DNA from: Lachnospiraceae bacterium
GTDB lineage: Bacteria > Bacillota > Clostridia > Lachnospirales > Lachnospiraceae
Length of the DNA: 64,000 nt
Assembly: GCA_021770755.1 (NCBI GenBank)
Contig: JAETQI010000020.1
Span: 1-64,000 of the forward strand
Direction: 5' to 3'
Within the stretch, counting starts at the first letter, position 1; the number at the start of each line of letters is the position of its first letter. The notes beneath the pieces were generated by a model that was not told the DNA's origin, did no database searches, and worked only from the letters and a program-made list of their open reading frames with translations. Position numbers and translations under genes: made by a program. Positions 1 to 64,000 of the stretch are shown piece after piece.

Positions 1-303
1 GAAGCTGACCGCATCGAGCGCACGATCGAACATGATTATGAGCTGTATAAGAAAAGCCTCGCTGAAAAAGATGCCATTATCGCGGAACAGGATAATGCTC
101 TCGCTGAAAAAGACAGTACCATCGCTGAAAAAGACAGTACCATCGCCGAAAAAGACAGCACCATCGCTGAAAATATGCGTCTGTTAGCCGAACAAGATAA
201 TGCTCTCGCCGTGAAAAACAGTATCATCGCTGAAAATATGCGTCTTTTAGCTGAAAAGGACGCGCAAATTGCCAGGCTGATGACACAGGCAAATCATAAA
301 TAA
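1..303 (+). CDS. C-terminal end of a coiled-coil heptad-repeat protein (partial)
   Basis: The frame enters from the left edge and stops at TAA 301-303, so only the last 100 residues are visible. They are about eleven 7-residue repeats of the pattern (L/I)-A-E-(K/Q)-(D/N)-x-x, ending in RLMTQANHK, and should form a long coiled coil. Three units (103-165, reading AEKDSTI) are near-identical in DNA, so unit number may vary by slippage. Such tails occur on Rpn-type PD-(D/E)XK transposase/nuclease proteins of Lachnospiraceae, and a full Rpn gene lies 600 bp downstream. Membership of that family is inference, because no catalytic part is in view. A repeat copy and a strong terminator (510-536) follow. 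Confidence 0.7.
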   Translation, partial: EADRIERTIEHDYELYKKSLAEKDAIIAEQDNALAEKDSTIAEKDSTIAEKDSTIAENMRLLAEQDNALAVKNSIIAENMRLLAEKDAQIARLMTQANHK

Positions 304-315
304 ATTAAGCTTTCA

Positions 316-406
316 AATTGAGTAGGGAAATGCTTTCTCCACCACTCGCCGCGCAGGGCACCCGTCAGCGTCCACTGACATATTTCCTTTGGGTACCCGT
401 ATGCAT
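316..406 (+). repeat. Dispersed two-hairpin repeat, copy A
   Basis: Hairpin 1 runs from GAGTAGGGAAA (320-330) to CTCCACCACTC. Hairpin 2 has outer arms GGGCACCC (356-363) and GGGTACCC (391-398) around an inner GTCAG/CTGAC stem. Between the inner stem and the right outer arm is the conserved unpaired stretch ATATTTCCTTT. The unit ends in TATGCAT. It is a diverged member of the family also seen at 18.7, 34.0, 50.2, 60.2 and 61.6 kb. Confidence 0.85.
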
Positions 407-509
407 ATAAAATATTTAATATGCAAAGTAACAGATACCTACTTGAACATCTTCAAAACTATTGATCCGTAATTGTTCCGCTGACCAATCCTCTAAGAAA
501 TTCCCATAA

Positions 510-536
510 ATCCCCTGCCAGACGGCAGGGGATTTT
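510..536 (+). terminator. Rho-independent terminator
   Basis: A perfect 10-bp stem, ATCCCCTGCC (510-519) and GGCAGGGGAT (524-533), with a four-base loop is followed by a short T tract. It would end the transcript of the partial gene at 1-303, after repeat copy A. Confidence 0.85.
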
Positions 537-567
537 AAACATAAAATTGTAACATAAATTTTAGCAT

Positions 568-618
568 ATATTGCACCTGATTCAGAACATAAAATATCAT
601 TATATGGAGGTGCAATAT
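568..618 (+). promoter_or_regulatory. Inverted repeat covering the SD and start codon of the RHH gene
   Basis: ATATTGCACCT (568-578) is perfectly complementary to AGGTGCAATAT (608-618). The right arm contains part of the Shine-Dalgarno GGAGG (606-610) and reaches the ATG at 617. In mRNA the hairpin would hide the ribosome site. As DNA, the palindrome could be an operator for the RHH protein itself. The sequence alone does not choose between these. Confidence 0.6.
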
Positions 619-814
619 GACAAATGATAATTTGGTGATAAAGCCCAAGAAAGCAAAAGGCGAGGACGGTTACAAGGTTTTCTCAATCAGAATCAGAGAA
701 GAAATTGTTGCACAGATCGACAATATATCTGCCAAAACGGGACACAGCAGAAATGAACTCATAGGAACTTTTTTAGCGTATGCTTTAGAAAAATGCATTA
801 TCGAAGATAAATAA
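617..814 (+). CDS. Small ribbon-helix-helix DNA-binding protein
   Basis: This 65-residue protein has a CopG/Arc-like layout: a basic N-terminus, a predicted beta strand (YKVFSIRIREEI, about 20-31), then two helices with the turn GHSRNELI. It starts at ATG 617 after GGAGG. A paralogue with the same KGEDGYKVFSIR core is on the other strand at 2068-2271, and the two flank the Rpn-type gene. A role as transcriptional regulator or antitoxin-like partner of the adjacent gene is plausible from fold and position but not shown by sequence. The start region lies in a perfect 11-bp inverted repeat. Confidence 0.8.
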   Translation: MTNDNLVIKPKKAKGEDGYKVFSIRIREEIVAQIDNISAKTGHSRNELIGTFLAYALEKCIIEDK

Positions 815-898
815 TATTTGCAGACATATATAATACTTGCCATCATTTTATCTTCATGGTAAAATAAACACAAAACAGACGGCAGGCGGTGACAAGCT

Positions 899-1969
899 AT
901 GTTGACAAACAACGACATGAGTAAAACAGAAGAACAGTTATATGAACCTATTCCAGCACTAAAGAAATCTGTATACGGAAGTGGAAACAGAGAATATAAA
1001 TCCCGCCTGTTCAGTTTCCTCTTTGGACGTGAAGAAAACAAACATTGGACGCTGTCTCTCTACAATGCGATTCATGGAACCTCCCATAGTGATCTCTCCT
1101 GCATAACGATCAATACCATCGAAGATGTAGTCTATATGGGTATGAAAAATGACTTGTCTATCCTTGTATCTGAGATAATCAGCCTGTACAAATCCATTGA
1201 GGTATATGAGCAACAGAGTTCATATAATCCAAACATGCCTGTCCGTGAATTCATGTATGCTGGAAAATTGTTTCAAAAATATATACTCCTTTCAAAATTA
1301 AATATATATGGTAAATCCCTACTACCACTTCCACTGCCGAAACTCGTTGTTTTTTATAATGGCGAAAACGAACAAGAAGATGAAGTCACTCTGCGCCTCT
1401 CCGATGCATTCAAAGAAGAAATTCGTCGGAATATAATAATCAGAGACGCTGAAAACAAAAAAACATCAGATGACACTGAAATATCCGCTGAAGTAGATAG
1501 AATTTTTAAAAAAGCTGATCCCGATATTGAAGTAAAAGTTCGAATGCTGAACATCAACTACGGACATAATAAAGAACTTCTCTCCTCATGCAAACCACTC
1601 GAAGAATATGCATGGTTTATATCACAAGTTAGAAAAAACCATGAAATTAACAATAATAACCAAAATAAAGAACTTTTAGAGATTGGCGTTGCCATCGACC
1701 AGACAATTGATGAAATGCCAGAAGATTTTATTATTAAGGATTTCATAATGTCAAACAGAGCGGAGGTGAAAGATATGTGCCTGACTGAATACAATGAAAC
1801 AGAAACTATGGAAATGATACGAGAGGAAGGTTTACAAGAGGGAATATTACTTAGTATCCAAAATCTAATAGATAGTACTGGCTGGGATGTTAATCAAGTT
1901 ATGAATATGTTAAAAATCCCTTCAAGCCAACGTGCTGCTCTCTATGCCAGTCTATCAAAAATGATATAG
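899..1969 (+). CDS. Rpn-type PD-(D/E)XK nuclease/putative transposase
   Basis: This 356-residue protein resembles the Rpn (recombination-promoting nuclease)/PD-(D/E)XK transposase family common in Lachnospiraceae. An N-terminal segment RLFSFLFGREENKHW precedes the nuclease core MKNDLSILVSEIISLYKS then EVYEQQS, with the family's spaced acidic and Glu-x-Gln residues at about 80-105. The KLVVFYNGE strand follows at about 150-158. The C-terminus carries the EEGLQEGI-type helix typical of the family. Start 899 is preceded by GGCGGTGA; an in-frame ATG at 917 is an alternative. It sits between two paralogous RHH genes, which may be its regulators. Confidence 0.8.
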   Translation: MLTNNDMSKTEEQLYEPIPALKKSVYGSGNREYKSRLFSFLFGREENKHWTLSLYNAIHGTSHSDLSCITINTIEDVVYMGMKNDLSILVSEIISLYKSIEVYEQQSSYNPNMPVREFMYAGKLFQKYILLSKLNIYGKSLLPLPLPKLVVFYNGENEQEDEVTLRLSDAFKEEIRRNIIIRDAENKKTSDDTEISAEVDRIFKKADPDIEVKVRMLNINYGHNKELLSSCKPLEEYAWFISQVRKNHEINNNNQNKELLEIGVAIDQTIDEMPEDFIIKDFIMSNRAEVKDMCLTEYNETETMEMIREEGLQEGILLSIQNLIDSTGWDVNQVMNMLKIPSSQRAALYASLSKMI

Positions 1970-1987
1970 ACCCTATCCCATATTTTC

Positions 1988-2026
1988 AATGGGACTGTCA
2001 CATAAATTAAGACAGTCCCATTCATT
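1988..2026 (+). terminator. Rho-independent terminator
   Basis: AATGGGACTGTC (1988-1999) pairs with GACAGTCCCATT (2011-2022) across an A/T-rich loop, followed by CATTTTA. It lies 19 bases after the Rpn stop codon. It could also serve the convergent RHH gene. Confidence 0.8.
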
Positions 2027-2067
2027 TTAAACTTTATCCTCTAAAACAATTTCAAAAACACTCAAAA

Positions 2068-2271
2068 TCAATCCTTTCCCTCCTCAATCACACACTTATC
2101 CAATGCATATTCCAAAAAAATCCCTATCAATTCATTCCTGCTACGCCCTGTTTTTATCGAAATATTATCAATGCGTGTAACAACCTCATCTCTGACTCTA
2201 ATAGAAAACACTTTATATCCATCTTCTCCTTTTGTTTTTTTAGTTCCTATCACCAATTTATCATCAATCAT
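2068..2271 (-). CDS. Second ribbon-helix-helix protein, paralogue of 617-814
   Basis: This 67-residue protein shares the core KGEDGYKVFSIR, an IDNIS stretch and the TG.SRNELIG turn with the protein at 617-814, so it is a clear paralogue with a CopG-like ribbon-helix-helix fold. It is convergent with the Rpn gene, so the Rpn gene is bracketed by the two copies. The upstream region holds a 16-bp perfect A/T-rich inverted repeat (2314-2359) that could be its own operator. Function as a regulator is inferred from fold only. Confidence 0.75.
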   Translation of the reverse strand: MIDDKLVIGTKKTKGEDGYKVFSIRVRDEVVTRIDNISIKTGRSRNELIGIFLEYALDKCVIEEGKD

Positions 2272-2313
2272 ATTCCACCCCCATTAAGTTACATTTTATG
2301 TTTGATTTTCATC

Positions 2314-2359
2314 ATAGTATATGTTATAATCTATATTATATTTTTATAACATATACTAT
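2314..2359. promoter_or_regulatory. 16-bp perfect inverted repeat upstream of the RHH gene
   Basis: ATAGTATATGTTATAA (2314-2329) is the exact reverse complement of TTATAACATATACTAT (2344-2359), with a 14-base A/T loop. RHH repressors commonly bind palindromes at their own promoters, so this is a candidate autoregulatory operator in the divergent region between 2271 and 2529. Confidence 0.6.
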
Positions 2360-2528
2360 TTTTATATTTACCTACGCATATTACAATTTAAATGTTCTAA
2401 GAATAATAACAAAACAAATTTACTTTCACACATAAAAGGAACTTGCTGTTTCCAATGAATCTTGAATTCAAAACAAGAATTTATTCCTATTCAATTCTTA
2501 GAGCGTATTTGCCAAGGAGAATAATATT

Positions 2529-2888
2529 ATGCCAATACAAACTTTCATCACAGACAAAGAGAGAAAAGCCTGTCAAAAAGTTGCTGACGCATTTGCTGAA
2601 CTGTATGATCAGATTGATATTGTCGTGAAAGACGCTGGAAAATACGGATTTGTCAAACTTTACTGCTTTGAACCCGGCTATGGATTCTATAAAATGACCA
2701 CTTTTACCAACAGCAAAGATCTATTCAATGATCTATGGCAGACATGGTGGCATGAACAGGTCTTTACATTGGCAATCGGAACTCCACTCCTGGATCTTGA
2801 CTATCCCGATATCCTCAGGGCGCTACCAAAAAAGAAACAGAGAAAAATCATGGCAAAAAAAACATACTTTAAGAAAAAATGCCGTTAA
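2529..2888 (+). CDS. Hypothetical protein, 119 aa
   Basis: I do not recognise the family. The start ATG 2529 follows an AAGGAG site. The protein is soluble, opens with a charged helix (DKERKACQKVADAFAELYDQ), has an aromatic middle region (FKMTTF, DLWQTWWHEQV) and a very basic tail (PKKKQRKIMAKKTYFKKKCR) that may bind nucleic acid. It is followed 35 bases later by a 32-codon ORF whose N-terminus resembles this one, so the locus may have arisen by tandem duplication and decay. Confidence 0.65.
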   Translation: MPIQTFITDKERKACQKVADAFAELYDQIDIVVKDAGKYGFVKLYCFEPGYGFYKMTTFTNSKDLFNDLWQTWWHEQVFTLAIGTPLLDLDYPDILRALPKKKQRKIMAKKTYFKKKCR

Positions 2889-2923
2889 CCTGTCCCGCAT
2901 AAATAGCTATAAAGGAGATCCTA

Positions 2924-3022
2924 ATGAAACGAAAAAATTATATCTCTGATGTAGAATACCGAAAATGTAAAAAAGCAGCATCTGTCTTCTCAACATTTGT
3001 AGATGATGATGTTCATTGCTGA
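2924..3022 (+). CDS. 32-codon ORF, probable truncated paralogue of the preceding gene
   Basis: A strong AAAGGAGATCCTA site precedes ATG 2924, and the frame stops at TGA 3020-3022. The peptide MKRKNYISDVEYRKCKKAAS continues VFSTFVDDDVHC. The SDVEYRKCKKAASVFSTFVD part lines up with TDKERKACQKVADAFAELYD of the upstream protein. It therefore looks like a shortened duplicate that kept its ribosome site. Whether the peptide is made or functional cannot be told. Confidence 0.45.
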   Translation: MKRKNYISDVEYRKCKKAASVFSTFVDDDVHC

Positions 3023-3023
3023 C

Positions 3024-3075
3024 AAAAATATCCCTCATTCCAGAACCAAAAGTTCTCAAACAAGGGATATTTTTT
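3024..3075. terminator. Bidirectional terminator
   Basis: AAAAATATCCCT (3024-3035) pairs with AGGGATATTTTT (3064-3075), with an inner AGAAC/GTTCT stem. It is A-rich on the left and T-rich on the right, so it can end transcripts from both sides. It reaches the stop codon of the large vWA gene at 3074. Confidence 0.85.
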
Positions 3076-6000
3076 ACACATTCCGATCGTCCTTTTTCTT
3101 TAACAACTGCGAGGTATCCAGCGTCTGCTCTGCCTGCTTCGGCTTCTTCTGCTTCTTTTGCTTTTTTTCTGGTTTTGACGGTCTCACCGCCTGCGCTTCC
3201 TCCATTTCTGACACTTGTGTCCTATCAGGCTCCTGCCCTGTCTGACGCTTTGCGCTTTTTTCTTTATGCGCTGCCACAAACGGTATCCGCTTTGGCACAT
3301 ACTGGAACCGCCGCATCGCCACATCGATGAGAAACAGGACTACTGCAAGCGCCAACAGCCAGTTTGTCAGCGGATAGCTTTCCTTCGCCGCCGCAGAAAT
3401 CCGCGTCCAGACAGGATCCTGCTCTGTGATGGTTTTTCCGTACTGCCCTGCGAATTTCAGATACGCATCCGTACTCACATCGAATTTATACTCGTCCGAA
3501 AACTGCACCGCCGCCGCGGTGGTCATATAGCTGCGGATCTCCCCGTCTTCGGTGCGTCGTATGTTAAAATGATACAGACCTGTCTGCGGTGTCGGAAGTT
3601 CCGCCGCATATCTGCCGGGTGCTGTCGCATGAAGCTTTTCTTCCGTTACTTCCCCCTTTGGGTCAATGACTGTCACCAGGATCTCCGTCGCACTGCCATA
3701 GTCATTCGTCTGGTATTCGATGTCTGTCCGTTCGCCGGCTGTCACCACATTCACGCTGTCCTCACCGATCCCGGCATTTCCGGCAGCATGATCCACGATG
3801 CGCTTCCACAACTGCACATAATCCTCCTGCCCGGCAAATGCTCCCGTCCACTCGCCGGTGACATCGCTTGTCCACGCTGCTGTCCTGCCCAGTCCGTACT
3901 GCCACACAGTCAGGATCGGATCGCCTTTCTCTCCGGAAACAATCACCGGACTGGAAGCAGTCTTTGGCGTTGCAGAGATATAACCGTAAAGCGCCGGCCA
4001 GCCAGCCGGAAACAGACCGCCCGTCAGCTCATGGTTTGGCTGTACCGACAGGGAAAAAACGCCGTTCTGGATATAGCTGTCGCCTCCTAAGAAAACCTCC
4101 TGTGCAAAGATCCTTGGAATATCGCTGGATTCGTCCGAATAGTAATATCTGCCGCTGCAATTGTCCGCCAGACGCTTCAGCAGTCTTGTGTCCGAGCCGT
4201 CGCCGACCGCCACGGTGGACAACGTGATACCGCCCGCCTCACAGTCACCGATCACGTCCGCAAAATTGTCCGTCTCCCCCATACCGTCTGTCAGCAGTAC
4301 GATATGCCTGATCGAAGCCTCACTTTGGGCGAGCACTCGGACTGCCTCCTGCAGCGCCGGTTTGATCGTTGTACCGCCGCCGTCACTGATCTGTCTGATC
4401 TGATCTTTGATCGCCTCTTTATCGTCTGCCTGCCGAAGTGCCACCTGCCAGTCATACTTGTCGTCAAAAGTCAGAACCCCCACATAGTCCGTGTCATTCA
4501 GATTGTCCGCTGCGACCTCCGCCGCCCTGACAGCAATGTCCAGATTGCTGATGCCATGATTTCCCTCACGCCCCGTCATACTGCCGGAACGGTCGATCAC
4601 CATGACCATCGCCATCGACGGCATCTCGTTCACACCGCGTAGCTGCATATCCACCGGCAGCACCGTCTCCAGCACTGTCCCCCGGTAACCGCCCAGCGCA
4701 AAACTATCCTCACCGCCGCAGCAGATGAAACCGCATCCGTAATCCTTCACGTAAGTCTCCAGATTGTCCAGGAACTTCTCCGGCAGGTCGTCAATGTAAG
4801 TATTGACCAGTATCATCGCCTTGTAATCCAGCATATCATCGATGTTTGCCGGCACATTCCGTGGAGAGACCACATTGTGATCACAGCCCGCCGCACGCAG
4901 CACAGCGGCAAAGCCGGATAGGTCGACATCACGTCCCGCGATGACCAGAACCCTTGGCGGCGTCTCCACCACCGAATAGGCACTGAAAAAGTCATTTTCC
5001 TGACAGGTATCGCCCTGTGCCTGCACCTGCACCCGCAGGTTTTCCGTCGCGCCGCTTGCCGCGGCAGCATCGACCTGTGCACTGAACACAAAACGATTGC
5101 TTCCTTTGTTCAGGTGCACATTGTTTGCCGCCGTCTGACTGCTTCCATTGTAGAGCGCGATCACCGCATCCGTGTCATAATTGCTCTCCACCAGCACCGT
5201 GACAGAATACCGGTCTCCGGGGTGCAGATACGCCGGAAGCGTGACATTGTCAATATAGGCGTCCGGCGTCTCCTCGCTCTCATACAGCAGCGTCAGAAAC
5301 TCTGCCTGGCTTGTTGTCAGCGCCTGCGCCATATTCCGGATATCTCCTCTGGTCTCCTTGCCGTCCGTGAGCACCACCAGCCGTTTGCTGTACTCCCCCG
5401 GGATCATCGTGAGCGCCTTGGAAACTGCCTCCTCAAAATTCGTCGCCGCCTTGTCCGGAAGCGTCATGAGTCCGCCGTAATGCCCATCCGATGTCAAAAA
5501 CTGCTCCACGAGCGTGTCCTTCCCAAAAGTCACAATGCCATAGGCATTCCCGGAAGGCATCTTTGCGACCGTCTCCTGCAGATACTTCTCTGCCTCGCCG
5601 CGATGTGCCTCATTGCTGCTGGAAAGATCCACCACAAAGACCGTCGCAGTCCTGCCGCTGCCCCTGTAGATCCGTATGCCGAAAAGAGAAAGAAGGACGC
5701 ACAGAAACACCACACCGCGCACCCCCAGATAAAATCTGCCCCGATAGCGCATCTGACGCACATAGAACACCCACTCTGTCACTAACAGCACCAATGCCAG
5801 CAGGATAAACAGATGTCTCAGTGTCTGTTTCACCTTCTGCTGGCGCACTGTACCGGAACTGTTTTCCGCAAGCGCTTCCACGTCCGCTGTGATCCTGCCG
5901 TCCGACTCCGTGGCAGTCTGGAAACGCACCACATAATCTTCCTGATAATCCTCACTGCCGATCGTGTACAGACCTGCCCTGCCCGGACGGCTCTCAAACT

Positions 6001-7603
6001 GGCTCCTGTCGATCTCTGCCCACGGCTGCAGGGCGATCTCCTCCCCCGCATAATAGACATTGGTCGCAAGCCACGATGTATCGGAGAGATAGATCATCGC
6101 ATTCGCCAGAAAGACCGGAAACTCCGCGCGCAGCGGAAAATCAGACTCCCTTATGTCAAACCCGACGACGATCTCCTTCCTGTCGTCAAGCTCCCTGTAA
6201 TAGCCGACACATTTTCCGTCATACTCCAGAAAGCATTCCGCCCCCTCCGGAAGCGTAAAGCAGTACGCTGTGTTCACGCCGATCGCAAAACCGGACAAGC
6301 CGGCAGTCAGATCACAGTCTGTCATATCCAGCACCACATTTTCCAGCGTCTCTGTAACCACGCCCCCTGTGTCACCGAAAACCAGCCGGTTCGTATTCTC
6401 AGCCCGCGGTACCTGACCTGCATCGTAGATCACGACATTGTAGCCGGCTTCTTTTAACGGCGTTCTTGGCGTCAATATGGAGTCGGAAGAGCCATCCGCA
6501 TCCGCATCTGTCTTTGCCTTGGTGATGCTCTCCCCCGTGACGGCGAGATACGCCTTCTCAATAAACGTGTTGCCGTCCCCGACCAGCAGCCCCCGCATCA
6601 GGTTTTCACGGCTCTTCACCGCCGCCGAGTCATTGTCACGCACAAGACTGTCGGCAGAACCGCCGGAAAATGCAATTTTGTCGATCCGTGAGGTGATCGT
6701 CCTCCCGCGCCAGTCCACCTCCTCCAGGAAGCAGATCCTGCTCTCCGAGGGTTCCAGGCGCATCGGTGCCAGCGCGATCAGTTTCTGGTCATAGCGCTCA
6801 TCGTCATACAGGCTGACATCGAACGAAACTTCCTCATCACTGTAATTCGTGACACTCACCATCACGTCATACAGACCGTCATCGCGGCGCGAAAATGCCG
6901 TATATTCGTTCGCTACATTGGCAGATACATCGCCTGCTACATACAGTTCTTTCTCCGCATCGCTGTGCAGCTCACCAAACGCTGCTGCACCTGCGCCGTC
7001 TGTGTAGACGAGCACGTCCGCCGCATCCCTTTCTCCGGAATCCTCTTTGCCCGCCGCAGCCCCGATCAGCGTGTCCAATGTGGCCTGCGCCTGCGTGAGA
7101 CTTCCGCCGCTGTCACTGCACTCGATCCCCTGCAGCGTCCGCACCAGACTGTCCGCGTCCGCGATATCCACCGCCAGAAGCCTTGCGCCCGCACCGTCAG
7201 TCGTCACTACAGAAAAACGGGTGTCCTGCGCCGTCCGCACATAGTCGCACGCCTGCTCCACCGCCTCCGCAAGACGGCTCTTTCCAGAGGCGCCCACATG
7301 CTGCATACTCGCACTGGTGTCGATCAGCAGCACCTTTCGCCCGCCGCTGTGACCATTGATCTGGAAAAACGGCGACATCAGCGCGACCACCAGCAATATG
7401 ATGATCAGGATCTGCAGATACATGAGGATATTGTGCACGAACTTCTCAAAAAAAGTCCGCGACTGTTCGTTCTTTAGCAGCTTTTTCCACAACAGATTGG
7501 AGGAGATCAGATAGTCTGTCCCCTTTGGTTTCAACAAATACAGGATAATAATGATCGGAACCGCTGTCAGAAAAAATAGCGGCCATAGACTTTCAAATAT
7601 CAT
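3074..7603 (-). CDS. Giant membrane protein with three von Willebrand A domains
   Basis: This 1509-residue protein begins with a BatA-like segment: two membrane helices at about 5-24 and 58-80. Three vWA domains follow, each with a metal-site DxSxS motif: DTSASM at about 95, DLSSS at about 660 and DRSGSM at about 1010. A membrane pair at about 600-655 separates the first two. A glutamine-amidotransferase-like domain (RVLVIAGRDVDLSGF to FICCGGEDSFALGG, about 880-985) precedes the third. One helix near 1430 anchors a basic, Lys/Gln-rich tail. It looks like a fusion of two BatA/BatB-like proteins. It is last in an operon with a MoxR ATPase and DUF58, the usual partners of vWA proteins in envelope chaperone-like systems. 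It overlaps the DUF58 gene by 11 bases. Confidence 0.85.
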   Translation of the reverse strand: MIFESLWPLFFLTAVPIIIILYLLKPKGTDYLISSNLLWKKLLKNEQSRTFFEKFVHNILMYLQILIIILLVVALMSPFFQINGHSGGRKVLLIDTSASMQHVGASGKSRLAEAVEQACDYVRTAQDTRFSVVTTDGAGARLLAVDIADADSLVRTLQGIECSDSGGSLTQAQATLDTLIGAAAGKEDSGERDAADVLVYTDGAGAAAFGELHSDAEKELYVAGDVSANVANEYTAFSRRDDGLYDVMVSVTNYSDEEVSFDVSLYDDERYDQKLIALAPMRLEPSESRICFLEEVDWRGRTITSRIDKIAFSGGSADSLVRDNDSAAVKSRENLMRGLLVGDGNTFIEKAYLAVTGESITKAKTDADADGSSDSILTPRTPLKEAGYNVVIYDAGQVPRAENTNRLVFGDTGGVVTETLENVVLDMTDCDLTAGLSGFAIGVNTAYCFTLPEGAECFLEYDGKCVGYYRELDDRKEIVVGFDIRESDFPLRAEFPVFLANAMIYLSDTSWLATNVYYAGEEIALQPWAEIDRSQFESRPGRAGLYTIGSEDYQEDYVVRFQTATESDGRITADVEALAENSSGTVRQQKVKQTLRHLFILLALVLLVTEWVFYVRQMRYRGRFYLGVRGVVFLCVLLSLFGIRIYRGSGRTATVFVVDLSSSNEAHRGEAEKYLQETVAKMPSGNAYGIVTFGKDTLVEQFLTSDGHYGGLMTLPDKAATNFEEAVSKALTMIPGEYSKRLVVLTDGKETRGDIRNMAQALTTSQAEFLTLLYESEETPDAYIDNVTLPAYLHPGDRYSVTVLVESNYDTDAVIALYNGSSQTAANNVHLNKGSNRFVFSAQVDAAAASGATENLRVQVQAQGDTCQENDFFSAYSVVETPPRVLVIAGRDVDLSGFAAVLRAAGCDHNVVSPRNVPANIDDMLDYKAMILVNTYIDDLPEKFLDNLETYVKDYGCGFICCGGEDSFALGGYRGTVLETVLPVDMQLRGVNEMPSMAMVMVIDRSGSMTGREGNHGISNLDIAVRAAEVAADNLNDTDYVGVLTFDDKYDWQVALRQADDKEAIKDQIRQISDGGGTTIKPALQEAVRVLAQSEASIRHIVLLTDGMGETDNFADVIGDCEAGGITLSTVAVGDGSDTRLLKRLADNCSGRYYYSDESSDIPRIFAQEVFLGGDSYIQNGVFSLSVQPNHELTGGLFPAGWPALYGYISATPKTASSPVIVSGEKGDPILTVWQYGLGRTAAWTSDVTGEWTGAFAGQEDYVQLWKRIVDHAAGNAGIGEDSVNVVTAGERTDIEYQTNDYGSATEILVTVIDPKGEVTEEKLHATAPGRYAAELPTPQTGLYHFNIRRTEDGEIRSYMTTAAAVQFSDEYKFDVSTDAYLKFAGQYGKTITEQDPVWTRISAAAKESYPLTNWLLALAVVLFLIDVAMRRFQYVPKRIPFVAAHKEKSAKRQTGQEPDRTQVSEMEEAQAVRPSKPEKKQKKQKKPKQAEQTLDTSQLLKKKDDRNV

Positions 7604-8494
7604 ATAATTTTCTCAGCTCCTGAAAAATCAGTTGATAAATATCCGTTTCTGTGCTGCATACCGCATAGAACGCGCCCTCCCGCGCACACTCCCTGCGCAG
7701 TTCTGACAGGAAATCCTGCACTGCCTGCTCATACAGCCGGATACTTGCCGCGTCCAGCGTCAGGCGCAGGGTGCTTTGCTCCTCCATGTCGATCAGGTTA
7801 CGCGTGCCCGCAAGCTCCCCGGAAAGCCCCGCCGAGAGTTCCTCGCCCGCCAGCACATGCAGAAGCGCCGTCCGCTGTCTCCTGTATGCCAGAAAACGCA
7901 GAAGCTTTCTCACAGTCTCCTGTTCCTTTGCCGCATCCACAAAAGACTCCTGCAGAAAATCACTGATGATCATAGTCAGCCCAGGGCCTTTCATCGGGAG
8001 CTGTCTGACAGCATCACCCACGTCCACCTTCCCGTCAAAAGTGCGCTGTGACAGCCAGTCTACAAGCTTTGGCAATGCGCGCTTCCCGCCGCCGGCAGCA
8101 AAAGGCTGCCGCATCTTCCGCATGTCGTAGAGCATGACACGGTCCATGTTATTGATGCCCATGTACGCAAACGCCGCTGCCAGCATACAGGCATACCCGC
8201 TCTTCCTGTGCAACCCATACTCCATGGAAGCGCTGGTATCGATCAATATGGAAACGACAGCCTCCTTCTCCTCCATGTACTCCTTCACGTACAGCCGGTC
8301 CAGCCGCCCATAGGCATTCCAGTCGATGCGCCGTATATCGTCGCCGGGCATATACTCCCGGAAATCCGAGAACTCCGTGGAGGAGCCTTTTTGTGTCGAT
8401 TTGCGGTTTCCCGTCAGATTCATCGAAGCCTTGTGCCCTATCGCCAGCCGGAGCCGGGAGAGATTGTCAAAAAAACCTGCGTCCAGTGTCATTG

Positions 8495-8498
<4 letters not shown>
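7593..8498 (-). CDS. DUF58 domain protein with vWA-like fold
   Basis: This 301-residue soluble protein contains the DUF58 signature STEFSDFREYMPGDDIRRID with the following WNAYGRLDRLYVKEY (about 37-72), and then a vWA metal-site-like DTSASM near 88. DUF58 proteins are encoded next to MoxR ATPases almost everywhere and are thought to be assembly or activation partners. The specific client is unknown. Its start overlaps the MoxR stop in an ATGA arrangement, and its end overlaps the giant vWA gene, implying translational coupling. Confidence 0.9.
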
Positions 8499-9472
<974 letters not shown>

Positions 9473-9504
9473 CTTTCCTCCATAAACTTCCTGATCAATA
9501 TTTT

Positions 9505-10830
9505 CTAATCAAAATTAGAAAAATACTCCTTGATGATCTCCTCCATACCGCTGGGATACTTACCCGCCGCGATCCCCTCGTAGGCGTTCTGTTCATAGCT
9601 TCCGATCACTGCCTCGTGGGACATATGCGTCCCCTCCCAGCTCAGACCGTTCTGCGCATGAAAGTATCCGGATGCGTCATGATCCACCGCATTTCCGGTA
9701 AGATTGCCGCTGTCAGCGATATCGTTCGGGATACTGACATAATCGTGCGGCGTGCTGCTGGTTCCGGTTCCCCTGCCGGAGCCGCCGGAATCACCGTCCT
9801 GTCCAGCGCCGGAACCGCCATTATTGCCAGCTTGACCATCTCCATCTCCGCCACCGTTTCCGCCCTGTCCGTTCTGACCATTGCCGCCCTGATCACCATT
9901 GCCGCCGGATTGTCCATTCTGACCGTTCTGGCCGCCCTGTCCGTTCTGATCAGAACCGCCCTGACCGCCAGGCTGCCCTGCGTTTCCCTTGGCGAGCTGC
10001 GCCCCGCTCTTCTCCTGCATCTTTTGCGCCAGTGCCTGCATGGACTCCGCCGTGACCGACGACACTGCCGCCCCATTCTGCAGACTCTGCGCAAGATCTG
10101 CCAACTGACTGCCCATGTTCTCATACCGATAATTCAGTTTTTCCGTCACCGCCCGCATCATCTCGCTGGAGGACACCTGCTGATACTCGGACCAGGACGC
10201 CTGCAGGCTCCCGATCATCTCCTGCAGCAGTGCCTGCTGCTCCGGCGTCAGCTCTTCCTGCTGTTCGAGCTGCCCTAACGCCTCCACGACTTCCTCGATC
10301 TCCTGTGTTTTCTCTTTTGCCTCCTCCTTGACATGGTGCAGCTCCTCCGCGCGGTCTTTCATCCCGGACGGCACCAGTGCAAGGACAAGCAGCGCAGCAA
10401 GCAGTCCTGCAAGGAATCCCGTCCTTTTCCACGGTGGCAGCAGTCTGATCCGGATCCGGTCCCGATGCGCCCGAAGCTCCTTCATGGCGTCCGCGCGCTG
10501 AAGCGCAACCAGCGCCCCTTCTTTGCCCAGATTGCCATAAGCGGTGACGATCCGCTCCTCAAAGCCGAAGCTGTCCATCACAAGCGCAGCCTGCTCCATA
10601 TCCGTCCGCCTCAGATATGCCGCCGCCAATGCCGCCAGCAGCGCAAGAAATAACGCCAGCACAGCATAATGTCTGGCATAATACAGCGGCATCACAAACG
10701 AGACCGCCTGAAATACGATCCCCGCGGCTGCGCCCACCCCCAGCGCAGACACCAGCTTTCCCAGAAATCCCGCCAGATTCAGCCTGCGCCGGCAGCTCTG
10801 TATCGCCCTCACAAATTCACGCTGTTCCAT
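9505..10830 (-). CDS. Membrane protein with coiled coil and Gly/Gln/Asn-rich region (DUF4175-like)
   Basis: About 441 residues. Two membrane helices lie near the N-terminus and a third (FLAGLLAALLVLALVPSG) near 140. A Glu/Gln-rich coiled coil runs over about 165-215, and a low-complexity stretch of Gly, Asn, Gln and Asp covers about 270-350. The layout resembles DUF4175-type proteins found beside MoxR clusters, but I cannot assign a function. Start 10830 is chosen because GGAGG lies six bases before it; an upstream in-frame ATG at 10851 has no good site. Confidence 0.7.
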   Translation of the reverse strand: MEQREFVRAIQSCRRRLNLAGFLGKLVSALGVGAAAGIVFQAVSFVMPLYYARHYAVLALFLALLAALAAAYLRRTDMEQAALVMDSFGFEERIVTAYGNLGKEGALVALQRADAMKELRAHRDRIRIRLLPPWKRTGFLAGLLAALLVLALVPSGMKDRAEELHHVKEEAKEKTQEIEEVVEALGQLEQQEELTPEQQALLQEMIGSLQASWSEYQQVSSSEMMRAVTEKLNYRYENMGSQLADLAQSLQNGAAVSSVTAESMQALAQKMQEKSGAQLAKGNAGQPGGQGGSDQNGQGGQNGQNGQSGGNGDQGGNGQNGQGGNGGGDGDGQAGNNGGSGAGQDGDSGGSGRGTGTSSTPHDYVSIPNDIADSGNLTGNAVDHDASGYFHAQNGLSWEGTHMSHEAVIGSYEQNAYEGIAAGKYPSGMEEIIKEYFSNFD

Positions 10831-10847
10831 ATGATCCCTCCATGACA

Positions 10848-11765
10848 TCAACCCTTTGCCATCTTAGCCTTTTTTCGTTTTATGCCGCCCGATGTATTCA
10901 TGGGATTCACCCGCCACGCCGCCACGATCATGAACAGGATCGACAGGATCAGGATACATGCCGCCGACAAGAACATCCATGTCTTTCCCTGCGACAGATA
11001 ATATGTCAGAAAACCGACGTCTCCCGTACTGAACATAGATCCTTCCGTCCCAAACAGGGACACTCCCGTCATGATCTGCATGAAAAACTCCTCAAAGAAC
11101 ACTCCCGGATTGAACAGCAGAAACAGCATGGACTCCCCCGCACTGTCCCCCTCCGTCCACAGCAGGCTCAGTATCATGGGCACAAATGTCAGAACATAGA
11201 TCACAAAATAGATCGCAAACGACAGCACGACCGCGGTTATGGATCTGCGGCAGAATGACGAGCATAAAATGCCGATACTGCCCGAGAGCACTGACAGGAG
11301 GATGATCGCGAGCACAAAATAGAGCAGACTTGCCCACGAAAGACCGCCCACGACAAACGACAGCGCCATGACCGGCATACCCGCCGCCACAAAGAAGAGA
11401 ATGCGGAGCACTGCCGATACCACCTTGCCAAGAACGATCGAAAACGGGGACATGCAGGTTGTCAGCATGATGTCAAAGGTCTGCCGCTCCTTCTCTCCCG
11501 AGATGGACGAGGCCGTGATGATCGGCGCGATCAGTGCGACGATCATCACCTGCGCCACCGCAAGCACCGGAAACAGATAGATCAGATTCCCGTAGATATT
11601 GCTGTCACTGTAATAATTATCACTGTTTGCCTGAATCACCGCCAGCGCCAGCAGAAATGCCATCACAAGCACCGCGTCATAGGCAAACAGCCCCCAGCTA
11701 AAACGCATGCTGCGCGCTGTCACCTGCAGATCCTTCTTCACGATCGGATTCCACCGTATTTTCAC
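10848..11765 (-). CDS. ABC-2 type transporter permease
   Basis: This 305-residue protein has about six membrane helices. The conserved cytoplasmic segment APIITASSISGEKERQTFDI and the following MLTTCMSPFSIVLGK are typical of ABC-2 permeases (DUF/NatB/GldF-like). It starts at GTG 11765, nine bases after AGGAGG, and overlaps the ATPase stop (GTGA), so the two are co-translated and form one exporter. Placement ahead of the MoxR/DUF58/vWA genes matches gliding/Bat-like clusters in which a GldFG-type exporter is linked to such genes. The substrate is unknown. Confidence 0.85.
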   Translation of the reverse strand: MKIRWNPIVKKDLQVTARSMRFSWGLFAYDAVLVMAFLLALAVIQANSDNYYSDSNIYGNLIYLFPVLAVAQVMIVALIAPIITASSISGEKERQTFDIMLTTCMSPFSIVLGKVVSAVLRILFFVAAGMPVMALSFVVGGLSWASLLYFVLAIILLSVLSGSIGILCSSFCRRSITAVVLSFAIYFVIYVLTFVPMILSLLWTEGDSAGESMLFLLFNPGVFFEEFFMQIMTGVSLFGTEGSMFSTGDVGFLTYYLSQGKTWMFLSAACILILSILFMIVAAWRVNPMNTSGGIKRKKAKMAKG

Positions 11766-12688
11766 TGTACGCCACCTCCTGTCAACTGCATGAACAGCGA
11801 TTCCAGACTGCCTTCCTCCCTGTAAAATCCCGTGAGGACCACCTGATGCTGGATCAGTTGTCCGATCAAAGCGCTGGCCTGTTCGTCCGTTCCATTGTTC
11901 GTGATGATGATCTCATTCTCCCTGACCGACTCCACCACCACACCCGCCTGTTCCATCAGAAGCCGCACTGCAGTATCCAGGCCGGATGCCGCCTGGATAT
12001 GGATGCGCCTCCCGCCCGTGACCTGCTGCATGATATCCTCGATGCGGCCTGCCATGATCAACTGCCCGCGGTTCATGATCCCGATGCTCGTACACATCTC
12101 AGAAAGCTCGGAGAGGATATGGGAACTGATCACGATCGTCTTGCCCATGGAATGCAGATTTTTTAAAAGTTCTTTCATCTCCACCCGCGCCCGCGGATCC
12201 AGACCGGAGCTTGGCTCGTCCAGGATCAGCAGTTTTGGATTGTGCAGGAGCGCCCGCGCCACACACAGACGCTGTTTCATACCGCGGGAGAGCGTGTCCA
12301 CATAGAACTCTTTCTTGTCCGAAAGGTTTACAAGTTCCAGCAGGTCGTCCGTAAGCTTTGCGATATCGCGCGACCGCATACCGTACATGGAACCATAGAA
12401 ATCCATATATTCATGTACTTTCAGATTATCGTACACCCCGAAAAAATCCGGCACATAGCCGATCAGGCGTTTCATTTCCTTACTGCCCATCCGCGCACTG
12501 ATATTTCCGATCTGCACAGAACCGCTGCTCGCCTTGAGCAGACCGCAGACCATGCGGATCGTAGTCGTCTTGCCCGCGCCGTTTGGCCCCACGAAACCGA
12601 ACAGATCGCCCTCCGGAATGTGCAGTGACAGATGATTGACCGCAGTGAACGAACCATAATTTTTCGTCAGATCATAAATATTTAACAT
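11762..12688 (-). CDS. ABC transporter ATP-binding protein
   Basis: This 308-residue ATPase of the GldA/NatA/CcmA type has Walker A GPNGAGKTTTIRM (about 38-50), signature LSRGMKQRLCVARALL and Walker B LLILDEPSSGLDPRA. A C-terminal extension of about 85 residues is typical of ABC-2 exporters. ATG 12688 is chosen because GGAGG lies six bases upstream and a consensus N-terminus (MLNIYDLTKNYGSF) follows. An open frame continues upstream but only into the previous gene. It pairs with the permease at 10848-11765. Confidence 0.92.
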   Translation of the reverse strand: MLNIYDLTKNYGSFTAVNHLSLHIPEGDLFGFVGPNGAGKTTTIRMVCGLLKASSGSVQIGNISARMGSKEMKRLIGYVPDFFGVYDNLKVHEYMDFYGSMYGMRSRDIAKLTDDLLELVNLSDKKEFYVDTLSRGMKQRLCVARALLHNPKLLILDEPSSGLDPRARVEMKELLKNLHSMGKTIVISSHILSELSEMCTSIGIMNRGQLIMAGRIEDIMQQVTGGRRIHIQAASGLDTAVRLLMEQAGVVVESVRENEIIITNNGTDEQASALIGQLIQHQVVLTGFYREEGSLESLFMQLTGGGVQ

Positions 12689-12701
12689 ATCGAACCTCCC
12701 A

Positions 12702-14705
12702 TCACTGAACGGCATACAGACAGCCGTATGCCGTCTCGCTGCAGTCGTCGTCCACCGCCTTCTCCCAATCCTTTGTAACGCCAATGATCACGGTCCCGCC
12801 AGGCTGTTCCCTGGAAAAAACCTCCCAGATTCCCGTCCCCAGCGCTGCTATCGTATCATAATCCCTTCTCCTGCCGCGGTGATCTCGATCATAAGAGCTC
12901 ATATAATCATGCCGGTACGCCTCCACCACTGTGTCATAGCTCTGCTGTCTGGACGTGTAGACTGCCTCCTCCAAAGTGCGTGTCTCCCCTGCCGGAAGAT
13001 TCTCATAGACATACAGGACATTGTCAGCGATGACTGCAAAATACAAAAAGTCCCGACTCGTTTCGTTCCTCACTGTCCCTGTGATCCCCCATTTCGCAGA
13101 TGCTTCCAGATCGCACGAAATACTCCCCGTCTCCATTTTCTGCGATGTTTCAGTCAGAAAGTAAGCGTCCTCAAAGCCCCTTTCGGGATCCATTCCCAGA
13201 GAAACCCTGTCCCCCTCCCTGCTGATGTGATAGCGGTATTTATCGTCCGTATTTCCATAAAAATAATTGCCAAAGACCGGTCCTGCGTAGCCAAACCGTT
13301 CTGCCAGCCGCAGTCCCCATTCCCTGTAACCCGCGTCATAACAATGCAGATATGTCACATTGCTGCCGCCGGGCGTGTCCCCTGCCTCCTGGCCGGAGAG
13401 CTTTTCGACCGTCACGGAGTACACCCTCGTATTCACGACCTCAAACCCTCTTCCGGCAAAGTATACCAGCAGGATTCCCACAATCACCGTTACAGGCACA
13501 GCTCCCCAGTACCAGTCCCGCTTCCTGACGGCGCGCAGGATCAGATACAGAACCGGTCCCACAAAGATCACGTACAGGACCACGATCCATTTCAGCACGC
13601 CAAAGTTGAGATTGCTGCTGCCGTTTCCAAAGCTTCTGAAAATGCCGCGGATAATATAGTCCGTCTCATACTGACTGCGATAATTGTTCAGAATGCTCAC
13701 ATAGCCGTTTGCATTCTGCAGCAACTGCCACACGCAGCTCTCCCAGCCTGCGACCGCCAGATCCGGCTGTCCAAGTTCAGACAGCGCATACGGCACGACC
13801 TCCACCGCTCCGTCGCCCCACGAAGAGACCATGATCAGACTCTCAGGCTCTGTATAATACCGTCCGGTTGCATCCTTCAATTCTGCCAGCGAAAGCTGTT
13901 CCAAACCGGTACCGTACGCCGCCGTGTAGGCACCCTCTCCCGGTCCGTTGACGCGGATGCATTCTATATCCAGAAATTCCAGCCCGCCCAGGGTATCCTC
14001 CGCATGCTCTCCCGTGCCGACGATCAGCATCCCTCCGTCGTCCACCCACTGCCGGATACGATCCAGCGCCGTATCCGGCAGGATGCTGGTATTATAGTCG
14101 TCTATCACCAGATAGTTCAGATAACTCAGGGAGTCCGACAGATTGTCTTGATCAAGCTCCATCAGTTGAACCGGATACTCTATACCACCGTAGTACACGC
14201 TTTCCCCGCCCATGTCCAGATAAGTGAGCAGCGGGTACGAATCGCTCAGGATCCCCATGAAGAGCGCGTCAGCCCCATCGAGCAGCAATCGTTTGAAGCT
14301 CTTTTCCGCAGCCCTGCCCTTTTGATCCAGAAGGGATACCTTCACCGCCGCGTCCTGATCCTCGATACTCCTGACCGGTATACGGACCACGAACTGTTTC
14401 GTGCTGCCCTGCGGCAGAGCGATTGCAGTGTCATAGGCACAACTGAGCGCGTCATAAGATACGTCCATCTGCACACGCACTGTCCCTTCCCAGTCCTCTC
14501 CCTGATTGCAAAGCGTCAGTTGAATATCGTAGGTACTGCCCTCCGATGAGAGTAACTGCGCCCCAATGTCAAACACCTGCTTTTTGTCCTGCCGTGCATC
14601 CTCCGCCGCAAGACATGTCCCTCCCCAAAGCATCATCACACAGAGCAGGCCCCCCAACACTGAAACCACGAAGGATCCCCTGCCCGCTTTTCTTCTCTCT
14701 TTCAT
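12702..14705 (-). CDS. Exported membrane-anchored protein heading the MoxR/ABC operon
   Basis: This 667-residue protein has an N-terminal signal segment (GSFVVSVLGGLLCVMMLWGG, about 9-28). A large extracytoplasmic part includes a glutamine-amidotransferase-like stretch (LDRIRQWVDDGGMLIVGTGE, about 207-226). Two membrane helices lie near 365-420. The remaining about 240 residues are soluble. Similar proteins accompany ABC-2 exporters, as in GldG-like auxiliary subunits, but homology cannot be confirmed by eye. It is first in the operon, directly after a good promoter (14745-14773). Confidence 0.75.
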   Translation of the reverse strand: MKERRKAGRGSFVVSVLGGLLCVMMLWGGTCLAAEDARQDKKQVFDIGAQLLSSEGSTYDIQLTLCNQGEDWEGTVRVQMDVSYDALSCAYDTAIALPQGSTKQFVVRIPVRSIEDQDAAVKVSLLDQKGRAAEKSFKRLLLDGADALFMGILSDSYPLLTYLDMGGESVYYGGIEYPVQLMELDQDNLSDSLSYLNYLVIDDYNTSILPDTALDRIRQWVDDGGMLIVGTGEHAEDTLGGLEFLDIECIRVNGPGEGAYTAAYGTGLEQLSLAELKDATGRYYTEPESLIMVSSWGDGAVEVVPYALSELGQPDLAVAGWESCVWQLLQNANGYVSILNNYRSQYETDYIIRGIFRSFGNGSSNLNFGVLKWIVVLYVIFVGPVLYLILRAVRKRDWYWGAVPVTVIVGILLVYFAGRGFEVVNTRVYSVTVEKLSGQEAGDTPGGSNVTYLHCYDAGYREWGLRLAERFGYAGPVFGNYFYGNTDDKYRYHISREGDRVSLGMDPERGFEDAYFLTETSQKMETGSISCDLEASAKWGITGTVRNETSRDFLYFAVIADNVLYVYENLPAGETRTLEEAVYTSRQQSYDTVVEAYRHDYMSSYDRDHRGRRRDYDTIAALGTGIWEVFSREQPGGTVIIGVTKDWEKAVDDDCSETAYGCLYAVQ

Positions 14706-14744
14706 CCTAACTCCCTCTCACTGTATTCAAATTATTTCAAAAAC

Positions 14745-14773
14745 ATTATACAGGAGTTTAGCGAAAATGGCAA
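14745..14773 (-). promoter_or_regulatory. Sigma-A-type promoter of the MoxR/vWA operon
   Basis: On the minus strand TTGCCA (14773-14768), a 17-base spacer and TATAAT (14750-14745) form a near-consensus promoter, about 40 bases before the ATG at 14705. Confidence 0.75.
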
Positions 14774-14792
14774 TGTTAATAATGTTCAAAAC

Positions 14793-14823
14793 ATCAGCCG
14801 GCTTCTATTCGAAACCGGCTGAT
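14793..14823 (-). terminator. Terminator after the sugar ABC permease
   Basis: ATCAGCCGG (14793-14801) and CCGGCTGAT (14815-14823) form a stem with further TTC/GAA pairing. On the minus strand it is followed by GTTTTG. It lies 27 bases after the permease stop. Confidence 0.65.
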
Positions 14824-14849
14824 AAAGGCTTGACCACTACATTTTCTTT

Positions 14850-15833
14850 TCACACGGCGCGTTTTGGCAGATAGACCGCTGCGAGCGCCGCCACCAGCAC
14901 TCCCCCCTTCACTGCCGGGAGTATATAGTACGGAACCGAGCACAGTGTCAGCCCGTTTTCCAGTATTACGATCAGACCTGCGCCAAGTACTGTCCCCAGC
15001 GCAGTAGGCTTCTCCCTGCCGCCGACAGACCTCCCCACAAACACTGCCGCCAGTGACGGCATCAGGTAATTGTCGCAGCCACAGAGCTGCGCCGCCGTGT
15101 TTCTCGAGCACACAACCATCGCTCCGACCGCGATGAACACGGCTGTGATCATCCCTGCAAGAAAGCGGTAGCGTCCCACAGGAATCCCCGACAGAGCCGC
15201 CGCCGTTTTGTTGGAGCCGATCGCATATAAAAATGTTCCCTGCTTCGTGTGCTGCAAAAAAATATGCGCCAGCAGAACACACGCAAACATGATCAAAATG
15301 ATCCACGGCGCCTGGCCGATCGCCACAAAATCTGTTTCAAAGGACGTTCTTTTTGGCATTGCACCTCCCGGAAGCCGCATTCCCGCAGAGATCACACCTC
15401 CGCCGGTAAACCACTGCCCCAGTCCCTGATGAATGAACATCAGTGCGCAGGTCGCAAGCATATCCGGGATCCGGCAGACAAGAATCAAAAACAGTGTCAG
15501 CAGATACGCCGTCATCGTGAACACCACACAGACCGCCGCTGACAGCGGCAGACTCATCCCATACCACAGATAGCATGCCATAAACACATACCCTGAACAG
15601 CTCGCCAGCGTGCACGCAGACATGTCAAACCCGTCACAGGCAAGTGTGACTGTCATAGCGACTGCCAGGATCGTCGTGATCGACATCGAGCGCAGAATGT
15701 TCGTCAGATTTGCAGGTGAAAGAAAAGAAGCGCCTGAATAAAAAGTAAAAAACAAAATGCTCAAAATCACGGCGATCACTGCCGACCAGTCCAGCAGAAA
15801 ACCACCTACTCCTTTATCCTGAATCTTACGCAT
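14850..15833 (-). CDS. Sugar ABC transporter permease (RbsC/MglC family)
   Basis: This 327-residue polytopic protein has about nine membrane helices and family landmarks such as the ITTILAVAMTVTLACDGFDMS stretch near 50-70 and GIPVGRYRFLAGMI near 228. It forms the channel of a high-affinity CUT2-type sugar importer with the ATPase (overlap 8 bases) and lipoprotein encoded upstream. galK is the next operon, so galactose or a related sugar is possible, but a terminator and two repeats separate them and specificity is not shown. Confidence 0.9.
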   Translation of the reverse strand: MRKIQDKGVGGFLLDWSAVIAVILSILFFTFYSGASFLSPANLTNILRSMSITTILAVAMTVTLACDGFDMSACTLASCSGYVFMACYLWYGMSLPLSAAVCVVFTMTAYLLTLFLILVCRIPDMLATCALMFIHQGLGQWFTGGGVISAGMRLPGGAMPKRTSFETDFVAIGQAPWIILIMFACVLLAHIFLQHTKQGTFLYAIGSNKTAAALSGIPVGRYRFLAGMITAVFIAVGAMVVCSRNTAAQLCGCDNYLMPSLAAVFVGRSVGGREKPTALGTVLGAGLIVILENGLTLCSVPYYILPAVKGGVLVAALAAVYLPKRAV

Positions 15834-17373
15834 CGCTACCCTCCGTTATATCATTTATGACATAGTACGTTAATTCCTTCTCGTTTGTCTCCTGTGTGTC
15901 AAGCTCCGCAGTGATTCTGCCGTCATAGAGCGTATAGATCCGGTCTGTCACCGCCAGAAGCTCCGAGACATCGCATGAAGCGTAAAGCACAGCCGCCCCT
16001 TTCTCTGCCAGTTCCCGGATCAGCGCAAACAACTCCTGCTTCGCCCCCACATCGACTCCCTGCATCGGCTCGTCAAACAGATAGATGTCACTCTCCGCCG
16101 CGATCCATTTCCCTATGACCACCTTCTGCTGGTTTCCGCCGGACAAAAGCCTCACTGGCTGCCGTGCGTCCCGACACACGACACCCAGCTTTTTGATCAG
16201 ACCGGACGCGTGCGCCGCGATCTTATCCCTGTTTACGAACGAAAATCTGCAGAATGTACCCAGACTTGCCGCACTGAGATGAAACGCGATATTTTCCGCC
16301 GCAAAAATCCCTTCCCTGCGCCGCTCCTCCGGCACCAATGCTATGCCATGCCTGACTGCCTCTGCCGGATTTTTCAGATTGACTTCGGCTCCATCCACCC
16401 GTATCGTCCCAGATTCTCTTCTGCGCGCACCGAACACTGTCTTGCAGATCTCAGTCTTCCCCGCACCGACAAGTCCCGCCAGCCCGACGATCTCTCCTCT
16501 TTTGATATAGAACGAAACCTGTTTTACCTTCTGTTCCCTGTCGCTCAGTCCGTCCACCTCCAACAATACCGGAGGACACGCGCAGGCACGGGATTGTTTC
16601 CATGTCCCGTCTCTGTCATTGCCCGACACGTTTCCGCCGAGCATTTTCTCCACGATCGTCTTTGTCCCCGTATCCTTTGTAACCGGAAAGGTATCCGTGA
16701 CCCTGCCATTGCACAGAACCGTACAGCTATCACAGATATCCAGGATCTCCGCGATCCTGTGTGAGATAAAGATGACCGCTGTCGCTTTCTGCTCCGCAAG
16801 CTGTCTGACCATCTGAAACAGTTTCTCCGTCTCCGCCCTGCTGAGAGCCGCGGTAGGCTCATCCAGGATCAGGAGCCTGCATTCCCTGTGGATTTCCTTT
16901 GCGATCAGCAAAAGCTGTTTCTGCGCCAGCGTCAGCGTCCTCACCGGCGCTCTCAGATCAAGCCGGATATCCAGCTTTGCCAGAATATCCGCCGCACACC
17001 GCATCAGTTTTTTCCGGTCATATCTCAGGCTGACGCTGCTCTGAGACACGATATCGTCCATCATCAGATTCTCATAGACCGCAAAATCCGGGAAAAGCGC
17101 CGTATCGACCTCCTGATGCACCGTTCTGATGCCAAGCCTGTCCGCCTCCGCAGGTGTGTTCAGGAAACACCTTATCTGATTACAATATATTTCACCGCGG
17201 TAATCAGGACACACACCGGAAAATATTTTCATAAGGGTTGACTTTCCGGCACCGTTTGTTCCGACCACTGCCCGGATCTCACCGGATCTGATCTCAAAAT
17301 CCACATGTTCCAACGCCCGCACTCCCGGAAAATCCATACAGATATCCTTTGCCGCAAATGTAAACTGTTCCAT
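15826..17373 (-). CDS. Sugar ABC transporter ATP-binding protein with two nucleotide-binding domains
   Basis: This 515-residue RbsA/MglA-type protein has two ABC domains. The first has GTNGAGKSTLMKI (about 38-50) and LLILDEPTAALSRAE (about 163-177). The second has GLVGAGKTEICK (about 300) and signature LLSGGNQQKVVIGKW then LFDEPMQGVDVGAKQ (about 407-450). The GAG-type second Walker A lacking a canonical GKS/T is normal for the CUT2 family. It follows the binding protein by four bases and overlaps the permease gene, so the three are one operon. Confidence 0.95.
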   Translation of the reverse strand: MEQFTFAAKDICMDFPGVRALEHVDFEIRSGEIRAVVGTNGAGKSTLMKIFSGVCPDYRGEIYCNQIRCFLNTPAEADRLGIRTVHQEVDTALFPDFAVYENLMMDDIVSQSSVSLRYDRKKLMRCAADILAKLDIRLDLRAPVRTLTLAQKQLLLIAKEIHRECRLLILDEPTAALSRAETEKLFQMVRQLAEQKATAVIFISHRIAEILDICDSCTVLCNGRVTDTFPVTKDTGTKTIVEKMLGGNVSGNDRDGTWKQSRACACPPVLLEVDGLSDREQKVKQVSFYIKRGEIVGLAGLVGAGKTEICKTVFGARRRESGTIRVDGAEVNLKNPAEAVRHGIALVPEERRREGIFAAENIAFHLSAASLGTFCRFSFVNRDKIAAHASGLIKKLGVVCRDARQPVRLLSGGNQQKVVIGKWIAAESDIYLFDEPMQGVDVGAKQELFALIRELAEKGAAVLYASCDVSELLAVTDRIYTLYDGRITAELDTQETNEKELTYYVINDITEGSDA

Positions 17374-17377
17374 ATCC

Positions 17378-18514
17378 CTAATACCCGATGCATTCCTTCA
17401 GCCAGTCGTTCGTGACATAGTTTTCCACAGCACCGTACTCTTCGGGAGCAACACTGTAGATCGTTTCGATCGTTGTATCCTCCCTGAGCATATCCTGTGT
17501 GATCAGCGATGCCGGCATCTCGATATAATTTGTCTGTTCCCCTGTCTCCGGATCTGTGATATCCTCATATTCATTGTTCAGTTCCAGCGCCAGAATGCGG
17601 ATCCCCTGCTCGCCGTTTGCCTTGAAATCCGTGCAGGCGCAGGCTTTCCACTGCGAACCATCCTCCAGCATATACTGGATATCCATATTGCAGATATCAA
17701 CCGAAACCAGCGGAATATCGCGCTGTGACTCCCGCAATGCCTGATAGCATCCCTGGGCATAGGCATCATACGCCACCCATACCGCATCTATATCACCCGC
17801 ATCGTACTTCATCAATGTCGCACTCATCACATCGTGCATGGACGCTGTGGCATTGTTGTAATCCGTCGGTCCGATCACCTCCAGCGTATGGATCTTCCCG
17901 CTCTTCTCATACTCCTGATACCCCGTCTCCCGCCTGTCAAAAGCTGCAATATAATTTGGCCCGACCCACACCTTTAACAGATTCACCTGATCTTTGGAAG
18001 GATACAGCTCCCTGCAGACATAATCCAGCAGACTCACCGCAAAACCCGCGTCATCCTGAAAGAACTGCGTGACGCCTTCTATTTCCTGTACCTGTCCCGA
18101 CGCGTCGCGAAACTGCGTGTCAAATGTCACGATCTTTAACTCCGGATATTGTGCAAGCAATGACTGGAGAAACGTGTACGAATAATCCTGTCCGCCATGC
18201 GACAGATACATCCCGTCATATCCGCCCGCCGCACAAGTGCTGATATAGTTCTGGAATGCAGTGTCGTCCCCGTTGGAAAAAAACACATCACATTCCATCC
18301 CCAGCTTCTCAGCCGTCTCCTTGCACTGATTCGCGCACAGTTGAAAAATCTCACTCGACGACATATTCAGGATATATGCAACCTTCTTTCCTGCAACTGG
18401 CGAAGCCGGAACATCTCCCGCTGTCCCTGCCTGTTCCGCACACCCCGCAAGTCCGAGTGCCAGTGCCAATGCTGCTCCTGATACCATACCCAATGCCTTA
18501 AAATGTCTCCTCAC
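17378..18514 (-). CDS. Sugar-binding lipoprotein of the ABC transporter
   Basis: About 378 residues with a lipoprotein signal (ALALALGLAGC, lipobox LAGC) and a type 1 periplasmic-binding fold: VAYILNMSSSEIFQLC, TCAAGGYDGMYLSHGG, IVTFDTQF and AVWVAYDAYAQG. It delivers a sugar to the RbsA/RbsC-like pair downstream. GTG 18514 is favoured because GGAGG lies seven bases upstream. ATG 18520 is too close to that site, and ATG 18532 has no site. The upstream region shows an extended -10 (TGCTATCAT on the minus strand) without a clear -35. Confidence 0.88.
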   Translation of the reverse strand: MRRHFKALGMVSGAALALALGLAGCAEQAGTAGDVPASPVAGKKVAYILNMSSSEIFQLCANQCKETAEKLGMECDVFFSNGDDTAFQNYISTCAAGGYDGMYLSHGGQDYSYTFLQSLLAQYPELKIVTFDTQFRDASGQVQEIEGVTQFFQDDAGFAVSLLDYVCRELYPSKDQVNLLKVWVGPNYIAAFDRRETGYQEYEKSGKIHTLEVIGPTDYNNATASMHDVMSATLMKYDAGDIDAVWVAYDAYAQGCYQALRESQRDIPLVSVDICNMDIQYMLEDGSQWKACACTDFKANGEQGIRILALELNNEYEDITDPETGEQTNYIEMPASLITQDMLREDTTIETIYSVAPEEYGAVENYVTNDWLKECIGY

Positions 18515-18674
18515 TTTCATGCCTCCGTCCATACAATGTTACAGCCCTGCCCGGCTGCGCCTTGATATACTCGAACCATGATAGCACACCTTTCGAACGA
18601 TTAGGGTGATCAGACACCATTCGCACTTTTTCTGGTATCGATTGCAGTTTTCCTTCGATTCTTTTCAGATCAGA

Positions 18675-18763
18675 CAATCGAGTAGGGGAATGAATTTCTC
18701 CACTACTCGCGCGCCGGGCACCCGTCAGCGCATGCTGACATTCTTCCTCTGGGTGCCCGTGTG
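18675..18763 (+). repeat. Dispersed two-hairpin repeat, copy B1
   Basis: Hairpin 1 is 18680-18708 (GAGTAG/CTACTC). Hairpin 2 has outer arms GGGCACCC (18716-18723) and GGGTGCCC (18751-18758) with an inner GTCAGC/GCTGAC stem. It ends in CCCGTGTGC and is followed without a gap by B2, giving an 89-base tandem period. Confidence 0.9.
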
Positions 18764-18853
18764 CAATCGAGTAGGGGAATGACCCTCTCTCCTACTCGCG
18801 CGCGACCCGTGCGCCGCACTAGCGGCATATTTCCTCTGCACGGGTCTGTGCAT
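18764..18853 (+). repeat. Dispersed two-hairpin repeat, copy B2 (second subtype)
   Basis: It has the same first hairpin (18769-18797). The second hairpin is built from different paired sequence: outer GACCCGTGC (18804-18812) with GCACGGGTC (18838-18846), inner GCCGC with GCGGC. The unpaired ATATTTCCTCT and the terminal GTGCAT are kept. The unit runs directly into the galK terminator. Confidence 0.9.
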
Positions 18854-18856
18854 AAA

Positions 18857-18888
18857 AAAGTGGAGGTTCTGCCTGAACTCTCCACTTT
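18857..18888 (-). terminator. galK terminator
   Basis: AAAGTGGAG (18857-18865) and CTCCACTTT (18880-18888) pair, extended by GTTC/GAAC. On the minus strand a run of T follows, shared with the A tract at the end of repeat B2. Confidence 0.8.
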
Positions 18889-18907
18889 CCTATGTATATA
18901 CAGATAT

Positions 18908-20140
18908 TTAGATCCTGACTGCGCCGACCGCCCTGATATTCATCGGATAGACATTGCTGTCACCCACATATTTTGCGATGTAATTCACATAGTTGTCAAC
19001 CTCGGCAAGCGGTACGAGACACATGATCACCCCTGCAAATCCGCCGCCGTGCACACGGCAGACACCATCTTTGATCCTTCTTAAAAACAGCTCCGTGAGC
19101 GCGAGCGTCAGCGTGATCTTCTGCTCCTTGCAGTCCTGCAGCGAATAGCAGTTCTGCAAAAGTTCCCACGAGGACGTGCCGGACTCGTTGACAAGCCTCA
19201 ACACCGCATCGATGTCGTCCGCCCCGATCGCCGCAGCCATCTCATCCACCCTGCGGTTCTCCTCAAAGAAATGGATCGCGCGCAGCACTGCCCTGTCGTT
19301 TGGTATCTCATTTATATGGGCGAGCAGATTGTCAAGGTTTGTCTCACACAAAAGCTCCACGCCAAGAACCTTCGCGGCCTCCTTCATCTCATTGGGAATC
19401 CCGGAATACTCCTCGCTCAGATCCGCATGTCCCTTTCCCGTATTCACGATCACAAGGCGGTATCCTTTTTTCTCAAAAGAGAAGGAAAGCGGTCTGTATT
19501 CCGGCTGGCTTCCGTTTGAAAAATCAAAGAGAACCGGACCGCCCACTGCACACGCCATCTGATCCATCATGCCTGACGCCTTATTCCAGTACACATTCTC
19601 CGAGTACTTTCCGATCTTCGCGTAATCTGCACAGCTCATCGCACCATTGTTGAAGAAATGGTTGACGATCGTACACACCAGCATCTCAAACGACGCGGAT
19701 GAGCTGACACCTGCCGCCGCGATCACATTGGTGGATACATAGGCGTCGAAACCGCCGACCTTGAATCCGAACTTCTGTGCGCCCTCCATCATACCGGCAA
19801 GAAGCGCCTCCGTCCCGCTGACCTTCTCAACACTGTCAAGCTTTGCGATATCCACAACGATCTCTTTGTCGTAGCCTTCGCTTGTGATATGGATAACACT
19901 GCTGTTGTTCGCCTGCGCCGCACCGATCGTATCCAGGTCGATGCTTCCCGCGATCACCTTTCCGCCGTTGTGATCCGTATGGTTGCCGATGATCTCCGTT
20001 CTGCCGGGCGCGGAGAAAAATTCGGCCTCATCATGACCATACTTCTTCTTGAAATTCTCCGCCAGCACACGGAAACGCTCCGCGCTCTTTGTGCTCTCAC
20101 CGTAAACCTTTTCCAGTCTCTCACTGCTTGGGATATTCAT
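18908..20140 (-). CDS. galK: Galactokinase
   Basis: Phosphorylates D-galactose at C1 with ATP, the entry step of the Leloir pathway. The 410-residue protein shows the galactokinase signature GRTEIIGNHTDHNGG (46-60), the GHMP ATP-binding loop AAGVSSSASFEM (about 145-156) and the C-terminal motif VHGGGFAGVI (about 363). Its length is normal for the family. AAGGAGG lies nine bases before ATG 20140. It is the last gene of a minus-strand series (coiled-coil protein, CoA-transferase, esterase, galK) with short gaps, and the terminator at 18857-18888 separates it from the sugar ABC operon. Confidence 0.95.
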   Translation of the reverse strand: MNIPSSERLEKVYGESTKSAERFRVLAENFKKKYGHDEAEFFSAPGRTEIIGNHTDHNGGKVIAGSIDLDTIGAAQANNSSVIHITSEGYDKEIVVDIAKLDSVEKVSGTEALLAGMMEGAQKFGFKVGGFDAYVSTNVIAAAGVSSSASFEMLVCTIVNHFFNNGAMSCADYAKIGKYSENVYWNKASGMMDQMACAVGGPVLFDFSNGSQPEYRPLSFSFEKKGYRLVIVNTGKGHADLSEEYSGIPNEMKEAAKVLGVELLCETNLDNLLAHINEIPNDRAVLRAIHFFEENRRVDEMAAAIGADDIDAVLRLVNESGTSSWELLQNCYSLQDCKEQKITLTLALTELFLRRIKDGVCRVHGGGFAGVIMCLVPLAEVDNYVNYIAKYVGDSNVYPMNIRAVGAVRI

Positions 20141-20178
20141 TTTTTAATTCCTCCTTGTTTGCACAATTTTTATCTTTA

Positions 20179-20949
20179 TTATACATCAAACTGTTTCAAA
20201 ATCCAATAAATTCCTTTTGCGATCCGCAGATCCGGCTCCGAAAAATGACCGCCCCGGTTCCACTCGAGAATGCCCTTCACATGATCCCGGTTTTCGCAGA
20301 GCATCGCATAAACTTTTTTCGTGTTGTCTCCCACTGTCGCCATCCGCCTGTTTTTCGTTTTTTCCTCCTTGTCGCCAAGGCTCAGGTATATATAATCCGG
20401 CTCGTCCCTGCAGGCTGTTGCCGCATTCCGGACATAATCAAGCCATCCTTCATACCACAGGGAACCAGAACAACTGACCGCCCCCGCAAACAGTCCGCAC
20501 TCACAGTATACCCATAGGCTAAAAAGCCCCGCAAGCGAATATCCGACCGAAAAACGGGCAATTTCGAATGTATTCGCCTCGACATACGGCATAAAGTGCC
20601 GTGTGAGCCACCGCAGGGTAGCGTCCGCCTTACCGCCAAATGTCTCTGTCCCAAAGACAGCGGGCGCCGCCCACGGCGAAAAATCGTCATTCCAGTTTTC
20701 CGACTCATATGCCGCCAGAATAAATCCTTTCGACGCTGTCCGCTCCTTTGCCCTTCTCTCTTCCAGGAGAGCGGCCACTGTCTCCACGGACGCTCTGTCC
20801 GCCTCTCCCACGCCCCAGTAAAATACGGGCAGGCGGCGCCCTGCTTTGGTCATCCTTTCCTGATCACCGCTTACATATATGTGACAGGTTCTATTTTGTA
20901 TTGTTGTTGTCGTTAATCCGTTTGCCATATTTTTCCAATTTCCTACCAT
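20179..20949 (-). CDS. Putative esterase, alpha/beta hydrolase (esterase D-like)
   Basis: This protein of about 256 residues has the nucleophile elbow GYSLAG (serine near 140), a candidate acid in LSLGDKEEKT and a C-terminal GGHF histidine, as in the putative esterase (PF00756-like) group. The substrate is not predictable. The ATG at 20949 overlaps the stop of the CoA-transferase by one base (TGATG); a TTG just upstream and an ATG at MANGL are other possibilities. There is no signal peptide, so it is cytoplasmic. Confidence 0.75.
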   Translation of the reverse strand: MVGNWKNMANGLTTTTIQNRTCHIYVSGDQERMTKAGRRLPVFYWGVGEADRASVETVAALLEERRAKERTASKGFILAAYESENWNDDFSPWAAPAVFGTETFGGKADATLRWLTRHFMPYVEANTFEIARFSVGYSLAGLFSLWVYCECGLFAGAVSCSGSLWYEGWLDYVRNAATACRDEPDYIYLSLGDKEEKTKNRRMATVGDNTKKVYAMLCENRDHVKGILEWNRGGHFSEPDLRIAKGIYWILKQFDV

Positions 20950-22295
20950 CAATATCTGTTCGACCGGCGCCAGATCCTGCGCTTCTCTGCCTCCCTGACC
21001 AGCGCATCCCTGAAATCAGGATGCGCGATCGATATCAGTCCCTCCGCGCGCTCCCATGTAGAACGCCCTTCGAGATTGATCACGCCGTACTCGGTAGCCA
21101 GAAAATAGATCTGGCTTCTCGGCGAAGTGATGATATCGCCGTCAAACTGCGGACGGATGCGGGAGTGGTACACCCCCTCCTTGTCCTTGTACACAGAGCT
21201 CATGCAGATAAACGCCTTGCCGCCCCTCGAAGCGGATGCCCCCACGAGAAAATCAAGCTGTCCGCCCGTGCCGCTGATCTGCCGCGATCCGGAGCTTTCC
21301 GCCGCAACCTGACCGTACAGGTCAACAGACACACAGCTATTGATCGACACCATGTTGTCGATCTGGGCGATGACGCTCGGCCTGTTGACGTATTCCAGCG
21401 GATATGCCGCGATGCCGTGGTTGTCGTCCACCCATTCATAAAGCTCCGGCGAACCGATCGCACAGCCAAACACACCCTTTCCCCTGTCGATCTTCTTCTT
21501 CCGGTTCGTCAGTTTGCCCGCCTTGTACATGCTCAGGTACGCATCGGAACAGAGCTCCGTGTGCATTCCCAGATCTTTCAGATCCGACTCTGCGATCAGC
21601 TCCCCCACCGCGTTTGGCATACTGCCGATGCCAAGCTGCAGCGTCGCACCGTCCACGATATAGGGCAGGATGTTCTGCGCGATCTTCCTGTCTGTATCGG
21701 TAGGCCGGAATGTCTTTAAGACCGCGAGCGGTTCATGCTTTCCCTCCACGATATAATCCACGTCGGAAATGTGGATGCACTCATCGTACCCGCCATGTAT
21801 GATCGGAAGATTCTCGTTAACCTCGACTATGACGATATCCGCCGTGCGCGTGATGGGTGCTGCCACCCCCGTATTGACGGAAAAATTAAAATATCCGTGC
21901 CGATCCATCGGCGCAACGCTCACCATCACGACATTGACTTTCAGAAAGTACTCATAATACGCGGCATTATTATGAAATACCATGGGGATAAAATAGCAGA
22001 GTCCCCTGTCACAAAGCTTCCGCTCATAGGAAGAACAGTGCCAGCTATGATATGTAAAGTGCTCCTGATGCGCATCACACTCCGCCACCTCGATGGGACC
22101 TTCTATGATCAGATTGCCGCGTATCTTCACGTCATAGAGCTCATCCCTGCGCTTTGCCAGCGCCCTGTCCAGCAGCACCGGCATGCCCAGATTGCTCGTG
22201 TAATCCACCCAGTCGCCGCTCCTTACCACCTTCACCGCCTCATCGGGGGTGACAAGTTTCGCGCTGTACTCTGCCTGAAAATCATGCAGCATCAT
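20949..22295 (-). CDS. Acetyl-CoA hydrolase/transferase family, butyryl-CoA:acetate CoA-transferase-like
   Basis: This protein of about 448 residues closely resembles butyrate-producing CoA-transferases of Lachnospiraceae: KLVTPDEAVKVVRSGDWVDY at the start, VAPMDRHGYFNFS, LQLGIGSMPNAVGELIAESD, ATEYGVINLEGRSTWERAE and the tail AHPDFRDALVREAEK-RRIWRRSNRY. Such enzymes exchange CoA between acyl-CoA and acetate through a glutamyl-CoA intermediate. The N-terminal third differs from the classical butyrate enzyme, so another acyl substrate is possible. Start 22295 is chosen because GGAG lies six bases before ATGATG; an in-frame ATG at 22328 overlaps the upstream gene. Confidence 0.85.
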   Translation of the reverse strand: MMLHDFQAEYSAKLVTPDEAVKVVRSGDWVDYTSNLGMPVLLDRALAKRRDELYDVKIRGNLIIEGPIEVAECDAHQEHFTYHSWHCSSYERKLCDRGLCYFIPMVFHNNAAYYEYFLKVNVVMVSVAPMDRHGYFNFSVNTGVAAPITRTADIVIVEVNENLPIIHGGYDECIHISDVDYIVEGKHEPLAVLKTFRPTDTDRKIAQNILPYIVDGATLQLGIGSMPNAVGELIAESDLKDLGMHTELCSDAYLSMYKAGKLTNRKKKIDRGKGVFGCAIGSPELYEWVDDNHGIAAYPLEYVNRPSVIAQIDNMVSINSCVSVDLYGQVAAESSGSRQISGTGGQLDFLVGASASRGGKAFICMSSVYKDKEGVYHSRIRPQFDGDIITSPRSQIYFLATEYGVINLEGRSTWERAEGLISIAHPDFRDALVREAEKRRIWRRSNRY

Positions 22296-22308
22296 ATCAC
22301 ACTCCGTT

Positions 22309-22764
22309 TCACATTTTTCTTCTTCCAAACAACGTGTTCAGCGAATCCTCAACCTTTTTTAATGACTCTACCGCATCGTTCAGATTCGCCATCGTTCTGG
22401 AGAGCTCCTGCGTATCAAGCCCGCTGATGGCATCGTTGAGCGCCGCGATATCGACTTCTTCCAGCGTATCCACAGCCTGCTCCATCATCTCCGCGACCTG
22501 CGCCAGATCGACACCCTCCAACGACACTTTAACCTGCCGGAGCGTCTCATTGACATTCTCGACATCCACCGCCGCAGCCTGATCCAGAACGGGCTGCACC
22601 TGCACCATGATCCCTTTTACCTGCCTGACCGCATATGCGCCGCCCATGAGCAGCACTATGGTCAGCACGGAGGTGATCAGGCACATGATCCTGGTAAATA
22701 CAAGCTCCCTGCGAAGTTTTTTGATCAGCTTACCGGTCTCTGCGCTTATCTGTTGTTCATCCAT
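22309..22764 (-). CDS. Single-pass membrane protein with a long coiled coil
   Basis: About 151 residues. A cytoplasmic N-terminus (MDEQQISAETGKLIKKLRRE) is followed by one membrane helix (IMCLITSVLTIVLLMGGAYA, about 27-46). The outer part is heptad-like and rich in Val, Leu, Asp and Glu (VNETLRQVKVSLEGVDLAQV and similar). The family is not recognised. ATG 22764 has AAGGAG eight bases upstream; the frame continues to 22887 without a better start. It is the first gene of the CoA-transferase/galK series. Confidence 0.65.
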   Translation of the reverse strand: MDEQQISAETGKLIKKLRRELVFTRIMCLITSVLTIVLLMGGAYAVRQVKGIMVQVQPVLDQAAAVDVENVNETLRQVKVSLEGVDLAQVAEMMEQAVDTLEEVDIAALNDAISGLDTQELSRTMANLNDAVESLKKVEDSLNTLFGRRKM

Positions 22765-22895
22765 CGCTTTTTCTCCTTTATCCTTTATGTCCTTGTCGCC
22801 CCTGCAATACTGCGCTCCTGTAGTCACTATCATATCACAGATTTCCCCAAAAATGTAGATATTTAACAAAAAAAACAAAATAATCAAAATAATAG

Positions 22896-22924
22896 TTGTT
22901 TATTATTCAATAATTATGTAAAAT
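22896..22924 (+). promoter_or_regulatory. Promoter of the CheX-receiver gene
   Basis: TTGTTT (22896-22901), a 17-base A/T-rich spacer and TAAAAT (22919-22924) give a plausible sigma-A promoter with a leader of about 70 bases before ATG 23001. Confidence 0.55.
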
Positions 22925-23000
22925 AAGAGTAACCGTTCAGCAGGATCGTTACAAAGGACTATCGTGAGTAACACAAAAAGACAGTGAGGTGCGAATTGCT

Positions 23001-24299
23001 ATGTTTATACAATTATTTAGTAACTATTTGGTCGAACAATCCGTGATCACCATCGAACAGCGGGACTCATTCCAGAAGGAAATCCAGAAGACGCGCGTAA
23101 AGCTGGGAACGATCGCCGTCGCAGAAGGTCTGCTGACAGAAGCACAGGCTGAGGAGATCAACCACCTGCAGACACAGCAGGACTGCCTTTTCGGCGATAT
23201 CGCGGTCGATCTGGCGTATCTGACATCCGCGCAGGTATCAGCGCTTCTTGACAAACAGGGCGACACTGCCATGAAATTCTTCCAGCTACTAGTCGACACC
23301 ACAGGGATGACTATGGAGACAGTTGCGGAGCACTTAAACAGTTTTCAAAAGGCACACGGTTTCACTGACCAGGAGCTTGAAGCCGTCAAAAAAGATGATT
23401 TTGAGACCATCGTCCCCCTCTTTGCCACTGTGCGGGATACGACCATCACAGACCTTGCCGGTCTTGTCATGCGTAACCTCACCAGATTTGTCACCAGCAA
23501 TTTTTATTTCGGCAGGATGAAAAAAGCTTCCGGGTACGCCTACAGTGTGTTCGCCGGACAGAAATCCGTCGGAGAATCCAATATTTTCCTTGGCTTTAGC
23601 GCCACCAGCGAACTGGACGGGATCGTCAAGCTCGCCAGGAATTATGCCAAACACGTCGCAGTCACAAGCAGCGACGAAGTGTACGACGCCGTCTGCGAAT
23701 TTGCAAACCTGAACAACGGTCTTTTTGACTCGGTGCTCAGCGATGACGACATCTTTATCGAAATGGTTCCGCCGGAAGTGTATCTGAACCAGCAGTTGTC
23801 CGGAAATGCCTACTATATGCCTGTCTATATCGATGATTCCGAATTTGACCTTATCATATCGACAGATCCGGCTTTCGTTCCTGGTGACAGACCACACGCC
23901 CTGAACCTCAAGAAAACGGACCTGCAGATCGACACGTCCAAATTGCTGCCTACAGTCCTTGTGGTTGATGACTCCTCCCTCATCCGAAAGGTTCTCATCA
24001 AGATGCTCAACGAAAACGGCTATCAGGTCGTGGGCGAAGCGACAAACGGCGCGGAGGCAGTGGAACTGTACAAGGAGCTGGAGCCCGACTATGTGACGCT
24101 CGATATCACAATGCCCGTGATGGACGGTGTGACCGCCCTGAAACACATCAAGGAATACGATCCCAACGCCACAGTCGCCATGATCTCTGCGGCCGGACAG
24201 AAGGATAAACTCATGGACGCACTCAAGGAAGGCGCCGAACTGTTCTTCACCAAACCATTCAACGAGCAGGAAGTCGTGTCCAGCCTCAGGAGCTGTTAG
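23001..24299 (+). CDS. CheX-like phosphatase domain fused to a receiver domain
   Basis: This protein of about 432 residues has three parts. The N-terminal about 120 residues are helical and not recognised. A middle CheX/CheC-like domain (about 135-290) contains the phosphatase-type ExxN motif in DAVCEFANLNNGLF. The C-terminal receiver (about 315-432) has the acidic pair in VLVVDDSS, the phospho-acceptor Asp in DYVTLDITMPVMDG and the lysine in FTKPF. It could be a chemotaxis- or signal-related protein that both receives and removes phosphate. ATG 23001 is favoured over GTG 22989; neither has ideal spacing. Confidence 0.75.
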   Translation: MFIQLFSNYLVEQSVITIEQRDSFQKEIQKTRVKLGTIAVAEGLLTEAQAEEINHLQTQQDCLFGDIAVDLAYLTSAQVSALLDKQGDTAMKFFQLLVDTTGMTMETVAEHLNSFQKAHGFTDQELEAVKKDDFETIVPLFATVRDTTITDLAGLVMRNLTRFVTSNFYFGRMKKASGYAYSVFAGQKSVGESNIFLGFSATSELDGIVKLARNYAKHVAVTSSDEVYDAVCEFANLNNGLFDSVLSDDDIFIEMVPPEVYLNQQLSGNAYYMPVYIDDSEFDLIISTDPAFVPGDRPHALNLKKTDLQIDTSKLLPTVLVVDDSSLIRKVLIKMLNENGYQVVGEATNGAEAVELYKELEPDYVTLDITMPVMDGVTALKHIKEYDPNATVAMISAAGQKDKLMDALKEGAELFFTKPFNEQEVVSSLRSC

Positions 24300-24310
24300 T
24301 ATAATATTAA

Positions 24311-24354
24311 GAACAAAAATACCACTGGAAAATCCCACAGTGGTATTTTTGTTC
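24311..24354. terminator. Bidirectional terminator between convergent genes
   Basis: A perfect 17-bp stem, GAACAAAAATACCACTG (24311-24327) and CAGTGGTATTTTTGTTC (24338-24354), with a ten-base loop lies between the CheX-receiver gene and the amidase gene. Confidence 0.92.
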
Positions 24355-25422
24355 CTAAAGCGTATAGTTTGCCACATCATTGAGAAGCTTCTGCCACGCG
24401 TCCTCATGCTCCACATAATAGATCGGGCACTTCTTGCCGCCGCAGTCATAATGGCGCAATATATCCTCCGGCTCCAGATCGTACTTGTCCGTCAGCCATG
24501 CGAGCATCTCGATCAGTGAATCGTACGTCTCCTGTGTGAACGAACCGTCCTCCTCCAGATAACAGCACTCGATCGAGATCGAATCCCCGTTTCGCTCCAC
24601 CACGGCATACGCTTCCTCATCCAGCGGTATGCACTGCACGATCTCGCCCTCATACCCAATGATAAAATGCGCACTTGCAGCCCGTTCATGCGTCTGCCCA
24701 AGACTCTCAAAATAACTTCTGTTCTGCGCCGCTGATGTTCCGGGGTTCGCTGTGTAGTGCACAAAGATATTTCTGACCTCGGCAAGAGTCGTCCCCGGCC
24801 GGTTGTACTCGCTGATCGTGAGCAGATCCTCGCGGATCTGCGGCTTTCTTTCCGTATCTTCCACGAAAGGAAGATCCGCCTGAGGAGACGACTTCTCCGT
24901 CTTGTCCTCTTTTATCACAGGACTCTTCTGCATACTCTGATAAAAATTTTTCCCCATGAAGACGATCGCCGCAGTCATTGCCGCGATCCACATAAACGCC
25001 AGAAACTGGTTGAACCGGGCACGGCGTCCTACCTTTTTCTTCTTTTTAGACGTCTGCGCCCTTGCCGTCTGTTTCGGACTGACGGATCTTATATTCCCTG
25101 TCCGCACTGCCCCCGCTGGTCTCGCCTTCCCTGTGCGCACAGTGCTTGCAAATTCCGCTTTTACTGTCTGCCCCGCTCCGGCAGACCTGACATTTCCTGT
25201 CCGTCTCGTCCCGGCAGATCTGGCATTTCCTGCATTCCCCATGCGCGCGGATCTTGCTGCCCTTGCCTTATTGTAGCTTGATACGTTTCCCCTTCTCTGC
25301 ACGTCAGCCCTGGCCTGTGTCTCCGCTCTCCCTGGCCTCGTCTGTCTGCCCCTCCCATTCCCAGACGAGCTCACCACCTGCCACAATTCCAGCTCCTGAC
25401 TCTGCTGTGCCTGATTCCCCAT
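24355..25422 (-). CDS. N-acetylmuramoyl-L-alanine amidase (amidase_2/PGRP type), membrane anchored
   Basis: This 355-residue protein cleaves the bond between N-acetylmuramic acid and the peptide stem. Residues 1-130 are basic, low complexity and imperfectly repeated (RTGNVRSAG, RTGKARPAG, RTGNIRSV). One membrane helix (FNQFLAFMWIAAMTAAIVFM, about 142-161) precedes the catalytic domain (about 215-355). Zinc ligands are likely the His in FVHYTANPG and the His and Cys in LRHYDCGGKKCP. ATG 25422 has AGGAG eight bases upstream. The Arg/Gly/Ala repeats could bind wall polymers or nucleic acid; that is speculation. Confidence 0.88.
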   Translation of the reverse strand: MGNQAQQSQELELWQVVSSSGNGRGRQTRPGRAETQARADVQRRGNVSSYNKARAARSARMGNAGNARSAGTRRTGNVRSAGAGQTVKAEFASTVRTGKARPAGAVRTGNIRSVSPKQTARAQTSKKKKKVGRRARFNQFLAFMWIAAMTAAIVFMGKNFYQSMQKSPVIKEDKTEKSSPQADLPFVEDTERKPQIREDLLTISEYNRPGTTLAEVRNIFVHYTANPGTSAAQNRSYFESLGQTHERAASAHFIIGYEGEIVQCIPLDEEAYAVVERNGDSISIECCYLEEDGSFTQETYDSLIEMLAWLTDKYDLEPEDILRHYDCGGKKCPIYYVEHEDAWQKLLNDVANYTL

Positions 25423-25676
25423 AAGTACTTCTCCTATCACAATAGCCTTTTATCTGCTGCAAAATACGATCTTAGATCGAACGCCTGCCCACGCGCCGGG
25501 TATCGTGCGCTCTTTCCTAAATAGCTCCTATGAATCGTTCCTACATATATTAGACGTTTCAGATCTATAAAACGTTGCATCCAAAAATATAAATTTTTTG
25601 TAAACTCATATTTCCGACTTTATCGCTCCAGAGCATGTTTGAAAAATGCTCTAAGGCTATTATATAATATCAAGCT

Positions 25677-26651
25677 CTAAATTTTCTCTAAAGACACCTC
25701 ATACCCCAATCCTTCCACCAGCGCCATATCCGTCGCAACCGTGACGCCGGCTGTCGTGAGCATATCTCCCGATATCGCGGCGTTGGCGCCGCTCTTAAAG
25801 CACTTCGCCCCCTTGTCGCCCACCAGGCCGCGCCCTCCGGCAAGGCGGATATCCCCGTCCGGTATGATGAAGCGGAAGACCGCCACGATGCGGCAGAGCT
25901 CATCGTTTGAAAGGATCCGATTCCTTTCATAAGGCGTTCCCTTGATCGGATTCAGCAGATTGACAGGAACCGACTTCACCCCAAGGTCTCTCAGCGCGAG
26001 CGCCATGTCGATCCTGTCCTCCATGGTCTCCCCAAGTCCCATGATACCGCCGGAACATATGCTCAATCCCGCGCTTTTTGCCGCCCTCAGCACAGCGACC
26101 TTCTCATCATATGTATGTGTCGTACAGACCTGTGGAAAATAGTTCCGCGAGGTCTCGAGGTTGCAGTGCACTCTCGATGCGCCTGCCGCCTTGATCTTCC
26201 GAAACTGTTCCTCATCTAGGAATCCAAAGGACACACAGACCTCAATGCCGATCTGCCTGCGGATCTCACGGATACTCCCGCAGACCTGTTCAACCTCCGC
26301 ATCGCTCAGACGCTTCCCCGATGTGACGATCGAGTAGCGCAGCACCCCCTGTTCCTGGTTGCGCCTTGCCCCCTCCAAAAGTACCTCCGTCGCCAACAGC
26401 GGATACGTGTCCTGACACGCCGTATGATAGTGGACGCTCTGTGCACAGTACTTGCAGTCCTCCGGGCACCTTCCGCACTTGCCGTTGACGATCGTGCACA
26501 TGTCAAACCGGTTCCCGCACATCTTTTCCCTGATCTCATCGGCTGCTGCCGTCAGGTCATCCAATGGCTCATCAGCAAGCGCAAGCGCCTCGTCCCTCGT
26601 CACGCTCCCGCCTGCGTATATTTTTTGCTTTAGTTCTTTTGACAGACTCAT
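25677..26651 (-). CDS. bioB: Biotin synthase
   Basis: A radical SAM enzyme that inserts sulfur into dethiobiotin to make biotin. The [4Fe-4S] ligands are Cys62, Cys66 and Cys69 in CPEDCKYCAQS, and the usual GGIMGLGET and LNPIKGTP motifs are present. At 324 residues its length is normal. GGAGG precedes ATG 26651. It stands alone, with no other bio genes adjacent, so the cell may take up or make dethiobiotin elsewhere. A BirA-type operator overlaps its promoter. Confidence 0.95.
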   Translation of the reverse strand: MSLSKELKQKIYAGGSVTRDEALALADEPLDDLTAAADEIREKMCGNRFDMCTIVNGKCGRCPEDCKYCAQSVHYHTACQDTYPLLATEVLLEGARRNQEQGVLRYSIVTSGKRLSDAEVEQVCGSIREIRRQIGIEVCVSFGFLDEEQFRKIKAAGASRVHCNLETSRNYFPQVCTTHTYDEKVAVLRAAKSAGLSICSGGIMGLGETMEDRIDMALALRDLGVKSVPVNLLNPIKGTPYERNRILSNDELCRIVAVFRFIIPDGDIRLAGGRGLVGDKGAKCFKSGANAAISGDMLTTAGVTVATDMALVEGLGYEVSLEKI

Positions 26652-26665
26652 CCTTTTTCCTCCAA

Positions 26666-26715
26666 TGTTAACTTTTTTCTTCTTATAAGTTAACAGTTTT
26701 CAAAACAAAAGTCAA
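26666..26715 (-). promoter_or_regulatory. bioB promoter with overlapping BirA-type operator
   Basis: TGTTAACTT (26666-26674) and AAGTTAACA (26687-26695) form an inverted repeat of the TGTTAAC-N16-GTTAACA type, which matches the known Firmicute BirA (biotin repressor) site. On the minus strand TTGACT (26715-26710) lies 17 bases upstream of TAACTT (26692-26687), so the upstream half-site overlaps the putative -10. Repression of bioB by biotinyl-AMP-bound BirA is the expected behaviour. Confidence 0.8.
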
Positions 26716-26760
26716 GCCCTTTGCGGCGGAATGCATGACCGCCGTCAAAGAGCCTGACTT
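26709..26760 (-). terminator. Terminator of the PTS operon, sharing bases with the bioB promoter
   Basis: Arms 26709-26729 and 26739-26760 pair over about 20 positions (AAGTCA, CTTTG and GGCGG against their complements) with one bulge. On the minus strand TTTTGTTTTG follows. The distal arm contains TTGACT, the proposed -35 of bioB. Confidence 0.85.
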
Positions 26761-26770
26761 ATGTCCTATA

Positions 26771-28420
26771 TCATATCGCACGCACTTTCTCGCGCACCTT
26801 CAACACCATCGGCGGCGCAACCGACAGTTCATCGACTCCCATGTCGACAAACGCCTGCGTAAGCTCCGTGTCCGCTCCCAGCTCTCCGCAGATCCCTGCC
26901 CATTTACCGCACTTGTGCGCGTTGTCAACCACCATCCTGATCATGCGCAGGACCGCCTTGTGATGCGGATTGTAGAAATCCTCGAGCCGCTGGTTCTGCC
27001 TGTCGATCGCGAGCGTGTACTGCGTCAGGTCATTCGTGCCGATGCTGAAGAAATCCACCAGCTCCGCCAGCTCATCGCTGATCATCACCGCCGCCGGCGT
27101 CTCGATCATAATGCCCTGTTCGGGGATCCGGTGCGGAATCTGCGCTTCCGTCAGCTCCCTGTCCACTTCCCGCACAATGGCATCGATCTGCCGGACTTCC
27201 TCGACTGAGATGATCATCGGATACATGATCGAAAGATTCCCGTACGCCGCCGCCCGCAGAAGCGCCCGAAGCTGTGTCCGGAAGATCTCAGGCTGCTTTA
27301 AGCAGATGCGGATCGCCCGATATCCCAGCGCCGGATTGTCCTCTTTTCCCAATCCAAAATAATCTGCCTGCTTATCCGCTCCGATATCGAGCGTCCGGAT
27401 AATGACCTTCTTCTGTCCCATCGTCTGCACAACCTGCTTATACGCCTGGAACTGCTCCTCCTCCGACGGAAAATCATCACGCCCAAGGTATAGGAACTCG
27501 CTGCGGAAGAGCCCGATCCCGCCGGCATCATTCTCCAGCACATAGCCCACGTCGCTGACGCTCCCGATATTTGCATAGATATTGATCGTCCTGCCGTCGC
27601 TGGTCTCGTTCTTCTTGCCCTTTAGTTCCTGCAGCAGACGAAGCTTCTCCTTCTCGTTCTTGATCTTCCTCTCCGCCTCACTGCACTGCGCCTCGTCCGG
27701 TGCAAAGATGACCTCCCCGGCAGCACCGTCCACGATCGCAGTCATTCCGGTCTGGATCGCATTCAAGTCCATCTCCACACCGATCAGCGCGGGAATGCTC
27801 ATCATGCGCGCCAGGATCGCCGTGTGGGAGTTGGTCGAGCCGTGCACTGTCACGAAAGCCAGGATCTTCTTCTTATCCATCTGCACCGTCTCGCTGGGGC
27901 TTAAGTCGTCCGCCACGATGATCGACGGCTCCATCGTGGAAAGATCCATGCCGCCCTGACCGGACAGATTTCTCACCAGACGCGCGGAAATATCCTTGAC
28001 GTCCGCCGCGCGCGCCTGCATATACTCATCTTCCATGCCGGCAAACATGCCAGCGAAATTATCGCCCGTGATCGCCACCGCATATTCCGCATTGACCATT
28101 TCCGTCCGTATCACATGGGAGATGGCATCCAGATAGTCTTCGTCCTCAAGCATCATCTGATGCACCTCGAAGATGGCGGCGCTCGACTCACCGACCTCCT
28201 TCACAGCTTTGTCATACAATGCAGCAAGCTGCTGTTTTGATGCATCGACCGCACGCTGCACCCTGCCGCACTCATTTTCCGGATCCTCGATCCTGATTCG
28301 TCTGATCCGTTCCTGGTCTTTGCGCAGAACCATCACTTTTCCCATTGCGATTCCGTTATATACTGTTTTTCCCGAAAATTTTTTCCCTGAAACAACATTT
28401 TCTGATAATCCTTCTGCCAT
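26771..28420 (-). CDS. ptsI: PTS Enzyme I (phosphoenolpyruvate-protein phosphotransferase)
   Basis: Transfers phosphate from phosphoenolpyruvate to HPr. The 549-residue protein has the active-site histidine in GSTNSHTAILARM, the PEP-binding GIGLFRSEFLYLGRD and GIMIETPAAVMISDELAEL, and the catalytic cysteine region GICGELGAD. It is slightly shorter than the usual 570 residues but complete. GGAGG precedes ATG 28420. It ends the hexitol PTS operon, so this system carries its own general PTS proteins. Confidence 0.95.
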   Translation of the reverse strand: MAEGLSENVVSGKKFSGKTVYNGIAMGKVMVLRKDQERIRRIRIEDPENECGRVQRAVDASKQQLAALYDKAVKEVGESSAAIFEVHQMMLEDEDYLDAISHVIRTEMVNAEYAVAITGDNFAGMFAGMEDEYMQARAADVKDISARLVRNLSGQGGMDLSTMEPSIIVADDLSPSETVQMDKKKILAFVTVHGSTNSHTAILARMMSIPALIGVEMDLNAIQTGMTAIVDGAAGEVIFAPDEAQCSEAERKIKNEKEKLRLLQELKGKKNETSDGRTINIYANIGSVSDVGYVLENDAGGIGLFRSEFLYLGRDDFPSEEEQFQAYKQVVQTMGQKKVIIRTLDIGADKQADYFGLGKEDNPALGYRAIRICLKQPEIFRTQLRALLRAAAYGNLSIMYPMIISVEEVRQIDAIVREVDRELTEAQIPHRIPEQGIMIETPAAVMISDELAELVDFFSIGTNDLTQYTLAIDRQNQRLEDFYNPHHKAVLRMIRMVVDNAHKCGKWAGICGELGADTELTQAFVDMGVDELSVAPPMVLKVREKVRAI

Positions 28421-28482
28421 ATATTTCCTCCATGATACCAGTATTCCACCCAGTCAGGGATCGGAATACAAGAACATATTTT

Positions 28483-28740
28483 CTACAAATTCTCCTTCAG
28501 GAACGCCTCCAGCGCCGCCGCCGCTGCATCCTCATCGTCGCCCTCGACCTGCACTGCGATCTCCATGCCCTGTTTTACGCCCAGCCCCATCAGTCCGAAA
28601 ACCTTTTTCGCATCAGCTTTCTTTCCCTCTTTCAAGATGGAAACAGACGACGCGTACTCCTTTGCCAGCTTCACCAGCTCGCCCGCCGGACGTGCGTGGA
28701 TCCCCTCTTTGTCTGTGATAACATATGTAAATTCTCTCAT
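28483..28740 (-). CDS. HPr phosphocarrier protein lacking the Ser46 regulatory site
   Basis: This 85-residue HPr carries the phosphate-accepting His15 in GIHARPAG, so it can pass phosphate from Enzyme I to the IIA domain. At position 46, where HPr kinase modifies serine in Firmicute HPr (KSIMG), the protein has lysine (AKKVFGLMG). It is therefore predicted to be blind to HPr kinase and unable to act as CcpA co-repressor. ATG 28740 has AAGGA nine bases upstream; ATG 28746 is an alternative. It lies between the PfkB kinase and Enzyme I genes. Confidence 0.93.
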   Translation of the reverse strand: MREFTYVITDKEGIHARPAGELVKLAKEYASSVSILKEGKKADAKKVFGLMGLGVKQGMEIAVQVEGDDEDAAAAALEAFLKENL

Positions 28741-28756
28741 ATTCATCTTTCCTTTC

Positions 28757-29662
28757 TCAATTGATGCTCTCAAAAATCCGTTCGATCTCTTCCCTTGTGG
28801 CAAGCAGCTCAGAAAAAGCGCTCGCGCTTCCCGCCGATATTCCCATGCGGAACGCATAGTCGTAATCCTGTTCCTTCGTCCAGCCGGCGACAAAACCGGC
28901 AACCATGGAATCCCCGGCGCCCACCGCGTTGACCAGTTTTCCCTTCGGCGCCGCAAGCATATGTACAGCGCCGTCTTCGTCCACCAGAACCGCGCCCTGT
29001 CCCGCCATGGACACCAGCACATTCCTCGCCCCTCTCTCCTGCAGTTTTTTTGCATACGGAACGACATCTTCCCTCGTCTCCAGCGTCACGCCGAAGATCT
29101 CACCCAACTCATGATTGTTCGGCTTGATCAGAAATGGCTTATACTGCAGTACGTTCAGTAGCAATTCCTGTGTCGCGTCCACGACGAACAGTACCCCTTT
29201 CTTCTGAAGCCGCTCCAGGATATCGCTATACATAGAATCCGGCAGGCTCTTTGGAATGCTGCCCGCAAGGATCAGGATATCGTCCGCTTCCAGCCGGTCC
29301 AATTTTTTAAACAGCTCATTTACATGAATCTGGCCGATCTCCGGTCCCATGCCGTTGATCTCTGTGCCCTCGTAATCTTTCAGCTTGACATTGATACGTG
29401 AAAATCCCTTGTCAATGTGGATAAAATCCGTGAGCAGACCGATCTTTTGCACTTCCCGCTCGATCTGCTCCCCGGTAAACCCTGCCGTAAAACCGAGCGC
29501 AGTGCTCTCGATCCCCAGATTGCCCAGAACGATCGACACGTTGATCCCCTTACCGCCGGGAAACATCTGCTCCCCGGTGGTTCGGTTAGTCATGCCCATC
29601 TCAAATCCGTTCATGGACACGATGTAATCAAGTGACGGATTAAATGTTACCGTATAAATCAT
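28757..29662 (-). CDS. 1-Phosphofructokinase-like PfkB-family kinase
   Basis: This 301-residue sugar-phosphate kinase has the N-terminal GGKGINVSIVLGNLGIES (about 37-54) and the C-terminal catalytic NAVGAGDSMVAGFVAG (about 246-261), with the base Asp in GAGDS. The best match by eye is the FruK/LacC group, which phosphorylates fructose 1-phosphate or tagatose 6-phosphate to the bisphosphate. In this operon, fructose 1-phosphate is the attractive substrate. Its start overlaps the dehydrogenase stop (ATGA). Confidence 0.88.
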   Translation of the reverse strand: MIYTVTFNPSLDYIVSMNGFEMGMTNRTTGEQMFPGGKGINVSIVLGNLGIESTALGFTAGFTGEQIEREVQKIGLLTDFIHIDKGFSRINVKLKDYEGTEINGMGPEIGQIHVNELFKKLDRLEADDILILAGSIPKSLPDSMYSDILERLQKKGVLFVVDATQELLLNVLQYKPFLIKPNNHELGEIFGVTLETREDVVPYAKKLQERGARNVLVSMAGQGAVLVDEDGAVHMLAAPKGKLVNAVGAGDSMVAGFVAGWTKEQDYDYAFRMGISAGSASAFSELLATREEIERIFESIN

Positions 29663-30921
29663 ACACGCTCTCCTCCAAAATGTTCAAACAGCATATCCTC
29701 TGCCTCTTTTGACCAAAGTCCCTTGTTACGTCTGCAGCACTCGTCCAGCTCCTTGAAGAACGGATCTTTCTCCCCCAGCTTCCCGAAATCCTCGATGGCG
29801 GTCATCGGCATGTTGAACTGAATGTAAGCCAGCTTCTTGCCGCCCGGAATATTGGGCAGGTTGTTCGTCGTGTCCACGATCGAGTCGATCCCTCCGACAT
29901 GTGTCACCATGACCGCCGAGTTGATCTCCCCCGCCGCAGACTTTGCGATGGCCTCCTTCATATCATCCGTGTTGCCGCCTGTAGACCCCATGATCTTCGT
30001 CCGCGCATAGTGGCAGTTGTAAAGGTTCATGTTTGCTGAAAACTGCGTGTCGGTCGGCCCTGCAAAAAAGTTCAGGCAGCCGTCCACCGCAAGGAGCTTG
30101 TCGCCCATCTCCGCGATGCTCTTTATCGGCGCATACACAAAGACATCGCTGTAACCAACGCCTTCTGTGATCGCGCGGAGTTCTGCAACAGGGTCTTCCA
30201 TATCTGCCGTATTGACATAGTGCAGCTCGACACCTTTCTCCCTTGCCTCCTCCTCGGAGATCACTTCCTTTGCCCGCGCGATCTTGGCGTCATTGATGTC
30301 TGTCACGACGATCCGTTTGGGCTTATTCTCAAAGGCAAGGCCATAGCTGATCGCGCCGAGCCCCATCGGGCCGCAGCCGCCGAGGATCAGGATATCGCCG
30401 CCCGCCAGCGTTCCCATCTTGTGCTCATATGACAGATGCTCTGTGTGATAGTTGCTGTGATATCCGCCAATACAGCAGCTCATCGGCTCCCCGAGCGAAG
30501 CCTCGAAATAGCTGTCCCCGTCATATTCCCAGATGCAGCCCTTCTCGATCACATCATTCGGGAAAATGCAGTACGTAGCCGCCCCGCCAAAAAACTCATA
30601 CGAGTACCCCGGCGATTCCATCTGCCCCGGGATTGCCGGCTGCTGTGCGAACTTTTTCCCCTCATGGAACTGGTCTTTCCACTTCGCACCGACCTTGACG
30701 ATATCCCCTGTGAACTCATGCCCGATGATGACCGGGTGCTCCGCCACATTTTCCGGCACGCGCTTGTGATCCTTGCCCGCCTGTACCATCTTCCATGTCG
30801 ACATGCAGATGCTGTCGCTCACAACCCTCACCAGGATCTCATCGTCCCTGATCTCGGGAAGTTCAAATTCCTCCAGCCTGATATCGTGTGCTCCGTGAAG
30901 TCTGACGCCTTTTACTTTCAT
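29659..30921 (-). CDS. Zinc-binding alcohol dehydrogenase, L-sorbose-1-phosphate reductase-like
   Basis: This 420-residue medium-chain dehydrogenase has zinc ligands likely in SICMST and the GHE of VIIGHEFTGD, and a Rossmann motif ILILGGCGPMGLGAISYG (about 195-212). Length and several blocks resemble SorE (L-sorbose-1-phosphate reductase), which acts on the carbon next to the phosphorylated one, rather than MtlD. With a mannitol-type PTS and a PfkB kinase in the same operon, oxidation of a hexitol 1-phosphate to a ketose 1-phosphate is the likely role. ATG 30921 has AGGAGG upstream. Confidence 0.8.
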   Translation of the reverse strand: MKVKGVRLHGAHDIRLEEFELPEIRDDEILVRVVSDSICMSTWKMVQAGKDHKRVPENVAEHPVIIGHEFTGDIVKVGAKWKDQFHEGKKFAQQPAIPGQMESPGYSYEFFGGAATYCIFPNDVIEKGCIWEYDGDSYFEASLGEPMSCCIGGYHSNYHTEHLSYEHKMGTLAGGDILILGGCGPMGLGAISYGLAFENKPKRIVVTDINDAKIARAKEVISEEEAREKGVELHYVNTADMEDPVAELRAITEGVGYSDVFVYAPIKSIAEMGDKLLAVDGCLNFFAGPTDTQFSANMNLYNCHYARTKIMGSTGGNTDDMKEAIAKSAAGEINSAVMVTHVGGIDSIVDTTNNLPNIPGGKKLAYIQFNMPMTAIEDFGKLGEKDPFFKELDECCRRNKGLWSKEAEDMLFEHFGGERV

Positions 30922-30976
30922 TTTTTTCCTCCTATTCCGCGGATCCATTCCGCCAATCATTTTATTTCAAACGCTT

Positions 30977-32929
30977 TTAATTCAAATGCTCTAATATCCA
31001 TCCGACATCGTTCGTCGTCTTTAATGTTTCCAAAACCTCTTCGTCCTCCAGCATCTCACAGATCCTGCTCAGCAGGTCGAGATGTTCGTCGCCGATCCCA
31101 GCGATGCCAAAGATTAACTGCGCCTTTTCGTCCCCAAAATCAATGCCCTCCGGATACTGCAGCAGAACGATCCCCGTCCTTCTGACAGTGTCCTTTGCCT
31201 CCGAGGTGCCATGCGGGATCGCCACACCCATCCCCATGTAGGTCGATACCAGTCTCTCGCGCTCCTGCATGGCGTCGACATAAGACCTGTCGACATATCC
31301 GAGTCCTGCCAGCAGTTCACCTGCCGCCTGTATCGCCTCCTCTTTTGAGACTGGACTCTGGTTCAGCTTCACACCGTCCCTCACCAAGATCTGCCTTTGA
31401 TCCGCTTCCGGAACTTCTGACTGTGCATTTTCTGCCTGCCCTTGTGCAGACTCTGCCCTCTGCACTGTTGACTGCCCATGTACGGATTCTGCCTTCTGCG
31501 CTGCTGACTGCCCTTCCGGCTGCACCTGCTCTGTGTCCTGCTTCGCAGTGAGCTGTTCATACAGTGCGTCCAGCGCCGGATCCGCAAGGAAATTGTGCAG
31601 TGTCACGATCTGCGCCTGCGGCACGGACTTTCTGGCACGTTCCACCAGTGTGATCTGGACGACCGCGATGTCACAGTCTGCAGGGATCGTGTCGACTGAT
31701 GTGTTGATTACTGTCAGGTCCGGCCGCTGCGCCTTGATCCGGTTCCGGAACTTCGTCGCCCCCATCGCGGAGGAACCCATTCCTGCATCGCAGGCAAACA
31801 CGACCTTTCTGACACCTTCTGTTCTGACAGCCACTGGTTCTGCCTCAGCACCCGTCTTTGTGCCTTTTGCCTCCGCCTTTCTGCTCGCCACTTCCTCCTG
31901 CGCTTCCTCCAGACTCCTGCCCTTGGACATGCGTATGACCACAGATGCGATCCCGAACGAAACTGCCGTCGCGATCAGCACACCGACGATCACCGAAACC
32001 ATGCTGTCCCTTGATGCCATCATCAGATACGCGATGATCGAGCCCGGCGATGCCGGTCCAACCAGTCCGGCGTTCGTCAGGTTGTACCAGAAGATCGCCG
32101 CGATATTGCCCGCGATCGGCGCGATGATCACCAGCGGATTCATCAGTATGTATGGAAAATAGATCTCGTGAATGCCGCCCAGCAGATGAATGATCACCGC
32201 ACCCGGCGCAGACTGCTTCGTCTTCTTATCCTCACAGAAGAACATGTAGGCCAGCAGCACGCCAAGCCCAGGTCCGGGATTTGCCTCCAGCATATACATG
32301 ATGGACTTTCCCGCCTCTGCCGCCTGTGCTGTCGCGATCGGTGTGAAAATGCCATGGTTGATCGCATTGTTCAGGAACAATACCTTCGCCGGCTCGATAA
32401 ACACCGCGATCAGCGGCAGCATGTTATGATCCACCAGCACATTCACCCCGGCTGTCAGTACTGCCAGGATCAGATTCATAAGCGGTCCGATCACCAGATA
32501 GCTCACCATGGCGAGCAGCATACCGATAATGCCGACAGAAAAGTTGTTGATCAGCATCTCAAATCCTGCAGGCATATGCCCTTCCATCACCTGATCAAAT
32601 TTTTTGATGCAGAATCCGGACAGCGGACCGATGATCATGGCCGCCATGAGCATCGTGGTATCCGGGTCGCTCATGATCGCACCGACCACCGCGATCGCTC
32701 CGATGATGCTGCCGCGCTCCCCTCCGATCAGTCTGCCGCCCGTCGAGGCGATCAGGATCGGAATCAGATACACCAGGATCGCCGAAAATATCGTAGCAAA
32801 CCCTTCGTGGGGAATCCAGCCGCTTCCATTAAAGAAAGCCGCAAGGAAACCAAATGCGATCAACGCGCCGATATTCGGCATGATCATTGCCGATAAGAAT
32901 TTGCCAAAACGTTGTACACTATTTTTCAT
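30977..32929 (-). CDS. Mannitol-type PTS permease, fused IIC-IIB-IIA
   Basis: This 650-residue protein imports and phosphorylates a hexitol. The IIC membrane domain (about 1-340) matches MtlA, with GGIHEIYFPYILMNP in the conserved loop. IIB (about 375-470) has its cysteine in VFACDAGMGSSAMG. IIA (about 510-650) has its histidine in AIPHGTSEAKD. A Gln/Ala/Ser-rich linker with imperfect repeats (AAQKAESVHGQ, VQRAESAQGQ) joins IIB and IIA. All three domains look intact. It is the first structural gene after the regulator. Mannitol is the default substrate from family; the downstream enzymes are not standard for mannitol. Confidence 0.92.
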   Translation of the reverse strand: MKNSVQRFGKFLSAMIMPNIGALIAFGFLAAFFNGSGWIPHEGFATIFSAILVYLIPILIASTGGRLIGGERGSIIGAIAVVGAIMSDPDTTMLMAAMIIGPLSGFCIKKFDQVMEGHMPAGFEMLINNFSVGIIGMLLAMVSYLVIGPLMNLILAVLTAGVNVLVDHNMLPLIAVFIEPAKVLFLNNAINHGIFTPIATAQAAEAGKSIMYMLEANPGPGLGVLLAYMFFCEDKKTKQSAPGAVIIHLLGGIHEIYFPYILMNPLVIIAPIAGNIAAIFWYNLTNAGLVGPASPGSIIAYLMMASRDSMVSVIVGVLIATAVSFGIASVVIRMSKGRSLEEAQEEVASRKAEAKGTKTGAEAEPVAVRTEGVRKVVFACDAGMGSSAMGATKFRNRIKAQRPDLTVINTSVDTIPADCDIAVVQITLVERARKSVPQAQIVTLHNFLADPALDALYEQLTAKQDTEQVQPEGQSAAQKAESVHGQSTVQRAESAQGQAENAQSEVPEADQRQILVRDGVKLNQSPVSKEEAIQAAGELLAGLGYVDRSYVDAMQERERLVSTYMGMGVAIPHGTSEAKDTVRRTGIVLLQYPEGIDFGDEKAQLIFGIAGIGDEHLDLLSRICEMLEDEEVLETLKTTNDVGWILEHLN

Positions 32930-32988
32930 ATAGAACCTCGCTTCAAAATTTTTGCCTGCCCTTGATCCACGGCGGACGCGATACCGTC

Positions 32989-33750
32989 CTATATCACCTG
33001 TATCCCATGCCGCCTGCAGTCCTCGCGAAATTCCTCCGGAAGATTGTCATCCGAGATGACAATGTCCACATCACCCAGACCGCAGAAGGCGTATGTACTC
33101 TTCACACCGACCTTGGAGGAATCCATCAGGAGTATCCTCTGTTCCGCCTGAGACAGGACTGTTTTTTTCAGGACTGCCTCCTCGTCTACGCCACAGCAGA
33201 ACCCTGTCGGTTCACAGTAGCTGGTAACCCCCATGAACACCTGGTCAAAGTTGATCCTCTGAACCTCCTGGACGGTATGGATCCCACATACACTCATGCT
33301 GTAGCGGTTCATCTTTCCCCCCAGAATGTGGATCGAAGGCTGCGTCAGCCTGCCAAGCTCTGCTGCGCAGGTCAGGGAATTGGTGTAGATCAGGTTGGAC
33401 TGGTCGGGAATACACGACGCGAGCATTGTCGTCGTGCTGCCAGAGTCCAGAAAGATGGTCGTATCCCTTCTTATAAAAGTCAGCGCCTTCTGCGTGATCA
33501 GCTGCTTCGCCTCAATGTTCCGCACCTGTCTGCGGCTCAGCATATCGTCTGTCCCGACCACGACGTCCACCGACTTTGCCCCTCCATGTACCCGGACGAT
33601 CCGTTTCGCCTCATCAAGAGCTTTCAAATCCGTGCGCAGTGTCATCTCCGATATTTGGGGAAATCTCTTCTTCAACTGTGCGAAACTGATGTTTCCACTC
33701 TGATTCACCAAATCTACGATCGTGTTTCTGCGCTGCTCCATTGTATCCAT
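32989..33750 (-). CDS. DeoR/GlpR-family transcriptional regulator
   Basis: This 253-residue repressor-type protein has the N-terminal DeoR helix-turn-helix (RRNTIVDLVNQSGNISFAQL then MTLRTDLKALDEAKRIVRVH, about 5-52) and a sugar-phosphate-sensing C-terminal domain (FLDSGSTTTMLA; DSSKVG). ATG 33750 follows GAGGAGG; the frame continues upstream but only into the leader. It heads the hexitol PTS operon and most likely controls it in response to a phosphorylated intermediate. Confidence 0.9.
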   Translation of the reverse strand: MDTMEQRRNTIVDLVNQSGNISFAQLKKRFPQISEMTLRTDLKALDEAKRIVRVHGGAKSVDVVVGTDDMLSRRQVRNIEAKQLITQKALTFIRRDTTIFLDSGSTTTMLASCIPDQSNLIYTNSLTCAAELGRLTQPSIHILGGKMNRYSMSVCGIHTVQEVQRINFDQVFMGVTSYCEPTGFCCGVDEEAVLKKTVLSQAEQRILLMDSSKVGVKSTYAFCGLGDVDIVISDDNLPEEFREDCRRHGIQVI

Positions 33751-33790
33751 CGTATTACCTCCTCGCTGTCCTATGTTTTTTTGTTTCTGA

Positions 33791-33985
33791 ATATCATAAT
33801 GATCCTCTCCTTTCATTTTACCACTTTTTTCAACTTCTTCAACAGTTACTTTTGTTTTGAAAATTAATTTTCTACATTTTTGTTGTTTCAAAAGTTTGTA
33901 CTTTTATATTAACAGTATATTATGCGTTTGTCAACTTTTATTTCAACAATTTTCGAAATATTTTCTTTCATTTCAAAATTTTCTC
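33791..33985 (-). promoter_or_regulatory. Promoter and putative operator array of the hexitol PTS operon
   Basis: On the minus strand TTGACA (33934-33929), a 17-base spacer and TAATAT (33911-33906) form a strong promoter. Around it the motif TTGAAA followed by A-rich sequence (TTTTGAAATGAAAG, TTGTTGAAATAAAAG, CTTTTGAAACAAC, and a weaker GTTGAAAAAAG) recurs, suggesting several binding sites for the DeoR regulator encoded just downstream. Confidence 0.65.
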
Positions 33986-34092
33986 TGGACACCCGTGTGT
34001 AATCGAGCAGGGAAGAGCAATCTTCCCCTGCTCGCGCGCCGGGCGTCCGTCAGCGTATGCTGACATATTTCCTTTGGACGCCCGTGTGCATC
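33979..34092 (+). repeat. Dispersed two-hairpin repeat, copy C, with remnant of a preceding unit
   Basis: The full unit starts at 34001: hairpin 1 GAGCAGGGAAGA (34005-34016) with TCTTCCCCTGCTC, hairpin 2 GGGCGTCC (34041-34048) with GGACGCCC (34076-34083) and inner GTCAGC/GCTGAC. Compared with copy B1, two outer pairs have changed on both sides. The stretch TTCTCTGGACACCCGTGTG just before it looks like the end of an eroded tandem copy. Confidence 0.9.
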
Positions 34093-34127
34093 AAAAAAAG
34101 ACCACGCCATAAAATATGACGCAGTCT
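34093..34127 (-). terminator. Terminator of the AAA/PD-(D/E)XK gene
   Basis: On the minus strand AGACTGCGTCAT and ATGGCGTGGTCT pair, with wobbles, and a run of seven T follows. The T run is the A tract at the end of repeat copy C. Confidence 0.8.
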
Positions 34128-34168
34128 GTCTGATATATTTTGTCGTCAGTATGAAGATACCGCATTGC

Positions 34169-35881
34169 TTACCAGTCCGGCGCTGTCCCTTCCCGAATCA
34201 TGACACAGCAGTCCTTTCCGCAGAATGAGATCCCGTAACTGCTTGCAATGTCATAGCCGTCGTCCTCAAGCTCCAGGATATATCTTTTATCATCGATCTG
34301 CTGCAATGCCTCCTCCGCTTTTTTTTCAAGCTCCCTTATCTTCTTTGTAGTCTTGAATTCCACGATAAACGCCTCTTTCCGGCGCGATACAGGCTTCACA
34401 AACAGATCGCACCTGCCCTTGCCCGTCTCTCGGTTGGATTTTGTGCGGTAGCCTTTCATGCCCGATAACAATCCTGCCACCAGCCCGTGATAGTAATTTT
34501 CACTCTCGTCAAAGGAGCTGATCGTTTCATACAGAATATCCGTCAGTTCCTCCTGCAGCATCTGCGCATCCTTATTGACAAATGCCGTATGCAGCCGGGT
34601 AAGATCACGCTCTTTCATTTTCTGATCAAACCATGCCATGATCTTTTCGCGGAAAATATAACGCACCTCCCGGTTGGGGATCGCAAGCGTCAGATACCGC
34701 GTATCATTCTCTCCCATGCGCTCGTCCACTTTTCTGAAATATCCTGTAAAAAACATGAAATTCCACAGATTGTCCATGTTTTCGTATACTTCGCCATAGG
34801 TAATGTCCTCATGAACGGGCTTTTCGACAGTCCCGCCGTCAATCAGGTTCTCCAGTTCACTCTTTACACTGTCATCCGCCATGTCGATCAGCTTACGCAC
34901 AACCGTATTGGAAGAAGTATTTGCCCAGTACGAATGCGGAAACTCATCTTCATGACTTGTTAAAGCTTTCACATACCGAATGACACTCCACGGATTATAT
35001 ACATTGGTGTTGCCAAAAAGGTATCCGTTGTACCATTCTTTGATCAGGTCGTACTTGTGCTCCAGTGCGCAGTCTTTACAAAGCCTGCGCACTTCCTCCT
35101 CCGTAAAGCCAAAGTATTCATCGTAGTTCCAGTCAAGTATGGATATCACCTCAAGATTATTTAAACCGGTAAAGATACTTTCCTTTGAGATCCGCAGACA
35201 CCCTGTTATCACCGCAAACTCCAGGCTGCTGTTTGTCTTAAAAGCAGACTCAAACAGGGAACGGATAAAGCCTGCCATCTCGTTATAAAAATTCTGCGTG
35301 AACGCATTCTCGAGCGGCACGTCGTATTCATCGATCAGTATGATCGCTTTTTTCCCATAATAAGCTTCAAGGCATTGGGATAAAAACTGAATAGACTGAT
35401 TATAACTGTCTCTGTCTGCCTTGCGCCTCATAATGTTCAGATATTCTTCCTTTTTCTCAGACAGCCCTTCCGCCCGAAGAATATATCGATGACGATAATA
35501 TTCATTAGCGATCTGCCGCCTGATCGCCGCATACGCAAGCTCAAAATCCGGCTGTTTCGCATCCTTTAACGTCAGATTGATCACAGGATAGCGCCCCATA
35601 TGCGCAAGGTAATCCTCCCCCGCCTCCATGATCTTCATCTGTTCAAACAGATAGGCATTGTCCTTTTTTTCGCCGTCATCCGTATGCATATCCTCAAAAA
35701 AATACTGGAGCATGCTCATATTCAGCGTCTTGCCGAAACGCCGCGGACGCGTAAATAGATTGACGCTTCCTTTTTTATCCAATAGCTCTTTCATGAACCA
35801 CGTCTTATCAATAAAATAATATCCTCTTGTTATTAAATGCTCAAAGTTATCAACACCTACCGGCAATGGTTTATGATCCAT
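34169..35881 (-). CDS. AAA-ATPase-like protein with C-terminal PD-(D/E)XK nuclease domain
   Basis: This 570-residue protein belongs to the large DUF1703/AAA-ATPase-like group of Lachnospiraceae and Bacteroides. The N-terminus (LPVGVDNFEHLITRGYYFID, then FTRPRRFGKTLNMSML) gives a Walker-A-like loop near 47, and IILIDEYDVPLE a Walker B near 175. The C-terminal about 100 residues hold a nuclease core: GRCDLFVKP then AFIVEFKTTKK (Asp, Glu-x-Lys near 490-510). These proteins are of unknown function and often vary in number between strains. It is monocistronic. Confidence 0.85.
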   Translation of the reverse strand: MDHKPLPVGVDNFEHLITRGYYFIDKTWFMKELLDKKGSVNLFTRPRRFGKTLNMSMLQYFFEDMHTDDGEKKDNAYLFEQMKIMEAGEDYLAHMGRYPVINLTLKDAKQPDFELAYAAIRRQIANEYYRHRYILRAEGLSEKKEEYLNIMRRKADRDSYNQSIQFLSQCLEAYYGKKAIILIDEYDVPLENAFTQNFYNEMAGFIRSLFESAFKTNSSLEFAVITGCLRISKESIFTGLNNLEVISILDWNYDEYFGFTEEEVRRLCKDCALEHKYDLIKEWYNGYLFGNTNVYNPWSVIRYVKALTSHEDEFPHSYWANTSSNTVVRKLIDMADDSVKSELENLIDGGTVEKPVHEDITYGEVYENMDNLWNFMFFTGYFRKVDERMGENDTRYLTLAIPNREVRYIFREKIMAWFDQKMKERDLTRLHTAFVNKDAQMLQEELTDILYETISSFDESENYYHGLVAGLLSGMKGYRTKSNRETGKGRCDLFVKPVSRRKEAFIVEFKTTKKIRELEKKAEEALQQIDDKRYILELEDDGYDIASSYGISFCGKDCCVMIREGTAPDW

Positions 35882-36063
35882 ACAGATACCCCCGTTATGC
35901 TATTTTGAACAGTTCCTTAATAGTTTCCTGATTTCAGTATATCCTACAGCACAGGTGCTTGTAAAGGAAAATGAAAAGCACTGCACCCGCAAATACGTAC
36001 TTGAACGATGCGCAAGCCTGTAGTAAGATATATAAAATTAGTAAAATCTGGAAGGTGACTGAT

Positions 36064-36447
36064 ATGAACATGATCGGAACACAGAATATAGAGACCAAAC
36101 GGTGTCTGCTGAGAAGGATCCGCCCCGAAGACTACAAGATGATGTATGAGAACTGGGCAAAATATGAATCCGTCTGCAGATATTTTCCGTTTGATCCGAT
36201 TGAAGAGATAACGGTCTACAGAGAAAAAGTACGAAACTGGTCCAAAAATTACGAATCAGATACCTACTTTCACTGGGTGATCGAATCCAAAGAAAATCAG
36301 CAACTGATCGGAACGATCAATCTGGGGAATCTTGAGGCATCCTGCCATATGTCTGATACTGCCCAATATGCGGTTCTCCGGCAGGATTATGACGCGCTGA
36401 CTTCTTCTGCGGATCAACAAGATGATACCCCAGCTTCACTTCCCTGA
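36064..36447 (+). pseudogene. Truncated GNAT (RimJ/RimL-like) acetyltransferase
   Basis: From ATG 36064 (GGAAGG upstream) the first about 98 residues read as a RimJ-type N-acetyltransferase: TKRCLLRRIRPEDYKMMYEN, YFHWVIESKENQQLIGTINL, GNLEASCHMSDT. The acetyl-CoA-binding motif A that should follow is missing. The frame continues into sequence opposite the LacI gene end and stops at 36447. This looks like a deletion that removed the 3' half and joined it to the next gene. Confidence 0.7.
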
Positions 36448-37378
36448 CAGCGCTCTCTTCATGGCGCAGCAGGCTCATCAGCATCGTGACAGCAAGCCCG
36501 CCGCTCTTCTCATAGAAATAGTGAACCGTGACAAGAGGCGGCGTTGTCACCCGCGCCAGCTCAGAGTCCCCATGACCTGCGACCAGGATCTGCTCCGGCA
36601 CATGGATCCCCTGCTCCCGCAAATACTGCATCGCACCGACTGCCATCGCGTCTGTCGCACAGATCAGCCCGTCCAGATCCTTCCATTTTTTCAGCAGCTC
36701 CCCGGTTTTCTCATACCCGGAGGCAAGCGAAAATTCCGCTGTCACAAAGTGATCAGCGAACCTCTCAAAGCCCATGTCGCACACCGCATCCCGAAATCCC
36801 TGGTATCTTGCCGCTCCCGCCGCCTGATCCTGCTGCATCGCACCAAGAAACCCCAGATTTTTCCTGCCTTTTTCCAGAAACAGTTTTGTGAGGTCGTATG
36901 TGGCATGGTAATCATCATGGTAGATACAGTAATAATTTGGCAGATGCTGCCCCACGATCACGACCGGAACGGACAGTGTTTTCAGCACCCGTTTATGCTC
37001 CGCCGTAAACACTGTTGCCGCCAGGATCACACCGTCCACCTGCTTATCATGGAAGGCGTTCAGGTACTCCACTTCCTTCTTCGGATCATTCTGGGTGACT
37101 GCGAGGAGCATCTGATATTCACTTTCATTCAGTGCCGAAAGGATCCCCTCCACGATCCTGCCAATGGAAGCGGAGGTGATCTTTGGCACGATCACTCCGA
37201 TCATCTTTGTCTTCTTTGTCCGAAGTGTCTGCGCCTGCAGGGAGGGACGGTAGCCCGTCTCCTCCACAACCTTGCGGATCGCCTCCTGTTTTTCCTCCGA
37301 AATATAGCCGTTGTTAAAATAGCGTGAAACCGCGGCGCTTGATACGCCGGCACGCCTCGCAATCTCCTTGATGTTCAT
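36317..37378 (-). CDS. LacI-family transcriptional regulator with altered C-terminus
   Basis: This 353-residue regulator has the LacI helix-turn-helix IKEIARRAGVSSAAVSRYF (3-21), hinge RPSLQAQTLR and a sugar-binding domain (MIGVIVPKITSASIG, GVILAATVF, DGLICATDAMAVGAM). The normal domain ends near VKLGYHLVD (about 322). The final 31 residues are encoded by DNA antisense to the truncated GNAT gene, so they are probably acquired. It follows the amylosucrase-like gene by 15 bases and resembles sucrose-operon repressors (ScrR type). Confidence 0.88.
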   Translation of the reverse strand: MNIKEIARRAGVSSAAVSRYFNNGYISEEKQEAIRKVVEETGYRPSLQAQTLRTKKTKMIGVIVPKITSASIGRIVEGILSALNESEYQMLLAVTQNDPKKEVEYLNAFHDKQVDGVILAATVFTAEHKRVLKTLSVPVVIVGQHLPNYYCIYHDDYHATYDLTKLFLEKGRKNLGFLGAMQQDQAAGAARYQGFRDAVCDMGFERFADHFVTAEFSLASGYEKTGELLKKWKDLDGLICATDAMAVGAMQYLREQGIHVPEQILVAGHGDSELARVTTPPLVTVHYFYEKSGGLAVTMLMSLLRHEESAVREVKLGYHLVDPQKKSARHNPAGEPHIGQYQTYGRMPQDSPD

Positions 37379-37393
37379 CGCATCCGCCCTCTT

Positions 37394-39232
37394 TTATTTC
37401 TTTTTCATATAAAAATATCCGTATGCCGGCACAAGAACCTCGACAGGTTTGATCGCTTTTCCCGAGATCAGTTCTGTATAGTCGCCATCGTCCTCATAAA
37501 TCCATGCCGTCTTGTCATACTCACTGAAATTAAACAAGCCGATCAGCTTCTCGCCGTCATAATATCTGCCGATGCACAGCACAGACGGATCCCTTGTCTC
37601 GATCGTCCATGTGTCAGCGCCTGACACAAACACTTTTTCCGACTTGCGGATCTGTTCCAACCGCTTTAATCCCTGAAACATTTTTCCCGCTACAGTGTCC
37701 GTATCCTTCACATGCGCCGCCAGCTTCCAGTTCATCGCCCCGCGATGGAGATATCTGGAGTCAGCCGCCTTGTTTGGATCATCCTTATATGTATAGTCAT
37801 TCACCTGCCCGATCTCGTCCCCGCTGTATAGAACCGGGATCCCCGACTGCATGAACATATACGCATGGAGCATCAGATCCATCTGTACCGCGCGCTCCAT
37901 CGCGGCGGCATCCTGCTCAAAACCAGCCTTCTCCACGCCGCACATAGACGCCGTCGTCCCGCAGAAGCGGGCGTCGCCCGTGACCGGATCCGCATTGTAA
38001 AGCTCCCCGCGGCTGCAACTATCCCCGTCGTATCCCTGAAAGTAATCGTTCAGGTATTTTTTGTGCGCCCTCTCTTCCATGCCGTCCATTTTAAGCGTCG
38101 CATAGTCGAGTCCCCAGCCGATATCATCATGACAGCGCAGATAGTTCAGGAACACATAGTCTTTTGGCAGTGCATTCACGATATCCAACTGTTTTTTCAG
38201 CAGCTTGACATCCCGTGTCGCCACAGTATGCCATGTTGTCGCCATCGTTGTAACATTGTAGAGCATATGGCATTCCGGTTTCTCCACCGTGCCAAAGTAG
38301 GGCGTCACCTTCTCCGGCTCCATGACCACCTCTCCAAGCAGCAACACGCCCGGGCAAACGATCTCACTGATCATACGCATCATGCGGACGATCGTGTGCA
38401 CCTGCAGCAGATTGCGGCACGGCGTGTTCAGTTCCTTCCATATATATGGTACTGCATCGATGCGGATGATATCGATCCCCCTGTTTGCGAGATAGAGGAA
38501 ATTGTACATCATCTCGTTAAATACTCTCGGATTCTTGTAATTCAGATCCCACTGGTAAGGGTAAAAGGTGGTCATCACGTAGTGCCCGATATCCGGAAGC
38601 CATGTAAAATTCCCCGGGGCAGTCGTGGGAAACACCTGCGGCACTGTCTTTTCATACATGGCAGGTTCCTCGGCGTTGTTGAAGAAAAAGTAGCGGCTCA
38701 TGTACTCCCCGTCTCCCTGGCGCGCCTTTTTCGCCCACTCATGATCCTCCGAAGTGTGGTTCATGACAAAGTCCATGCAGACATTGATGCCCTTCTTATG
38801 GCAGGCGGCAGTCAGGCTGTCCAGATCTTCCATGCTTCCCAGCTTTGGCTGCACCTTGCGGAAATCCGACACCGCATACCCTCCGTCGGACCGTCCTTCC
38901 GGCGTGTCAAGAAACGGCATCAGATGGACATAGTTCACATTGCACGCTTCGATGTAGTCAAGCTTCGACTCCACACCCTTCATATTGCCTGCAAAGTTGT
39001 CAATATAGAACATCATACCGAGCATGTCGTTGAGCTTATACCAGTTATGGTCTGCTTCCCGCTTCTGGTCACTTGTCTTTAATTCCTTGTTCCTCTTCTG
39101 ATAAAACGCCCACATGCTGTCACACAGCTCCGCAAACATGGAATCATTGTCATACAATTCCATATAGAGCCAGCGCAGTTCGTCATGATGGCGTGCCAGT
39201 CTTTCCTGATAAATACGTTCTTCCCTTTTCAC
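37394..39232 (-). CDS. GH13 amylosucrase-like/sucrose-active glycosidase
   Basis: This 612-residue alpha-amylase-superfamily enzyme resembles amylosucrase by sequence blocks: N-terminal helical region, VNYVHLMPFLDTPEGRSDGG, FVMNHTSEDHEWAKKARQGD, nucleophile Asp in GIDIIRIDAVPYIWK, acid/base Glu in LLLGEVVM and third acid in LRCHDDIGWG. Such enzymes act on sucrose, either polymerising glucose or hydrolysing. No signal peptide is seen, so it works on imported sugar. It lies between a Crh-like gene and a LacI-type regulator, which fits a sugar-controlled operon. Confidence 0.87.
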   Translation of the reverse strand: MKREERIYQERLARHHDELRWLYMELYDNDSMFAELCDSMWAFYQKRNKELKTSDQKREADHNWYKLNDMLGMMFYIDNFAGNMKGVESKLDYIEACNVNYVHLMPFLDTPEGRSDGGYAVSDFRKVQPKLGSMEDLDSLTAACHKKGINVCMDFVMNHTSEDHEWAKKARQGDGEYMSRYFFFNNAEEPAMYEKTVPQVFPTTAPGNFTWLPDIGHYVMTTFYPYQWDLNYKNPRVFNEMMYNFLYLANRGIDIIRIDAVPYIWKELNTPCRNLLQVHTIVRMMRMISEIVCPGVLLLGEVVMEPEKVTPYFGTVEKPECHMLYNVTTMATTWHTVATRDVKLLKKQLDIVNALPKDYVFLNYLRCHDDIGWGLDYATLKMDGMEERAHKKYLNDYFQGYDGDSCSRGELYNADPVTGDARFCGTTASMCGVEKAGFEQDAAAMERAVQMDLMLHAYMFMQSGIPVLYSGDEIGQVNDYTYKDDPNKAADSRYLHRGAMNWKLAAHVKDTDTVAGKMFQGLKRLEQIRKSEKVFVSGADTWTIETRDPSVLCIGRYYDGEKLIGLFNFSEYDKTAWIYEDDGDYTELISGKAIKPVEVLVPAYGYFYMKKK

Positions 39233-39287
39233 AGCATTTCCCTCCTACACAAATGATATTTCAAAAAACCTTCCCCTTCTCCTGAAA

Positions 39288-39533
39288 CTATGCCTTCGAG
39301 TACAGAAACGGCGCGATCTTCTCCTGGATCTCCGTGTCACTTTCCGATTCATTTAAGTGATATCTCAACCTGAGGGGACCTGACAGATCCAATGCCATCA
39401 CGCCAAGTATGGACTTCGCGTCAACGATCCGCTGTCCGGAACCCAGATCGAAACTCGTATCAAATTTATTGATGACATTCACAAACTGTCTCACCTGATC
39501 TACACCATAAAATCGAATATGTACCTGCTGCAT
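39288..39533 (-). CDS. Crh-like HPr-fold protein (no His15, Ser46 motif kept)
   Basis: This 81-residue HPr-fold protein lacks the GIHARPA active-site loop; the matching region reads FYGVDQVRQF. It keeps the regulatory-serine motif DAKSILGVMALDL, with Ser41 matching Ser46 of HPr. Bacillus Crh has the same logic: it cannot carry phosphate for PTS but can be phosphorylated by HPr kinase and act with CcpA. ATG 39533 follows AGGAAGGA. It is first in the operon with the amylosucrase-like and LacI genes. Confidence 0.82.
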   Translation of the reverse strand: MQQVHIRFYGVDQVRQFVNVINKFDTSFDLGSGQRIVDAKSILGVMALDLSGPLRLRYHLNESESDTEIQEKIAPFLYSKA

Positions 39534-39573
39534 AAAATCCTTCCTTTCCCTGTTGTTTGAATTAACTTCTGTA

Positions 39574-39686
39574 TGCAATCGATTTCATTTACAGCATTAT
39601 CATATCCCATAAAATACCAATTGTAAATTGACATTTTTCATAACTTTTTGATCATTTTTTTATGAAACGTTGTGTAATCGTTTTCA
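39574..39686 (-). promoter_or_regulatory. Two cre/LacI-type operators about 99 bp apart
   Basis: TGCAATCGATTTCA (39574-39587) and TGTAATCGTTTTCA (39673-39686) agree at 12 of 14 positions, are in the same orientation, and on the minus strand fit the catabolite-responsive element pattern TGNAANCGNNNNCA. They flank the promoter at 39599-39627. Either CcpA or the LacI-type protein of this operon could bind both and loop the DNA. Confidence 0.7.
39599..39627 (-). promoter_or_regulatory. Promoter of the Crh-like/amylosucrase/LacI operon
   Basis: On the minus strand TTTACA (39627-39622), a 17-base spacer and TATGAT (39604-39599) precede the ATG at 39533 by about 65 bases. Confidence 0.7.
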
Positions 39687-39770
39687 TATATCGTCAATTA
39701 CCGATCCATTTTCTATGGTCTGGTCCTTCGCCAAAATAACCGCTAAATGTGTTGTCAATGCTTTTATGTA

Positions 39771-39798
39771 TTGAATGCAGGCTCTGTTATGATATAAT
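39771..39798 (+). promoter_or_regulatory. Promoter of the DUF4091/serine hydrolase pair
   Basis: TTGAAT (39771-39776), a 16-base spacer and an extended -10 TGATATAAT (TATAAT 39793-39798) lie 36 bases before ATG 39834. Confidence 0.7.
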
Positions 39799-39833
39799 AA
39801 ACTTATCTGGATTGGACTGGAGGTGTGTAAATC

Positions 39834-41525
39834 ATGAATTTTATTGAATTAAAATGCGTCAGTTCACTGACCAAAGTATTTCCGGACACAGACTTAAAGG
39901 AACCGCCATACCTGTGCGGCTCCGCGCTGCGAAACGAAGTTTTTTCCTTTCAGGCTGCCTACCGGTCCGACCGGCTGGTCAAGAGGCTGCATGTCAAAAT
40001 TGATACTGGGAGTCCCGCGCTCGATCCCCTGATTCACAGCGTCGGGCTTGTACCGTCGGAGCTGCCATCCTATGGCAACGGGGACGATTTTGTACTGCGC
40101 AATACGCCGGGGCTCTATCCTGACCCATTATACCCAATTACCACGGATACGGAACTGTACGCTTATCCCAGACAATGGCGTTCCCTATGGATAACCCTCC
40201 GTGTCGGTAAAGAAGCCAAACCCGGAAACTATCAGATCAGGATCACGCTTTATGGAAAAGACAACTCAACCTTTGGCAGAAATTCAGAATGGTATGGCGA
40301 AAGTGTCTTTACCTTATCCATCCTGCCGCCGGAACTGCCAAAACAGCAGATTCCACACACAGAATGGTTTTCTGCCGACTGCATCAGCACATGGTATGGT
40401 CTCACGCCCCTCTCGCCGCCCTGGTGGGATATCATAAGCGCTTATGTGCGCAATGCCGCCGAACATGGTATCAATATGCTTCTGACCCCGGTTTTCACAC
40501 CTCCGGTTGAGACGAAGGCAGACACGGAACGCCTGACCATCCAACTGGTTGACATCCGCAAAAACGGCAGCAGATACCACTTTGATTTTGAAGATCTCGG
40601 GAAGTGGATTGACATGGGTCTGGAAAATGGAATCGAGTACTTCGAGATGCCGCATCTGTTTACACAGTGGGGCGCACAGTTCACCCCCAAAATTATCGTG
40701 CGCGAAAACAACGAACTTCAACCGATGTTTGGCTGGCATATCCCATCGGAATCTCCTGCATACCTGGAGTTCCTGGAACAATTCCTGCCCGCGCTGACGG
40801 ATTACCTCGACAGCAGGCTGGATCCCGGCCACGTCTTTTTCCATATTTCCGACGAACCCGGCGAGGACAGTCTGGAACGGTACGGCAGACTGAGCGCATT
40901 TGTGAAAAACCTGATCGGGGCACATCCCATCATGGACGCGCTATCCGAATACGCCCTGTTTGAAAAAAGCACGCTGACAATTCCTGTGACGGCGACGGAT
41001 GCCCTTGAACCTTTTATCGAAAAAAATGTTGAGAATCTGTGGGCTTATTATGCATGCCTGCAATATCAGGATTCCCTGTCCAACCGGTTCTTTGCCCTGC
41101 CGTCGAACCGTAACAGGATACTGGGAATACAGCTTTACAGACACAACATCAAGGGATTCCTGCACTGGGGCTATAACCACTGGTATTCCGGACTTTCTGT
41201 AAAAAAGATAAATCCTTTTCTGAACACCGATGCCGATGCATGTTTCCCGTCCGGCGACGCCTATCTGGTGTACCCCGGTGCGCACGGTCCTGTCAACTCC
41301 ATACGAATCGAAGTGCTCCGTGAAGCCTTTCAGGATTACCGGGCCCTGCAGCTACTGGAATCCCTGATCGGCAGAACGGAAACACAAAAATTACTGGAAA
41401 AGGATATTATGCCCATCACTTTCCGACAATATCCGCATGATCCTGAATGGCTTTTAACCATGCGGGAAACGATCAATAATATGTTATACACCATTCTAAA
41501 GGAGACAACTTATGCTTACCTTTGA
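39834..41525 (+). CDS. DUF4091 (GH123-like) putative glycoside hydrolase
   Basis: This 563-residue protein has an N-terminal beta-rich part (FIELKCVSSLTKVFPDT to about 150) and a barrel-like domain with the acidic cluster FFHISDEPGEDSLERY (about 340-355). It ends with the DUF4091-type region (FLHWGYNHWYSG and YLVYPG, with LREAFQDYRALQ). The DEPGED acids are candidate catalytic residues, as in GH123 hexosaminidases. There is no signal peptide. GGAGGTG precedes ATG 39834. It is coupled to the next gene by a 14-base overlap. Confidence 0.78.
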   Translation: MNFIELKCVSSLTKVFPDTDLKEPPYLCGSALRNEVFSFQAAYRSDRLVKRLHVKIDTGSPALDPLIHSVGLVPSELPSYGNGDDFVLRNTPGLYPDPLYPITTDTELYAYPRQWRSLWITLRVGKEAKPGNYQIRITLYGKDNSTFGRNSEWYGESVFTLSILPPELPKQQIPHTEWFSADCISTWYGLTPLSPPWWDIISAYVRNAAEHGINMLLTPVFTPPVETKADTERLTIQLVDIRKNGSRYHFDFEDLGKWIDMGLENGIEYFEMPHLFTQWGAQFTPKIIVRENNELQPMFGWHIPSESPAYLEFLEQFLPALTDYLDSRLDPGHVFFHISDEPGEDSLERYGRLSAFVKNLIGAHPIMDALSEYALFEKSTLTIPVTATDALEPFIEKNVENLWAYYACLQYQDSLSNRFFALPSNRNRILGIQLYRHNIKGFLHWGYNHWYSGLSVKKINPFLNTDADACFPSGDAYLVYPGAHGPVNSIRIEVLREAFQDYRALQLLESLIGRTETQKLLEKDIMPITFRQYPHDPEWLLTMRETINNMLYTILKETTYAYL

Positions 41526-42951
41526 AAGATCCACACCGGAGGAAACCGGCATTCCCAGTGAATGTATCGTCCATATGATCAAAAGGCTGCAAAGACACCA
41601 GATCCCCATGCACAGCCTTCTTCTCATGCGCCATGACAAGCTTGTCTTTGAGGGCTACTATGCCCCCTGCACAGCGGACAGCCTGCACCGCATGTTTTCC
41701 ATCAGCAAGAGCTTTACCTCCATCGCGGTCGGTCTGCTCGCTGATGAAGGAAAACTTTCATTAGATGACCCCATCATCGCGTATTTTCCGGAAAAGCTGC
41801 CCGCCAAAGAGAACATACACCCATGGATCGCCCAGATGACCATCAAAGACATGCTGATGATGCGCTCCTGCCACGCATCCACCACATACAAGCTCGACAT
41901 GGCATCAGACTGGGTGGCAAGCTTCTTTACCACTCCGCCCACGCACGCTCCGGGGACAGTATTTCACTATGACACGTCTGCCGCGCACACGCTCTGTGCT
42001 CTCGTGGAAAAGCTGTCCGGCCGGTGCATGCTTGATTATTTAAAAGAAAAACTGCACATCCTTGGCTTTTCAGAAAGATCCTATATGCTCAAAGATCCCT
42101 TTGGAATATCGATGGGCGGCAGCGGTCTGGTCGCGCTTCCTTCCGATCTGATGAGATTCGGTTATCTGATCGCGCACAGAGGGCATGTCCTTGGAGAACA
42201 GCTCCTGTCATCCTCCTATATCGATCTGGCCGTATCTCCCCTGACTGCCACCTGCGTGACAGGCCCTCTGCCGAGCGAGGCACAGGGATACGGTCTGCAG
42301 TTCTGGCGCAATGAGCGGAATGGTTTTACCTGCTACGGAATGGGCGGACAGCTCATCATCTTTCTGCCCGACTGCGACCTCATCTGCGTGACGACCGCGG
42401 ATACGCAGAGCATACAGGGCGGCAACCAGCAGATCTACGATGCGCTGTATGAAGAGATCCTTCCGTATTTACAGGAAGATGCACTCCCTCATGACCCGGC
42501 GGCAGAACAAAGACTTCACGATACGCTCGCCTCCCTTACCATAGCCCCCCTGGAAAGCACTGTCCCGCCGGAAATCTATTCCCGCATCAATGGCAGGTTA
42601 TTTCAGGTGCAGACAGCAGATTCCGTTTTTCAGGATTTCAGCGTCCGCATCAGCGAAGATAACGGCACGCTGTCCTTCACCCGCGAACATGCAGTTTATG
42701 ATATCCACTTTGGCATTGGCAAGATGCAGACCGGCATTTTCCCGATCTATGACCTGCGCTATGCCGCAAGCGGCGCATGGCTATTTGACGGTACATTGCT
42801 CATCAGGGTACACATCATCGACGCGTATGTCGGCTGTGTGCAGTTCCAGTTGTCCTTCCACGGCGATGAACTCACCCTCTTCATGACCAGGAAAGAAGAG
42901 AGCCTCTTCCATGAATTCCAGGGACACCTTCACTGCAAAATGCCATCATAA
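41512..42951 (+). CDS. Serine hydrolase of the class C beta-lactamase/esterase family
   Basis: This 479-residue protein contains the SxxK motif SISK in MFSISKSFTSIAVGLLADEG (serine near 65) and a Tyr-containing second motif in FHYDTSAAHTLCALVEK (about 148-165). GMGGQLIIFLPD stands in place of the usual KTG/HGG region. A C-terminal extension of about 130 residues forms a separate beta domain. Its action on a peptide or ester substrate is unknown. AAGGAG precedes ATG 41512 inside the end of the DUF4091 gene, so both are co-expressed. Confidence 0.82.
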   Translation: MLTFERSTPEETGIPSECIVHMIKRLQRHQIPMHSLLLMRHDKLVFEGYYAPCTADSLHRMFSISKSFTSIAVGLLADEGKLSLDDPIIAYFPEKLPAKENIHPWIAQMTIKDMLMMRSCHASTTYKLDMASDWVASFFTTPPTHAPGTVFHYDTSAAHTLCALVEKLSGRCMLDYLKEKLHILGFSERSYMLKDPFGISMGGSGLVALPSDLMRFGYLIAHRGHVLGEQLLSSSYIDLAVSPLTATCVTGPLPSEAQGYGLQFWRNERNGFTCYGMGGQLIIFLPDCDLICVTTADTQSIQGGNQQIYDALYEEILPYLQEDALPHDPAAEQRLHDTLASLTIAPLESTVPPEIYSRINGRLFQVQTADSVFQDFSVRISEDNGTLSFTREHAVYDIHFGIGKMQTGIFPIYDLRYAASGAWLFDGTLLIRVHIIDAYVGCVQFQLSFHGDELTLFMTRKEESLFHEFQGHLHCKMPS

Positions 42952-42958
42952 ACACTTC

Positions 42959-43831
42959 TTATAAACATGTCCTTAAAAACTGTACAGTAAACGCTGTCCG
43001 CACACCGGGCCTGCTTACGAGCGTAACATCGCCGCCCATCTGGTTTGCGAGACTCTTCGCGATGGTAAGCCCCAGGCCGTTTCCCTGTATGCTGCGGCTG
43101 CGGGAATCTTCCATCGTGTAAAGTCTCTCAAACACACTGGCGGCGAACTGTTTTTCGATCCCTTTTCCCCTGTCCACGACATCCACAAAGACATGATCGC
43201 GCTCCTCCCGCAGAAAAAGACCTATATACTTTCCGTCACTGCCGTATCGTATGACATTCGACACAAGATTGCTCAGGATCCGGTTGACCGCCTCCCCATC
43301 GCCCATGATAAAAACAGGCTGCTCCGGAATAGCGATCTCCACCTCGAAGTCCTTCTGGATCAGAAGTTCATAGAAACCAAGAATATTCTCCCTGCACAGT
43401 TCACAGATATCGATCTTCGCCATCTCGATCTTCTTGTCGCCCGCTTCCAGCTTTGCCAGCGTAAAAAACTGGTCGATCAGCTCCATCACCTGTTTTGCCT
43501 TCGCCTCCACCTTCTCGAGTGTCTCATCCCCGTGCCCCTCATTCTGAGGTTCTCTTAAACGCATGATCTCCAGATATCCGAGTATGACCGTCAGCGGCGT
43601 CTTGATATCGTGCGAGATGTTCGCGAGCATCTTCTTGGAGGCAATCTCCTGCTTTCTGAAATCCGCCTTCATTTTCTGTCTGTCCAACAACAGCAGATTG
43701 ATCTGTCCGCACAGATCCATCAATATCTTGTCATCCGTAAAGACCATGACCTGTTCCTCGCTGTCATTTTCCAGTATATCCGACAGTTTGTCCGTGATCT
43801 CTCTCAGTTTTGCCCGTGTTCCCCTGTTCAT
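42959..43831 (-). CDS. Soluble sensor histidine kinase without membrane segments
   Basis: This 290-residue kinase has the phospho-acceptor box ANISHDIKTPLTVILGY (about 82-98), the N box NRILSNLVSNVIRYGSDG, and G boxes DRGKGI and GNGLGLTIAKSLANQMGG. Nothing hydrophobic precedes the histidine box: the N-terminal about 75 residues are charged and helical. Such small kinases probably sense through a partner protein, here perhaps the nearby ABC transporter. Its ATG overlaps the response-regulator stop (ATGA). Confidence 0.9.
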   Translation of the reverse strand: MNRGTRAKLREITDKLSDILENDSEEQVMVFTDDKILMDLCGQINLLLLDRQKMKADFRKQEIASKKMLANISHDIKTPLTVILGYLEIMRLREPQNEGHGDETLEKVEAKAKQVMELIDQFFTLAKLEAGDKKIEMAKIDICELCRENILGFYELLIQKDFEVEIAIPEQPVFIMGDGEAVNRILSNLVSNVIRYGSDGKYIGLFLREERDHVFVDVVDRGKGIEKQFAASVFERLYTMEDSRSRSIQGNGLGLTIAKSLANQMGGDVTLVSRPGVRTAFTVQFLRTCL

Positions 43832-44520
43832 TCCAGATCCCCCAGTTTGTAGCCGATCCCCCACACGGTAACGACATACTTTGGATCGCGCGGATTGTCC
43901 TCGATCTTGTTGCGCAGTCTGCTGATGTGGACATTGACCGCATTCTCGTCTCCCATGTAGGCGTCCTTCCACACAATAGAGTACATCTGTTCTTTCGTGT
44001 AGACCTTCTTCGGATTTTTCATGAGCAGATGCAGGATCTCGAATTCTTTTGCCGTCAGCTCGATCTTCTCCCCATCCTTCATGACGGAGTAGTCGCTTGT
44101 ATTGAGCGTCAGCGCCCCTTTTGTGATCATATCCTCCTCCGTGGCAGCACCCGCCGCATACTGCGTATTCCGCCGGATATTCGCCTTGATCCTGGCAAGC
44201 ACCTCCGTGACAGAAAACGGCTTCGTGACATAGTCGTCCGCCCCGAGCCCGAGCCCCAATGCCTTGTCCGAATCCGTGTCCTTTGCGGAGATGATCATGA
44301 TCGGCACCGTGCTCGCCGCCCTGATCGTCTTCATGACCTCCATTCCGCTGATCTTGGGGATCATCAGATCCAGTAACACGATACTGTACTCGTCTGCAAA
44401 AAACTTCTCACAGGCACTCTCCCCGTCATAGGCCGTCACGACCTCATAATCTTCCGTCATCAAAAAATTTTTCAGCATATCGCTGATCTCTGTATCGTCC
44501 TCAACCAAAAGTATCTTCAT
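43828..44520 (-). CDS. OmpR/PhoB-family response regulator
   Basis: This 230-residue regulator has a receiver with the acidic pair LLVEDDTE, phospho-acceptor Asp in IVLLDLMIPKISG (about 51), Thr/Ser switch and Lys in VTKPFSVTE. A winged-helix output domain follows (about 130-230; LTAKEFEILHLLMKNPKKVYTK and NAVNVHISRLRNKI). It pairs with the downstream kinase. Two promoters in the window (46292-46345 and 49036-49090) share 11-bp-spaced direct repeats of the kind OmpR-type regulators bind, so they are candidate targets. Confidence 0.94.
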   Translation of the reverse strand: MKILLVEDDTEISDMLKNFLMTEDYEVVTAYDGESACEKFFADEYSIVLLDLMIPKISGMEVMKTIRAASTVPIMIISAKDTDSDKALGLGLGADDYVTKPFSVTEVLARIKANIRRNTQYAAGAATEEDMITKGALTLNTSDYSVMKDGEKIELTAKEFEILHLLMKNPKKVYTKEQMYSIVWKDAYMGDENAVNVHISRLRNKIEDNPRDPKYVVTVWGIGYKLGDLE

Positions 44521-44586
44521 CGTTCATATTTCCTTTCGCTCATCCGCCTTCTATCTTACCACAATCTATACATTTTCGCCAGACGT

Positions 44587-44616
44587 GATCAGGCAGGGGA
44601 TTTCCCCTGCCTGATC
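44587..44616. terminator. Perfect hairpin between the ABC permease and response regulator genes
   Basis: GATCAGGCAGGGGA (44587-44600) pairs with TCCCCTGCCTGATC (44603-44616), a 14-bp stem. No long T tract follows on either strand, so it may be a weak terminator or an attenuating/processing hairpin. Confidence 0.55.
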
Positions 44617-44626
44617 AAATGCAGTC

Positions 44627-45322
44627 CTATATCAGATCCTTCGTCTCCACATTGCAGACAGACAGGTATACCGACGCTGCCGAAAGCACAAACAATATCA
44701 CAAAAAACAGTATATTATCGGTCAGTCTGACCGGCCCTATATTTCCATGCGTGAAGCAGACAAGGATCACAGCCGTCACGATCGTCGCCTTGGAGGACTT
44801 CATCTTCAGACCGACCGGCAGTGTGATGTAGGCAATGCTCACCATCGCCGCCGAGCGGAGCAGAAGATCGATCCAGAAAGACAGCGCCCCAAGCTCGAGA
44901 ATCGCAGTCGATATCCCCAGAAAAGGACCTGACAGCAGCAGAATGCCATAGATCAGCAGCTTGCTCGCGATCATCCCGGCCATGTTAAAGATCCACACCG
45001 CTGCCATCTGTGACAGCAGGATCTTCCTGCGCCTGATCGGATAAGAAAACATCAGGTGCATGGTCTTTTTGGCATAGGCGCTCACAATAAAGGACGCAAG
45101 CATAACCGCCGTAAAAACGATATAGACGACTTCGACAAAAAGCTTCACCATCGTTCCCACGATACCCATTCCATGCAGAAATACATCATCAACCTCCTCC
45201 GACTGCAGTTCTCCCGCCATCGGCAGGATCAGAAGCACAAGAACCGCCGTCATGACCGCCGCGTTCCTGACATATTTTAAGATATTATTTTTCTTCCATT
45301 CCAACCGTATCAGCTTCATCAT
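44627..45322 (-). CDS. ABC-2 type permease (bacitracin/lantibiotic exporter type)
   Basis: This 231-residue protein has about six membrane helices. It begins with MMKLIRLEWKKNNILKYVRN, the usual basic start of BcrB/LanG-type permeases, and has FSYPIRRRKILLSQM in the first cytoplasmic loop. It pairs with the ATPase (ATGA overlap). With the adjacent two-component system this resembles antimicrobial-peptide detoxification modules. The peptide recognised is unknown. Confidence 0.85.
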   Translation of the reverse strand: MMKLIRLEWKKNNILKYVRNAAVMTAVLVLLILPMAGELQSEEVDDVFLHGMGIVGTMVKLFVEVVYIVFTAVMLASFIVSAYAKKTMHLMFSYPIRRRKILLSQMAAVWIFNMAGMIASKLLIYGILLLSGPFLGISTAILELGALSFWIDLLLRSAAMVSIAYITLPVGLKMKSSKATIVTAVILVCFTHGNIGPVRLTDNILFFVILFVLSAASVYLSVCNVETKDLI

Positions 45323-46260
45323 GACCGTACACCCTCCCCCGTTATCTTCAGGAAATAGTCTTCCAGACTCTCCGACCGTTTCCCGATAAAATCAATGTCC
45401 ACATCATTCAATGCGAGCGCCCTGGACAGTTCCTTTGTGCTCGCCTGCCCGTCATAAACGCGGATCGTATGCCCGTCAGCAACCTTAAAGTTCTTCAGCC
45501 CCATTTTATCCGCCAGGACATACGCCGCCTTTTTCGTGTCCTCCACCACGATCTCGATGTACGCGGTGTTCATCTCGGTGATCTCCTGCATGGAGATCTC
45601 TTTCATCATCCTTCCGTGATCGATCACACCGATCGTATCCGCGATACTCTCCACTTCTGAGAGAATATGGCTGGAAATGATGATCGTGATCCCATATTCC
45701 ATGCACAGCATCCGGAACAGATCCCGAATCTGTTTCATCCCCGCCGGATCCAGCCCGTTCGTCGGTTCATCAAGCACCAGAAGCTCCGGCCTGCACAGGA
45801 TCGCGCGGGCAATTCCGAGACGCTGCTTCATCCCCAGAGAATACCGCTTCACCGCCTGGTCTCCCGCATCCAGCAGTCCGAGCATCTCCAGGGCATGATC
45901 CACACTGTCAGGCACATAATAGCCCATGTACTCGCAGTGTAACTGCAGATTCTGCCGCCCGCTCATGTGCTCGTAAAAACACGGAAACTCGATGATACTC
46001 CCCATGCGCTTCAACACCTCATACGAGGTCGGCGTCAATGTCTCCCCGAACAGCTCCACCGTCCCGGACGTCGGCTTCCAGAGGTTGGTGAGCATCTTCA
46101 TCACCGTCGTCTTGCCCGCGCCGTTCGGCCCGAGAAATCCGTAGATCTCTCCCTTTTTCACATGGATATTGACCTCCCTGACAAGCTCCCTGCCGTCAAT
46201 GACCTTGGTGAGCTGATTGGTCTGTACGATATTTTCTGATCGATCAATCTTCTTTGGCAT
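45319..46260 (-). CDS. ABC transporter ATP-binding protein (BcrA type)
   Basis: This 313-residue ATPase has Walker A GPNGAGKTTVMKM (about 43-55), signature YSLGMKQRLGIARAIL and Walker B LLVLDEPTNGLDPAGM. The C-terminal about 90 residues are as in BcrA-type exporters. ATG 46260 follows GGAGG by nine bases; the open frame upstream to 46413 lies within the flippase gene end. Its promoter (TATAAT at 46297-46292) carries direct repeats shared with the glycosyltransferase operon. Confidence 0.92.
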   Translation of the reverse strand: MPKKIDRSENIVQTNQLTKVIDGRELVREVNIHVKKGEIYGFLGPNGAGKTTVMKMLTNLWKPTSGTVELFGETLTPTSYEVLKRMGSIIEFPCFYEHMSGRQNLQLHCEYMGYYVPDSVDHALEMLGLLDAGDQAVKRYSLGMKQRLGIARAILCRPELLVLDEPTNGLDPAGMKQIRDLFRMLCMEYGITIIISSHILSEVESIADTIGVIDHGRMMKEISMQEITEMNTAYIEIVVEDTKKAAYVLADKMGLKNFKVADGHTIRVYDGQASTKELSRALALNDVDIDFIGKRSESLEDYFLKITGEGVRS

Positions 46261-46291
46261 ATTCACTGCCTCCTCTCTGATTTCTAAAACC

Positions 46292-46345
46292 ATTATAGCA
46301 GTGTATTTTTGCAAAACTATTGCCCAATTCTTACGAATTTCTTTC
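46292..46345 (-). promoter_or_regulatory. Promoter with 11-bp direct repeats upstream of the BcrA-type operon
   Basis: On the minus strand GAAAGAAATTCGTAAGAATT (46345-46326) contains AAAGAA and TAAGAA exactly 11 bp apart. TATAAT (46297-46292) follows after 28 bases, with no consensus -35. The same arrangement and spacing occur at 49036-49090. The repeats lie inside the 3' end of the flippase gene. Confidence 0.6.
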
Positions 46346-47348
46346 GAACTCCACAAAATACCGCGAATCCGACCAGCAGCATCAGATAAAAGCTGACACC
46401 CCGCGTGATGCACACCGACACCACCAGATATTTCCCCACAAATATATCACGGAACACACTGCGGTACATCGCCTCCGTGATCCCCTGCGCACCCGGAACC
46501 GGAAGCATGTCCACCGCGATGTAGACCGCTGCCTGCACCAGCACCACGTCGGACATCGCCGCACCGGAAAGCCCCAACCCGCGGTACACCACATACGTCA
46601 TCACAAACACACTGAAACGCTGCAGAAAAGTCCCGGCGACCGTCATTCCGATCAGGCGCTTGTGACCCTTTAAAAATACAACAGTCTGCTGATAACCCGC
46701 CAGAAACTGCTCCATCTTCTCTGTACGTGCCTCCGACCGTCTCCACAAACGCAGACACATCATGAGATTCTCGATCCGATAAAAGCACGTTCTGATCGTT
46801 TTCTGCGAAAACATGACCATGGTCAGAATGACTACCAGCACAATATTGAGAGACAATCCCAGAAAATAGAGTCCATAATATGCCTGCAGGTACTGTCTCA
46901 GCGGTGCGCCCCAGAACAGCAGGATCCCGATACCGATCAGCACGAGCACCAGTTTATAAATGACAGCGACCGTCATCAGGACGACGGAAGCCGCAGACAT
47001 CGAATTGCCATCGCGCTTCATATAATATAACTGCATCGGCTGGCCTCCGGTCGCGGAGGGCGTGATCCCCGAGAAGAAAAAACCGATAAACGAATATGAG
47101 ACGCAGCGCGGCAGCGTCGTCCGCTCCCCGATCCCCCTGAGCAGATACCAGATCATACAACCCTCCCCAGCCACAAAAAAGACAGCGAGAAAGACAGATG
47201 CCGCAAGGTACACCCCCGGCATCTGCCTGACCGCATCCAAGATCTCCGCAAGATCCTGCCCGCGAAAAACGCTCCAGAAAGTCAATGCCATGATCACCGC
47301 AAAAATCCCCGCATTGATGATCAGCTCACGGATCTTTTTCCTATTCAT
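46317..47348 (-). CDS. MprF-like/YbhN-type flippase-domain membrane protein
   Basis: This 343-residue protein has about eight membrane helices and belongs to the lysylphosphatidylglycerol synthase transmembrane (UPF0104) family: FSGITPSATGGQPMQLYYMK (about 93-112) and LPVPGAQGITEAMYRSVF (about 280-297) are its hallmark loops. The aminoacyl-transferase half of MprF is absent, so a lipid-flipping or lipid-binding role is the most that can be said. It overlaps the papain-like gene by eight bases and is last in the operon with the glycosyltransferase. Confidence 0.87.
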   Translation of the reverse strand: MNRKKIRELIINAGIFAVIMALTFWSVFRGQDLAEILDAVRQMPGVYLAASVFLAVFFVAGEGCMIWYLLRGIGERTTLPRCVSYSFIGFFFSGITPSATGGQPMQLYYMKRDGNSMSAASVVLMTVAVIYKLVLVLIGIGILLFWGAPLRQYLQAYYGLYFLGLSLNIVLVVILTMVMFSQKTIRTCFYRIENLMMCLRLWRRSEARTEKMEQFLAGYQQTVVFLKGHKRLIGMTVAGTFLQRFSVFVMTYVVYRGLGLSGAAMSDVVLVQAAVYIAVDMLPVPGAQGITEAMYRSVFRDIFVGKYLVVSVCITRGVSFYLMLLVGFAVFCGVRKKFVRIGQ

Positions 47349-47937
47349 AAGCAGTGACTCCCTCCAGCTTATGGCATGCCATCTTATGGCATTCCGTTTT
47401 GCGGCATGGATCCCCGCCTGCCATTTCAGACAGCTTCCCCTCAAATATCACGCGCAGCTTCCCATACTCATAAAAATCCCTCGGCGTCACAAGCGAAAAA
47501 TGCTTCTCTGCGATCTGAATCCCGTTTTCCTGCAGAACCCTCGCTATGTAGGACGAACAGGTATACTGATCCCTGATGAAGAACGGAGTGTTCATCAGAA
47601 TAAACGGCAGCCCCAGCACTGCATAGTGAATGTGAAACCTTCTCTGATAATCCTCCTGCAGCCGCCTCATGACCCCTTTTTTCTGCGCCTCTGTGCATTC
47701 CAGTTCGCAGACGCGGTAATACGCCGCAGGAAATGCACGTAAGATGCGCTCCCTGTCCTCCTTCTCAAACCCTGCAAAGACAGGAACCGCCGGATCACGC
47801 CTCCCCACACTGTACGCCTCCGTCAATTCCGCGTCCTGCGCGATCACGACATGAATATACCGCTGTCTCAAAAACCGCCGGATCAGCGCCGCAAAAAATC
47901 CCGGCGTGTCCACAAGGGCTATATACATATGTGCCAT
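47341..47937 (-). CDS. Permuted papain-like (NlpC/P60-type) hydrolase candidate
   Basis: This 198-residue protein has an early histidine in a strand (RYIHVVIAQDAELTEAYSVG, about 27-46) and a later cysteine at a helix start (DQYTCSSYIARVL, about 123-135). This is the order expected for the permuted papain/YiiX-like fold. Candidate substrates are lipid or peptide amide bonds in the envelope. There is no signal peptide. It sits between a glycosyltransferase and a flippase-like gene, hinting at glycolipid or wall-polymer handling. The family call rests on the His/Cys spacing only. Confidence 0.6.
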   Translation of the reverse strand: MAHMYIALVDTPGFFAALIRRFLRQRYIHVVIAQDAELTEAYSVGRRDPAVPVFAGFEKEDRERILRAFPAAYYRVCELECTEAQKKGVMRRLQEDYQRRFHIHYAVLGLPFILMNTPFFIRDQYTCSSYIARVLQENGIQIAEKHFSLVTPRDFYEYGKLRVIFEGKLSEMAGGDPCRKTECHKMACHKLEGVTAYE

Positions 47938-47966
47938 ACCAAACTCTCCTTCCCTTCAGATCCTTC

Positions 47967-49001
47967 CTATTGGAACTGGTAGATCTTCCTCGCCAGGCGG
48001 TAGCCGCCCACCGTCGCAAGCTTTCCCAGCTTTCCCGGAAGATTGGTAAATCCACTGAGTTTCGTATAGCGCAGCCGATAGTATAGTCCCGGATCGCTCC
48101 TCTTGATGTCCGACCAGAGCTCAAAATGCCTCGTTCTCGCCCGCTCATCCCCCCGGAGCAGCAGATGGATCGAAGAGATCGCCATCATGATCGAGATATT
48201 GCGGCACATATAATTTGCCAGCTTCGGATATCTCCTCCGCACCGCGTTCAGATCCACGCTCTCCGCCACCATCTTTGTCACCCTGATCTGCTGTTCGATC
48301 CGCGCGATCAACACCTTCTCATTCACCGACTGGTCCTCCCTGCCCAGATAATACTGGTACAGATCGATATCCAGATAGCAGATCGACTCCACACAGGGCA
48401 GCGGGCAGTACGCAAAGAGATTGTCCACATAAAAAGTATGTTCGGGCAGAACGACTCCTGACTTTCTCAGGATATCCGTGCGGTAGACAAGCGCGTGCAT
48501 CACCAGATACTGGGAGGGGCGGAACATGCCGATCTGATCCCAGGTGCACACTTTTCCCACAGGAAAAACATTTTTGTAATGAATCGTCTTTTCCGTTCCT
48601 TCATCCAAATGATTGTATGTATAGTTGCAGACCACCAGATCAGGGCCAGATCCCGCCTCGCACCACCTTCCGATATTTTTCAGGAGCTCCAGATAAGCAT
48701 CCTTCTCCAGCCAGTCATCGGAATCCACAACCTTAAAGTACATTCCCGAGGCAAGCGCGAGCCCGGTATTGACGCCGGAGCCATGCCCCCCGTTCTCCTT
48801 GTGCACCACCGTCACGATATCCGGAAACTGTCTGGCATAGCGCTCCGCGATCTCCCCCGTCCGGTCCGTGGAACCGTCATTGACGATGATGATCTCCACA
48901 TTTTCCCCGCCGACGACCAGCGAGTCGACGCAGCGCTCCAGATAATCCTCCGAATTAAAACAAGGTACAGTTATCGTTAAATGTTTCATAGAAAATTTCA
49001 T
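47967..49001 (-). CDS. Family 2 glycosyltransferase
   Basis: This 344-residue GT-A enzyme begins LTITVPCFNSEDYLERCVDS and continues with VEIIIVNDGSTDRTGEIAERY and the metal-binding DxD region FKVVDSDDWLEKDAY (about 92-106). The C-terminal about 150 residues vary within the family. It transfers a sugar from a nucleotide donor to an unknown acceptor, probably an envelope lipid or polymer given its operon partners. ATG 49001 follows AAGGGGA by six bases; ATG 48989 is possible. Confidence 0.9.
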   Translation of the reverse strand: MKFSMKHLTITVPCFNSEDYLERCVDSLVVGGENVEIIIVNDGSTDRTGEIAERYARQFPDIVTVVHKENGGHGSGVNTGLALASGMYFKVVDSDDWLEKDAYLELLKNIGRWCEAGSGPDLVVCNYTYNHLDEGTEKTIHYKNVFPVGKVCTWDQIGMFRPSQYLVMHALVYRTDILRKSGVVLPEHTFYVDNLFAYCPLPCVESICYLDIDLYQYYLGREDQSVNEKVLIARIEQQIRVTKMVAESVDLNAVRRRYPKLANYMCRNISIMMAISSIHLLLRGDERARTRHFELWSDIKRSDPGLYYRLRYTKLSGFTNLPGKLGKLATVGGYRLARKIYQFQ

Positions 49002-49035
49002 AAAGATCCCCTTTCTCTCCTGAATTCTAAGAAAC

Positions 49036-49090
49036 ATTATAACGGCTGTACCTTTCAAAACCCTTGACGAATTCTTACTATTTTCTTAAA
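49036..49090 (-). promoter_or_regulatory. Promoter with 11-bp direct repeats upstream of the glycosyltransferase operon
   Basis: On the minus strand TTTAAGAAAATAGTAAGAATT contains TAAGAA twice, 11 bp apart. TATAAT (49041-49036) follows 28 bases later, and a GTTTTG block sits between them, as at 46292-46345. A consensus -35 is lacking, which fits activation by a response regulator. Confidence 0.6.
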
Positions 49091-49115
49091 TGCCGCATAA
49101 AAATTTTTAAAGTCC

Positions 49116-50087
49116 TTAACGCCCCTGCATATATCCGATCTGTGCTACACGGTTGACATTCCTCTGCTCCCTGGTGATCGAAATCACTGTCGGAACCGCG
49201 CCGACCACAACAAAAAGCATCTGCTGTGCAAATGAAGCAATATAATCGCCCATCGCATCCGCCTCCCTCACAAGCGCAGGAACCGCCCTGAACGCCTGCC
49301 AGACGCTCATGTCATACTCAAAATATCCCTGCAGCTCCTTGTAGATCTCGATCCCCCAGTCGAGACGGTTGCCAAAATACGTCATGCCTATCATGATCAC
49401 ACACGAGATCACAATGCCGACCGGCGTCAGCTTTCCGCCGAGCTTATCAAATCCCTTGAGCGTGCAGAACGCCATAACGATTCCCGAGATCGCAGCCACA
49501 TAACCAAGCATTCCCAAAAGGACAATGCACAGCACGCCGATCAGTGATCCCAGCACAGCCCCAATGATCCCGCCGACGATGTTGACATTTCGCTGCTGTC
49601 TCTTCTGCGCTTTCACTTCGTTCTCGCTCTTTGTTCTTGCCGCGCACTCCGCACAGAGATGAAGCCTTGCCGTTTCCAGCATAAACCCTACCGTCTGCCC
49701 TGATGCGCCGCAGGTCTGGCAGCAGGGCGCATAATTCTTCCCGCGCAGAAGTGCCGTCAACGCCCCGATCGTATTTCCAAGGTCACTGCAGAGTTTACTC
49801 TGATCTTTCTGAGATTTGTTCACGACCGTGATCAGGCTGTCCTTTTGCGTGATACCCGAAACCGGCGCCACACTCTTTCTGAACTGTGTCATCTCATCCT
49901 TGCCAAGCGCCATACCCGCGCTCCTCACAGATGTTGTGATCGTGAGAAGATACGGATATCTCTGGTCTGAAGCATACACCAGAAACTCATAACCATCTCT
50001 CGAGCCATAGATCGTATTGGTAAATTCATCGTAACTAAAACCTATACCCGAGGCAAGGCTTTTATAATTGTCCGTAATTTTGCTCAT
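49116..50087 (-). CDS. Membrane protein with a zinc-ribbon-like cysteine pair
   Basis: This 323-residue protein of unknown family has a soluble N-terminal half (about 1-125). A four-cysteine element follows: CCQTCGASGQ, then HLCAECAART (about 122-152). After it come about four to five membrane helices (IIGAVLGSLIGVLCIVLLGM, LTPVGIVISCVIMIG and MLFVVVGAVPTVIS). The cysteines could bind zinc. GGAGGGG precedes ATG 50087. It appears monocistronic. Confidence 0.7.
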   Translation of the reverse strand: MSKITDNYKSLASGIGFSYDEFTNTIYGSRDGYEFLVYASDQRYPYLLTITTSVRSAGMALGKDEMTQFRKSVAPVSGITQKDSLITVVNKSQKDQSKLCSDLGNTIGALTALLRGKNYAPCCQTCGASGQTVGFMLETARLHLCAECAARTKSENEVKAQKRQQRNVNIVGGIIGAVLGSLIGVLCIVLLGMLGYVAAISGIVMAFCTLKGFDKLGGKLTPVGIVISCVIMIGMTYFGNRLDWGIEIYKELQGYFEYDMSVWQAFRAVPALVREADAMGDYIASFAQQMLFVVVGAVPTVISITREQRNVNRVAQIGYMQGR

Positions 50088-50200
50088 ATGTTCCCCTCCA
50101 TAAACTTATCTTATGCTATCCTTTCACACCATACAATATCATATCATAAAAAAAATCTAAACACAACCGCAAATAAATCCAAAACCGGGCAGAGAAAAAT

Positions 50201-50297
50201 CCGTGTGCAATCGAGTAGGGAAGAGCCATCTTCCCCTACTCGCGCGCGACCCGTGCGCCGCACTAGCGGCATATTTCATCTGCATGGGTCTGCGCAT
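50201..50297 (+). repeat. Dispersed two-hairpin repeat, copy D (second subtype)
   Basis: Hairpin 1 is GAGTAGGGAAGA (50213-50224) with TCTTCCCCTACTC (50229-50241). Hairpin 2 is GACCCGTGC (50248-50256) with GCATGGGTC (50282-50290, one G-T pair) and inner GCCGC/GCGGC. CCGTGTG before it may be the end of an eroded neighbour. It abuts the tRNA-Leu terminator. Confidence 0.9.
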
Positions 50298-50300
50298 AAA

Positions 50301-50335
50301 AAAACCTTGCAGTTATCAGATAACTGCAAGGTTTT
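50301..50335 (-). terminator. tRNA-Leu(CAG) terminator
   Basis: AAAACCTTGCAGTTAT (50301-50316) pairs perfectly with ATAACTGCAAGGTTTT (50320-50335) around a three-base loop. The T tract on the minus strand is the A tract at the end of repeat copy D. Confidence 0.92.
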
Positions 50336-50337
50336 CG

Positions 50338-50421
50338 TGCAGGAGATGGGACTTGAACCCACACGGTATTGCTACCACAGGCACCTGAAGCCTGCGCGTC
50401 TGCCAATTCCGCCACTCCTGC
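50338..50421 (-). tRNA. tRNA-Leu(CAG)
   Basis: The minus strand folds as a class II tRNA of 84 bases: acceptor GCAGGAG/CTCCTGC, anticodon stem CAGGC/GCCTG with loop TTCAGGT (anticodon CAG, reading CUG), a long variable arm, T arm GTGGG-TTCAAGT-CCCAT and discriminator A. CCA is not encoded. Confidence 0.96.
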
Positions 50422-50432
50422 GAACAATATAT

Positions 50433-50461
50433 ATCTTAGCACCTTTCATCTCAGATGTCAA
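50433..50461 (-). promoter_or_regulatory. tRNA-Leu(CAG) promoter
   Basis: On the minus strand TTGACA (50461-50456), 17 bases and TAAGAT (50438-50433) end 12 bases before the tRNA. Confidence 0.85.
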
Positions 50462-50593
50462 CAGTATTTTTTATATTTTTTTACAAATTTTTACCCACTA
50501 CTTTGGCGTGGGTGTGGAAAGTAGCACCTGTAATTACAATTAAACATTTATTACAAATAATTTCAAAAATTTTGAATATTTGATCAAAATGTG

Positions 50594-50622
50594 TTGACAT
50601 GTAAGCAGCGTAGTGATATCAT
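50594..50622 (+). promoter_or_regulatory. tRNA-Leu(AAG) promoter
   Basis: TTGACA (50594-50599), 17 bases and TATCAT (50617-50622) end 13 bases before the tRNA at 50636. Confidence 0.85.
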
Positions 50623-50635
50623 ATATCTTGCAGAT

Positions 50636-50719
50636 GCGGAAGTGCTGGAATTGGCAGACAGGCAAGACTAAGGATCTTGTGTCGGATACGACGTGTGGGT
50701 TCAAGTCCCATCTTCCGCA
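50636..50719 (+). tRNA. tRNA-Leu(AAG), integration target
   Basis: An 84-base class II tRNA: acceptor GCGGAAG/CTTCCGC, anticodon stem CAAGA/TCTTG with loop CTAAGGA (anticodon AAG, reading CUU/CUN), T arm GTGGG-TTCAAGT-CCCAT and discriminator A. Its last 21 bases are repeated at 58272-58292, marking the left end of an integrated element. Confidence 0.95.
50699..50719 (+). other. Left attachment site (attL) within tRNA-Leu
   Basis: The 21-base sequence GTTCAAGTCCCATCTTCCGC plus A covers the T-loop half and acceptor 3' strand of the tRNA. It recurs exactly at 58272-58292. Confidence 0.85.
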
Positions 50720-50734
50720 TGGGTTTAAAAGTGA

Positions 50735-50771
50735 GGAAACCTTGATTTTATTGAGGTTTCCCCATTTTTTG
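50735..50771 (+). terminator. tRNA-Leu(AAG) terminator supplied by the element
   Basis: GGAAACCT and AGGTTTCC (50735-50742, 50754-50761) pair across an A/T loop, followed by a T-rich tract. Confidence 0.85.
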
Positions 50772-50787
50772 TTTCTGGAATAATTGG

Positions 50788-50934
50788 TTACAGTAAAAGC
50801 ATCTGTCCTTTTATCCCATGAGACAGTTGAATATTTCTGATACCGTTTGCTTTATCCGAGTGTTTGTCCATTCTTTCTCTAAAGCTGTTGTTAATTGCCT
50901 GTAAAAACTGATATTTTAAATTTCTCCTTGCCAT
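50788..50934 (-). pseudogene. Integrase remnant 1: N-terminus joined to the tail
   Basis: A 48-codon frame from ATG 50934 (AAGGGGG upstream) reads MARRNLKYQFLQAINNSFRE then RMDKHSDKANGIRN, the start of a tyrosine recombinase. It then passes at a short TA overlap into the 3' end of the same gene in another frame (50796-50833). All catalytic parts are deleted. Two blocks (50796-50833 and 50832-50855) are identical to parts of remnant 2. The rest of 50935-51276 shows no gene, only an A/T-rich leader for the next gene. Confidence 0.7.
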
Positions 50935-51276
50935 TTTCCCCCTTTCTGCATAATACCCACACTACCCATTACAAAAAACAGACCGTCCTGCAAAGGATCA
51001 GCCTGTCTTTTTATGGGTGTTATACAATTTGAATTGCCTTGTATAACACTTTATTCTATGAATGAAGAAATAAAATGGATTGGCAATTCATAAACCAGAC
51101 TTCCCTGTTTATCAATTTACCTTTTTATTACAGTCACAAATATGTAACAGTCCTTATATCTTGATGATATATTACATTCTAAACGGGAAGTAGGAATATC
51201 ATTCAAAAAAATTGTATGATAATATGTAAAACTATGATATAATCAAATCGACAACTATGGAGGTAGATATTGAAAA

Positions 51277-52017
51277 ATGAGAATAATAATGACAAGTTCT
51301 ATAGGTGGCTCGATAAAGGAAAATGGTAAAAAAATACCAGCACCATTATTGGGGTATAACAATTTTTTAGAAAAAATTCAAAATGAGTGGATTCACAATT
51401 CTAAAGTGATGATTATCGCAGCTTCGCCTAATGACTATGAAAGAAATGATATGATTTGTGAATGTTTTACACAATCATTCCCTATGAGTGGACTAAGTAT
51501 TTCTTGTATGGAGATATGCGATAATAGAAATGAAAAATTAGCAGACAAAATTAAAGAAATGGATGCTGTGCTGTTAGCAGGAGGACATGTGCCAACACAA
51601 AATAACTTCTTTCATAGAATTGGTTTGAAAAACAGACTGAAAGATTTTAATGGACTTCTAATTTCTTGGAGTGCAGGCTCTATGAATTGTGCTGACATTG
51701 TGTATGCTGGACCTGAAATGGAAGGAGAAGCAATCGACCCTAATTATACGAGATGGATTCAGGGACTTGGTATCACTAATATAAATATACTTCCTCATTT
51801 TCAAAGACTGAGAGAGGAATGGCTTGACGGGTTTCGTTTGATTGAAGATATCACATTTGAAGATAGTATGGGACATGAGATAATTGCTTTGAATGATGGA
51901 AGCTACATAACTATTGAAGATGGTGTTACTAGACTTTTTGGAGAAGCATATAAAATTATAGATGGAAAGATTGAAATAATTTGCCAAAATGGAATGTCAA
52001 TTGTTTTGAAAGAATAA
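51277..52017 (+). CDS. Peptidase E-like (S51) serine peptidase
   Basis: This 246-residue protein matches the peptidase E group: the glycine-rich AVLLAGGHVPTQNNFF (about 93-108), nucleophile elbow LISWSAGSMN (serine near 132) and a catalytic-type histidine in NILPHFQR (about 172). Peptidase E cleaves Asp-X dipeptides, though many homologues differ. It is complete. An extended -10 (TGATATAAT, about 51232-51240) and GGAGG (13 bases before ATG) drive it. It lies inside the tRNA element as cargo between the two integrase remnants. TTCCAGTT follows its stop. Confidence 0.83.
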   Translation: MRIIMTSSIGGSIKENGKKIPAPLLGYNNFLEKIQNEWIHNSKVMIIAASPNDYERNDMICECFTQSFPMSGLSISCMEICDNRNEKLADKIKEMDAVLLAGGHVPTQNNFFHRIGLKNRLKDFNGLLISWSAGSMNCADIVYAGPEMEGEAIDPNYTRWIQGLGITNINILPHFQRLREEWLDGFRLIEDITFEDSMGHEIIALNDGSYITIEDGVTRLFGEAYKIIDGKIEIICQNGMSIVLKE

Positions 52018-52038
52018 GAACAAATTCCAGTTAAATAA

Positions 52039-52506
52039 AAAGCATCTGTCCTTTTATCCCATGAGACAGTTGAATAATTGTAAAACTTTGCTGTTGCGGA
52101 AAAATCCTCATGCCCTGCAAACATTCTGATTTCTTCATTTGTCAGTTGACCCGACTCTATCATCTTTGAAATAAGGGTTTTTCTGATACTATGGTAGTCT
52201 GAAATATAGCTATGAAACAACCGCACCGCCATAATCAACATCACAATGATATTTTGCATTGACACATTTTTCTAATTTATGAAATTGAGCATTGTATTGT
52301 TTTAAAGTTGCCTGGCTGCAACTCTCTGTTTTTGAGTTCAAAAAGCCCTGTATATGCTTTGTTTGAACCTCGCTCACTTTATGTATCTTTGGATAGTTTT
52401 CACGCATATAATTAGAAAAATTAGCTGATAACTCTATTAAGTTACTTCTTGATGAATAGGAATATATTTTATCGGTATTTCTGATACCGTTTGCTTTATT
52501 CTGCAA
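52039..52506 (-). pseudogene. Integrase remnant 2: core-binding and catalytic ends in separate frames
   Basis: Minus-strand frame 52506-52210 encodes the recombinase core-binding region (KIHKVSEVQTKHIQGFLNS, SQATLKQYNAQFHKLEKC). Another frame, about 52230-52039, encodes the catalytic end with HxxR in DYHSIRKTL, GHEDFSATAKFYNY and SWDKRTDAF. The start, the segment with the first catalytic arginine and frame continuity are lost. The gene is dead. Confidence 0.75.
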
Positions 52507-52556
52507 CTACATTCTGAAAAAGTGAATAAACTGTATTCATAAAAAACCTCCATTTT

Positions 52557-53411
52557 CTACGCTTCTGAATTTTTTTGGCAGACAGGGCAGTAAACGCTTC
52601 CCCTGCCGCCAACTACCATGCGACAAAGCATTTCCCCGCACTTCGGACAAGGTTTGCCCTCCTGCCCGTAAACCTGCAAAAATGGCGTGTTGCGGTAGTC
52701 CTGCCCTTTGGTTTCCAAGTATTCCTCCGGCGTTATTTTGTTCACTTCGATAAAATAAGAAATTCGCTCCGGGATAGCGGCGGCAAGCCGTTCCCATTCC
52801 TCCATGTTCAAGCTGTTTGCCGGACGTGCCGGATAAATCCCCGCAGTAAACAAAATCTCGTCAGAATAGATATTGCCTATGCCTGCAATGACACTCTGAT
52901 CTAACAGACATTCTTTCACGGCTTTTTTCCGTTTTCCTAAAAGGGCTTTCAGATATTCAGCGGCAAACAGCTTGTCAAGCGGTTCTGTGCCTAATTTTTC
53001 AATCCCGCTGTATGTATCTGATTCGCCATTTTTTAAGAGCCATAACCGCCCGAAACGGCGTGTGTCGGAGAACCGTAATTCCAAGGAACACTCTTGTTCC
53101 ATACCATTGTTTAGTCTGAAAATAACGTGTGTATGCTTTTCTTCCGGGTAATCTGCCGGGGCAAGTAATAAGCAGCCCGTCATTCGTAAATGCAGGATAA
53201 TACGGTCATTACTGTTTAACTGGATAACAAGGAACTTTCCCCGGCGTGTCATGTGGGAAATGGTCTGTCCTGTAAGCCGCCCGCAAAATTCGTCTGCCGC
53301 AGGATAAGCCACAACTTCTGGGCGTTTTACGTTCACTTTATCAATCATAAGCCCCTGTATCTGCGGCTCAATCACTCTTTTTATTGTTTCAACTTCCGGC
53401 AATTCCGGCAT
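52557..53411 (-). CDS. mutM: Formamidopyrimidine-DNA glycosylase (Fpg/MutM)
   Basis: Removes oxidised purines such as 8-oxoguanine and nicks the abasic site. The 284-residue protein has the catalytic MPELPEVET start (Pro2, Glu3), the conserved Lys in RRGKFLV, the helix-two-turn-helix QSVIAGIGNIYSDEILF and a complete C-terminal zinc finger (CPKCGEML ... GGRGSVYCPVCQ). ATG 53411 is fixed by Pro2, although the frame is open to 53438. It overlaps the radical SAM gene by 23 bases and is the last gene of the MarR operon. A second chromosomal mutM is likely elsewhere. Confidence 0.94.
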   Translation of the reverse strand: MPELPEVETIKRVIEPQIQGLMIDKVNVKRPEVVAYPAADEFCGRLTGQTISHMTRRGKFLVIQLNSNDRIILHLRMTGCLLLAPADYPEEKHTHVIFRLNNGMEQECSLELRFSDTRRFGRLWLLKNGESDTYSGIEKLGTEPLDKLFAAEYLKALLGKRKKAVKECLLDQSVIAGIGNIYSDEILFTAGIYPARPANSLNMEEWERLAAAIPERISYFIEVNKITPEEYLETKGQDYRNTPFLQVYGQEGKPCPKCGEMLCRMVVGGRGSVYCPVCQKNSEA

Positions 53412-54327
53412 GGTTCTCACTGTCCCTTCTTGTGCCATTCGGCTCGCCCGAACGGTTATTTTTCCTTATTTGTTCGTGGTAAAAATAATTGACAATCACG
53501 GGCGGGGCGTTAAAGTCCTTATGTCTGCTATCATCATTTGTCACATAATCAAGTCCGATTTCGACGGCAAAGGATTTACATTCTTTGTCAAGGGTTATCC
53601 AATAACTGCGGTCTTTGCAATCGTATATTTCATGGTATAGAGGGAAAAGCTGCGGATATTTTTCTTTTATATAGTCCATAATGACGGTTTTGTAGCCACC
53701 CCGCAGATTAAGGTTCTCCAACCATATCAGATTGCATTGTGACATTGCCCGCCGGATAATCGCTTTTATATCCGTAATGCCGGGAAATATCGGGGAGATA
53801 AAGCAGGTAGTCCGCACACCCGCAAGATAAAAGGCTTTCATGGCGGCAAGCCGCCTTTCTATGGAAACGGCTTTATCCATATCCTCCCGGAAACTTTCGT
53901 CCAGTGTGTTAATAGACCACGAAACACGGGCATTAGGAAACGACTTTATCAAGTCAAGGTCACGCAGTATCAAGTCGGATTTCGTGGCAATGGAGAGCTT
54001 TGCGCCGCTTCCTTTTAGCTGTTCCAGTAAAGCCCTTGTGCGCCCGTAGGTTTCTTCCTGTGGATTATAGGGGTCAGTGACAGAACCGATAAACAACTCC
54101 TTGCCTTTGTACTTTCCGGGATTTTTGATTTCTTTCCAGTATTTTATATCTAAGAAAGTTCCCCAGTCCTCCGTATGCCCCGTAAAGCGTTTCATAAAGG
54201 ACGCATAACAATACTTGCAGGCGTGGGTACACCCCGCATAGGGGTTTACGGAATATTCACAAACGGGCAGATTAGACTTTGTAAGGACGCTTTTCACGTC
54301 TATTTCATTGATAACCGTTTCTATCAT
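53389..54327 (-). CDS. SPL-family radical SAM protein
   Basis: This 312-residue protein has the radical SAM cysteines in GCTHACKYCYASF (about 31-43), preceded by SVNPYAGC, and the block FIGSVTDPYNPQEE. This pattern fits the spore-photoproduct-lyase-like (SplB/Rv2578c) group. True SPL repairs UV thymine dimers; many relatives have no known substrate. AAGGAG lies nine bases before ATG 54327, and the start overlaps the DUF1848 stop. The neighbouring MutM supports a role with damaged nucleic acid, but this is inference. Confidence 0.85.
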   Translation of the reverse strand: MIETVINEIDVKSVLTKSNLPVCEYSVNPYAGCTHACKYCYASFMKRFTGHTEDWGTFLDIKYWKEIKNPGKYKGKELFIGSVTDPYNPQEETYGRTRALLEQLKGSGAKLSIATKSDLILRDLDLIKSFPNARVSWSINTLDESFREDMDKAVSIERRLAAMKAFYLAGVRTTCFISPIFPGITDIKAIIRRAMSQCNLIWLENLNLRGGYKTVIMDYIKEKYPQLFPLYHEIYDCKDRSYWITLDKECKSFAVEIGLDYVTNDDSRHKDFNAPPVIVNYFYHEQIRKNNRSGEPNGTRRDSENHAGIAGS

Positions 54328-55247
54328 TTTCGGTTCTCCTTTTGGAAAGACTTCTGCGCCCCCTGTACTACTACGTCCTCCGGCTTTATCACACCAAGCA
54401 GCAGGGGAGAAGTTTTGTCATGGTATTTGTAGTTTTCAAATGCTTTCTGCGGGTTCTTGTTGGCATAACAGTATTTGCAGCCATTCATGCAGGTATCATA
54501 AGCCCCTATGTCCCGGCTTTCGATACAGTGGCAGCCCTGCCGTGTGCCTTTATGCTTTAAGTCCTTAAAGATAATACCGTTGGCATTTCCCAAAATATCA
54601 AGCGTCATGCAGCCAGAAGTTTGGATATGATAACGGGAAAAATCGCCATTTGTTCCGCAAGTCTGAATGTAAATGCCGTATCTTTCCGCAATCGCTCCAA
54701 GCCCCTGTGCCAGTGCGTCCATATCTTGTTCGGATAGGGGGATAAGCTCCGGCATATTGCTTTCCAGTTTTTTATACATTTCCACAAAGCTGAAAATACA
54801 GCGGTCAATGTATGGGGAAAGCACTTTTGCCATACGTTCAAAGGTTTCTAAATGCCGTTTAATGGTATATTCCTTTGTCAGCAGAACGGGATCATACCTC
54901 CATGCAATCCGCTGTTTTCCAACGATTTCGGACAGTTTGATTAAGGTTTCCATGCTTTCTTCTATGCCCGGAACGCCCGGCTCAATCTCCTTTCCGTAAG
55001 CGGTAATCGTGTAGTGGAAGTAAGTATGAAAACGGTCTGTGATCTCATGCAGGCGTGGCAGTATGGACTTGTAATTCTTAGAGCAGAACACAACGCAGTC
55101 TACCGTGTCCGGGGTCAGTTCATAGCGTGTTAGCTTGTTTGGAAACAAGGGATTGCGTGAAAGTGCGTACCCTTGCGAAAAACGGTTCAAGAGCCATTCC
55201 GTGTAATATTGGACGGTATCTGTCCGTCCTCCTGTGTTGATAATCAT
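54324..55247 (-). CDS. DUF1848 protein with C-terminal cysteine cluster
   Basis: This 307-residue DUF1848 protein begins MIINTGGRTDTVQYYTEWLL and has a barrel-like pattern (VDCVVFCSKNYKSI, YFHYTITAYG, RIAWRYDPVLLT). A cysteine cluster near 250-275 (QGCHCIESRDIGAYDTCMNG then CKYCYAN) could hold an iron-sulfur centre. The family has no established function but often neighbours SPL-type radical SAM genes. GGAGG precedes ATG 55247. It is translationally coupled to the radical SAM gene. Confidence 0.88.
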   Translation of the reverse strand: MIINTGGRTDTVQYYTEWLLNRFSQGYALSRNPLFPNKLTRYELTPDTVDCVVFCSKNYKSILPRLHEITDRFHTYFHYTITAYGKEIEPGVPGIEESMETLIKLSEIVGKQRIAWRYDPVLLTKEYTIKRHLETFERMAKVLSPYIDRCIFSFVEMYKKLESNMPELIPLSEQDMDALAQGLGAIAERYGIYIQTCGTNGDFSRYHIQTSGCMTLDILGNANGIIFKDLKHKGTRQGCHCIESRDIGAYDTCMNGCKYCYANKNPQKAFENYKYHDKTSPLLLGVIKPEDVVVQGAQKSFQKENRK

Positions 55248-55262
55248 TTTTCTACCTCCGTT

Positions 55263-55879
55263 TTACCATTTTCCAAAATGCAGCGTGCTTGTTACTGGAC
55301 GCTCCACCTGCTCTAAAACGGCAGCGTCTTTTGCGGGATAGCCAAGACCAATATAGCAGGGCAACATATAGCCTTTGGGGGCGTGAACAGTTTCCGCTAC
55401 CTGCAAGCCCTCATTTCCTACGGGAATACGCATAGAGCAGGCAAGCCCCTCCGCAGCCGCCGCAAGGAAAATATTTTCTATGCAGCACCATACCGAAGCA
55501 AAGGAATTTAAGGAGCTAACAGAGGAAGCATGAAACAGGCTGTTTCCTCCCTTAAAAAGGGCAGTATCACGCAGCCGCTTTTTGCCAACATGGAATACTG
55601 TTTCGGCATTGCGTCCGCATACATTTTCTGTTGCGGGGAAGCCGAAGCACTTACAAAGCGGTTTTCGCCCTGTGCTTTGGCAAACGCTTTGACAAACTGA
55701 AAGGCGTTTTCTTTTTCTTCTTCCTCACGCAAAATAACAAACTCCCATTCCCTCCCGTGGTCGTGAGTAGGGGCTTGTATTCCTGCGGCAATGATACGTT
55801 CCAGTACATCAGCAGAAATAGGCTCTGTGGTCAAATCTCTAACAGTCCTGCGGCTATTGATTACTTGATAAAATTCCAT
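55263..55879 (-). pseudogene. Nitroreductase-family gene with one frameshift
   Basis: The first frame (ATG 55879, AAGGAG upstream) gives a nitroreductase start, VINSRRTVRDLTTEPISADV, up to GCVILPF, then stops at 55508. The other frame resumes at once (GGNSLFHASS ... LAAAAEGLACSMRIPVGNEG ... YIGLGYPAKDAAVLEQ) and ends at TAA 55263. The break falls at an A run (55554-55558) whose complement reads CCCTTTTTAAGG. One missing T would restore the frame, so this is either a recent mutation or a sequencing error. Confidence 0.75.
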
Positions 55880-56087
55880 AATTATTTCTCCTTGTTCTTC
55901 TTGATTTTTTGCACATACCAGTCATAAAAAGCAGACAACACCTTGCCGTATCAAAGGAAAATGAAGTATTGCAATAGGCATGAAGTAAACCTAATCTTAT
56001 ACCTAATTCTTGATAATCACAGGCGTTTGGTTGTGTTACGGTGTCCTTGTGTGCCTGTTTGTCAATAGAAACAGATTTCTTTTCCAT
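55854..56087 (-). CDS. Small ORF of unknown family, possibly degraded
   Basis: A 77-codon frame lies between the MarR and nitroreductase genes. Its first part (NACDYQELGIRLGLLHAYCN) looks protein-like. Beyond residue 45 another frame reads YGKVLSAFYDWYVQKIKKNK and ends just before the nitroreductase start, which looks more like a natural C-terminus. A frameshifted or internally deleted gene is likely. I do not recognise the family. Confidence 0.35.
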   Translation of the reverse strand: MEKKSVSIDKQAHKDTVTQPNACDYQELGIRLGLLHAYCNTSFSFDTARCCLLFMTGMCKKSRRTRRNNYGILSSNQ

Positions 56088-56094
56088 GCTGTCA

Positions 56095-56550
56095 TTATTC
56101 CTCTTTGATTTCGCTGAATTTTTGTTTCATGTAGTTTGAAAAGATTGTGGTAATGCGTACCATTTCGATAATGTCTTTTTCCTCTAATTCAGCCATTGCG
56201 TCAATTTCAGCACTAGCGGCGGGCGGGATAATATTTTTTGCGTATTCCCTGCCTGCGTCCGTAAAGCGGATAATTTTATTTCGGCGGTCATTTTCTGCTT
56301 CGGTAAGCGATATATACCCAAGTTTCCAAAACTTTTTAATGATTGCACTTACAGTCTGCTTTGTGGCAGACAGCCGTTCGCAGATTTCCGATTGCAGGCA
56401 GCCGTCCTCGGCAAACCAGATTATATCCAACACAAACAATTCCTTTGATGTCAGATTGTGCTTTCTTGCGTACAGTTCATAGGCGGCATACTGTATATCC
56501 CGCAGTAGGCAATATTGATTTACATAGGCTCTTACTTCTTCTCTATCCAT
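56095..56550 (-). CDS. MarR-family transcriptional regulator
   Basis: This protein of about 151 residues has a winged helix: LTSKELFVLDIIWFAEDGCL, QSEICERLSATKQTVSAIIK and the wing NDRRNKIIRFTDAGREYA (about 35-110). Regulators of this group often respond to oxidants or phenolics. ATG 56550 follows GAGGAG; a GTG at 56562 is less likely. A TGTCT-N6-AGACA palindrome overlaps its promoter, so it probably represses itself and the downstream nitroreductase, DUF1848, radical SAM and mutM genes. Confidence 0.9.
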   Translation of the reverse strand: MDREEVRAYVNQYCLLRDIQYAAYELYARKHNLTSKELFVLDIIWFAEDGCLQSEICERLSATKQTVSAIIKKFWKLGYISLTEAENDRRNKIIRFTDAGREYAKNIIPPAASAEIDAMAELEEKDIIEMVRITTIFSNYMKQKFSEIKEE

Positions 56551-56580
56551 ATCGCTCCTCACTTTCTTATAATGATAGAC

Positions 56581-56627
56581 TGTCTAATATCAGACATTAG
56601 AATATCAGACATTTTGCATTTCGTCAA
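56581..56627 (-). promoter_or_regulatory. MarR operon promoter with palindromic operator
   Basis: On the minus strand TTGACG (56627-56622), 17 bases and TATTCT (56604-56599) form the promoter. TGTCTAATATCAGACA (56581-56596) is an inverted repeat just downstream of the -10, and a further half-site ATATCAGACAT (56602-56612) overlaps it. Confidence 0.75.
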
Positions 56628-56800
56628 GATGTTCAAGAGAAAAATTGTAGTGAAATGTAAAAAAACCAGGAAACGGCGTCCGCAGACTGTCATTCCCCGG
56701 CGTTCCATTACTCCATATCTTCAGCAGGCAGGAACACAAGCCCGGCAGATTCTTCATCAGTCAATTTCTTCAGCTTTTCCGCTGTGCGCTCCACAAGATT

Positions 56801-57063
56801 TTAGTACAGTTCCAACGAATCTTCCGCATCCACCCACATCTGCATATTTCCTTCAAGATACAATAAATCCATCGGTATGCCGATGGATTGCATATATCAA
56901 GCGGTTCATCTATTGCCAGAGCATTTAAGGCACATGCGGAGCAGGGAGTCGTTTTTAACCCTTCTTCTGCTTTGTTGCAGTCTATTCGTAAAAAGTAGCC
57001 CGCATGGGTGTATACGTCAATGCTGTTATGGTAAATATTGTATGTTGCGTAAATCATATTCAT
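56801..57063 (-). pseudogene. Frameshifted DUF6061-like small gene
   Basis: ATG 57063 (GAGGAC upstream) opens MNMIYATYNIYHNSIDVYTH and continues through KAEEGLKTTPCSACALNALA, a pattern I associate with small DUF6061-type proteins. After IDEPL the good-looking C-terminus (YLEGNMQMWVDAEDSLELY) is in another frame and stops at 56801. A short duplication of CCATCGG/CCGATGG sequence at the break may have caused the shift. Confidence 0.5.
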
Positions 57064-57158
57064 TTTTTATCTGTCCTCTTTTCATTGATTTTTTGAAAGC
57101 ATTTCAATCAGTTTACCAATTCCCGTATATTATGTGTTATAATGTTTTATGTGATTTT

Positions 57159-57242
57159 GTTTCCCTCATTTTTTCCCACGATGCGAAGCTTCGTTTATCT
57201 GGGTTCGTAATGCCTTGTGGGAAGATATAACATGAGGGAAAC
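57159..57242. other. Nested inverted-repeat structure, 84 bases
   Basis: GTTTCCCTCAT (57159-57169) pairs with ATGAGGGAAAC (57232-57242). Inside it, TTCCCAC (57173-57179) pairs with GTGGGAA (57217-57223), and within that CGAAGCTTCG (57184-57193) is a perfect palindrome. It lies in the 310-base gene-free stretch 57064-57373 together with further AGGGAAA/TTTCCC copies. It could be a structured RNA, a recombination site or a remnant of another element. Confidence 0.5.
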
Positions 57243-57373
57243 TATAAGGGAAAGCTCACTTGCGATAAACTTAGTGTTTTCAAGGGTTAGTGGGGATTTT
57301 AATAATAAAATATAACAGCTAATGTTTCCCTTAAAAATCATCAAATCACAATCGAAATTTGAAGGAGCAACAC

Positions 57374-57700
57374 ATGGGAACAGGTATTATTATGTGCGGC
57401 TTAAATGGCAGTGGAAAGAGTACGTTGGGAAAGGCTCTTGATGCCGTAATAATTGATGTTCCCAAGGATATTCGGATAGAACGAGTTAAGAATCGTTCTT
57501 TTCAGAAATTTGGAAGCAGAATGTTATTAGGCGGAGATTTATACGAACAGGAACAACACTTTTTTGATTTAGTCAAATCCAGAGCCGAGGATACTGTTGA
57601 AAAATGGGTACAGTCTTTAAACTGCCCTATCATAAGAATTGACGGAACAAAACCCATTGAAGAAAATATAAATCTTATAATAGAACAGATAAAAAGCTAA
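57374..57700 (+). CDS. P-loop kinase-like protein with internal deletion
   Basis: From ATG 57374 (AAGGAG upstream), 108 residues. Walker A is GLNGSGKSTLGKAL (about 9-22). The next residues jump directly to VIIDVPKDIRIERVKNRSFQ and SRMLLGGDLYEQEQHFFDLV, which belong to the late part of shikimate-kinase-like AAA proteins. The central lid and substrate region of about 60 residues is missing, in frame. The gene is open but probably inactive. TTCCAGTTT follows its stop. Confidence 0.6.
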   Translation: MGTGIIMCGLNGSGKSTLGKALDAVIIDVPKDIRIERVKNRSFQKFGSRMLLGGDLYEQEQHFFDLVKSRAEDTVEKWVQSLNCPIIRIDGTKPIEENINLIIEQIKS

Positions 57701-57759
57701 CTTCCAGTTTATCGGAGAGTTCGGCAAAACAAAAATGAAAATTGAGGAGGATAATATAT

Positions 57760-58119
57760 ATGGAGTTGATTATGCAGTCTACTTTTTCAACGTGTGGACA
57801 GGCGTGTATTGCTATGATTACAGGAAAAAATATTGAGGAAGTAATAAAGGATATGAAAACAGATGGAGCGACGAGTATCGGGCAACTGATAGAAATACTT
57901 GATTTTTATGGCATTGGACACGCTGAAAGAAACAAACGGATTTCCAAAAAGAATCCTGTTCCCTACAAGTATTCGATACTGACAGTCCATACAGATGCAG
58001 GATATACACATTGGACACTGCTGTATGATAATAAATATTATGACCCAGAGTTTGGGCTGATTGAGGGCGAATATACTCATGGGAAAATCACATCATTTTT
58101 AGAAATATATGCTGAGTAG
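57760..58119 (+). CDS. C39-like cysteine peptidase domain protein
   Basis: This 119-residue protein has a papain-like C39 pattern: QSTFSTCGQACIAMITG with the candidate nucleophile Cys near 12-16, the helix SIGQLIEILDFYGIG, and a His-Asp pair in GYTHWTLLYDNKYYDPEFG (about 83-101). Peptidase domains of this class mature bacteriocin leaders, but free-standing forms like this are of unknown role. GAGGAGG precedes ATG 57760. AATTCCAGTTT follows its stop. It is the last gene before the right end of the element. Confidence 0.7.
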   Translation: MELIMQSTFSTCGQACIAMITGKNIEEVIKDMKTDGATSIGQLIEILDFYGIGHAERNKRISKKNPVPYKYSILTVHTDAGYTHWTLLYDNKYYDPEFGLIEGEYTHGKITSFLEIYAE

Positions 58120-58152
58120 AAAATTCCAGTTTGTTGAATAAAAGCATAAACA

Positions 58153-58187
58153 AGAGGTTGTTAGAAAAAGACCGTCTAACAACCTCT
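58153..58187. terminator. Perfect 13-bp hairpin near the right end of the element
   Basis: AGAGGTTGTTAGA (58153-58165) pairs with TCTAACAACCTCT (58175-58187) around a nine-base loop. There is no T tract. It may end the C39-like transcript or be part of the recombination region. Confidence 0.5.
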
Positions 58188-58225
58188 ACAACAATTACAC
58201 TTTTGGTTACACTCAATTAGCTGAT

Positions 58226-58293
58226 GTGCGGAAAGCTCCTTTCTATGAGAGTTTGCGGCGTGGGGAAATTCGTTCAAGTCCCATCTTCCGCAC
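58226..58293 (+). other. Right attachment site with tRNA-like remnant
   Basis: The exact 21-base copy of the tRNA-Leu(AAG) end is at 58272-58292. GTGCGGAA (58226-58233) pairs with TTCCGCAC (58286-58293) like an acceptor stem around a shrunken, non-functional interior, suggesting a decayed tRNA fragment displaced by the insertion. Confidence 0.7.
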
Positions 58294-58297
58294 TTAA

Positions 58298-58329
58298 CCC
58301 TGGTAAATTCAAAGTTTACCAGGGTTTTT
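58298..58329 (+). terminator. Strong terminator right of the element, probably the ancestral tRNA-Leu terminator
   Basis: CCCTGGTAAA (58298-58307) and TTTACCAGGG (58315-58324) pair around a seven-base loop, followed by TTTTT. It stands five bases after the attR copy, where a tRNA terminator would have stood before integration. Confidence 0.85.
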
Positions 58330-58375
58330 CTTTCTAAAACTTTCTATGTGTTCCTTTTTTACTCGCAAGGCTGCT

Positions 58376-58718
58376 TTACAGTTCTTTGAGCGTTTGACGA
58401 GCATAAGAAAGGAGCATTTCCATGAAAAAAATATCCCTTAAAAACTCAGACAACTTAACCGTGGACGAAGCGTTTGCGGACTTCAAAGGACATTGCCGGA
58501 TTAAAAATCTGTCTGGGGAAACAATTAACTTCTGCCGTAATACTCGTTTCTTCAAAAACCTCCCGAACAGCCGCTTCCTCCGGCAATTCATTTTCATGGC
58601 AAAATCCTCCGGGAATCAGCAATTTCCCCTTTGCTCTGCCGTATGTATGCCTTACAAGCAGGACCTGATTTTTTCTTCTTACAATACAACCTACCGAAAA
58701 ACAATAATTATCATTCAT
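58376..58718 (-). pseudogene. NUDIX hydrolase fragment
   Basis: ATG 58718 (GAGGG upstream) opens a NUDIX domain: YCFSVGCIVRRKNQVLLVRH and the Nudix box GGFCHENELPEEAAVREVFE with ETSI following (about 38-61). The frame stops at 58455. A second frame ending at 58376 (LRDIFFMEMLLSYARQTLKE) may be the shifted C-terminus. The central and late parts are missing, so the gene is probably inactive. Confidence 0.65.
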
Positions 58719-58721
58719 ATT

Positions 58722-59030
58722 TTATCCCTCATTTCCTGTCAATCTGATATTCAGTGTCTCTATTATTTTTTCTGCTACTTTCTCAGGCTGTAAACACGTT
58801 GAATCAATATTGGGATATATTGCCCTTTTTATATTCTCTTCCTTACAACATTTAAGGATAATCGGGCATACCTCAAACAGTATACCATCTTCTCTTAGGC
58901 AGCCAATTACTTGTTCAAATATTTGTTTTCGTTCTCCATGGAAACCATATGAAAAAATAACATATTCTATATCCTCACACAGAAGATCATTTTTGAATAA
59001 TGAATAAATATTATTAGATCCTATAATCAA
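58722..59030 (-). pseudogene. Probable C-terminal fragment of a P-loop nucleotide-kinase-like gene
   Basis: A 102-codon frame without a convincing ribosome site. The sequence LCEDIEYVIFSYGFHGERKQ then IFEQVIGCLREDG, and AIYPNIDSTCLQPEKVAEKI, resembles the second half of small AAA/shikimate-kinase-like proteins. No P-loop is present, so the 5' half appears lost. Family assignment is tentative. Confidence 0.4.
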
Positions 59031-59090
59031 AATAAATTTTTCATTCTATAACACCATATCATTTTTCCTGAAGCAATTAATGATTATAAC

Positions 59091-59320
59091 TCAAAATCTA
59101 ATCGCATTGTTGAGCAGGCTGTCCAGTTCATGAAAATTATTTGCAATATCACCAGCATAAACCTCATGATCCCTGTTGAACAAAACCGTATTGATTCCTG
59201 CCTCTCGTGCCACATTTAAATTTTGCACGCTGTTATCGACAAAGATACACTCCTGCGGAACACATTGAAGATGCTTAATTGAAAAGAAATCATATTTCCT
59301 TTCACAAATATGTATCCGGC
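59091..59320 (-). pseudogene. HAD-superfamily hydrolase, C-terminal fragment
   Basis: Minus-strand sequence encodes CVPQECIFVDNSVQNLNVAR then EAGINTVLFNRDHEVYAGDI and ends at TGA 59093-59091. This is the motif IV region of a HAD hydrolase. No start or upstream catalytic motifs are in frame. A neighbouring frame to about 59410 (FADNPDAGYIFV) may hold more of the gene. Confidence 0.65.
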
Positions 59321-59442
59321 ATCCGGGTTATCTGCAAAGAAATCCGCGATTTCAATATTTCGATTGCAATCATCTTCGGCTTCTTTTAAATCGTCACTAA
59401 ATTCTTCCAGTCCCTTTTTGAAGGTTCAACCATTTTTTTGCT

Positions 59443-59622
59443 CTATAGAACCCTGACTAATATAAATACAACAATAGCATAAAATACCCATGTCCACTTA
59501 TTTCCCAAATTCATTGTATAGCCAAACCCGCTTTGTGGTCTTTTGATAATGACTCTTTTATCTTCTCTGTTGAAATATAGTCTTCCGGTTAACCAGCCAT
59601 CATTCCTATTGCTTGGTCTCAT
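59443..59622 (-). CDS. Small DUF5808-like membrane protein, 59 aa
   Basis: ATG 59622 has a good AAAGGAG site and the frame ends at TAG 59445-59443. The N-terminal half carries a DUF5808-like motif (RLYFNREDKRVIIKRPQSGF followed by GYTMNLGNKWTW). The rest is one membrane helix, VFYAIVVFILVRVL. It is the only intact-looking gene in the debris between 58.4 and 60.2 kb. Confidence 0.65.
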   Translation of the reverse strand: MRPSNRNDGWLTGRLYFNREDKRVIIKRPQSGFGYTMNLGNKWTWVFYAIVVFILVRVL

Positions 59623-59876
59623 AAAGTTCTCCTTTGCAGCTTCCCATTGTGATTTAATATTGTCACTTTATATGCATCTCACTTCCAGTTATATTATATG
59701 TAAATTCCAGTCGGAAAACAACCTATTTTGCATTTTTATCATTGTATATTAAGGGCCATCCGGCACATGGCAATTCACGGTATCTGACGAAAAGCACTTT
59801 CCAAACACGCTCTAATACTCTATCCAGTCTGGAATGAACGACTGTTTTCTTTTCACCGGATTATTTTTTATGCTTG

Positions 59877-60226
59877 CAAATCCAAGACCCGACAAGTAGA
59901 GAAATATCAATATTCTGCCCTGACCATTACATTAACTGGCGATCATAAAGTGATCTACCAGCGTTTTCTGGAATGGGAAAGCAGTCCGGACAGGAACAGA
60001 GGGCATGTTGTGAATGACTGTTATCCGGAAAAGAAAGAAAATCAACAAAAAAACACGAAAATCCACAACGATTTCTTATGAAGCTTTTGTTCATGGGATC
60101 GAACAAAGGGGATTTGATATCTTTTGCGTCGGCAGCAGACAGATCAAGGTCGATACGACAGATTTTTCAAAAATAGATACGGAAGAATTATTGACACAGA
60201 TTAAAACCTGGAAGCGCGGCGAGTAG
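59877..60226 (+). pseudogene. C-terminal remnant of an AAA-type kinase
   Basis: One frame encodes KYQYSALTITLTGDHKVIYQ, RFLEWESSPDRNRGHVVNDC and then YPEKKENQQKN. After a short disrupted stretch (about 60050-60080) the next frame continues ISYEAFVHGIEQRGFDIFCV and GSRQIKVDTTDFSKI. Both parts together look like the lid and C-terminus of a P-loop kinase. There is no P-loop. The frame runs into repeat copy E and stops at 60226. The 59650-59876 stretch shows nothing recognisable. Confidence 0.55.
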
Positions 60227-60253
60227 GAAAGATGGCTCTTCCCTACTCGATTG
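60214..60253 (-). repeat. Dispersed repeat, copy E (hairpin 1 only, inverted)
   Basis: GAGTAGGAAAGA (60221-60232) pairs with TCTTCCCTACTC (60237-60248). The order of flanks (GCGCGGC before, GATTGTAC after) shows it is in the opposite orientation to copies A-D. Hairpin 2 is absent. Confidence 0.8.
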
Positions 60254-60274
60254 TACAAGCATCCTGCACAGCGA

Positions 60275-60511
60275 TCACGCGACTACGTATTTTTCAAGCT
60301 TAAGCAAAAGCGCTTCCCTCTCTTCCATCTCGGCATGGATGTCGAGAAGCAGTGGCTTTCTGCAGTCGCAGCTCAGTACGCCAAGCAGTGATTTTGCGTC
60401 GAGATATGTATTTCTACCGCTGATCAGATCGATATCATACGGAGCGCTCCTCGTGATATCGATAAAATCCCGAACCTTGTCTACTGAATCAAGTAAAACT
60501 TTTACTCCCAT
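60275..60511 (-). CDS. Second Crh-like HPr-fold protein (no His15, Ser46 motif kept)
   Basis: This 78-residue protein has the HPr fold pattern. Its active-site loop is replaced (LLDSVDKVRDF in place of GIHARPA), but the HPr-kinase-type motif DAKSLLGVLSCD is present, with Ser41 matching Ser46. It is related to the protein at 39288-39533 but clearly diverged. AAGGAG precedes ATG 60511. A good promoter and an array of TATGCA motifs lie upstream. A regulatory, non-transport role is predicted. Confidence 0.8.
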   Translation of the reverse strand: MGVKVLLDSVDKVRDFIDITRSAPYDIDLISGRNTYLDAKSLLGVLSCDCRKPLLLDIHAEMEEREALLLKLEKYVVA

Positions 60512-60573
60512 GATGTTCTCCTTTTCTCACTCTAATTATTTTCCGCAACAGTTCGTCCACTGCTACAGCTCCT

Positions 60574-60602
60574 ATTATCGCTTATTTCCGCCCAGTATGC
60601 AA
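60574..60602 (-). promoter_or_regulatory. Promoter of the second Crh-like gene
   Basis: On the minus strand TTGCAT (60602-60597), 17 bases and GATAAT (60579-60574) precede the ATG by about 60 bases. TATGCA or TGCATA occurs repeatedly (60596, 60608, 60650, 60714, 60722), two of them 12 bp apart at the -35. Confidence 0.6.
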
Positions 60603-60808
60603 GCGTTTATGCACTTTTCTCCTTTTTAATGCATTTTATACTATATAAGTATGCAAATTTTGTATATAAATTACATATTTATCTTCATTTTATCGATTTA
60701 TCTACTGTAAACGTGCATATTTATGCATCATCATGTTTTTCATTCTGTTTTGCCCGCCAGATACACTGCTCACTCATCTCAAGCAAAATCAATCATTTAT
60801 ACCGTTCC

Positions 60809-61231
60809 TCACAAATATTTTTTCAGTTCCGCGATGATGGCATCATACGCTGTATCCGAAAGTGTTTTTCGCCCGGGATCCATGGCAAATGTACTGCCCC
60901 ACTCAAAGTCATCATCCCTGTACTTGGGAACCAGATGAAAATGAAGGTGGTGTCCGGTATCGCCATATGCGCCATAATTCACCTTATCCGGCGAAAACGC
61001 CTTGTGAATCGCCTCCGCAACATGATTTACATCGCGGAAAAATGCATTCCGCTCCTCCTCGGAGAGTTCGATCATCTCACTCACATGATGTTTGCTCGCC
61101 ACGATCACCCTTCCTTTGTGACTCTGCTCCCTGAACAGATACACCTTGGACGCATCCAGCTCACAGATCTTGATCCCGAACTTGTCTACAAGTTCCCCTT
61201 CCACACAGTACGCACAGTTGTTGTCTACCAT
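60809..61231 (-). CDS. HIT-family nucleotide-binding protein
   Basis: This 140-residue protein of the histidine-triad family hydrolyses or transfers nucleotidyl groups. It has the N-terminal NNCAYCVEGE (possible zinc pair CxxC) and the triad HHLHFHLVPK (about 104-113), with NYGAYGDTG before it. It is complete, with AAGGAGG before ATG 61231. It forms a minus-strand pair with the small gene at 61263-61559, 31 bases upstream. Confidence 0.93.
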   Translation of the reverse strand: MVDNNCAYCVEGELVDKFGIKICELDASKVYLFREQSHKGRVIVASKHHVSEMIELSEEERNAFFRDVNHVAEAIHKAFSPDKVNYGAYGDTGHHLHFHLVPKYRDDDFEWGSTFAMDPGRKTLSDTAYDAIIAELKKYL

Positions 61232-61262
61232 AATGATATGCCTCCTTATATCTGGTTTATTC

Positions 61263-61559
61263 CTATTTGTTCTTCAATTTTTCAAAATGACGCTGCAAAA
61301 GTTCTACAACCGCATCCTTGTCCTCCATCCGATCCAATATGACGCAGGATCCAAACACGTCATCATACTGAAAGATCAATTTGTACGGATCGCCTTTGAT
61401 CATAAACTGGGCGTCCCCCTCATAGGGCTGAAACGCTTCCTTTCCCATCTCCTCCGCGACGCTCTGCACAAGCAGGCGTATCGGTTCCGAAGCCCAGCCG
61501 TTCGTGTCCAGAACGATCCATCCGTCTTCCTCCGTGATCATATTAATCTTGTATAACAT
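61263..61559 (-). CDS. Hypothetical protein, 98 aa
   Basis: ATG 61559 has AAAGGAG 8-9 bases upstream. The frame is open further up, but only through the repeat region. The soluble acidic protein (MLYKINMITEEDGWIVLDTN, GWASEPIRLLVQSVAEEMG, MIKGDPYKLIFQYDDVFGSC) has no motif I recognise. It probably shares a transcript with the HIT gene. Confidence 0.6.
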   Translation of the reverse strand: MLYKINMITEEDGWIVLDTNGWASEPIRLLVQSVAEEMGKEAFQPYEGDAQFMIKGDPYKLIFQYDDVFGSCVILDRMEDKDAVVELLQRHFEKLKNK

Positions 61560-61587
61560 TTCCAACACTCCTTTACGTGTATGGGGC

Positions 61588-61639
61588 TGCAATCGAATAA
61601 GAAAGAGCCTTCTTCCACTATTCGGGTGCCCGTGTGCAT
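61588..61639 (+). repeat. Dispersed repeat, copy F (shortened)
   Basis: A GCAATCGAATAAGAAAGA start and a weakened hairpin 1 (GAATA/TATTC) are followed directly by GGGTGCCCGTGTGCAT, the right arm and end of hairpin 2. The left arm and inner stem are deleted. It abuts the aldolase terminator in the same way as copies B, C and D abut theirs. Confidence 0.8.
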
Positions 61640-61672
61640 AAAGAGGCATCACATTCCGTGTGATGCCTCTTT
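61640..61672 (-). terminator. Terminator of the KDG operon
   Basis: AAAGAGGCATCACA (61640-61653) pairs perfectly with TGTGATGCCTCTTT (61659-61672) around a five-base loop. Confidence 0.88.
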
Positions 61673-61693
61673 CGCTTCCGACGCTGCCATATA

Positions 61694-62656
61694 TTATTTC
61701 TGCACAAGGTGGATCGCAAATCCGCCAATCTCCTCATCCAGATAGATCGCCGTGAGCTTTCCGTTCTTGACAACGGCTGAGTCCTCAATGAACTTCACAT
61801 GCTTCACCGATTCCAGATAATTTTTTGCGCGCGCCACGCTGTTGGTGCCGATCGCAATATGCCCGTTTGCGCCGCGTCCGATCTTTTTCATTGCCTCAAC
61901 TTCGATGCCCGCGAAGATAGAACTGTTTCCTACTTTCTTAGCAAAACCAAACAATTCATCATATCTGCCCGCCACTGCGTCCGCTGCCGCCTCATCCTCG
62001 CAGTTTACACCGATATGCCTGAGCTCAAACCCTAACATTGTGCGCACCGCTTCCTCTGTGAGCGTCTGGATCTCATCATACTTTCCTGCTGTCACGAGAT
62101 CCTTCTTGACCATCCAGGAACCGCCGCATGCGATGATCTTGTCAAATGCAAGATACTCGCAGATATTCTTAGCCGTAATACCGCCTGTCGGCATGAACTT
62201 CATCTGTGTGTAAGGTGCTGCCATGGACTTGATCATATTTAATCCGCCTGCCGCCTCTGCAGGGAAGAACTTGACCACTTCCAGACCAAGCTCGATCGCC
62301 TGCTCCACATCAGAAGGATTGGATGTACCCGGAGTCACAGGAATGCCCTTATCGACACAGTATTTTACGATCTTGGGATTCAGGCCCGGGCTGACGATGA
62401 ATTTCGCGCCGGCGTTCACTGCGCGGTCAACCTGCTCTGTTGTAAGCACGGTGCCGGCTCCCACCAGCATCTCAGGGAACTCGCTTGCCATGATCCTGAT
62501 GGATTCCTCTGCCGCTGCTGTTCTGAAAGTAACCTCTGCACAGGGAAGTCCGCCCTTGATCAGCGCTTCCGCTAAAGGCTTTGCATCCTTTGCATCATCC
62601 AGCACAACGACTGGCACGATACCGATTTTACTGATTTTTTCTAATACTTCGTTCAT
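61694..62656 (-). CDS. KDPG/KHG aldolase fused to a VOC-like domain
   Basis: Splits 2-keto-3-deoxy-6-phosphogluconate to pyruvate and glyceraldehyde 3-phosphate. Residues 1-210 are a class I aldolase: GIVPVVVLDD, catalytic Glu/Arg in CAEVTFRT and the Schiff-base lysine in VVKFFPAE, with MPTGGI for phosphate binding. Residues about 211-320 (LGFELRHIGVNCEDEAAADA ... IYLDEEIGGFAIHLVQ) look like a vicinal-oxygen-chelate domain, possibly an accessory isomerase or binding module. ATG 62656 has GAGGG upstream. It follows the dehydrogenase gene by 30 bases. Confidence 0.9.
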   Translation of the reverse strand: MNEVLEKISKIGIVPVVVLDDAKDAKPLAEALIKGGLPCAEVTFRTAAAEESIRIMASEFPEMLVGAGTVLTTEQVDRAVNAGAKFIVSPGLNPKIVKYCVDKGIPVTPGTSNPSDVEQAIELGLEVVKFFPAEAAGGLNMIKSMAAPYTQMKFMPTGGITAKNICEYLAFDKIIACGGSWMVKKDLVTAGKYDEIQTLTEEAVRTMLGFELRHIGVNCEDEAAADAVAGRYDELFGFAKKVGNSSIFAGIEVEAMKKIGRGANGHIAIGTNSVARAKNYLESVKHVKFIEDSAVVKNGKLTAIYLDEEIGGFAIHLVQK

Positions 62657-62686
62657 ATTTTCCCTCGCTTTTATCATTCATCTGTT

Positions 62687-63490
62687 TTATTTTGGCTGCT
62701 TTCCAATATATGCTAAGATACCGCCGTCAACATAGAGTATATGTCCATTTACGCCGTTCGATGCATCCGATGCAAGAAATACAGCCGGTCCGCCGAGTTC
62801 ATCCGGCTGCAGCCATCTGTTTGCCGGTGTCTTGGCACAGATAAAGGTATCAAATGGATGCCTGCTGCCATCCGGCTGCCTCTCTCTCAGAGGCGCAGTC
62901 TGCGGTGTCTCAATATAGCCCGGCCCGATACCGTTGCACTGGATATTGAACTCACCGTACTCAGAGCAGATATTCTTCGTGAGCATCTTTAATCCACCCT
63001 TCGCTGCCGCGTATGCGGATACAGTCTCACGGCCAAGCTCTGACATCATAGAGCAGATGTTGATGATCTTGCCATGTCCCTTCTTGATCATGGAAGGGAT
63101 CACTGCCTTTGACACGATAAACGGCGCATTCAGATCCACATCGATCACCTGTCTGAACTCTGCAGCCGTCATTTCGCACATCGGGATCCTCTTGATGATG
63201 CCTGCGTTGTTCACAAGGATATCGATCACGCCGACTTCCTTCTCGATCCTGGCTACCAGCTCATTTACCGCATCCTCATTTGTGACATCGCACACATATC
63301 CATGCGCATCTATGCCCTCTTCCTTGTATGCTGCAATCCCTTTGTCCACAAGCTCCTGCTTGATATCATTAAATACGATCGTAGCCCCTGCATTCGCCAT
63401 TGCCTTTGCGATCGCAAAGCCGATGCCATATGAAGCGCCTGTCACCAGTGCGATCTTGCCCTCAAGTGAAAACGGATTTGTGTTTGCCAT
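62687..63490 (-). CDS. Short-chain dehydrogenase, gluconate 5-dehydrogenase/KduD-like
   Basis: This 267-residue SDR has TGASYGIGFA (17-26), NNAG (about 92-95), and the catalytic Ser and YAAAK near 148-163. The closest family by eye is gluconate 5-dehydrogenase (IdnO/Gno) or 2-deoxy-D-gluconate 3-dehydrogenase (KduD), both of which act on hexuronate-type sugar acids. Its neighbours (KDG kinase and KDPG aldolase) favour KduD-type work in hexuronate breakdown. Confidence 0.88.
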   Translation of the reverse strand: MANTNPFSLEGKIALVTGASYGIGFAIAKAMANAGATIVFNDIKQELVDKGIAAYKEEGIDAHGYVCDVTNEDAVNELVARIEKEVGVIDILVNNAGIIKRIPMCEMTAAEFRQVIDVDLNAPFIVSKAVIPSMIKKGHGKIINICSMMSELGRETVSAYAAAKGGLKMLTKNICSEYGEFNIQCNGIGPGYIETPQTAPLRERQPDGSRHPFDTFICAKTPANRWLQPDELGGPAVFLASDASNGVNGHILYVDGGILAYIGKQPK

Positions 63491-63537
63491 CTTTTTACCT
63501 CCTGAATATATTTAATATTTTTTATTCTTCTCGTTTA

Positions 63538-64000
63538 TTATCGCTGTACCCTGCCTGATGCATCACCGCCCGCAAGCGTCTCAACTTCCTTGCGCGATAC
63601 CAGGTTAAAGTCGCCGGGGATCGTATGCTTCAATGCAGACGCCGCCACGCCGTACTCCAGCGCCGCCTTGAAATCCTTGCCGTCGAGCAGTCCGCAGATC
63701 ACGCCGCCCGCAAAGGAATCACCGCCGCCCACGCGGTCAACGATCGGATGGATGCTGTACTCTTTTGAGTGATAAAATTCTTTTGTATCCCTTGAATAAA
63801 TACATGCCGACCAGCCGTTGTCAGAAGCGGAATGGCTGACCCTGAGCGAAGAGATGCAGTACTCAAAATTGTAATCCGCAACCATCTGTTCAAAGATGGA
63901 CTTGTAGCCCGCAAGCTCGAGATCACCGCTTGTCACATCCGTGTTGCCCGGTTTGTAACCCAATACCAGCTCCGCGTCCTCCTCATTACCGATGCACACG
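63538..64000 (-). CDS. kdgK: PfkB-family sugar kinase, probable KDG kinase (partial, C-terminal part)
   Basis: The frame enters from the right edge and ends at TAA 63538, showing 153 residues. NEEDAELVLGYK in the middle of the fold and the PfkB signature VDRVGGGDSFAGGVICGL with its catalytic Asp mark the family. The tail GDFNLVSRKEVETLAGGDAS is typical of 2-dehydro-3-deoxygluconokinase. It is upstream of KduD-like and aldolase genes, giving KDG to KDPG to triose. The symbol is assigned from context and similarity. Confidence 0.82.
   Translation of the reverse strand, partial: VCIGNEEDAELVLGYKPGNTDVTSGDLELAGYKSIFEQMVADYNFEYCISSLRVSHSASDNGWSACIYSRDTKEFYHSKEYSIHPIVDRVGGGDSFAGGVICGLLDGKDFKAALEYGVAASALKHTIPGDFNLVSRKEVETLAGGDASGRVQR

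What the first reader, a model, noticed from the sequence alone, without database searches (positions are those of the whole stretch)
316..61639. Dispersed family of about 89-bp two-hairpin repeats with compensatory base changes
Seven units (316-406, 18675-18763, 18764-18853, 34001-34092, 50208-50297, 60214-60253, 61588-61639) share one plan: CAATC, hairpin 1 (GAGTAGGG...CCTACTC), GCGCGC, hairpin 2 with a nested inner stem, the unpaired ATATTTCCTYT, then GTGTGCAT and an A tract. Paired bases change together. Hairpin 1 is GAGTAGG/CCTACTC or GAGCAGG/CCTGCTC. Hairpin 2 outer arms are GGGCACCC/GGGTGCCC, GGGCGTCC/GGACGCCC or GACCCGTGC/GCACGGGTC; inner arms are GTCAGC/GCTGAC or GCCGC/GCGGC. Unpaired parts stay constant. 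This pattern indicates selection or copying based on structure. I know of no named family that matches.
Basis: seen in the sequence. Interest (0 to 1): 0.75.

Follow-up and report, generated by a model that had tools for sequence, protein, structure and literature searches.

The report
Terminator-anchored hairpin repeats in Lachnospiraceae
A family of roughly 90-base two-hairpin DNA repeats is scattered through many Lachnospiraceae genomes, mostly lodged just behind the stop signal (terminator) of a gene, and it looks like a tiny passenger mobile element that copies itself there with borrowed machinery.

Summary
The genome holds 137 covariance-model matches in 112 chains. 32 of 36 genomes of the genus (own included) and 24 of 173 sampled genera of the order have matches. 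No Rfam family matched. Across 8 genera hairpin 2 has different arms that still pair (94.6% of cells; all 9 outer pairs changed on both sides) around a nearly constant purine-rich bulge. By a lenient motif test the terminator-side end is kept in 96 of 104 chains; the far end is truncated or altered in up to 61 of 104. None of 24 orthologous sites in one genus has the unit. Terminator-inserted group II introns use the same position; two abut a unit to within a base, and short-form hairpin 1 resembles their 3' end. I read it as a non-autonomous, T-tract-primed mobile element. The enzyme is unproven: neither reverse transcriptases nor Y1 transposases track copy number by eye, and G-U counts show no strand signature. 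New family, unusual target; mechanism open.

The parts
316..406 (+). full unit (H1 + H2), diverged; ends GTATGCAT followed by an AT-rich stretch; no clear terminator
18675..18763 (+). full unit, H2 type A (GGGCACCC/GGGTGCCC), distal member of a two-unit chain
18764..18853 (+). full unit, H2 type C (GACCCGTGC/GCACGGGTC), terminator-side member of the chain
18854..18890 (-). A-tract plus inverted repeat: terminator (read on the minus strand) abutted by the unit; ORF 18908-20140 (-) ends beside it
   Evidence: sequence; ORF
33982..34000 (+). truncated unit remnant (TCTCTGGACACCCGTGTGT) directly before the full unit
34001..34092 (+). full unit, H1 GAGCAGG/CCTGCTC, H2 type B (GGGCGTCC/GGACGCCC)
34093..34140 (-). 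A7 tract plus imperfect inverted repeat (only 6 pairs by my test) beside ORF 34169-35881 (-); the orthologous gene in G022 has A7 plus a hairpin and no unit at that place
50200..50207 (+). 8-base remnant (TCCGTGTG) of a truncated unit
50208..50297 (+). full unit, H2 type C
50298..50335 (-). A7 tract plus perfect inverted repeat: terminator of the tRNA gene 50338-50421 (-), abutted by the unit
60214..60253 (-). lone hairpin 1; H2 missing (a case against the polar truncation rule)
61588..61639 (+). internally deleted unit: H1 fused to GGGTGCCCGTGTGCAT; both outer ends kept
61640..61672 (-). A-tract plus inverted repeat (terminator) beside ORF 61694-62677 (-)

Best explanation
The units are copies of a small non-autonomous mobile element. 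SHOWN: on the strand of the upstream gene most chains read terminator hairpin, T-tract, (AT), H2, H1, ending CTACTCGATT in the short form; a long form adds a small hairpin H3 and a long palindrome H4 next to the T-tract. The T-tract end is mostly intact, the other end is often truncated at scattered positions, and orthologous sites can lack the unit while keeping the terminator. INFERRED: copying starts at the T-tract. A nick or replication-fork 3' end in the T-tract primes DNA synthesis on a unit template whose 3' end is A-rich, synthesis often stops early (truncation), and jumping to a further template gives head-to-tail chains. MORE TENTATIVE: the enzyme is a reverse transcriptase acting in trans, most likely that of terminator-targeting (class C-like, endonuclease-less) group II introns, making this a bacterial analogue of a SINE. 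My separate estimates: mobile and terminator-targeted about 0.9; T-tract-primed copying about 0.45; group II intron reverse transcriptase as the enzyme about 0.3.
For: 137 matches in 112 chains. At least 3 A in the first 12 bases after 96 of 101 chains with flank; a stem of at least 9 pairs right after it in 42 of 96, against 8.2% of 3000 control A-runs (at 7 pairs 70 of 96 against 35.7%; at 5 pairs no real excess, 85 of 96 against 83.5%). Two relatives, sampled from their best matches: 12 of 26 (G032) and 6 of 11 (G009) readable A-tract sites have such a stem. G388: 6 distinct sites of near-identical copies, 5 with stem >=8 by script, the sixth (L306) by eye. The neighbouring gene's 3' end faces the unit in 60 of 72 cases with an ORF within 400 bases. 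Sites without unit: 24 loci of the G388 genus, no R1 or R2 match; three closer loci of other genomes and two own-genome paralogues. Polarity: T-tract end kept in 96 of 104, far end truncated, preceded by a truncated unit or altered in 61 of 104; of 8 further fragments found by BLAST with whole-unit queries 7 keep the T-tract end by my reading. Group II introns follow a terminator in L177, L178, L179 and a T-run in L181, L375, L376, L378. Intron 3' ends abut a unit in L178 and L388. H1 resembles intron DVI in 5 of 10 sequences, from 4 of 9 genomes (0-4 of 1000 shuffles as good). The L177 and L178 intron proteins match RVT_1 and GIIM and no other Pfam family. 13 of 14 unit-bearing genomes outside the genus have an RVT_1 match. 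Class C introns insert right after terminators and lack an endonuclease (passages of PMC4424553 and PMC8919778).
Against: Reverse transcriptases do not track copies: G032 (at least 72 copies, top pairs 0.98-0.99 alike) has no RVT_1 match at 1e-8; G388, with near-identical copies, has only a non-intron RT next to an RT-5 RNA; G042 has 2 matches and no RVT_1 match; G019 has the intron and no unit at threshold; RVT_1 is found in only 24 of 38 genomes of the genus. H1 of the other 5 sequences is not like DVI, and H2 was not found inside the introns examined. No domain V, no ORF. The GAGCAGG/CCTGCTC variants lose the A that would be the branch point. G-U pairs and folding energies show no strand signature, unlike what I would expect of an RNA under long selection. 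In the window 60214 breaks the polarity rule and 316 has no clear terminator. Fewer than half of own-genome A-tracts have a stem of 9 or more (42 of 96), and several G345/G405 copies have none by eye.
Confidence: 0.4

Rival explanations
1. A TIR-less MITE moved as single-stranded DNA by a Y1 HUH transposase (IS200/IS605 or RAYT type): H2 and H1 are the subterminal hairpins, the T-tract is the left-flank target, no target duplication.
For: Two subterminal hairpins, fixed flank on one side and variable on the other, no obvious target duplication at 6 sites in G388. Near-perfect hairpins without a G-U strand signature fit DNA hairpins. Y1 matches are present in 12 of 14 unit-bearing genomes outside the genus.
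Against: No credible unit or H2 in the 18 Y1 loci examined, a part of all Y1 matches listed (best 14.2 bits, E 0.49). The RAYT-like genes in L413 and L414 are flanked by a different palindrome. Y1 is not found at 1e-8 in several high-copy genomes (G006, G012, G014, G034) nor at 1e-5 in G315 and G396. Scattered truncation at one end is not expected of precise HUH excision and insertion.
Confidence: 0.22
2. Structured elements kept by selection for a host function beside terminators (e.g. back-up terminator, transcript end protection, sRNA), spread by occasional recombination rather than by transposition.
For: Strong cross-genus pairing with a nearly constant bulge; consistent placement behind terminators.
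Against: Orthologous sites lack the unit; match number runs from 0 to 137 within one genus; near-identical copies at unrelated sites in G388.
Confidence: 0.12
3. The compensatory pattern is produced by hairpin-templated (quasi-palindrome) correction during replication, not by selection; the elements are ordinary mobile repeats.
For: Very few G-U pairs: 2 of 157 paired cells in the cross-genus set; 114 of 2644 forward and 93 of 2647 reverse in 89 units. H1 is homogenised within chains (0.858 in 20 pairs against 0.746 in 4540 pairs between chains, 0 of 5000 resamplings) while H2 type is near random.
Against: The bulge stays nearly constant while whole arms are replaced across genera, which suggests recognition of the overall shape; correction alone need not keep stem length and bulge position.
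Confidence: 0.2

Closest known systems
Class C (IIC) group II introns
   Same: Same target (just after the T-tract of Rho-independent terminators), same orientation, same insertion point to within a base in two junctions, similar 3' terminus in short-form copies. That the introns here are class C is my inference from position and protein domains.
   Different: About 90 bases, no ORF, no domain V, no ribozyme core, H2 absent from the introns examined.
REP / REPIN elements with RAYT transposases
   Same: Short dispersed intergenic hairpins in high copy (recalled for REPs).
   Different: Two hairpins in direct order, chains in one orientation, no RAYT seen beside units; two local RAYT-like genes carry another palindrome.
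IS200/IS605-derived TIR-less MITEs
   Same: Subterminal hairpins, no obvious target duplication, one fixed flank (family features recalled).
   Different: No Y1 element with matching ends found in 18 loci; polar truncation.
Eukaryotic SINEs (recalled, analogy only)
   Same: Short, structured, non-autonomous, A-rich 3' end meeting a T-rich primer site, truncation at the far end.
   Different: Bacterial; no partner enzyme shown; no transcript shown.

Membership tests
Class C group II intron (or ORF-less derivative) | insertion directly after a terminator T-tract in the gene's orientation | tested here: met
   (not every copy)
Class C group II intron (or ORF-less derivative) | domain V / ribozyme core | tested here: not met
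   no Rfam intron match at units
Class C group II intron (or ORF-less derivative) | DVI-like 3' end (CCTACTCGATT) | tested here: inconclusive
   similar in 5 of 10 sequences (4 of 9 genomes), at background in the other 5
Class C group II intron (or ORF-less derivative) | related intron reverse transcriptase in the same genome | tested here: not met
   present in G000 and others, not found at threshold in G032 and G388
REP/RAYT | RAYT gene flanked by the repeat | tested here: not met
   two RAYT-like loci read; no unit in 12 Y1 loci
IS200/IS605 MITE | Y1 element in the clade with the same ends | tested here: not met
   18 Y1 loci, no credible H2 or unit
IS200/IS605 MITE | no target-site duplication | tested here: inconclusive
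   none obvious at 6 G388 sites, but no base-exact empty site
Known Rfam family | match at gathering score | tested here: not met
Integron attC site | recombination by an IntI integrase, R'/R'' core sites | not tested
   considered from recall only

The most novel reading that the evidence does not exclude
A bacterial SINE: a ribozyme-free, gene-free RNA of about 90 nucleotides that is reverse-transcribed into genomes from the 3' end of terminator T-tracts by the reverse transcriptase of terminator-targeting group II introns (or another RT) acting in trans, building chains by template jumping, and having reached over a hundred copies in a genome of Lachnospiraceae.
Probability: 0.28. Interest if true: 0.88.

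Novelty: new variant of a known kind. Interest (0 to 1): 0.62.

Why it matters
Terminators are a safe harbour that class C group II introns are known to use. A much smaller, abundant element sharing that address would show that bacteria carry parasites of retroelements as animals carry SINEs, or else that a second, unknown machinery targets terminators. Either outcome is testable in culturable strains. Practically, up to over a hundred copies sit between genes and terminators in a single genome and could confuse terminator, sRNA and REP predictions.

Tried and rejected
Rfam at gathering and permissive thresholds: nothing credible. Plasmids, phages and one pattern in viral contigs: no match. 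Y1/RAYT partner: presence does not track copies by eye, no credible unit in the 18 Y1 loci examined. Any reverse transcriptase as marker: no clear relation. RT-5 RNA-type RT as partner: found in G388 and G173, not in the scanned RT loci of G345 and G396; the RT loci of G315 and G333 were not scanned for it; left open. H2 as a DIVa-like protein-binding hairpin of introns: not found in 19 intron-type loci. A strand signature by G-U pairs or folding energy: none. A motif inside some long-form H4 palindromes as trace of an autonomous element: four distinct copies in the fetched DNA, no gene. RepRanger and human-microbiome RNA papers: passages read, no mention of this family in them. Limits: the DVI comparison used mononucleotide shuffles, and part of the match follows from H1 being palindromic. 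The T-tract-end test is a lenient motif, while the far-end test counts merely mutated first units as truncated, so 61 of 104 is an upper figure. The covariance searches favour H2-bearing copies; one search checks this with whole-unit BLAST over 392 kb only. No genome-search runs were left for further partner genes.
Full report
1. What is there. The listed coordinates hold five full units, each made of a hairpin H1 (GAGTAGG/CCTACTC or GAGCAGG/CCTGCTC) and a hairpin H2 with a nested inner stem and an 11-base bulge. The copy at 60214-60253 is H1 alone on the minus strand, and 61588-61639 is H1 fused to the tail of an H2. The four full units that I folded give z = -5.3 to -8.0. Consensus motifs exceed all 100 shuffles of the window in three scans.

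2. Size and spread. A covariance model from 25 units of this genome finds 137 matches at E <= 0.001 in the 4.74-Mb genome, forming 112 chains: 91 single, 17 double, 4 triple. Among 60 genomes (own included), 32 of 36 of the genus and 1 of 24 of other families match; G016, G019, G026 and G028 have none at that threshold. In a sample of the order 37 of 392 genomes and 24 of 173 genera match, many weakly (stricter filters). One record, CAMWFQ010000002.1, holds five near-identical tandem starts with period 87, the last cut by the end of the fetched stretch. No match in plasmids, phages or, for one pattern, viral contigs.

3. Structure conservation. On 25 own units RNAalifold gives 23 pairs, 12 with changes on both sides. 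Twelve H2 sequences that I picked by hand from 9 genomes in 8 genera pair in 94.6% of 166 cells, against 62.9% in shuffles and 32-42% when slid; all 9 outer pairs and 4 of 5 inner pairs change on both sides, while the bulge stays close to AGAGGAAATATG (gene-strand reading). That is strong evidence that shape matters or is actively restored. It does not show RNA: G-U pairs are few and nearly equal on the two strands (114 of 2644 forward, 93 of 2647 reverse, 89 units) and mean folding energies are alike (-46.3 and -46.1 kcal/mol), so a DNA hairpin or hairpin-templated correction remains possible.

4. Position. Units in this genome mostly end in GCAT (or a variant) followed by an A-tract: 96 of 101 chains have at least 3 A within 12 bases. 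In 42 of these 96 a stem of at least 9 pairs starts right there, against 8.2% of 3000 control A-runs; at 7 pairs 70 of 96 against 35.7%; at 5 pairs the test does not discriminate. On the other strand this is a Rho-independent terminator whose T-tract touches the unit. The neighbouring gene's 3' end faces the unit in 60 of 72 cases with an ORF within 400 bases; 27 chains had none within 400 and 13 were skipped. In the window this is visible at 18853, 50297 (terminator of a tRNA gene) and 61639, less clearly at 34092, and not at 316 or 60214. In G032 and G009 I took 28 and 12 of their best-scoring matches: 12 of 26 and 6 of 11 readable A-tract sites have stems of at least 9. For G388 I fetched 9 of the 11 matches listed; they are 7 distinct sites, six with near-identical copies, of which five have stems of 8 or more by script and the sixth by eye. 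Seven long-form copies of two other genera also stand beside a hairpin, with stems of 7-13 by script. Several G345 and G405 copies show no such hairpin by eye.

5. Sites without the unit. At 24 loci of the G388 genus orthologous to three of its sites neither model finds a unit; by eye at least half keep an A-tract followed by a hairpin. Closer comparisons for own-genome sites show the flanking DNA without unit at that place: C113:81660 with L216, C45:91115 with L145 and C71:6750 with L297 (other genomes), and two own-genome paralogues, C83:47665 with L102 and C23:27278 with L132. At C113 and C23 the unit-bearing site has more A's than the empty one; at C45 it has one fewer. L297 and L216 carry H2 matches elsewhere in the locus. 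For the window unit at 34001, the G022 ortholog (79% alike) has A7 plus a hairpin and no unit in the stretch read. No base-exact empty site is available.

6. Polarity. Of 104 chains with flanks (8 dropped for lack of flank), the T-tract end passes a lenient motif test in 96. The far end stops at the unit end in 43, carries a truncated extra unit in 34 (7-65 bases of it), and in 27 the first unit itself is truncated or its start is altered. Because the model favours H2, I repeated the search by BLAST with whole units over 392 kb: nine further stretches, one a palindrome artefact; of the other eight I read seven as keeping the T-tract end and five as truncated at the far end. The window's 60214-60253 is an exception.

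7. Link to group II introns. In G000, G007 and G019 a group II intron (Rfam RF02001/RF01998; RVT_1 plus GIIM and no other Pfam family in the L177 and L178 proteins) stands directly after a terminator T-tract; in L181, L375, L376 and L378 the intron follows a T-run. For L176 (G061) the position was not clear. In G000 C15 and G217 C65 the intron's last base is followed at once by a unit, so intron and unit share the insertion point; other introns read had no recognised unit there. On that strand, short-form units end like these introns; local alignment of H1 with intron DVI beats all or all but 4 of 1000 shuffles in 5 of 10 sequences (4 of 9 genomes) and is at background in the other 5. The published rule that class C introns lack an endonuclease, insert just behind terminators and take primers from the replication fork was read in passages of PMC4424553 and PMC8919778. 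End-to-end template switching by intron reverse transcriptases is recalled; one search lists papers that I did not open.

8. What speaks against. The enzyme is not identified. G032 has at least 72 matches, the closest pairs 0.98-0.99 alike, and no RVT_1 match at 1e-8. G388 has near-identical copies and a single RVT_1 match, next to an RT-5 RNA, not an intron. G019 has the intron and no unit at threshold. Over the genus RVT_1 is found in 24 of 38 genomes, outside it in 13 of 14 unit-bearing ones. Y1 transposases do not track copies either (19 of 38 and 12 of 14), have no credible unit in 18 loci, and the RAYT-like ones in L413 and L414 carry another palindrome. H2 was not found in the introns. 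Most genomes used are drafts, so absences are weak; no statistic was computed for these relations.

9. Verdict. A new, large, structure-conserved family of non-autonomous mobile elements with a terminator-anchored, polar insertion pattern: well supported. T-tract-primed copying is the best reading of the polarity. A group II intron reverse transcriptase as the enzyme is the most attractive partner but not more likely than not. I saw no description of the family in the listings, which cover only open-licence papers. That the window's genome is a Lachnospiraceae is inferred from the named records, one of which has the contig length of a G009 contig.

Noticed in passing
L377/L388 (G217 C65): A group II intron appears to be nested inside another group II intron, and the outer intron's 3' end abuts a unit.
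   Followed up: partly
L414 (G388), L413 (G345): RAYT-like Y1 transposase genes flanked by a different palindrome, GGGGACGGGG...CCCCGTCCCC.
   Followed up: partly
L381 (G388), L380 (G173): RT-5 RNA upstream of a reverse transcriptase gene; in L380 a unit with its palindrome stands at the 3' end of that gene.
   Followed up: partly
L230 2740-3236 (CAMWFQ010000002.1): Tandem array: five near-identical unit starts with exact period 87 (the last cut), preceded by a diverged unit, running to the end of the fetched stretch.
   Followed up: partly
own-genome chains (e.g. C64:3419-3599, C113:81660-81931): Neighbouring units in a chain share private H1 variants (mean identity 0.858 against 0.746 between chains) while their H2 type is nearly random, suggesting local gene conversion or in-place duplication.
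   Followed up: partly
L441 and L211 (both appear to be COE1, probably the same copy): A unit of the window's type carrying the long form (H3 plus the TATAGGA...TCCTATA palindrome) seen otherwise in other genera, linking the two forms.
   Followed up: partly
L197 near 7456 (Butyrivibrio MAG): The terminator similar to that at G000 C9:125861 (74% alike) seems occupied by a palindrome of the long-form type: perhaps two different insertions at one terminator.
   Followed up: no
window 50338-50421 (-) and 50636-50719 (+): Two tRNA genes in opposite orientation; the terminator beside the first one carries the unit at 50208-50297.
   Followed up: no
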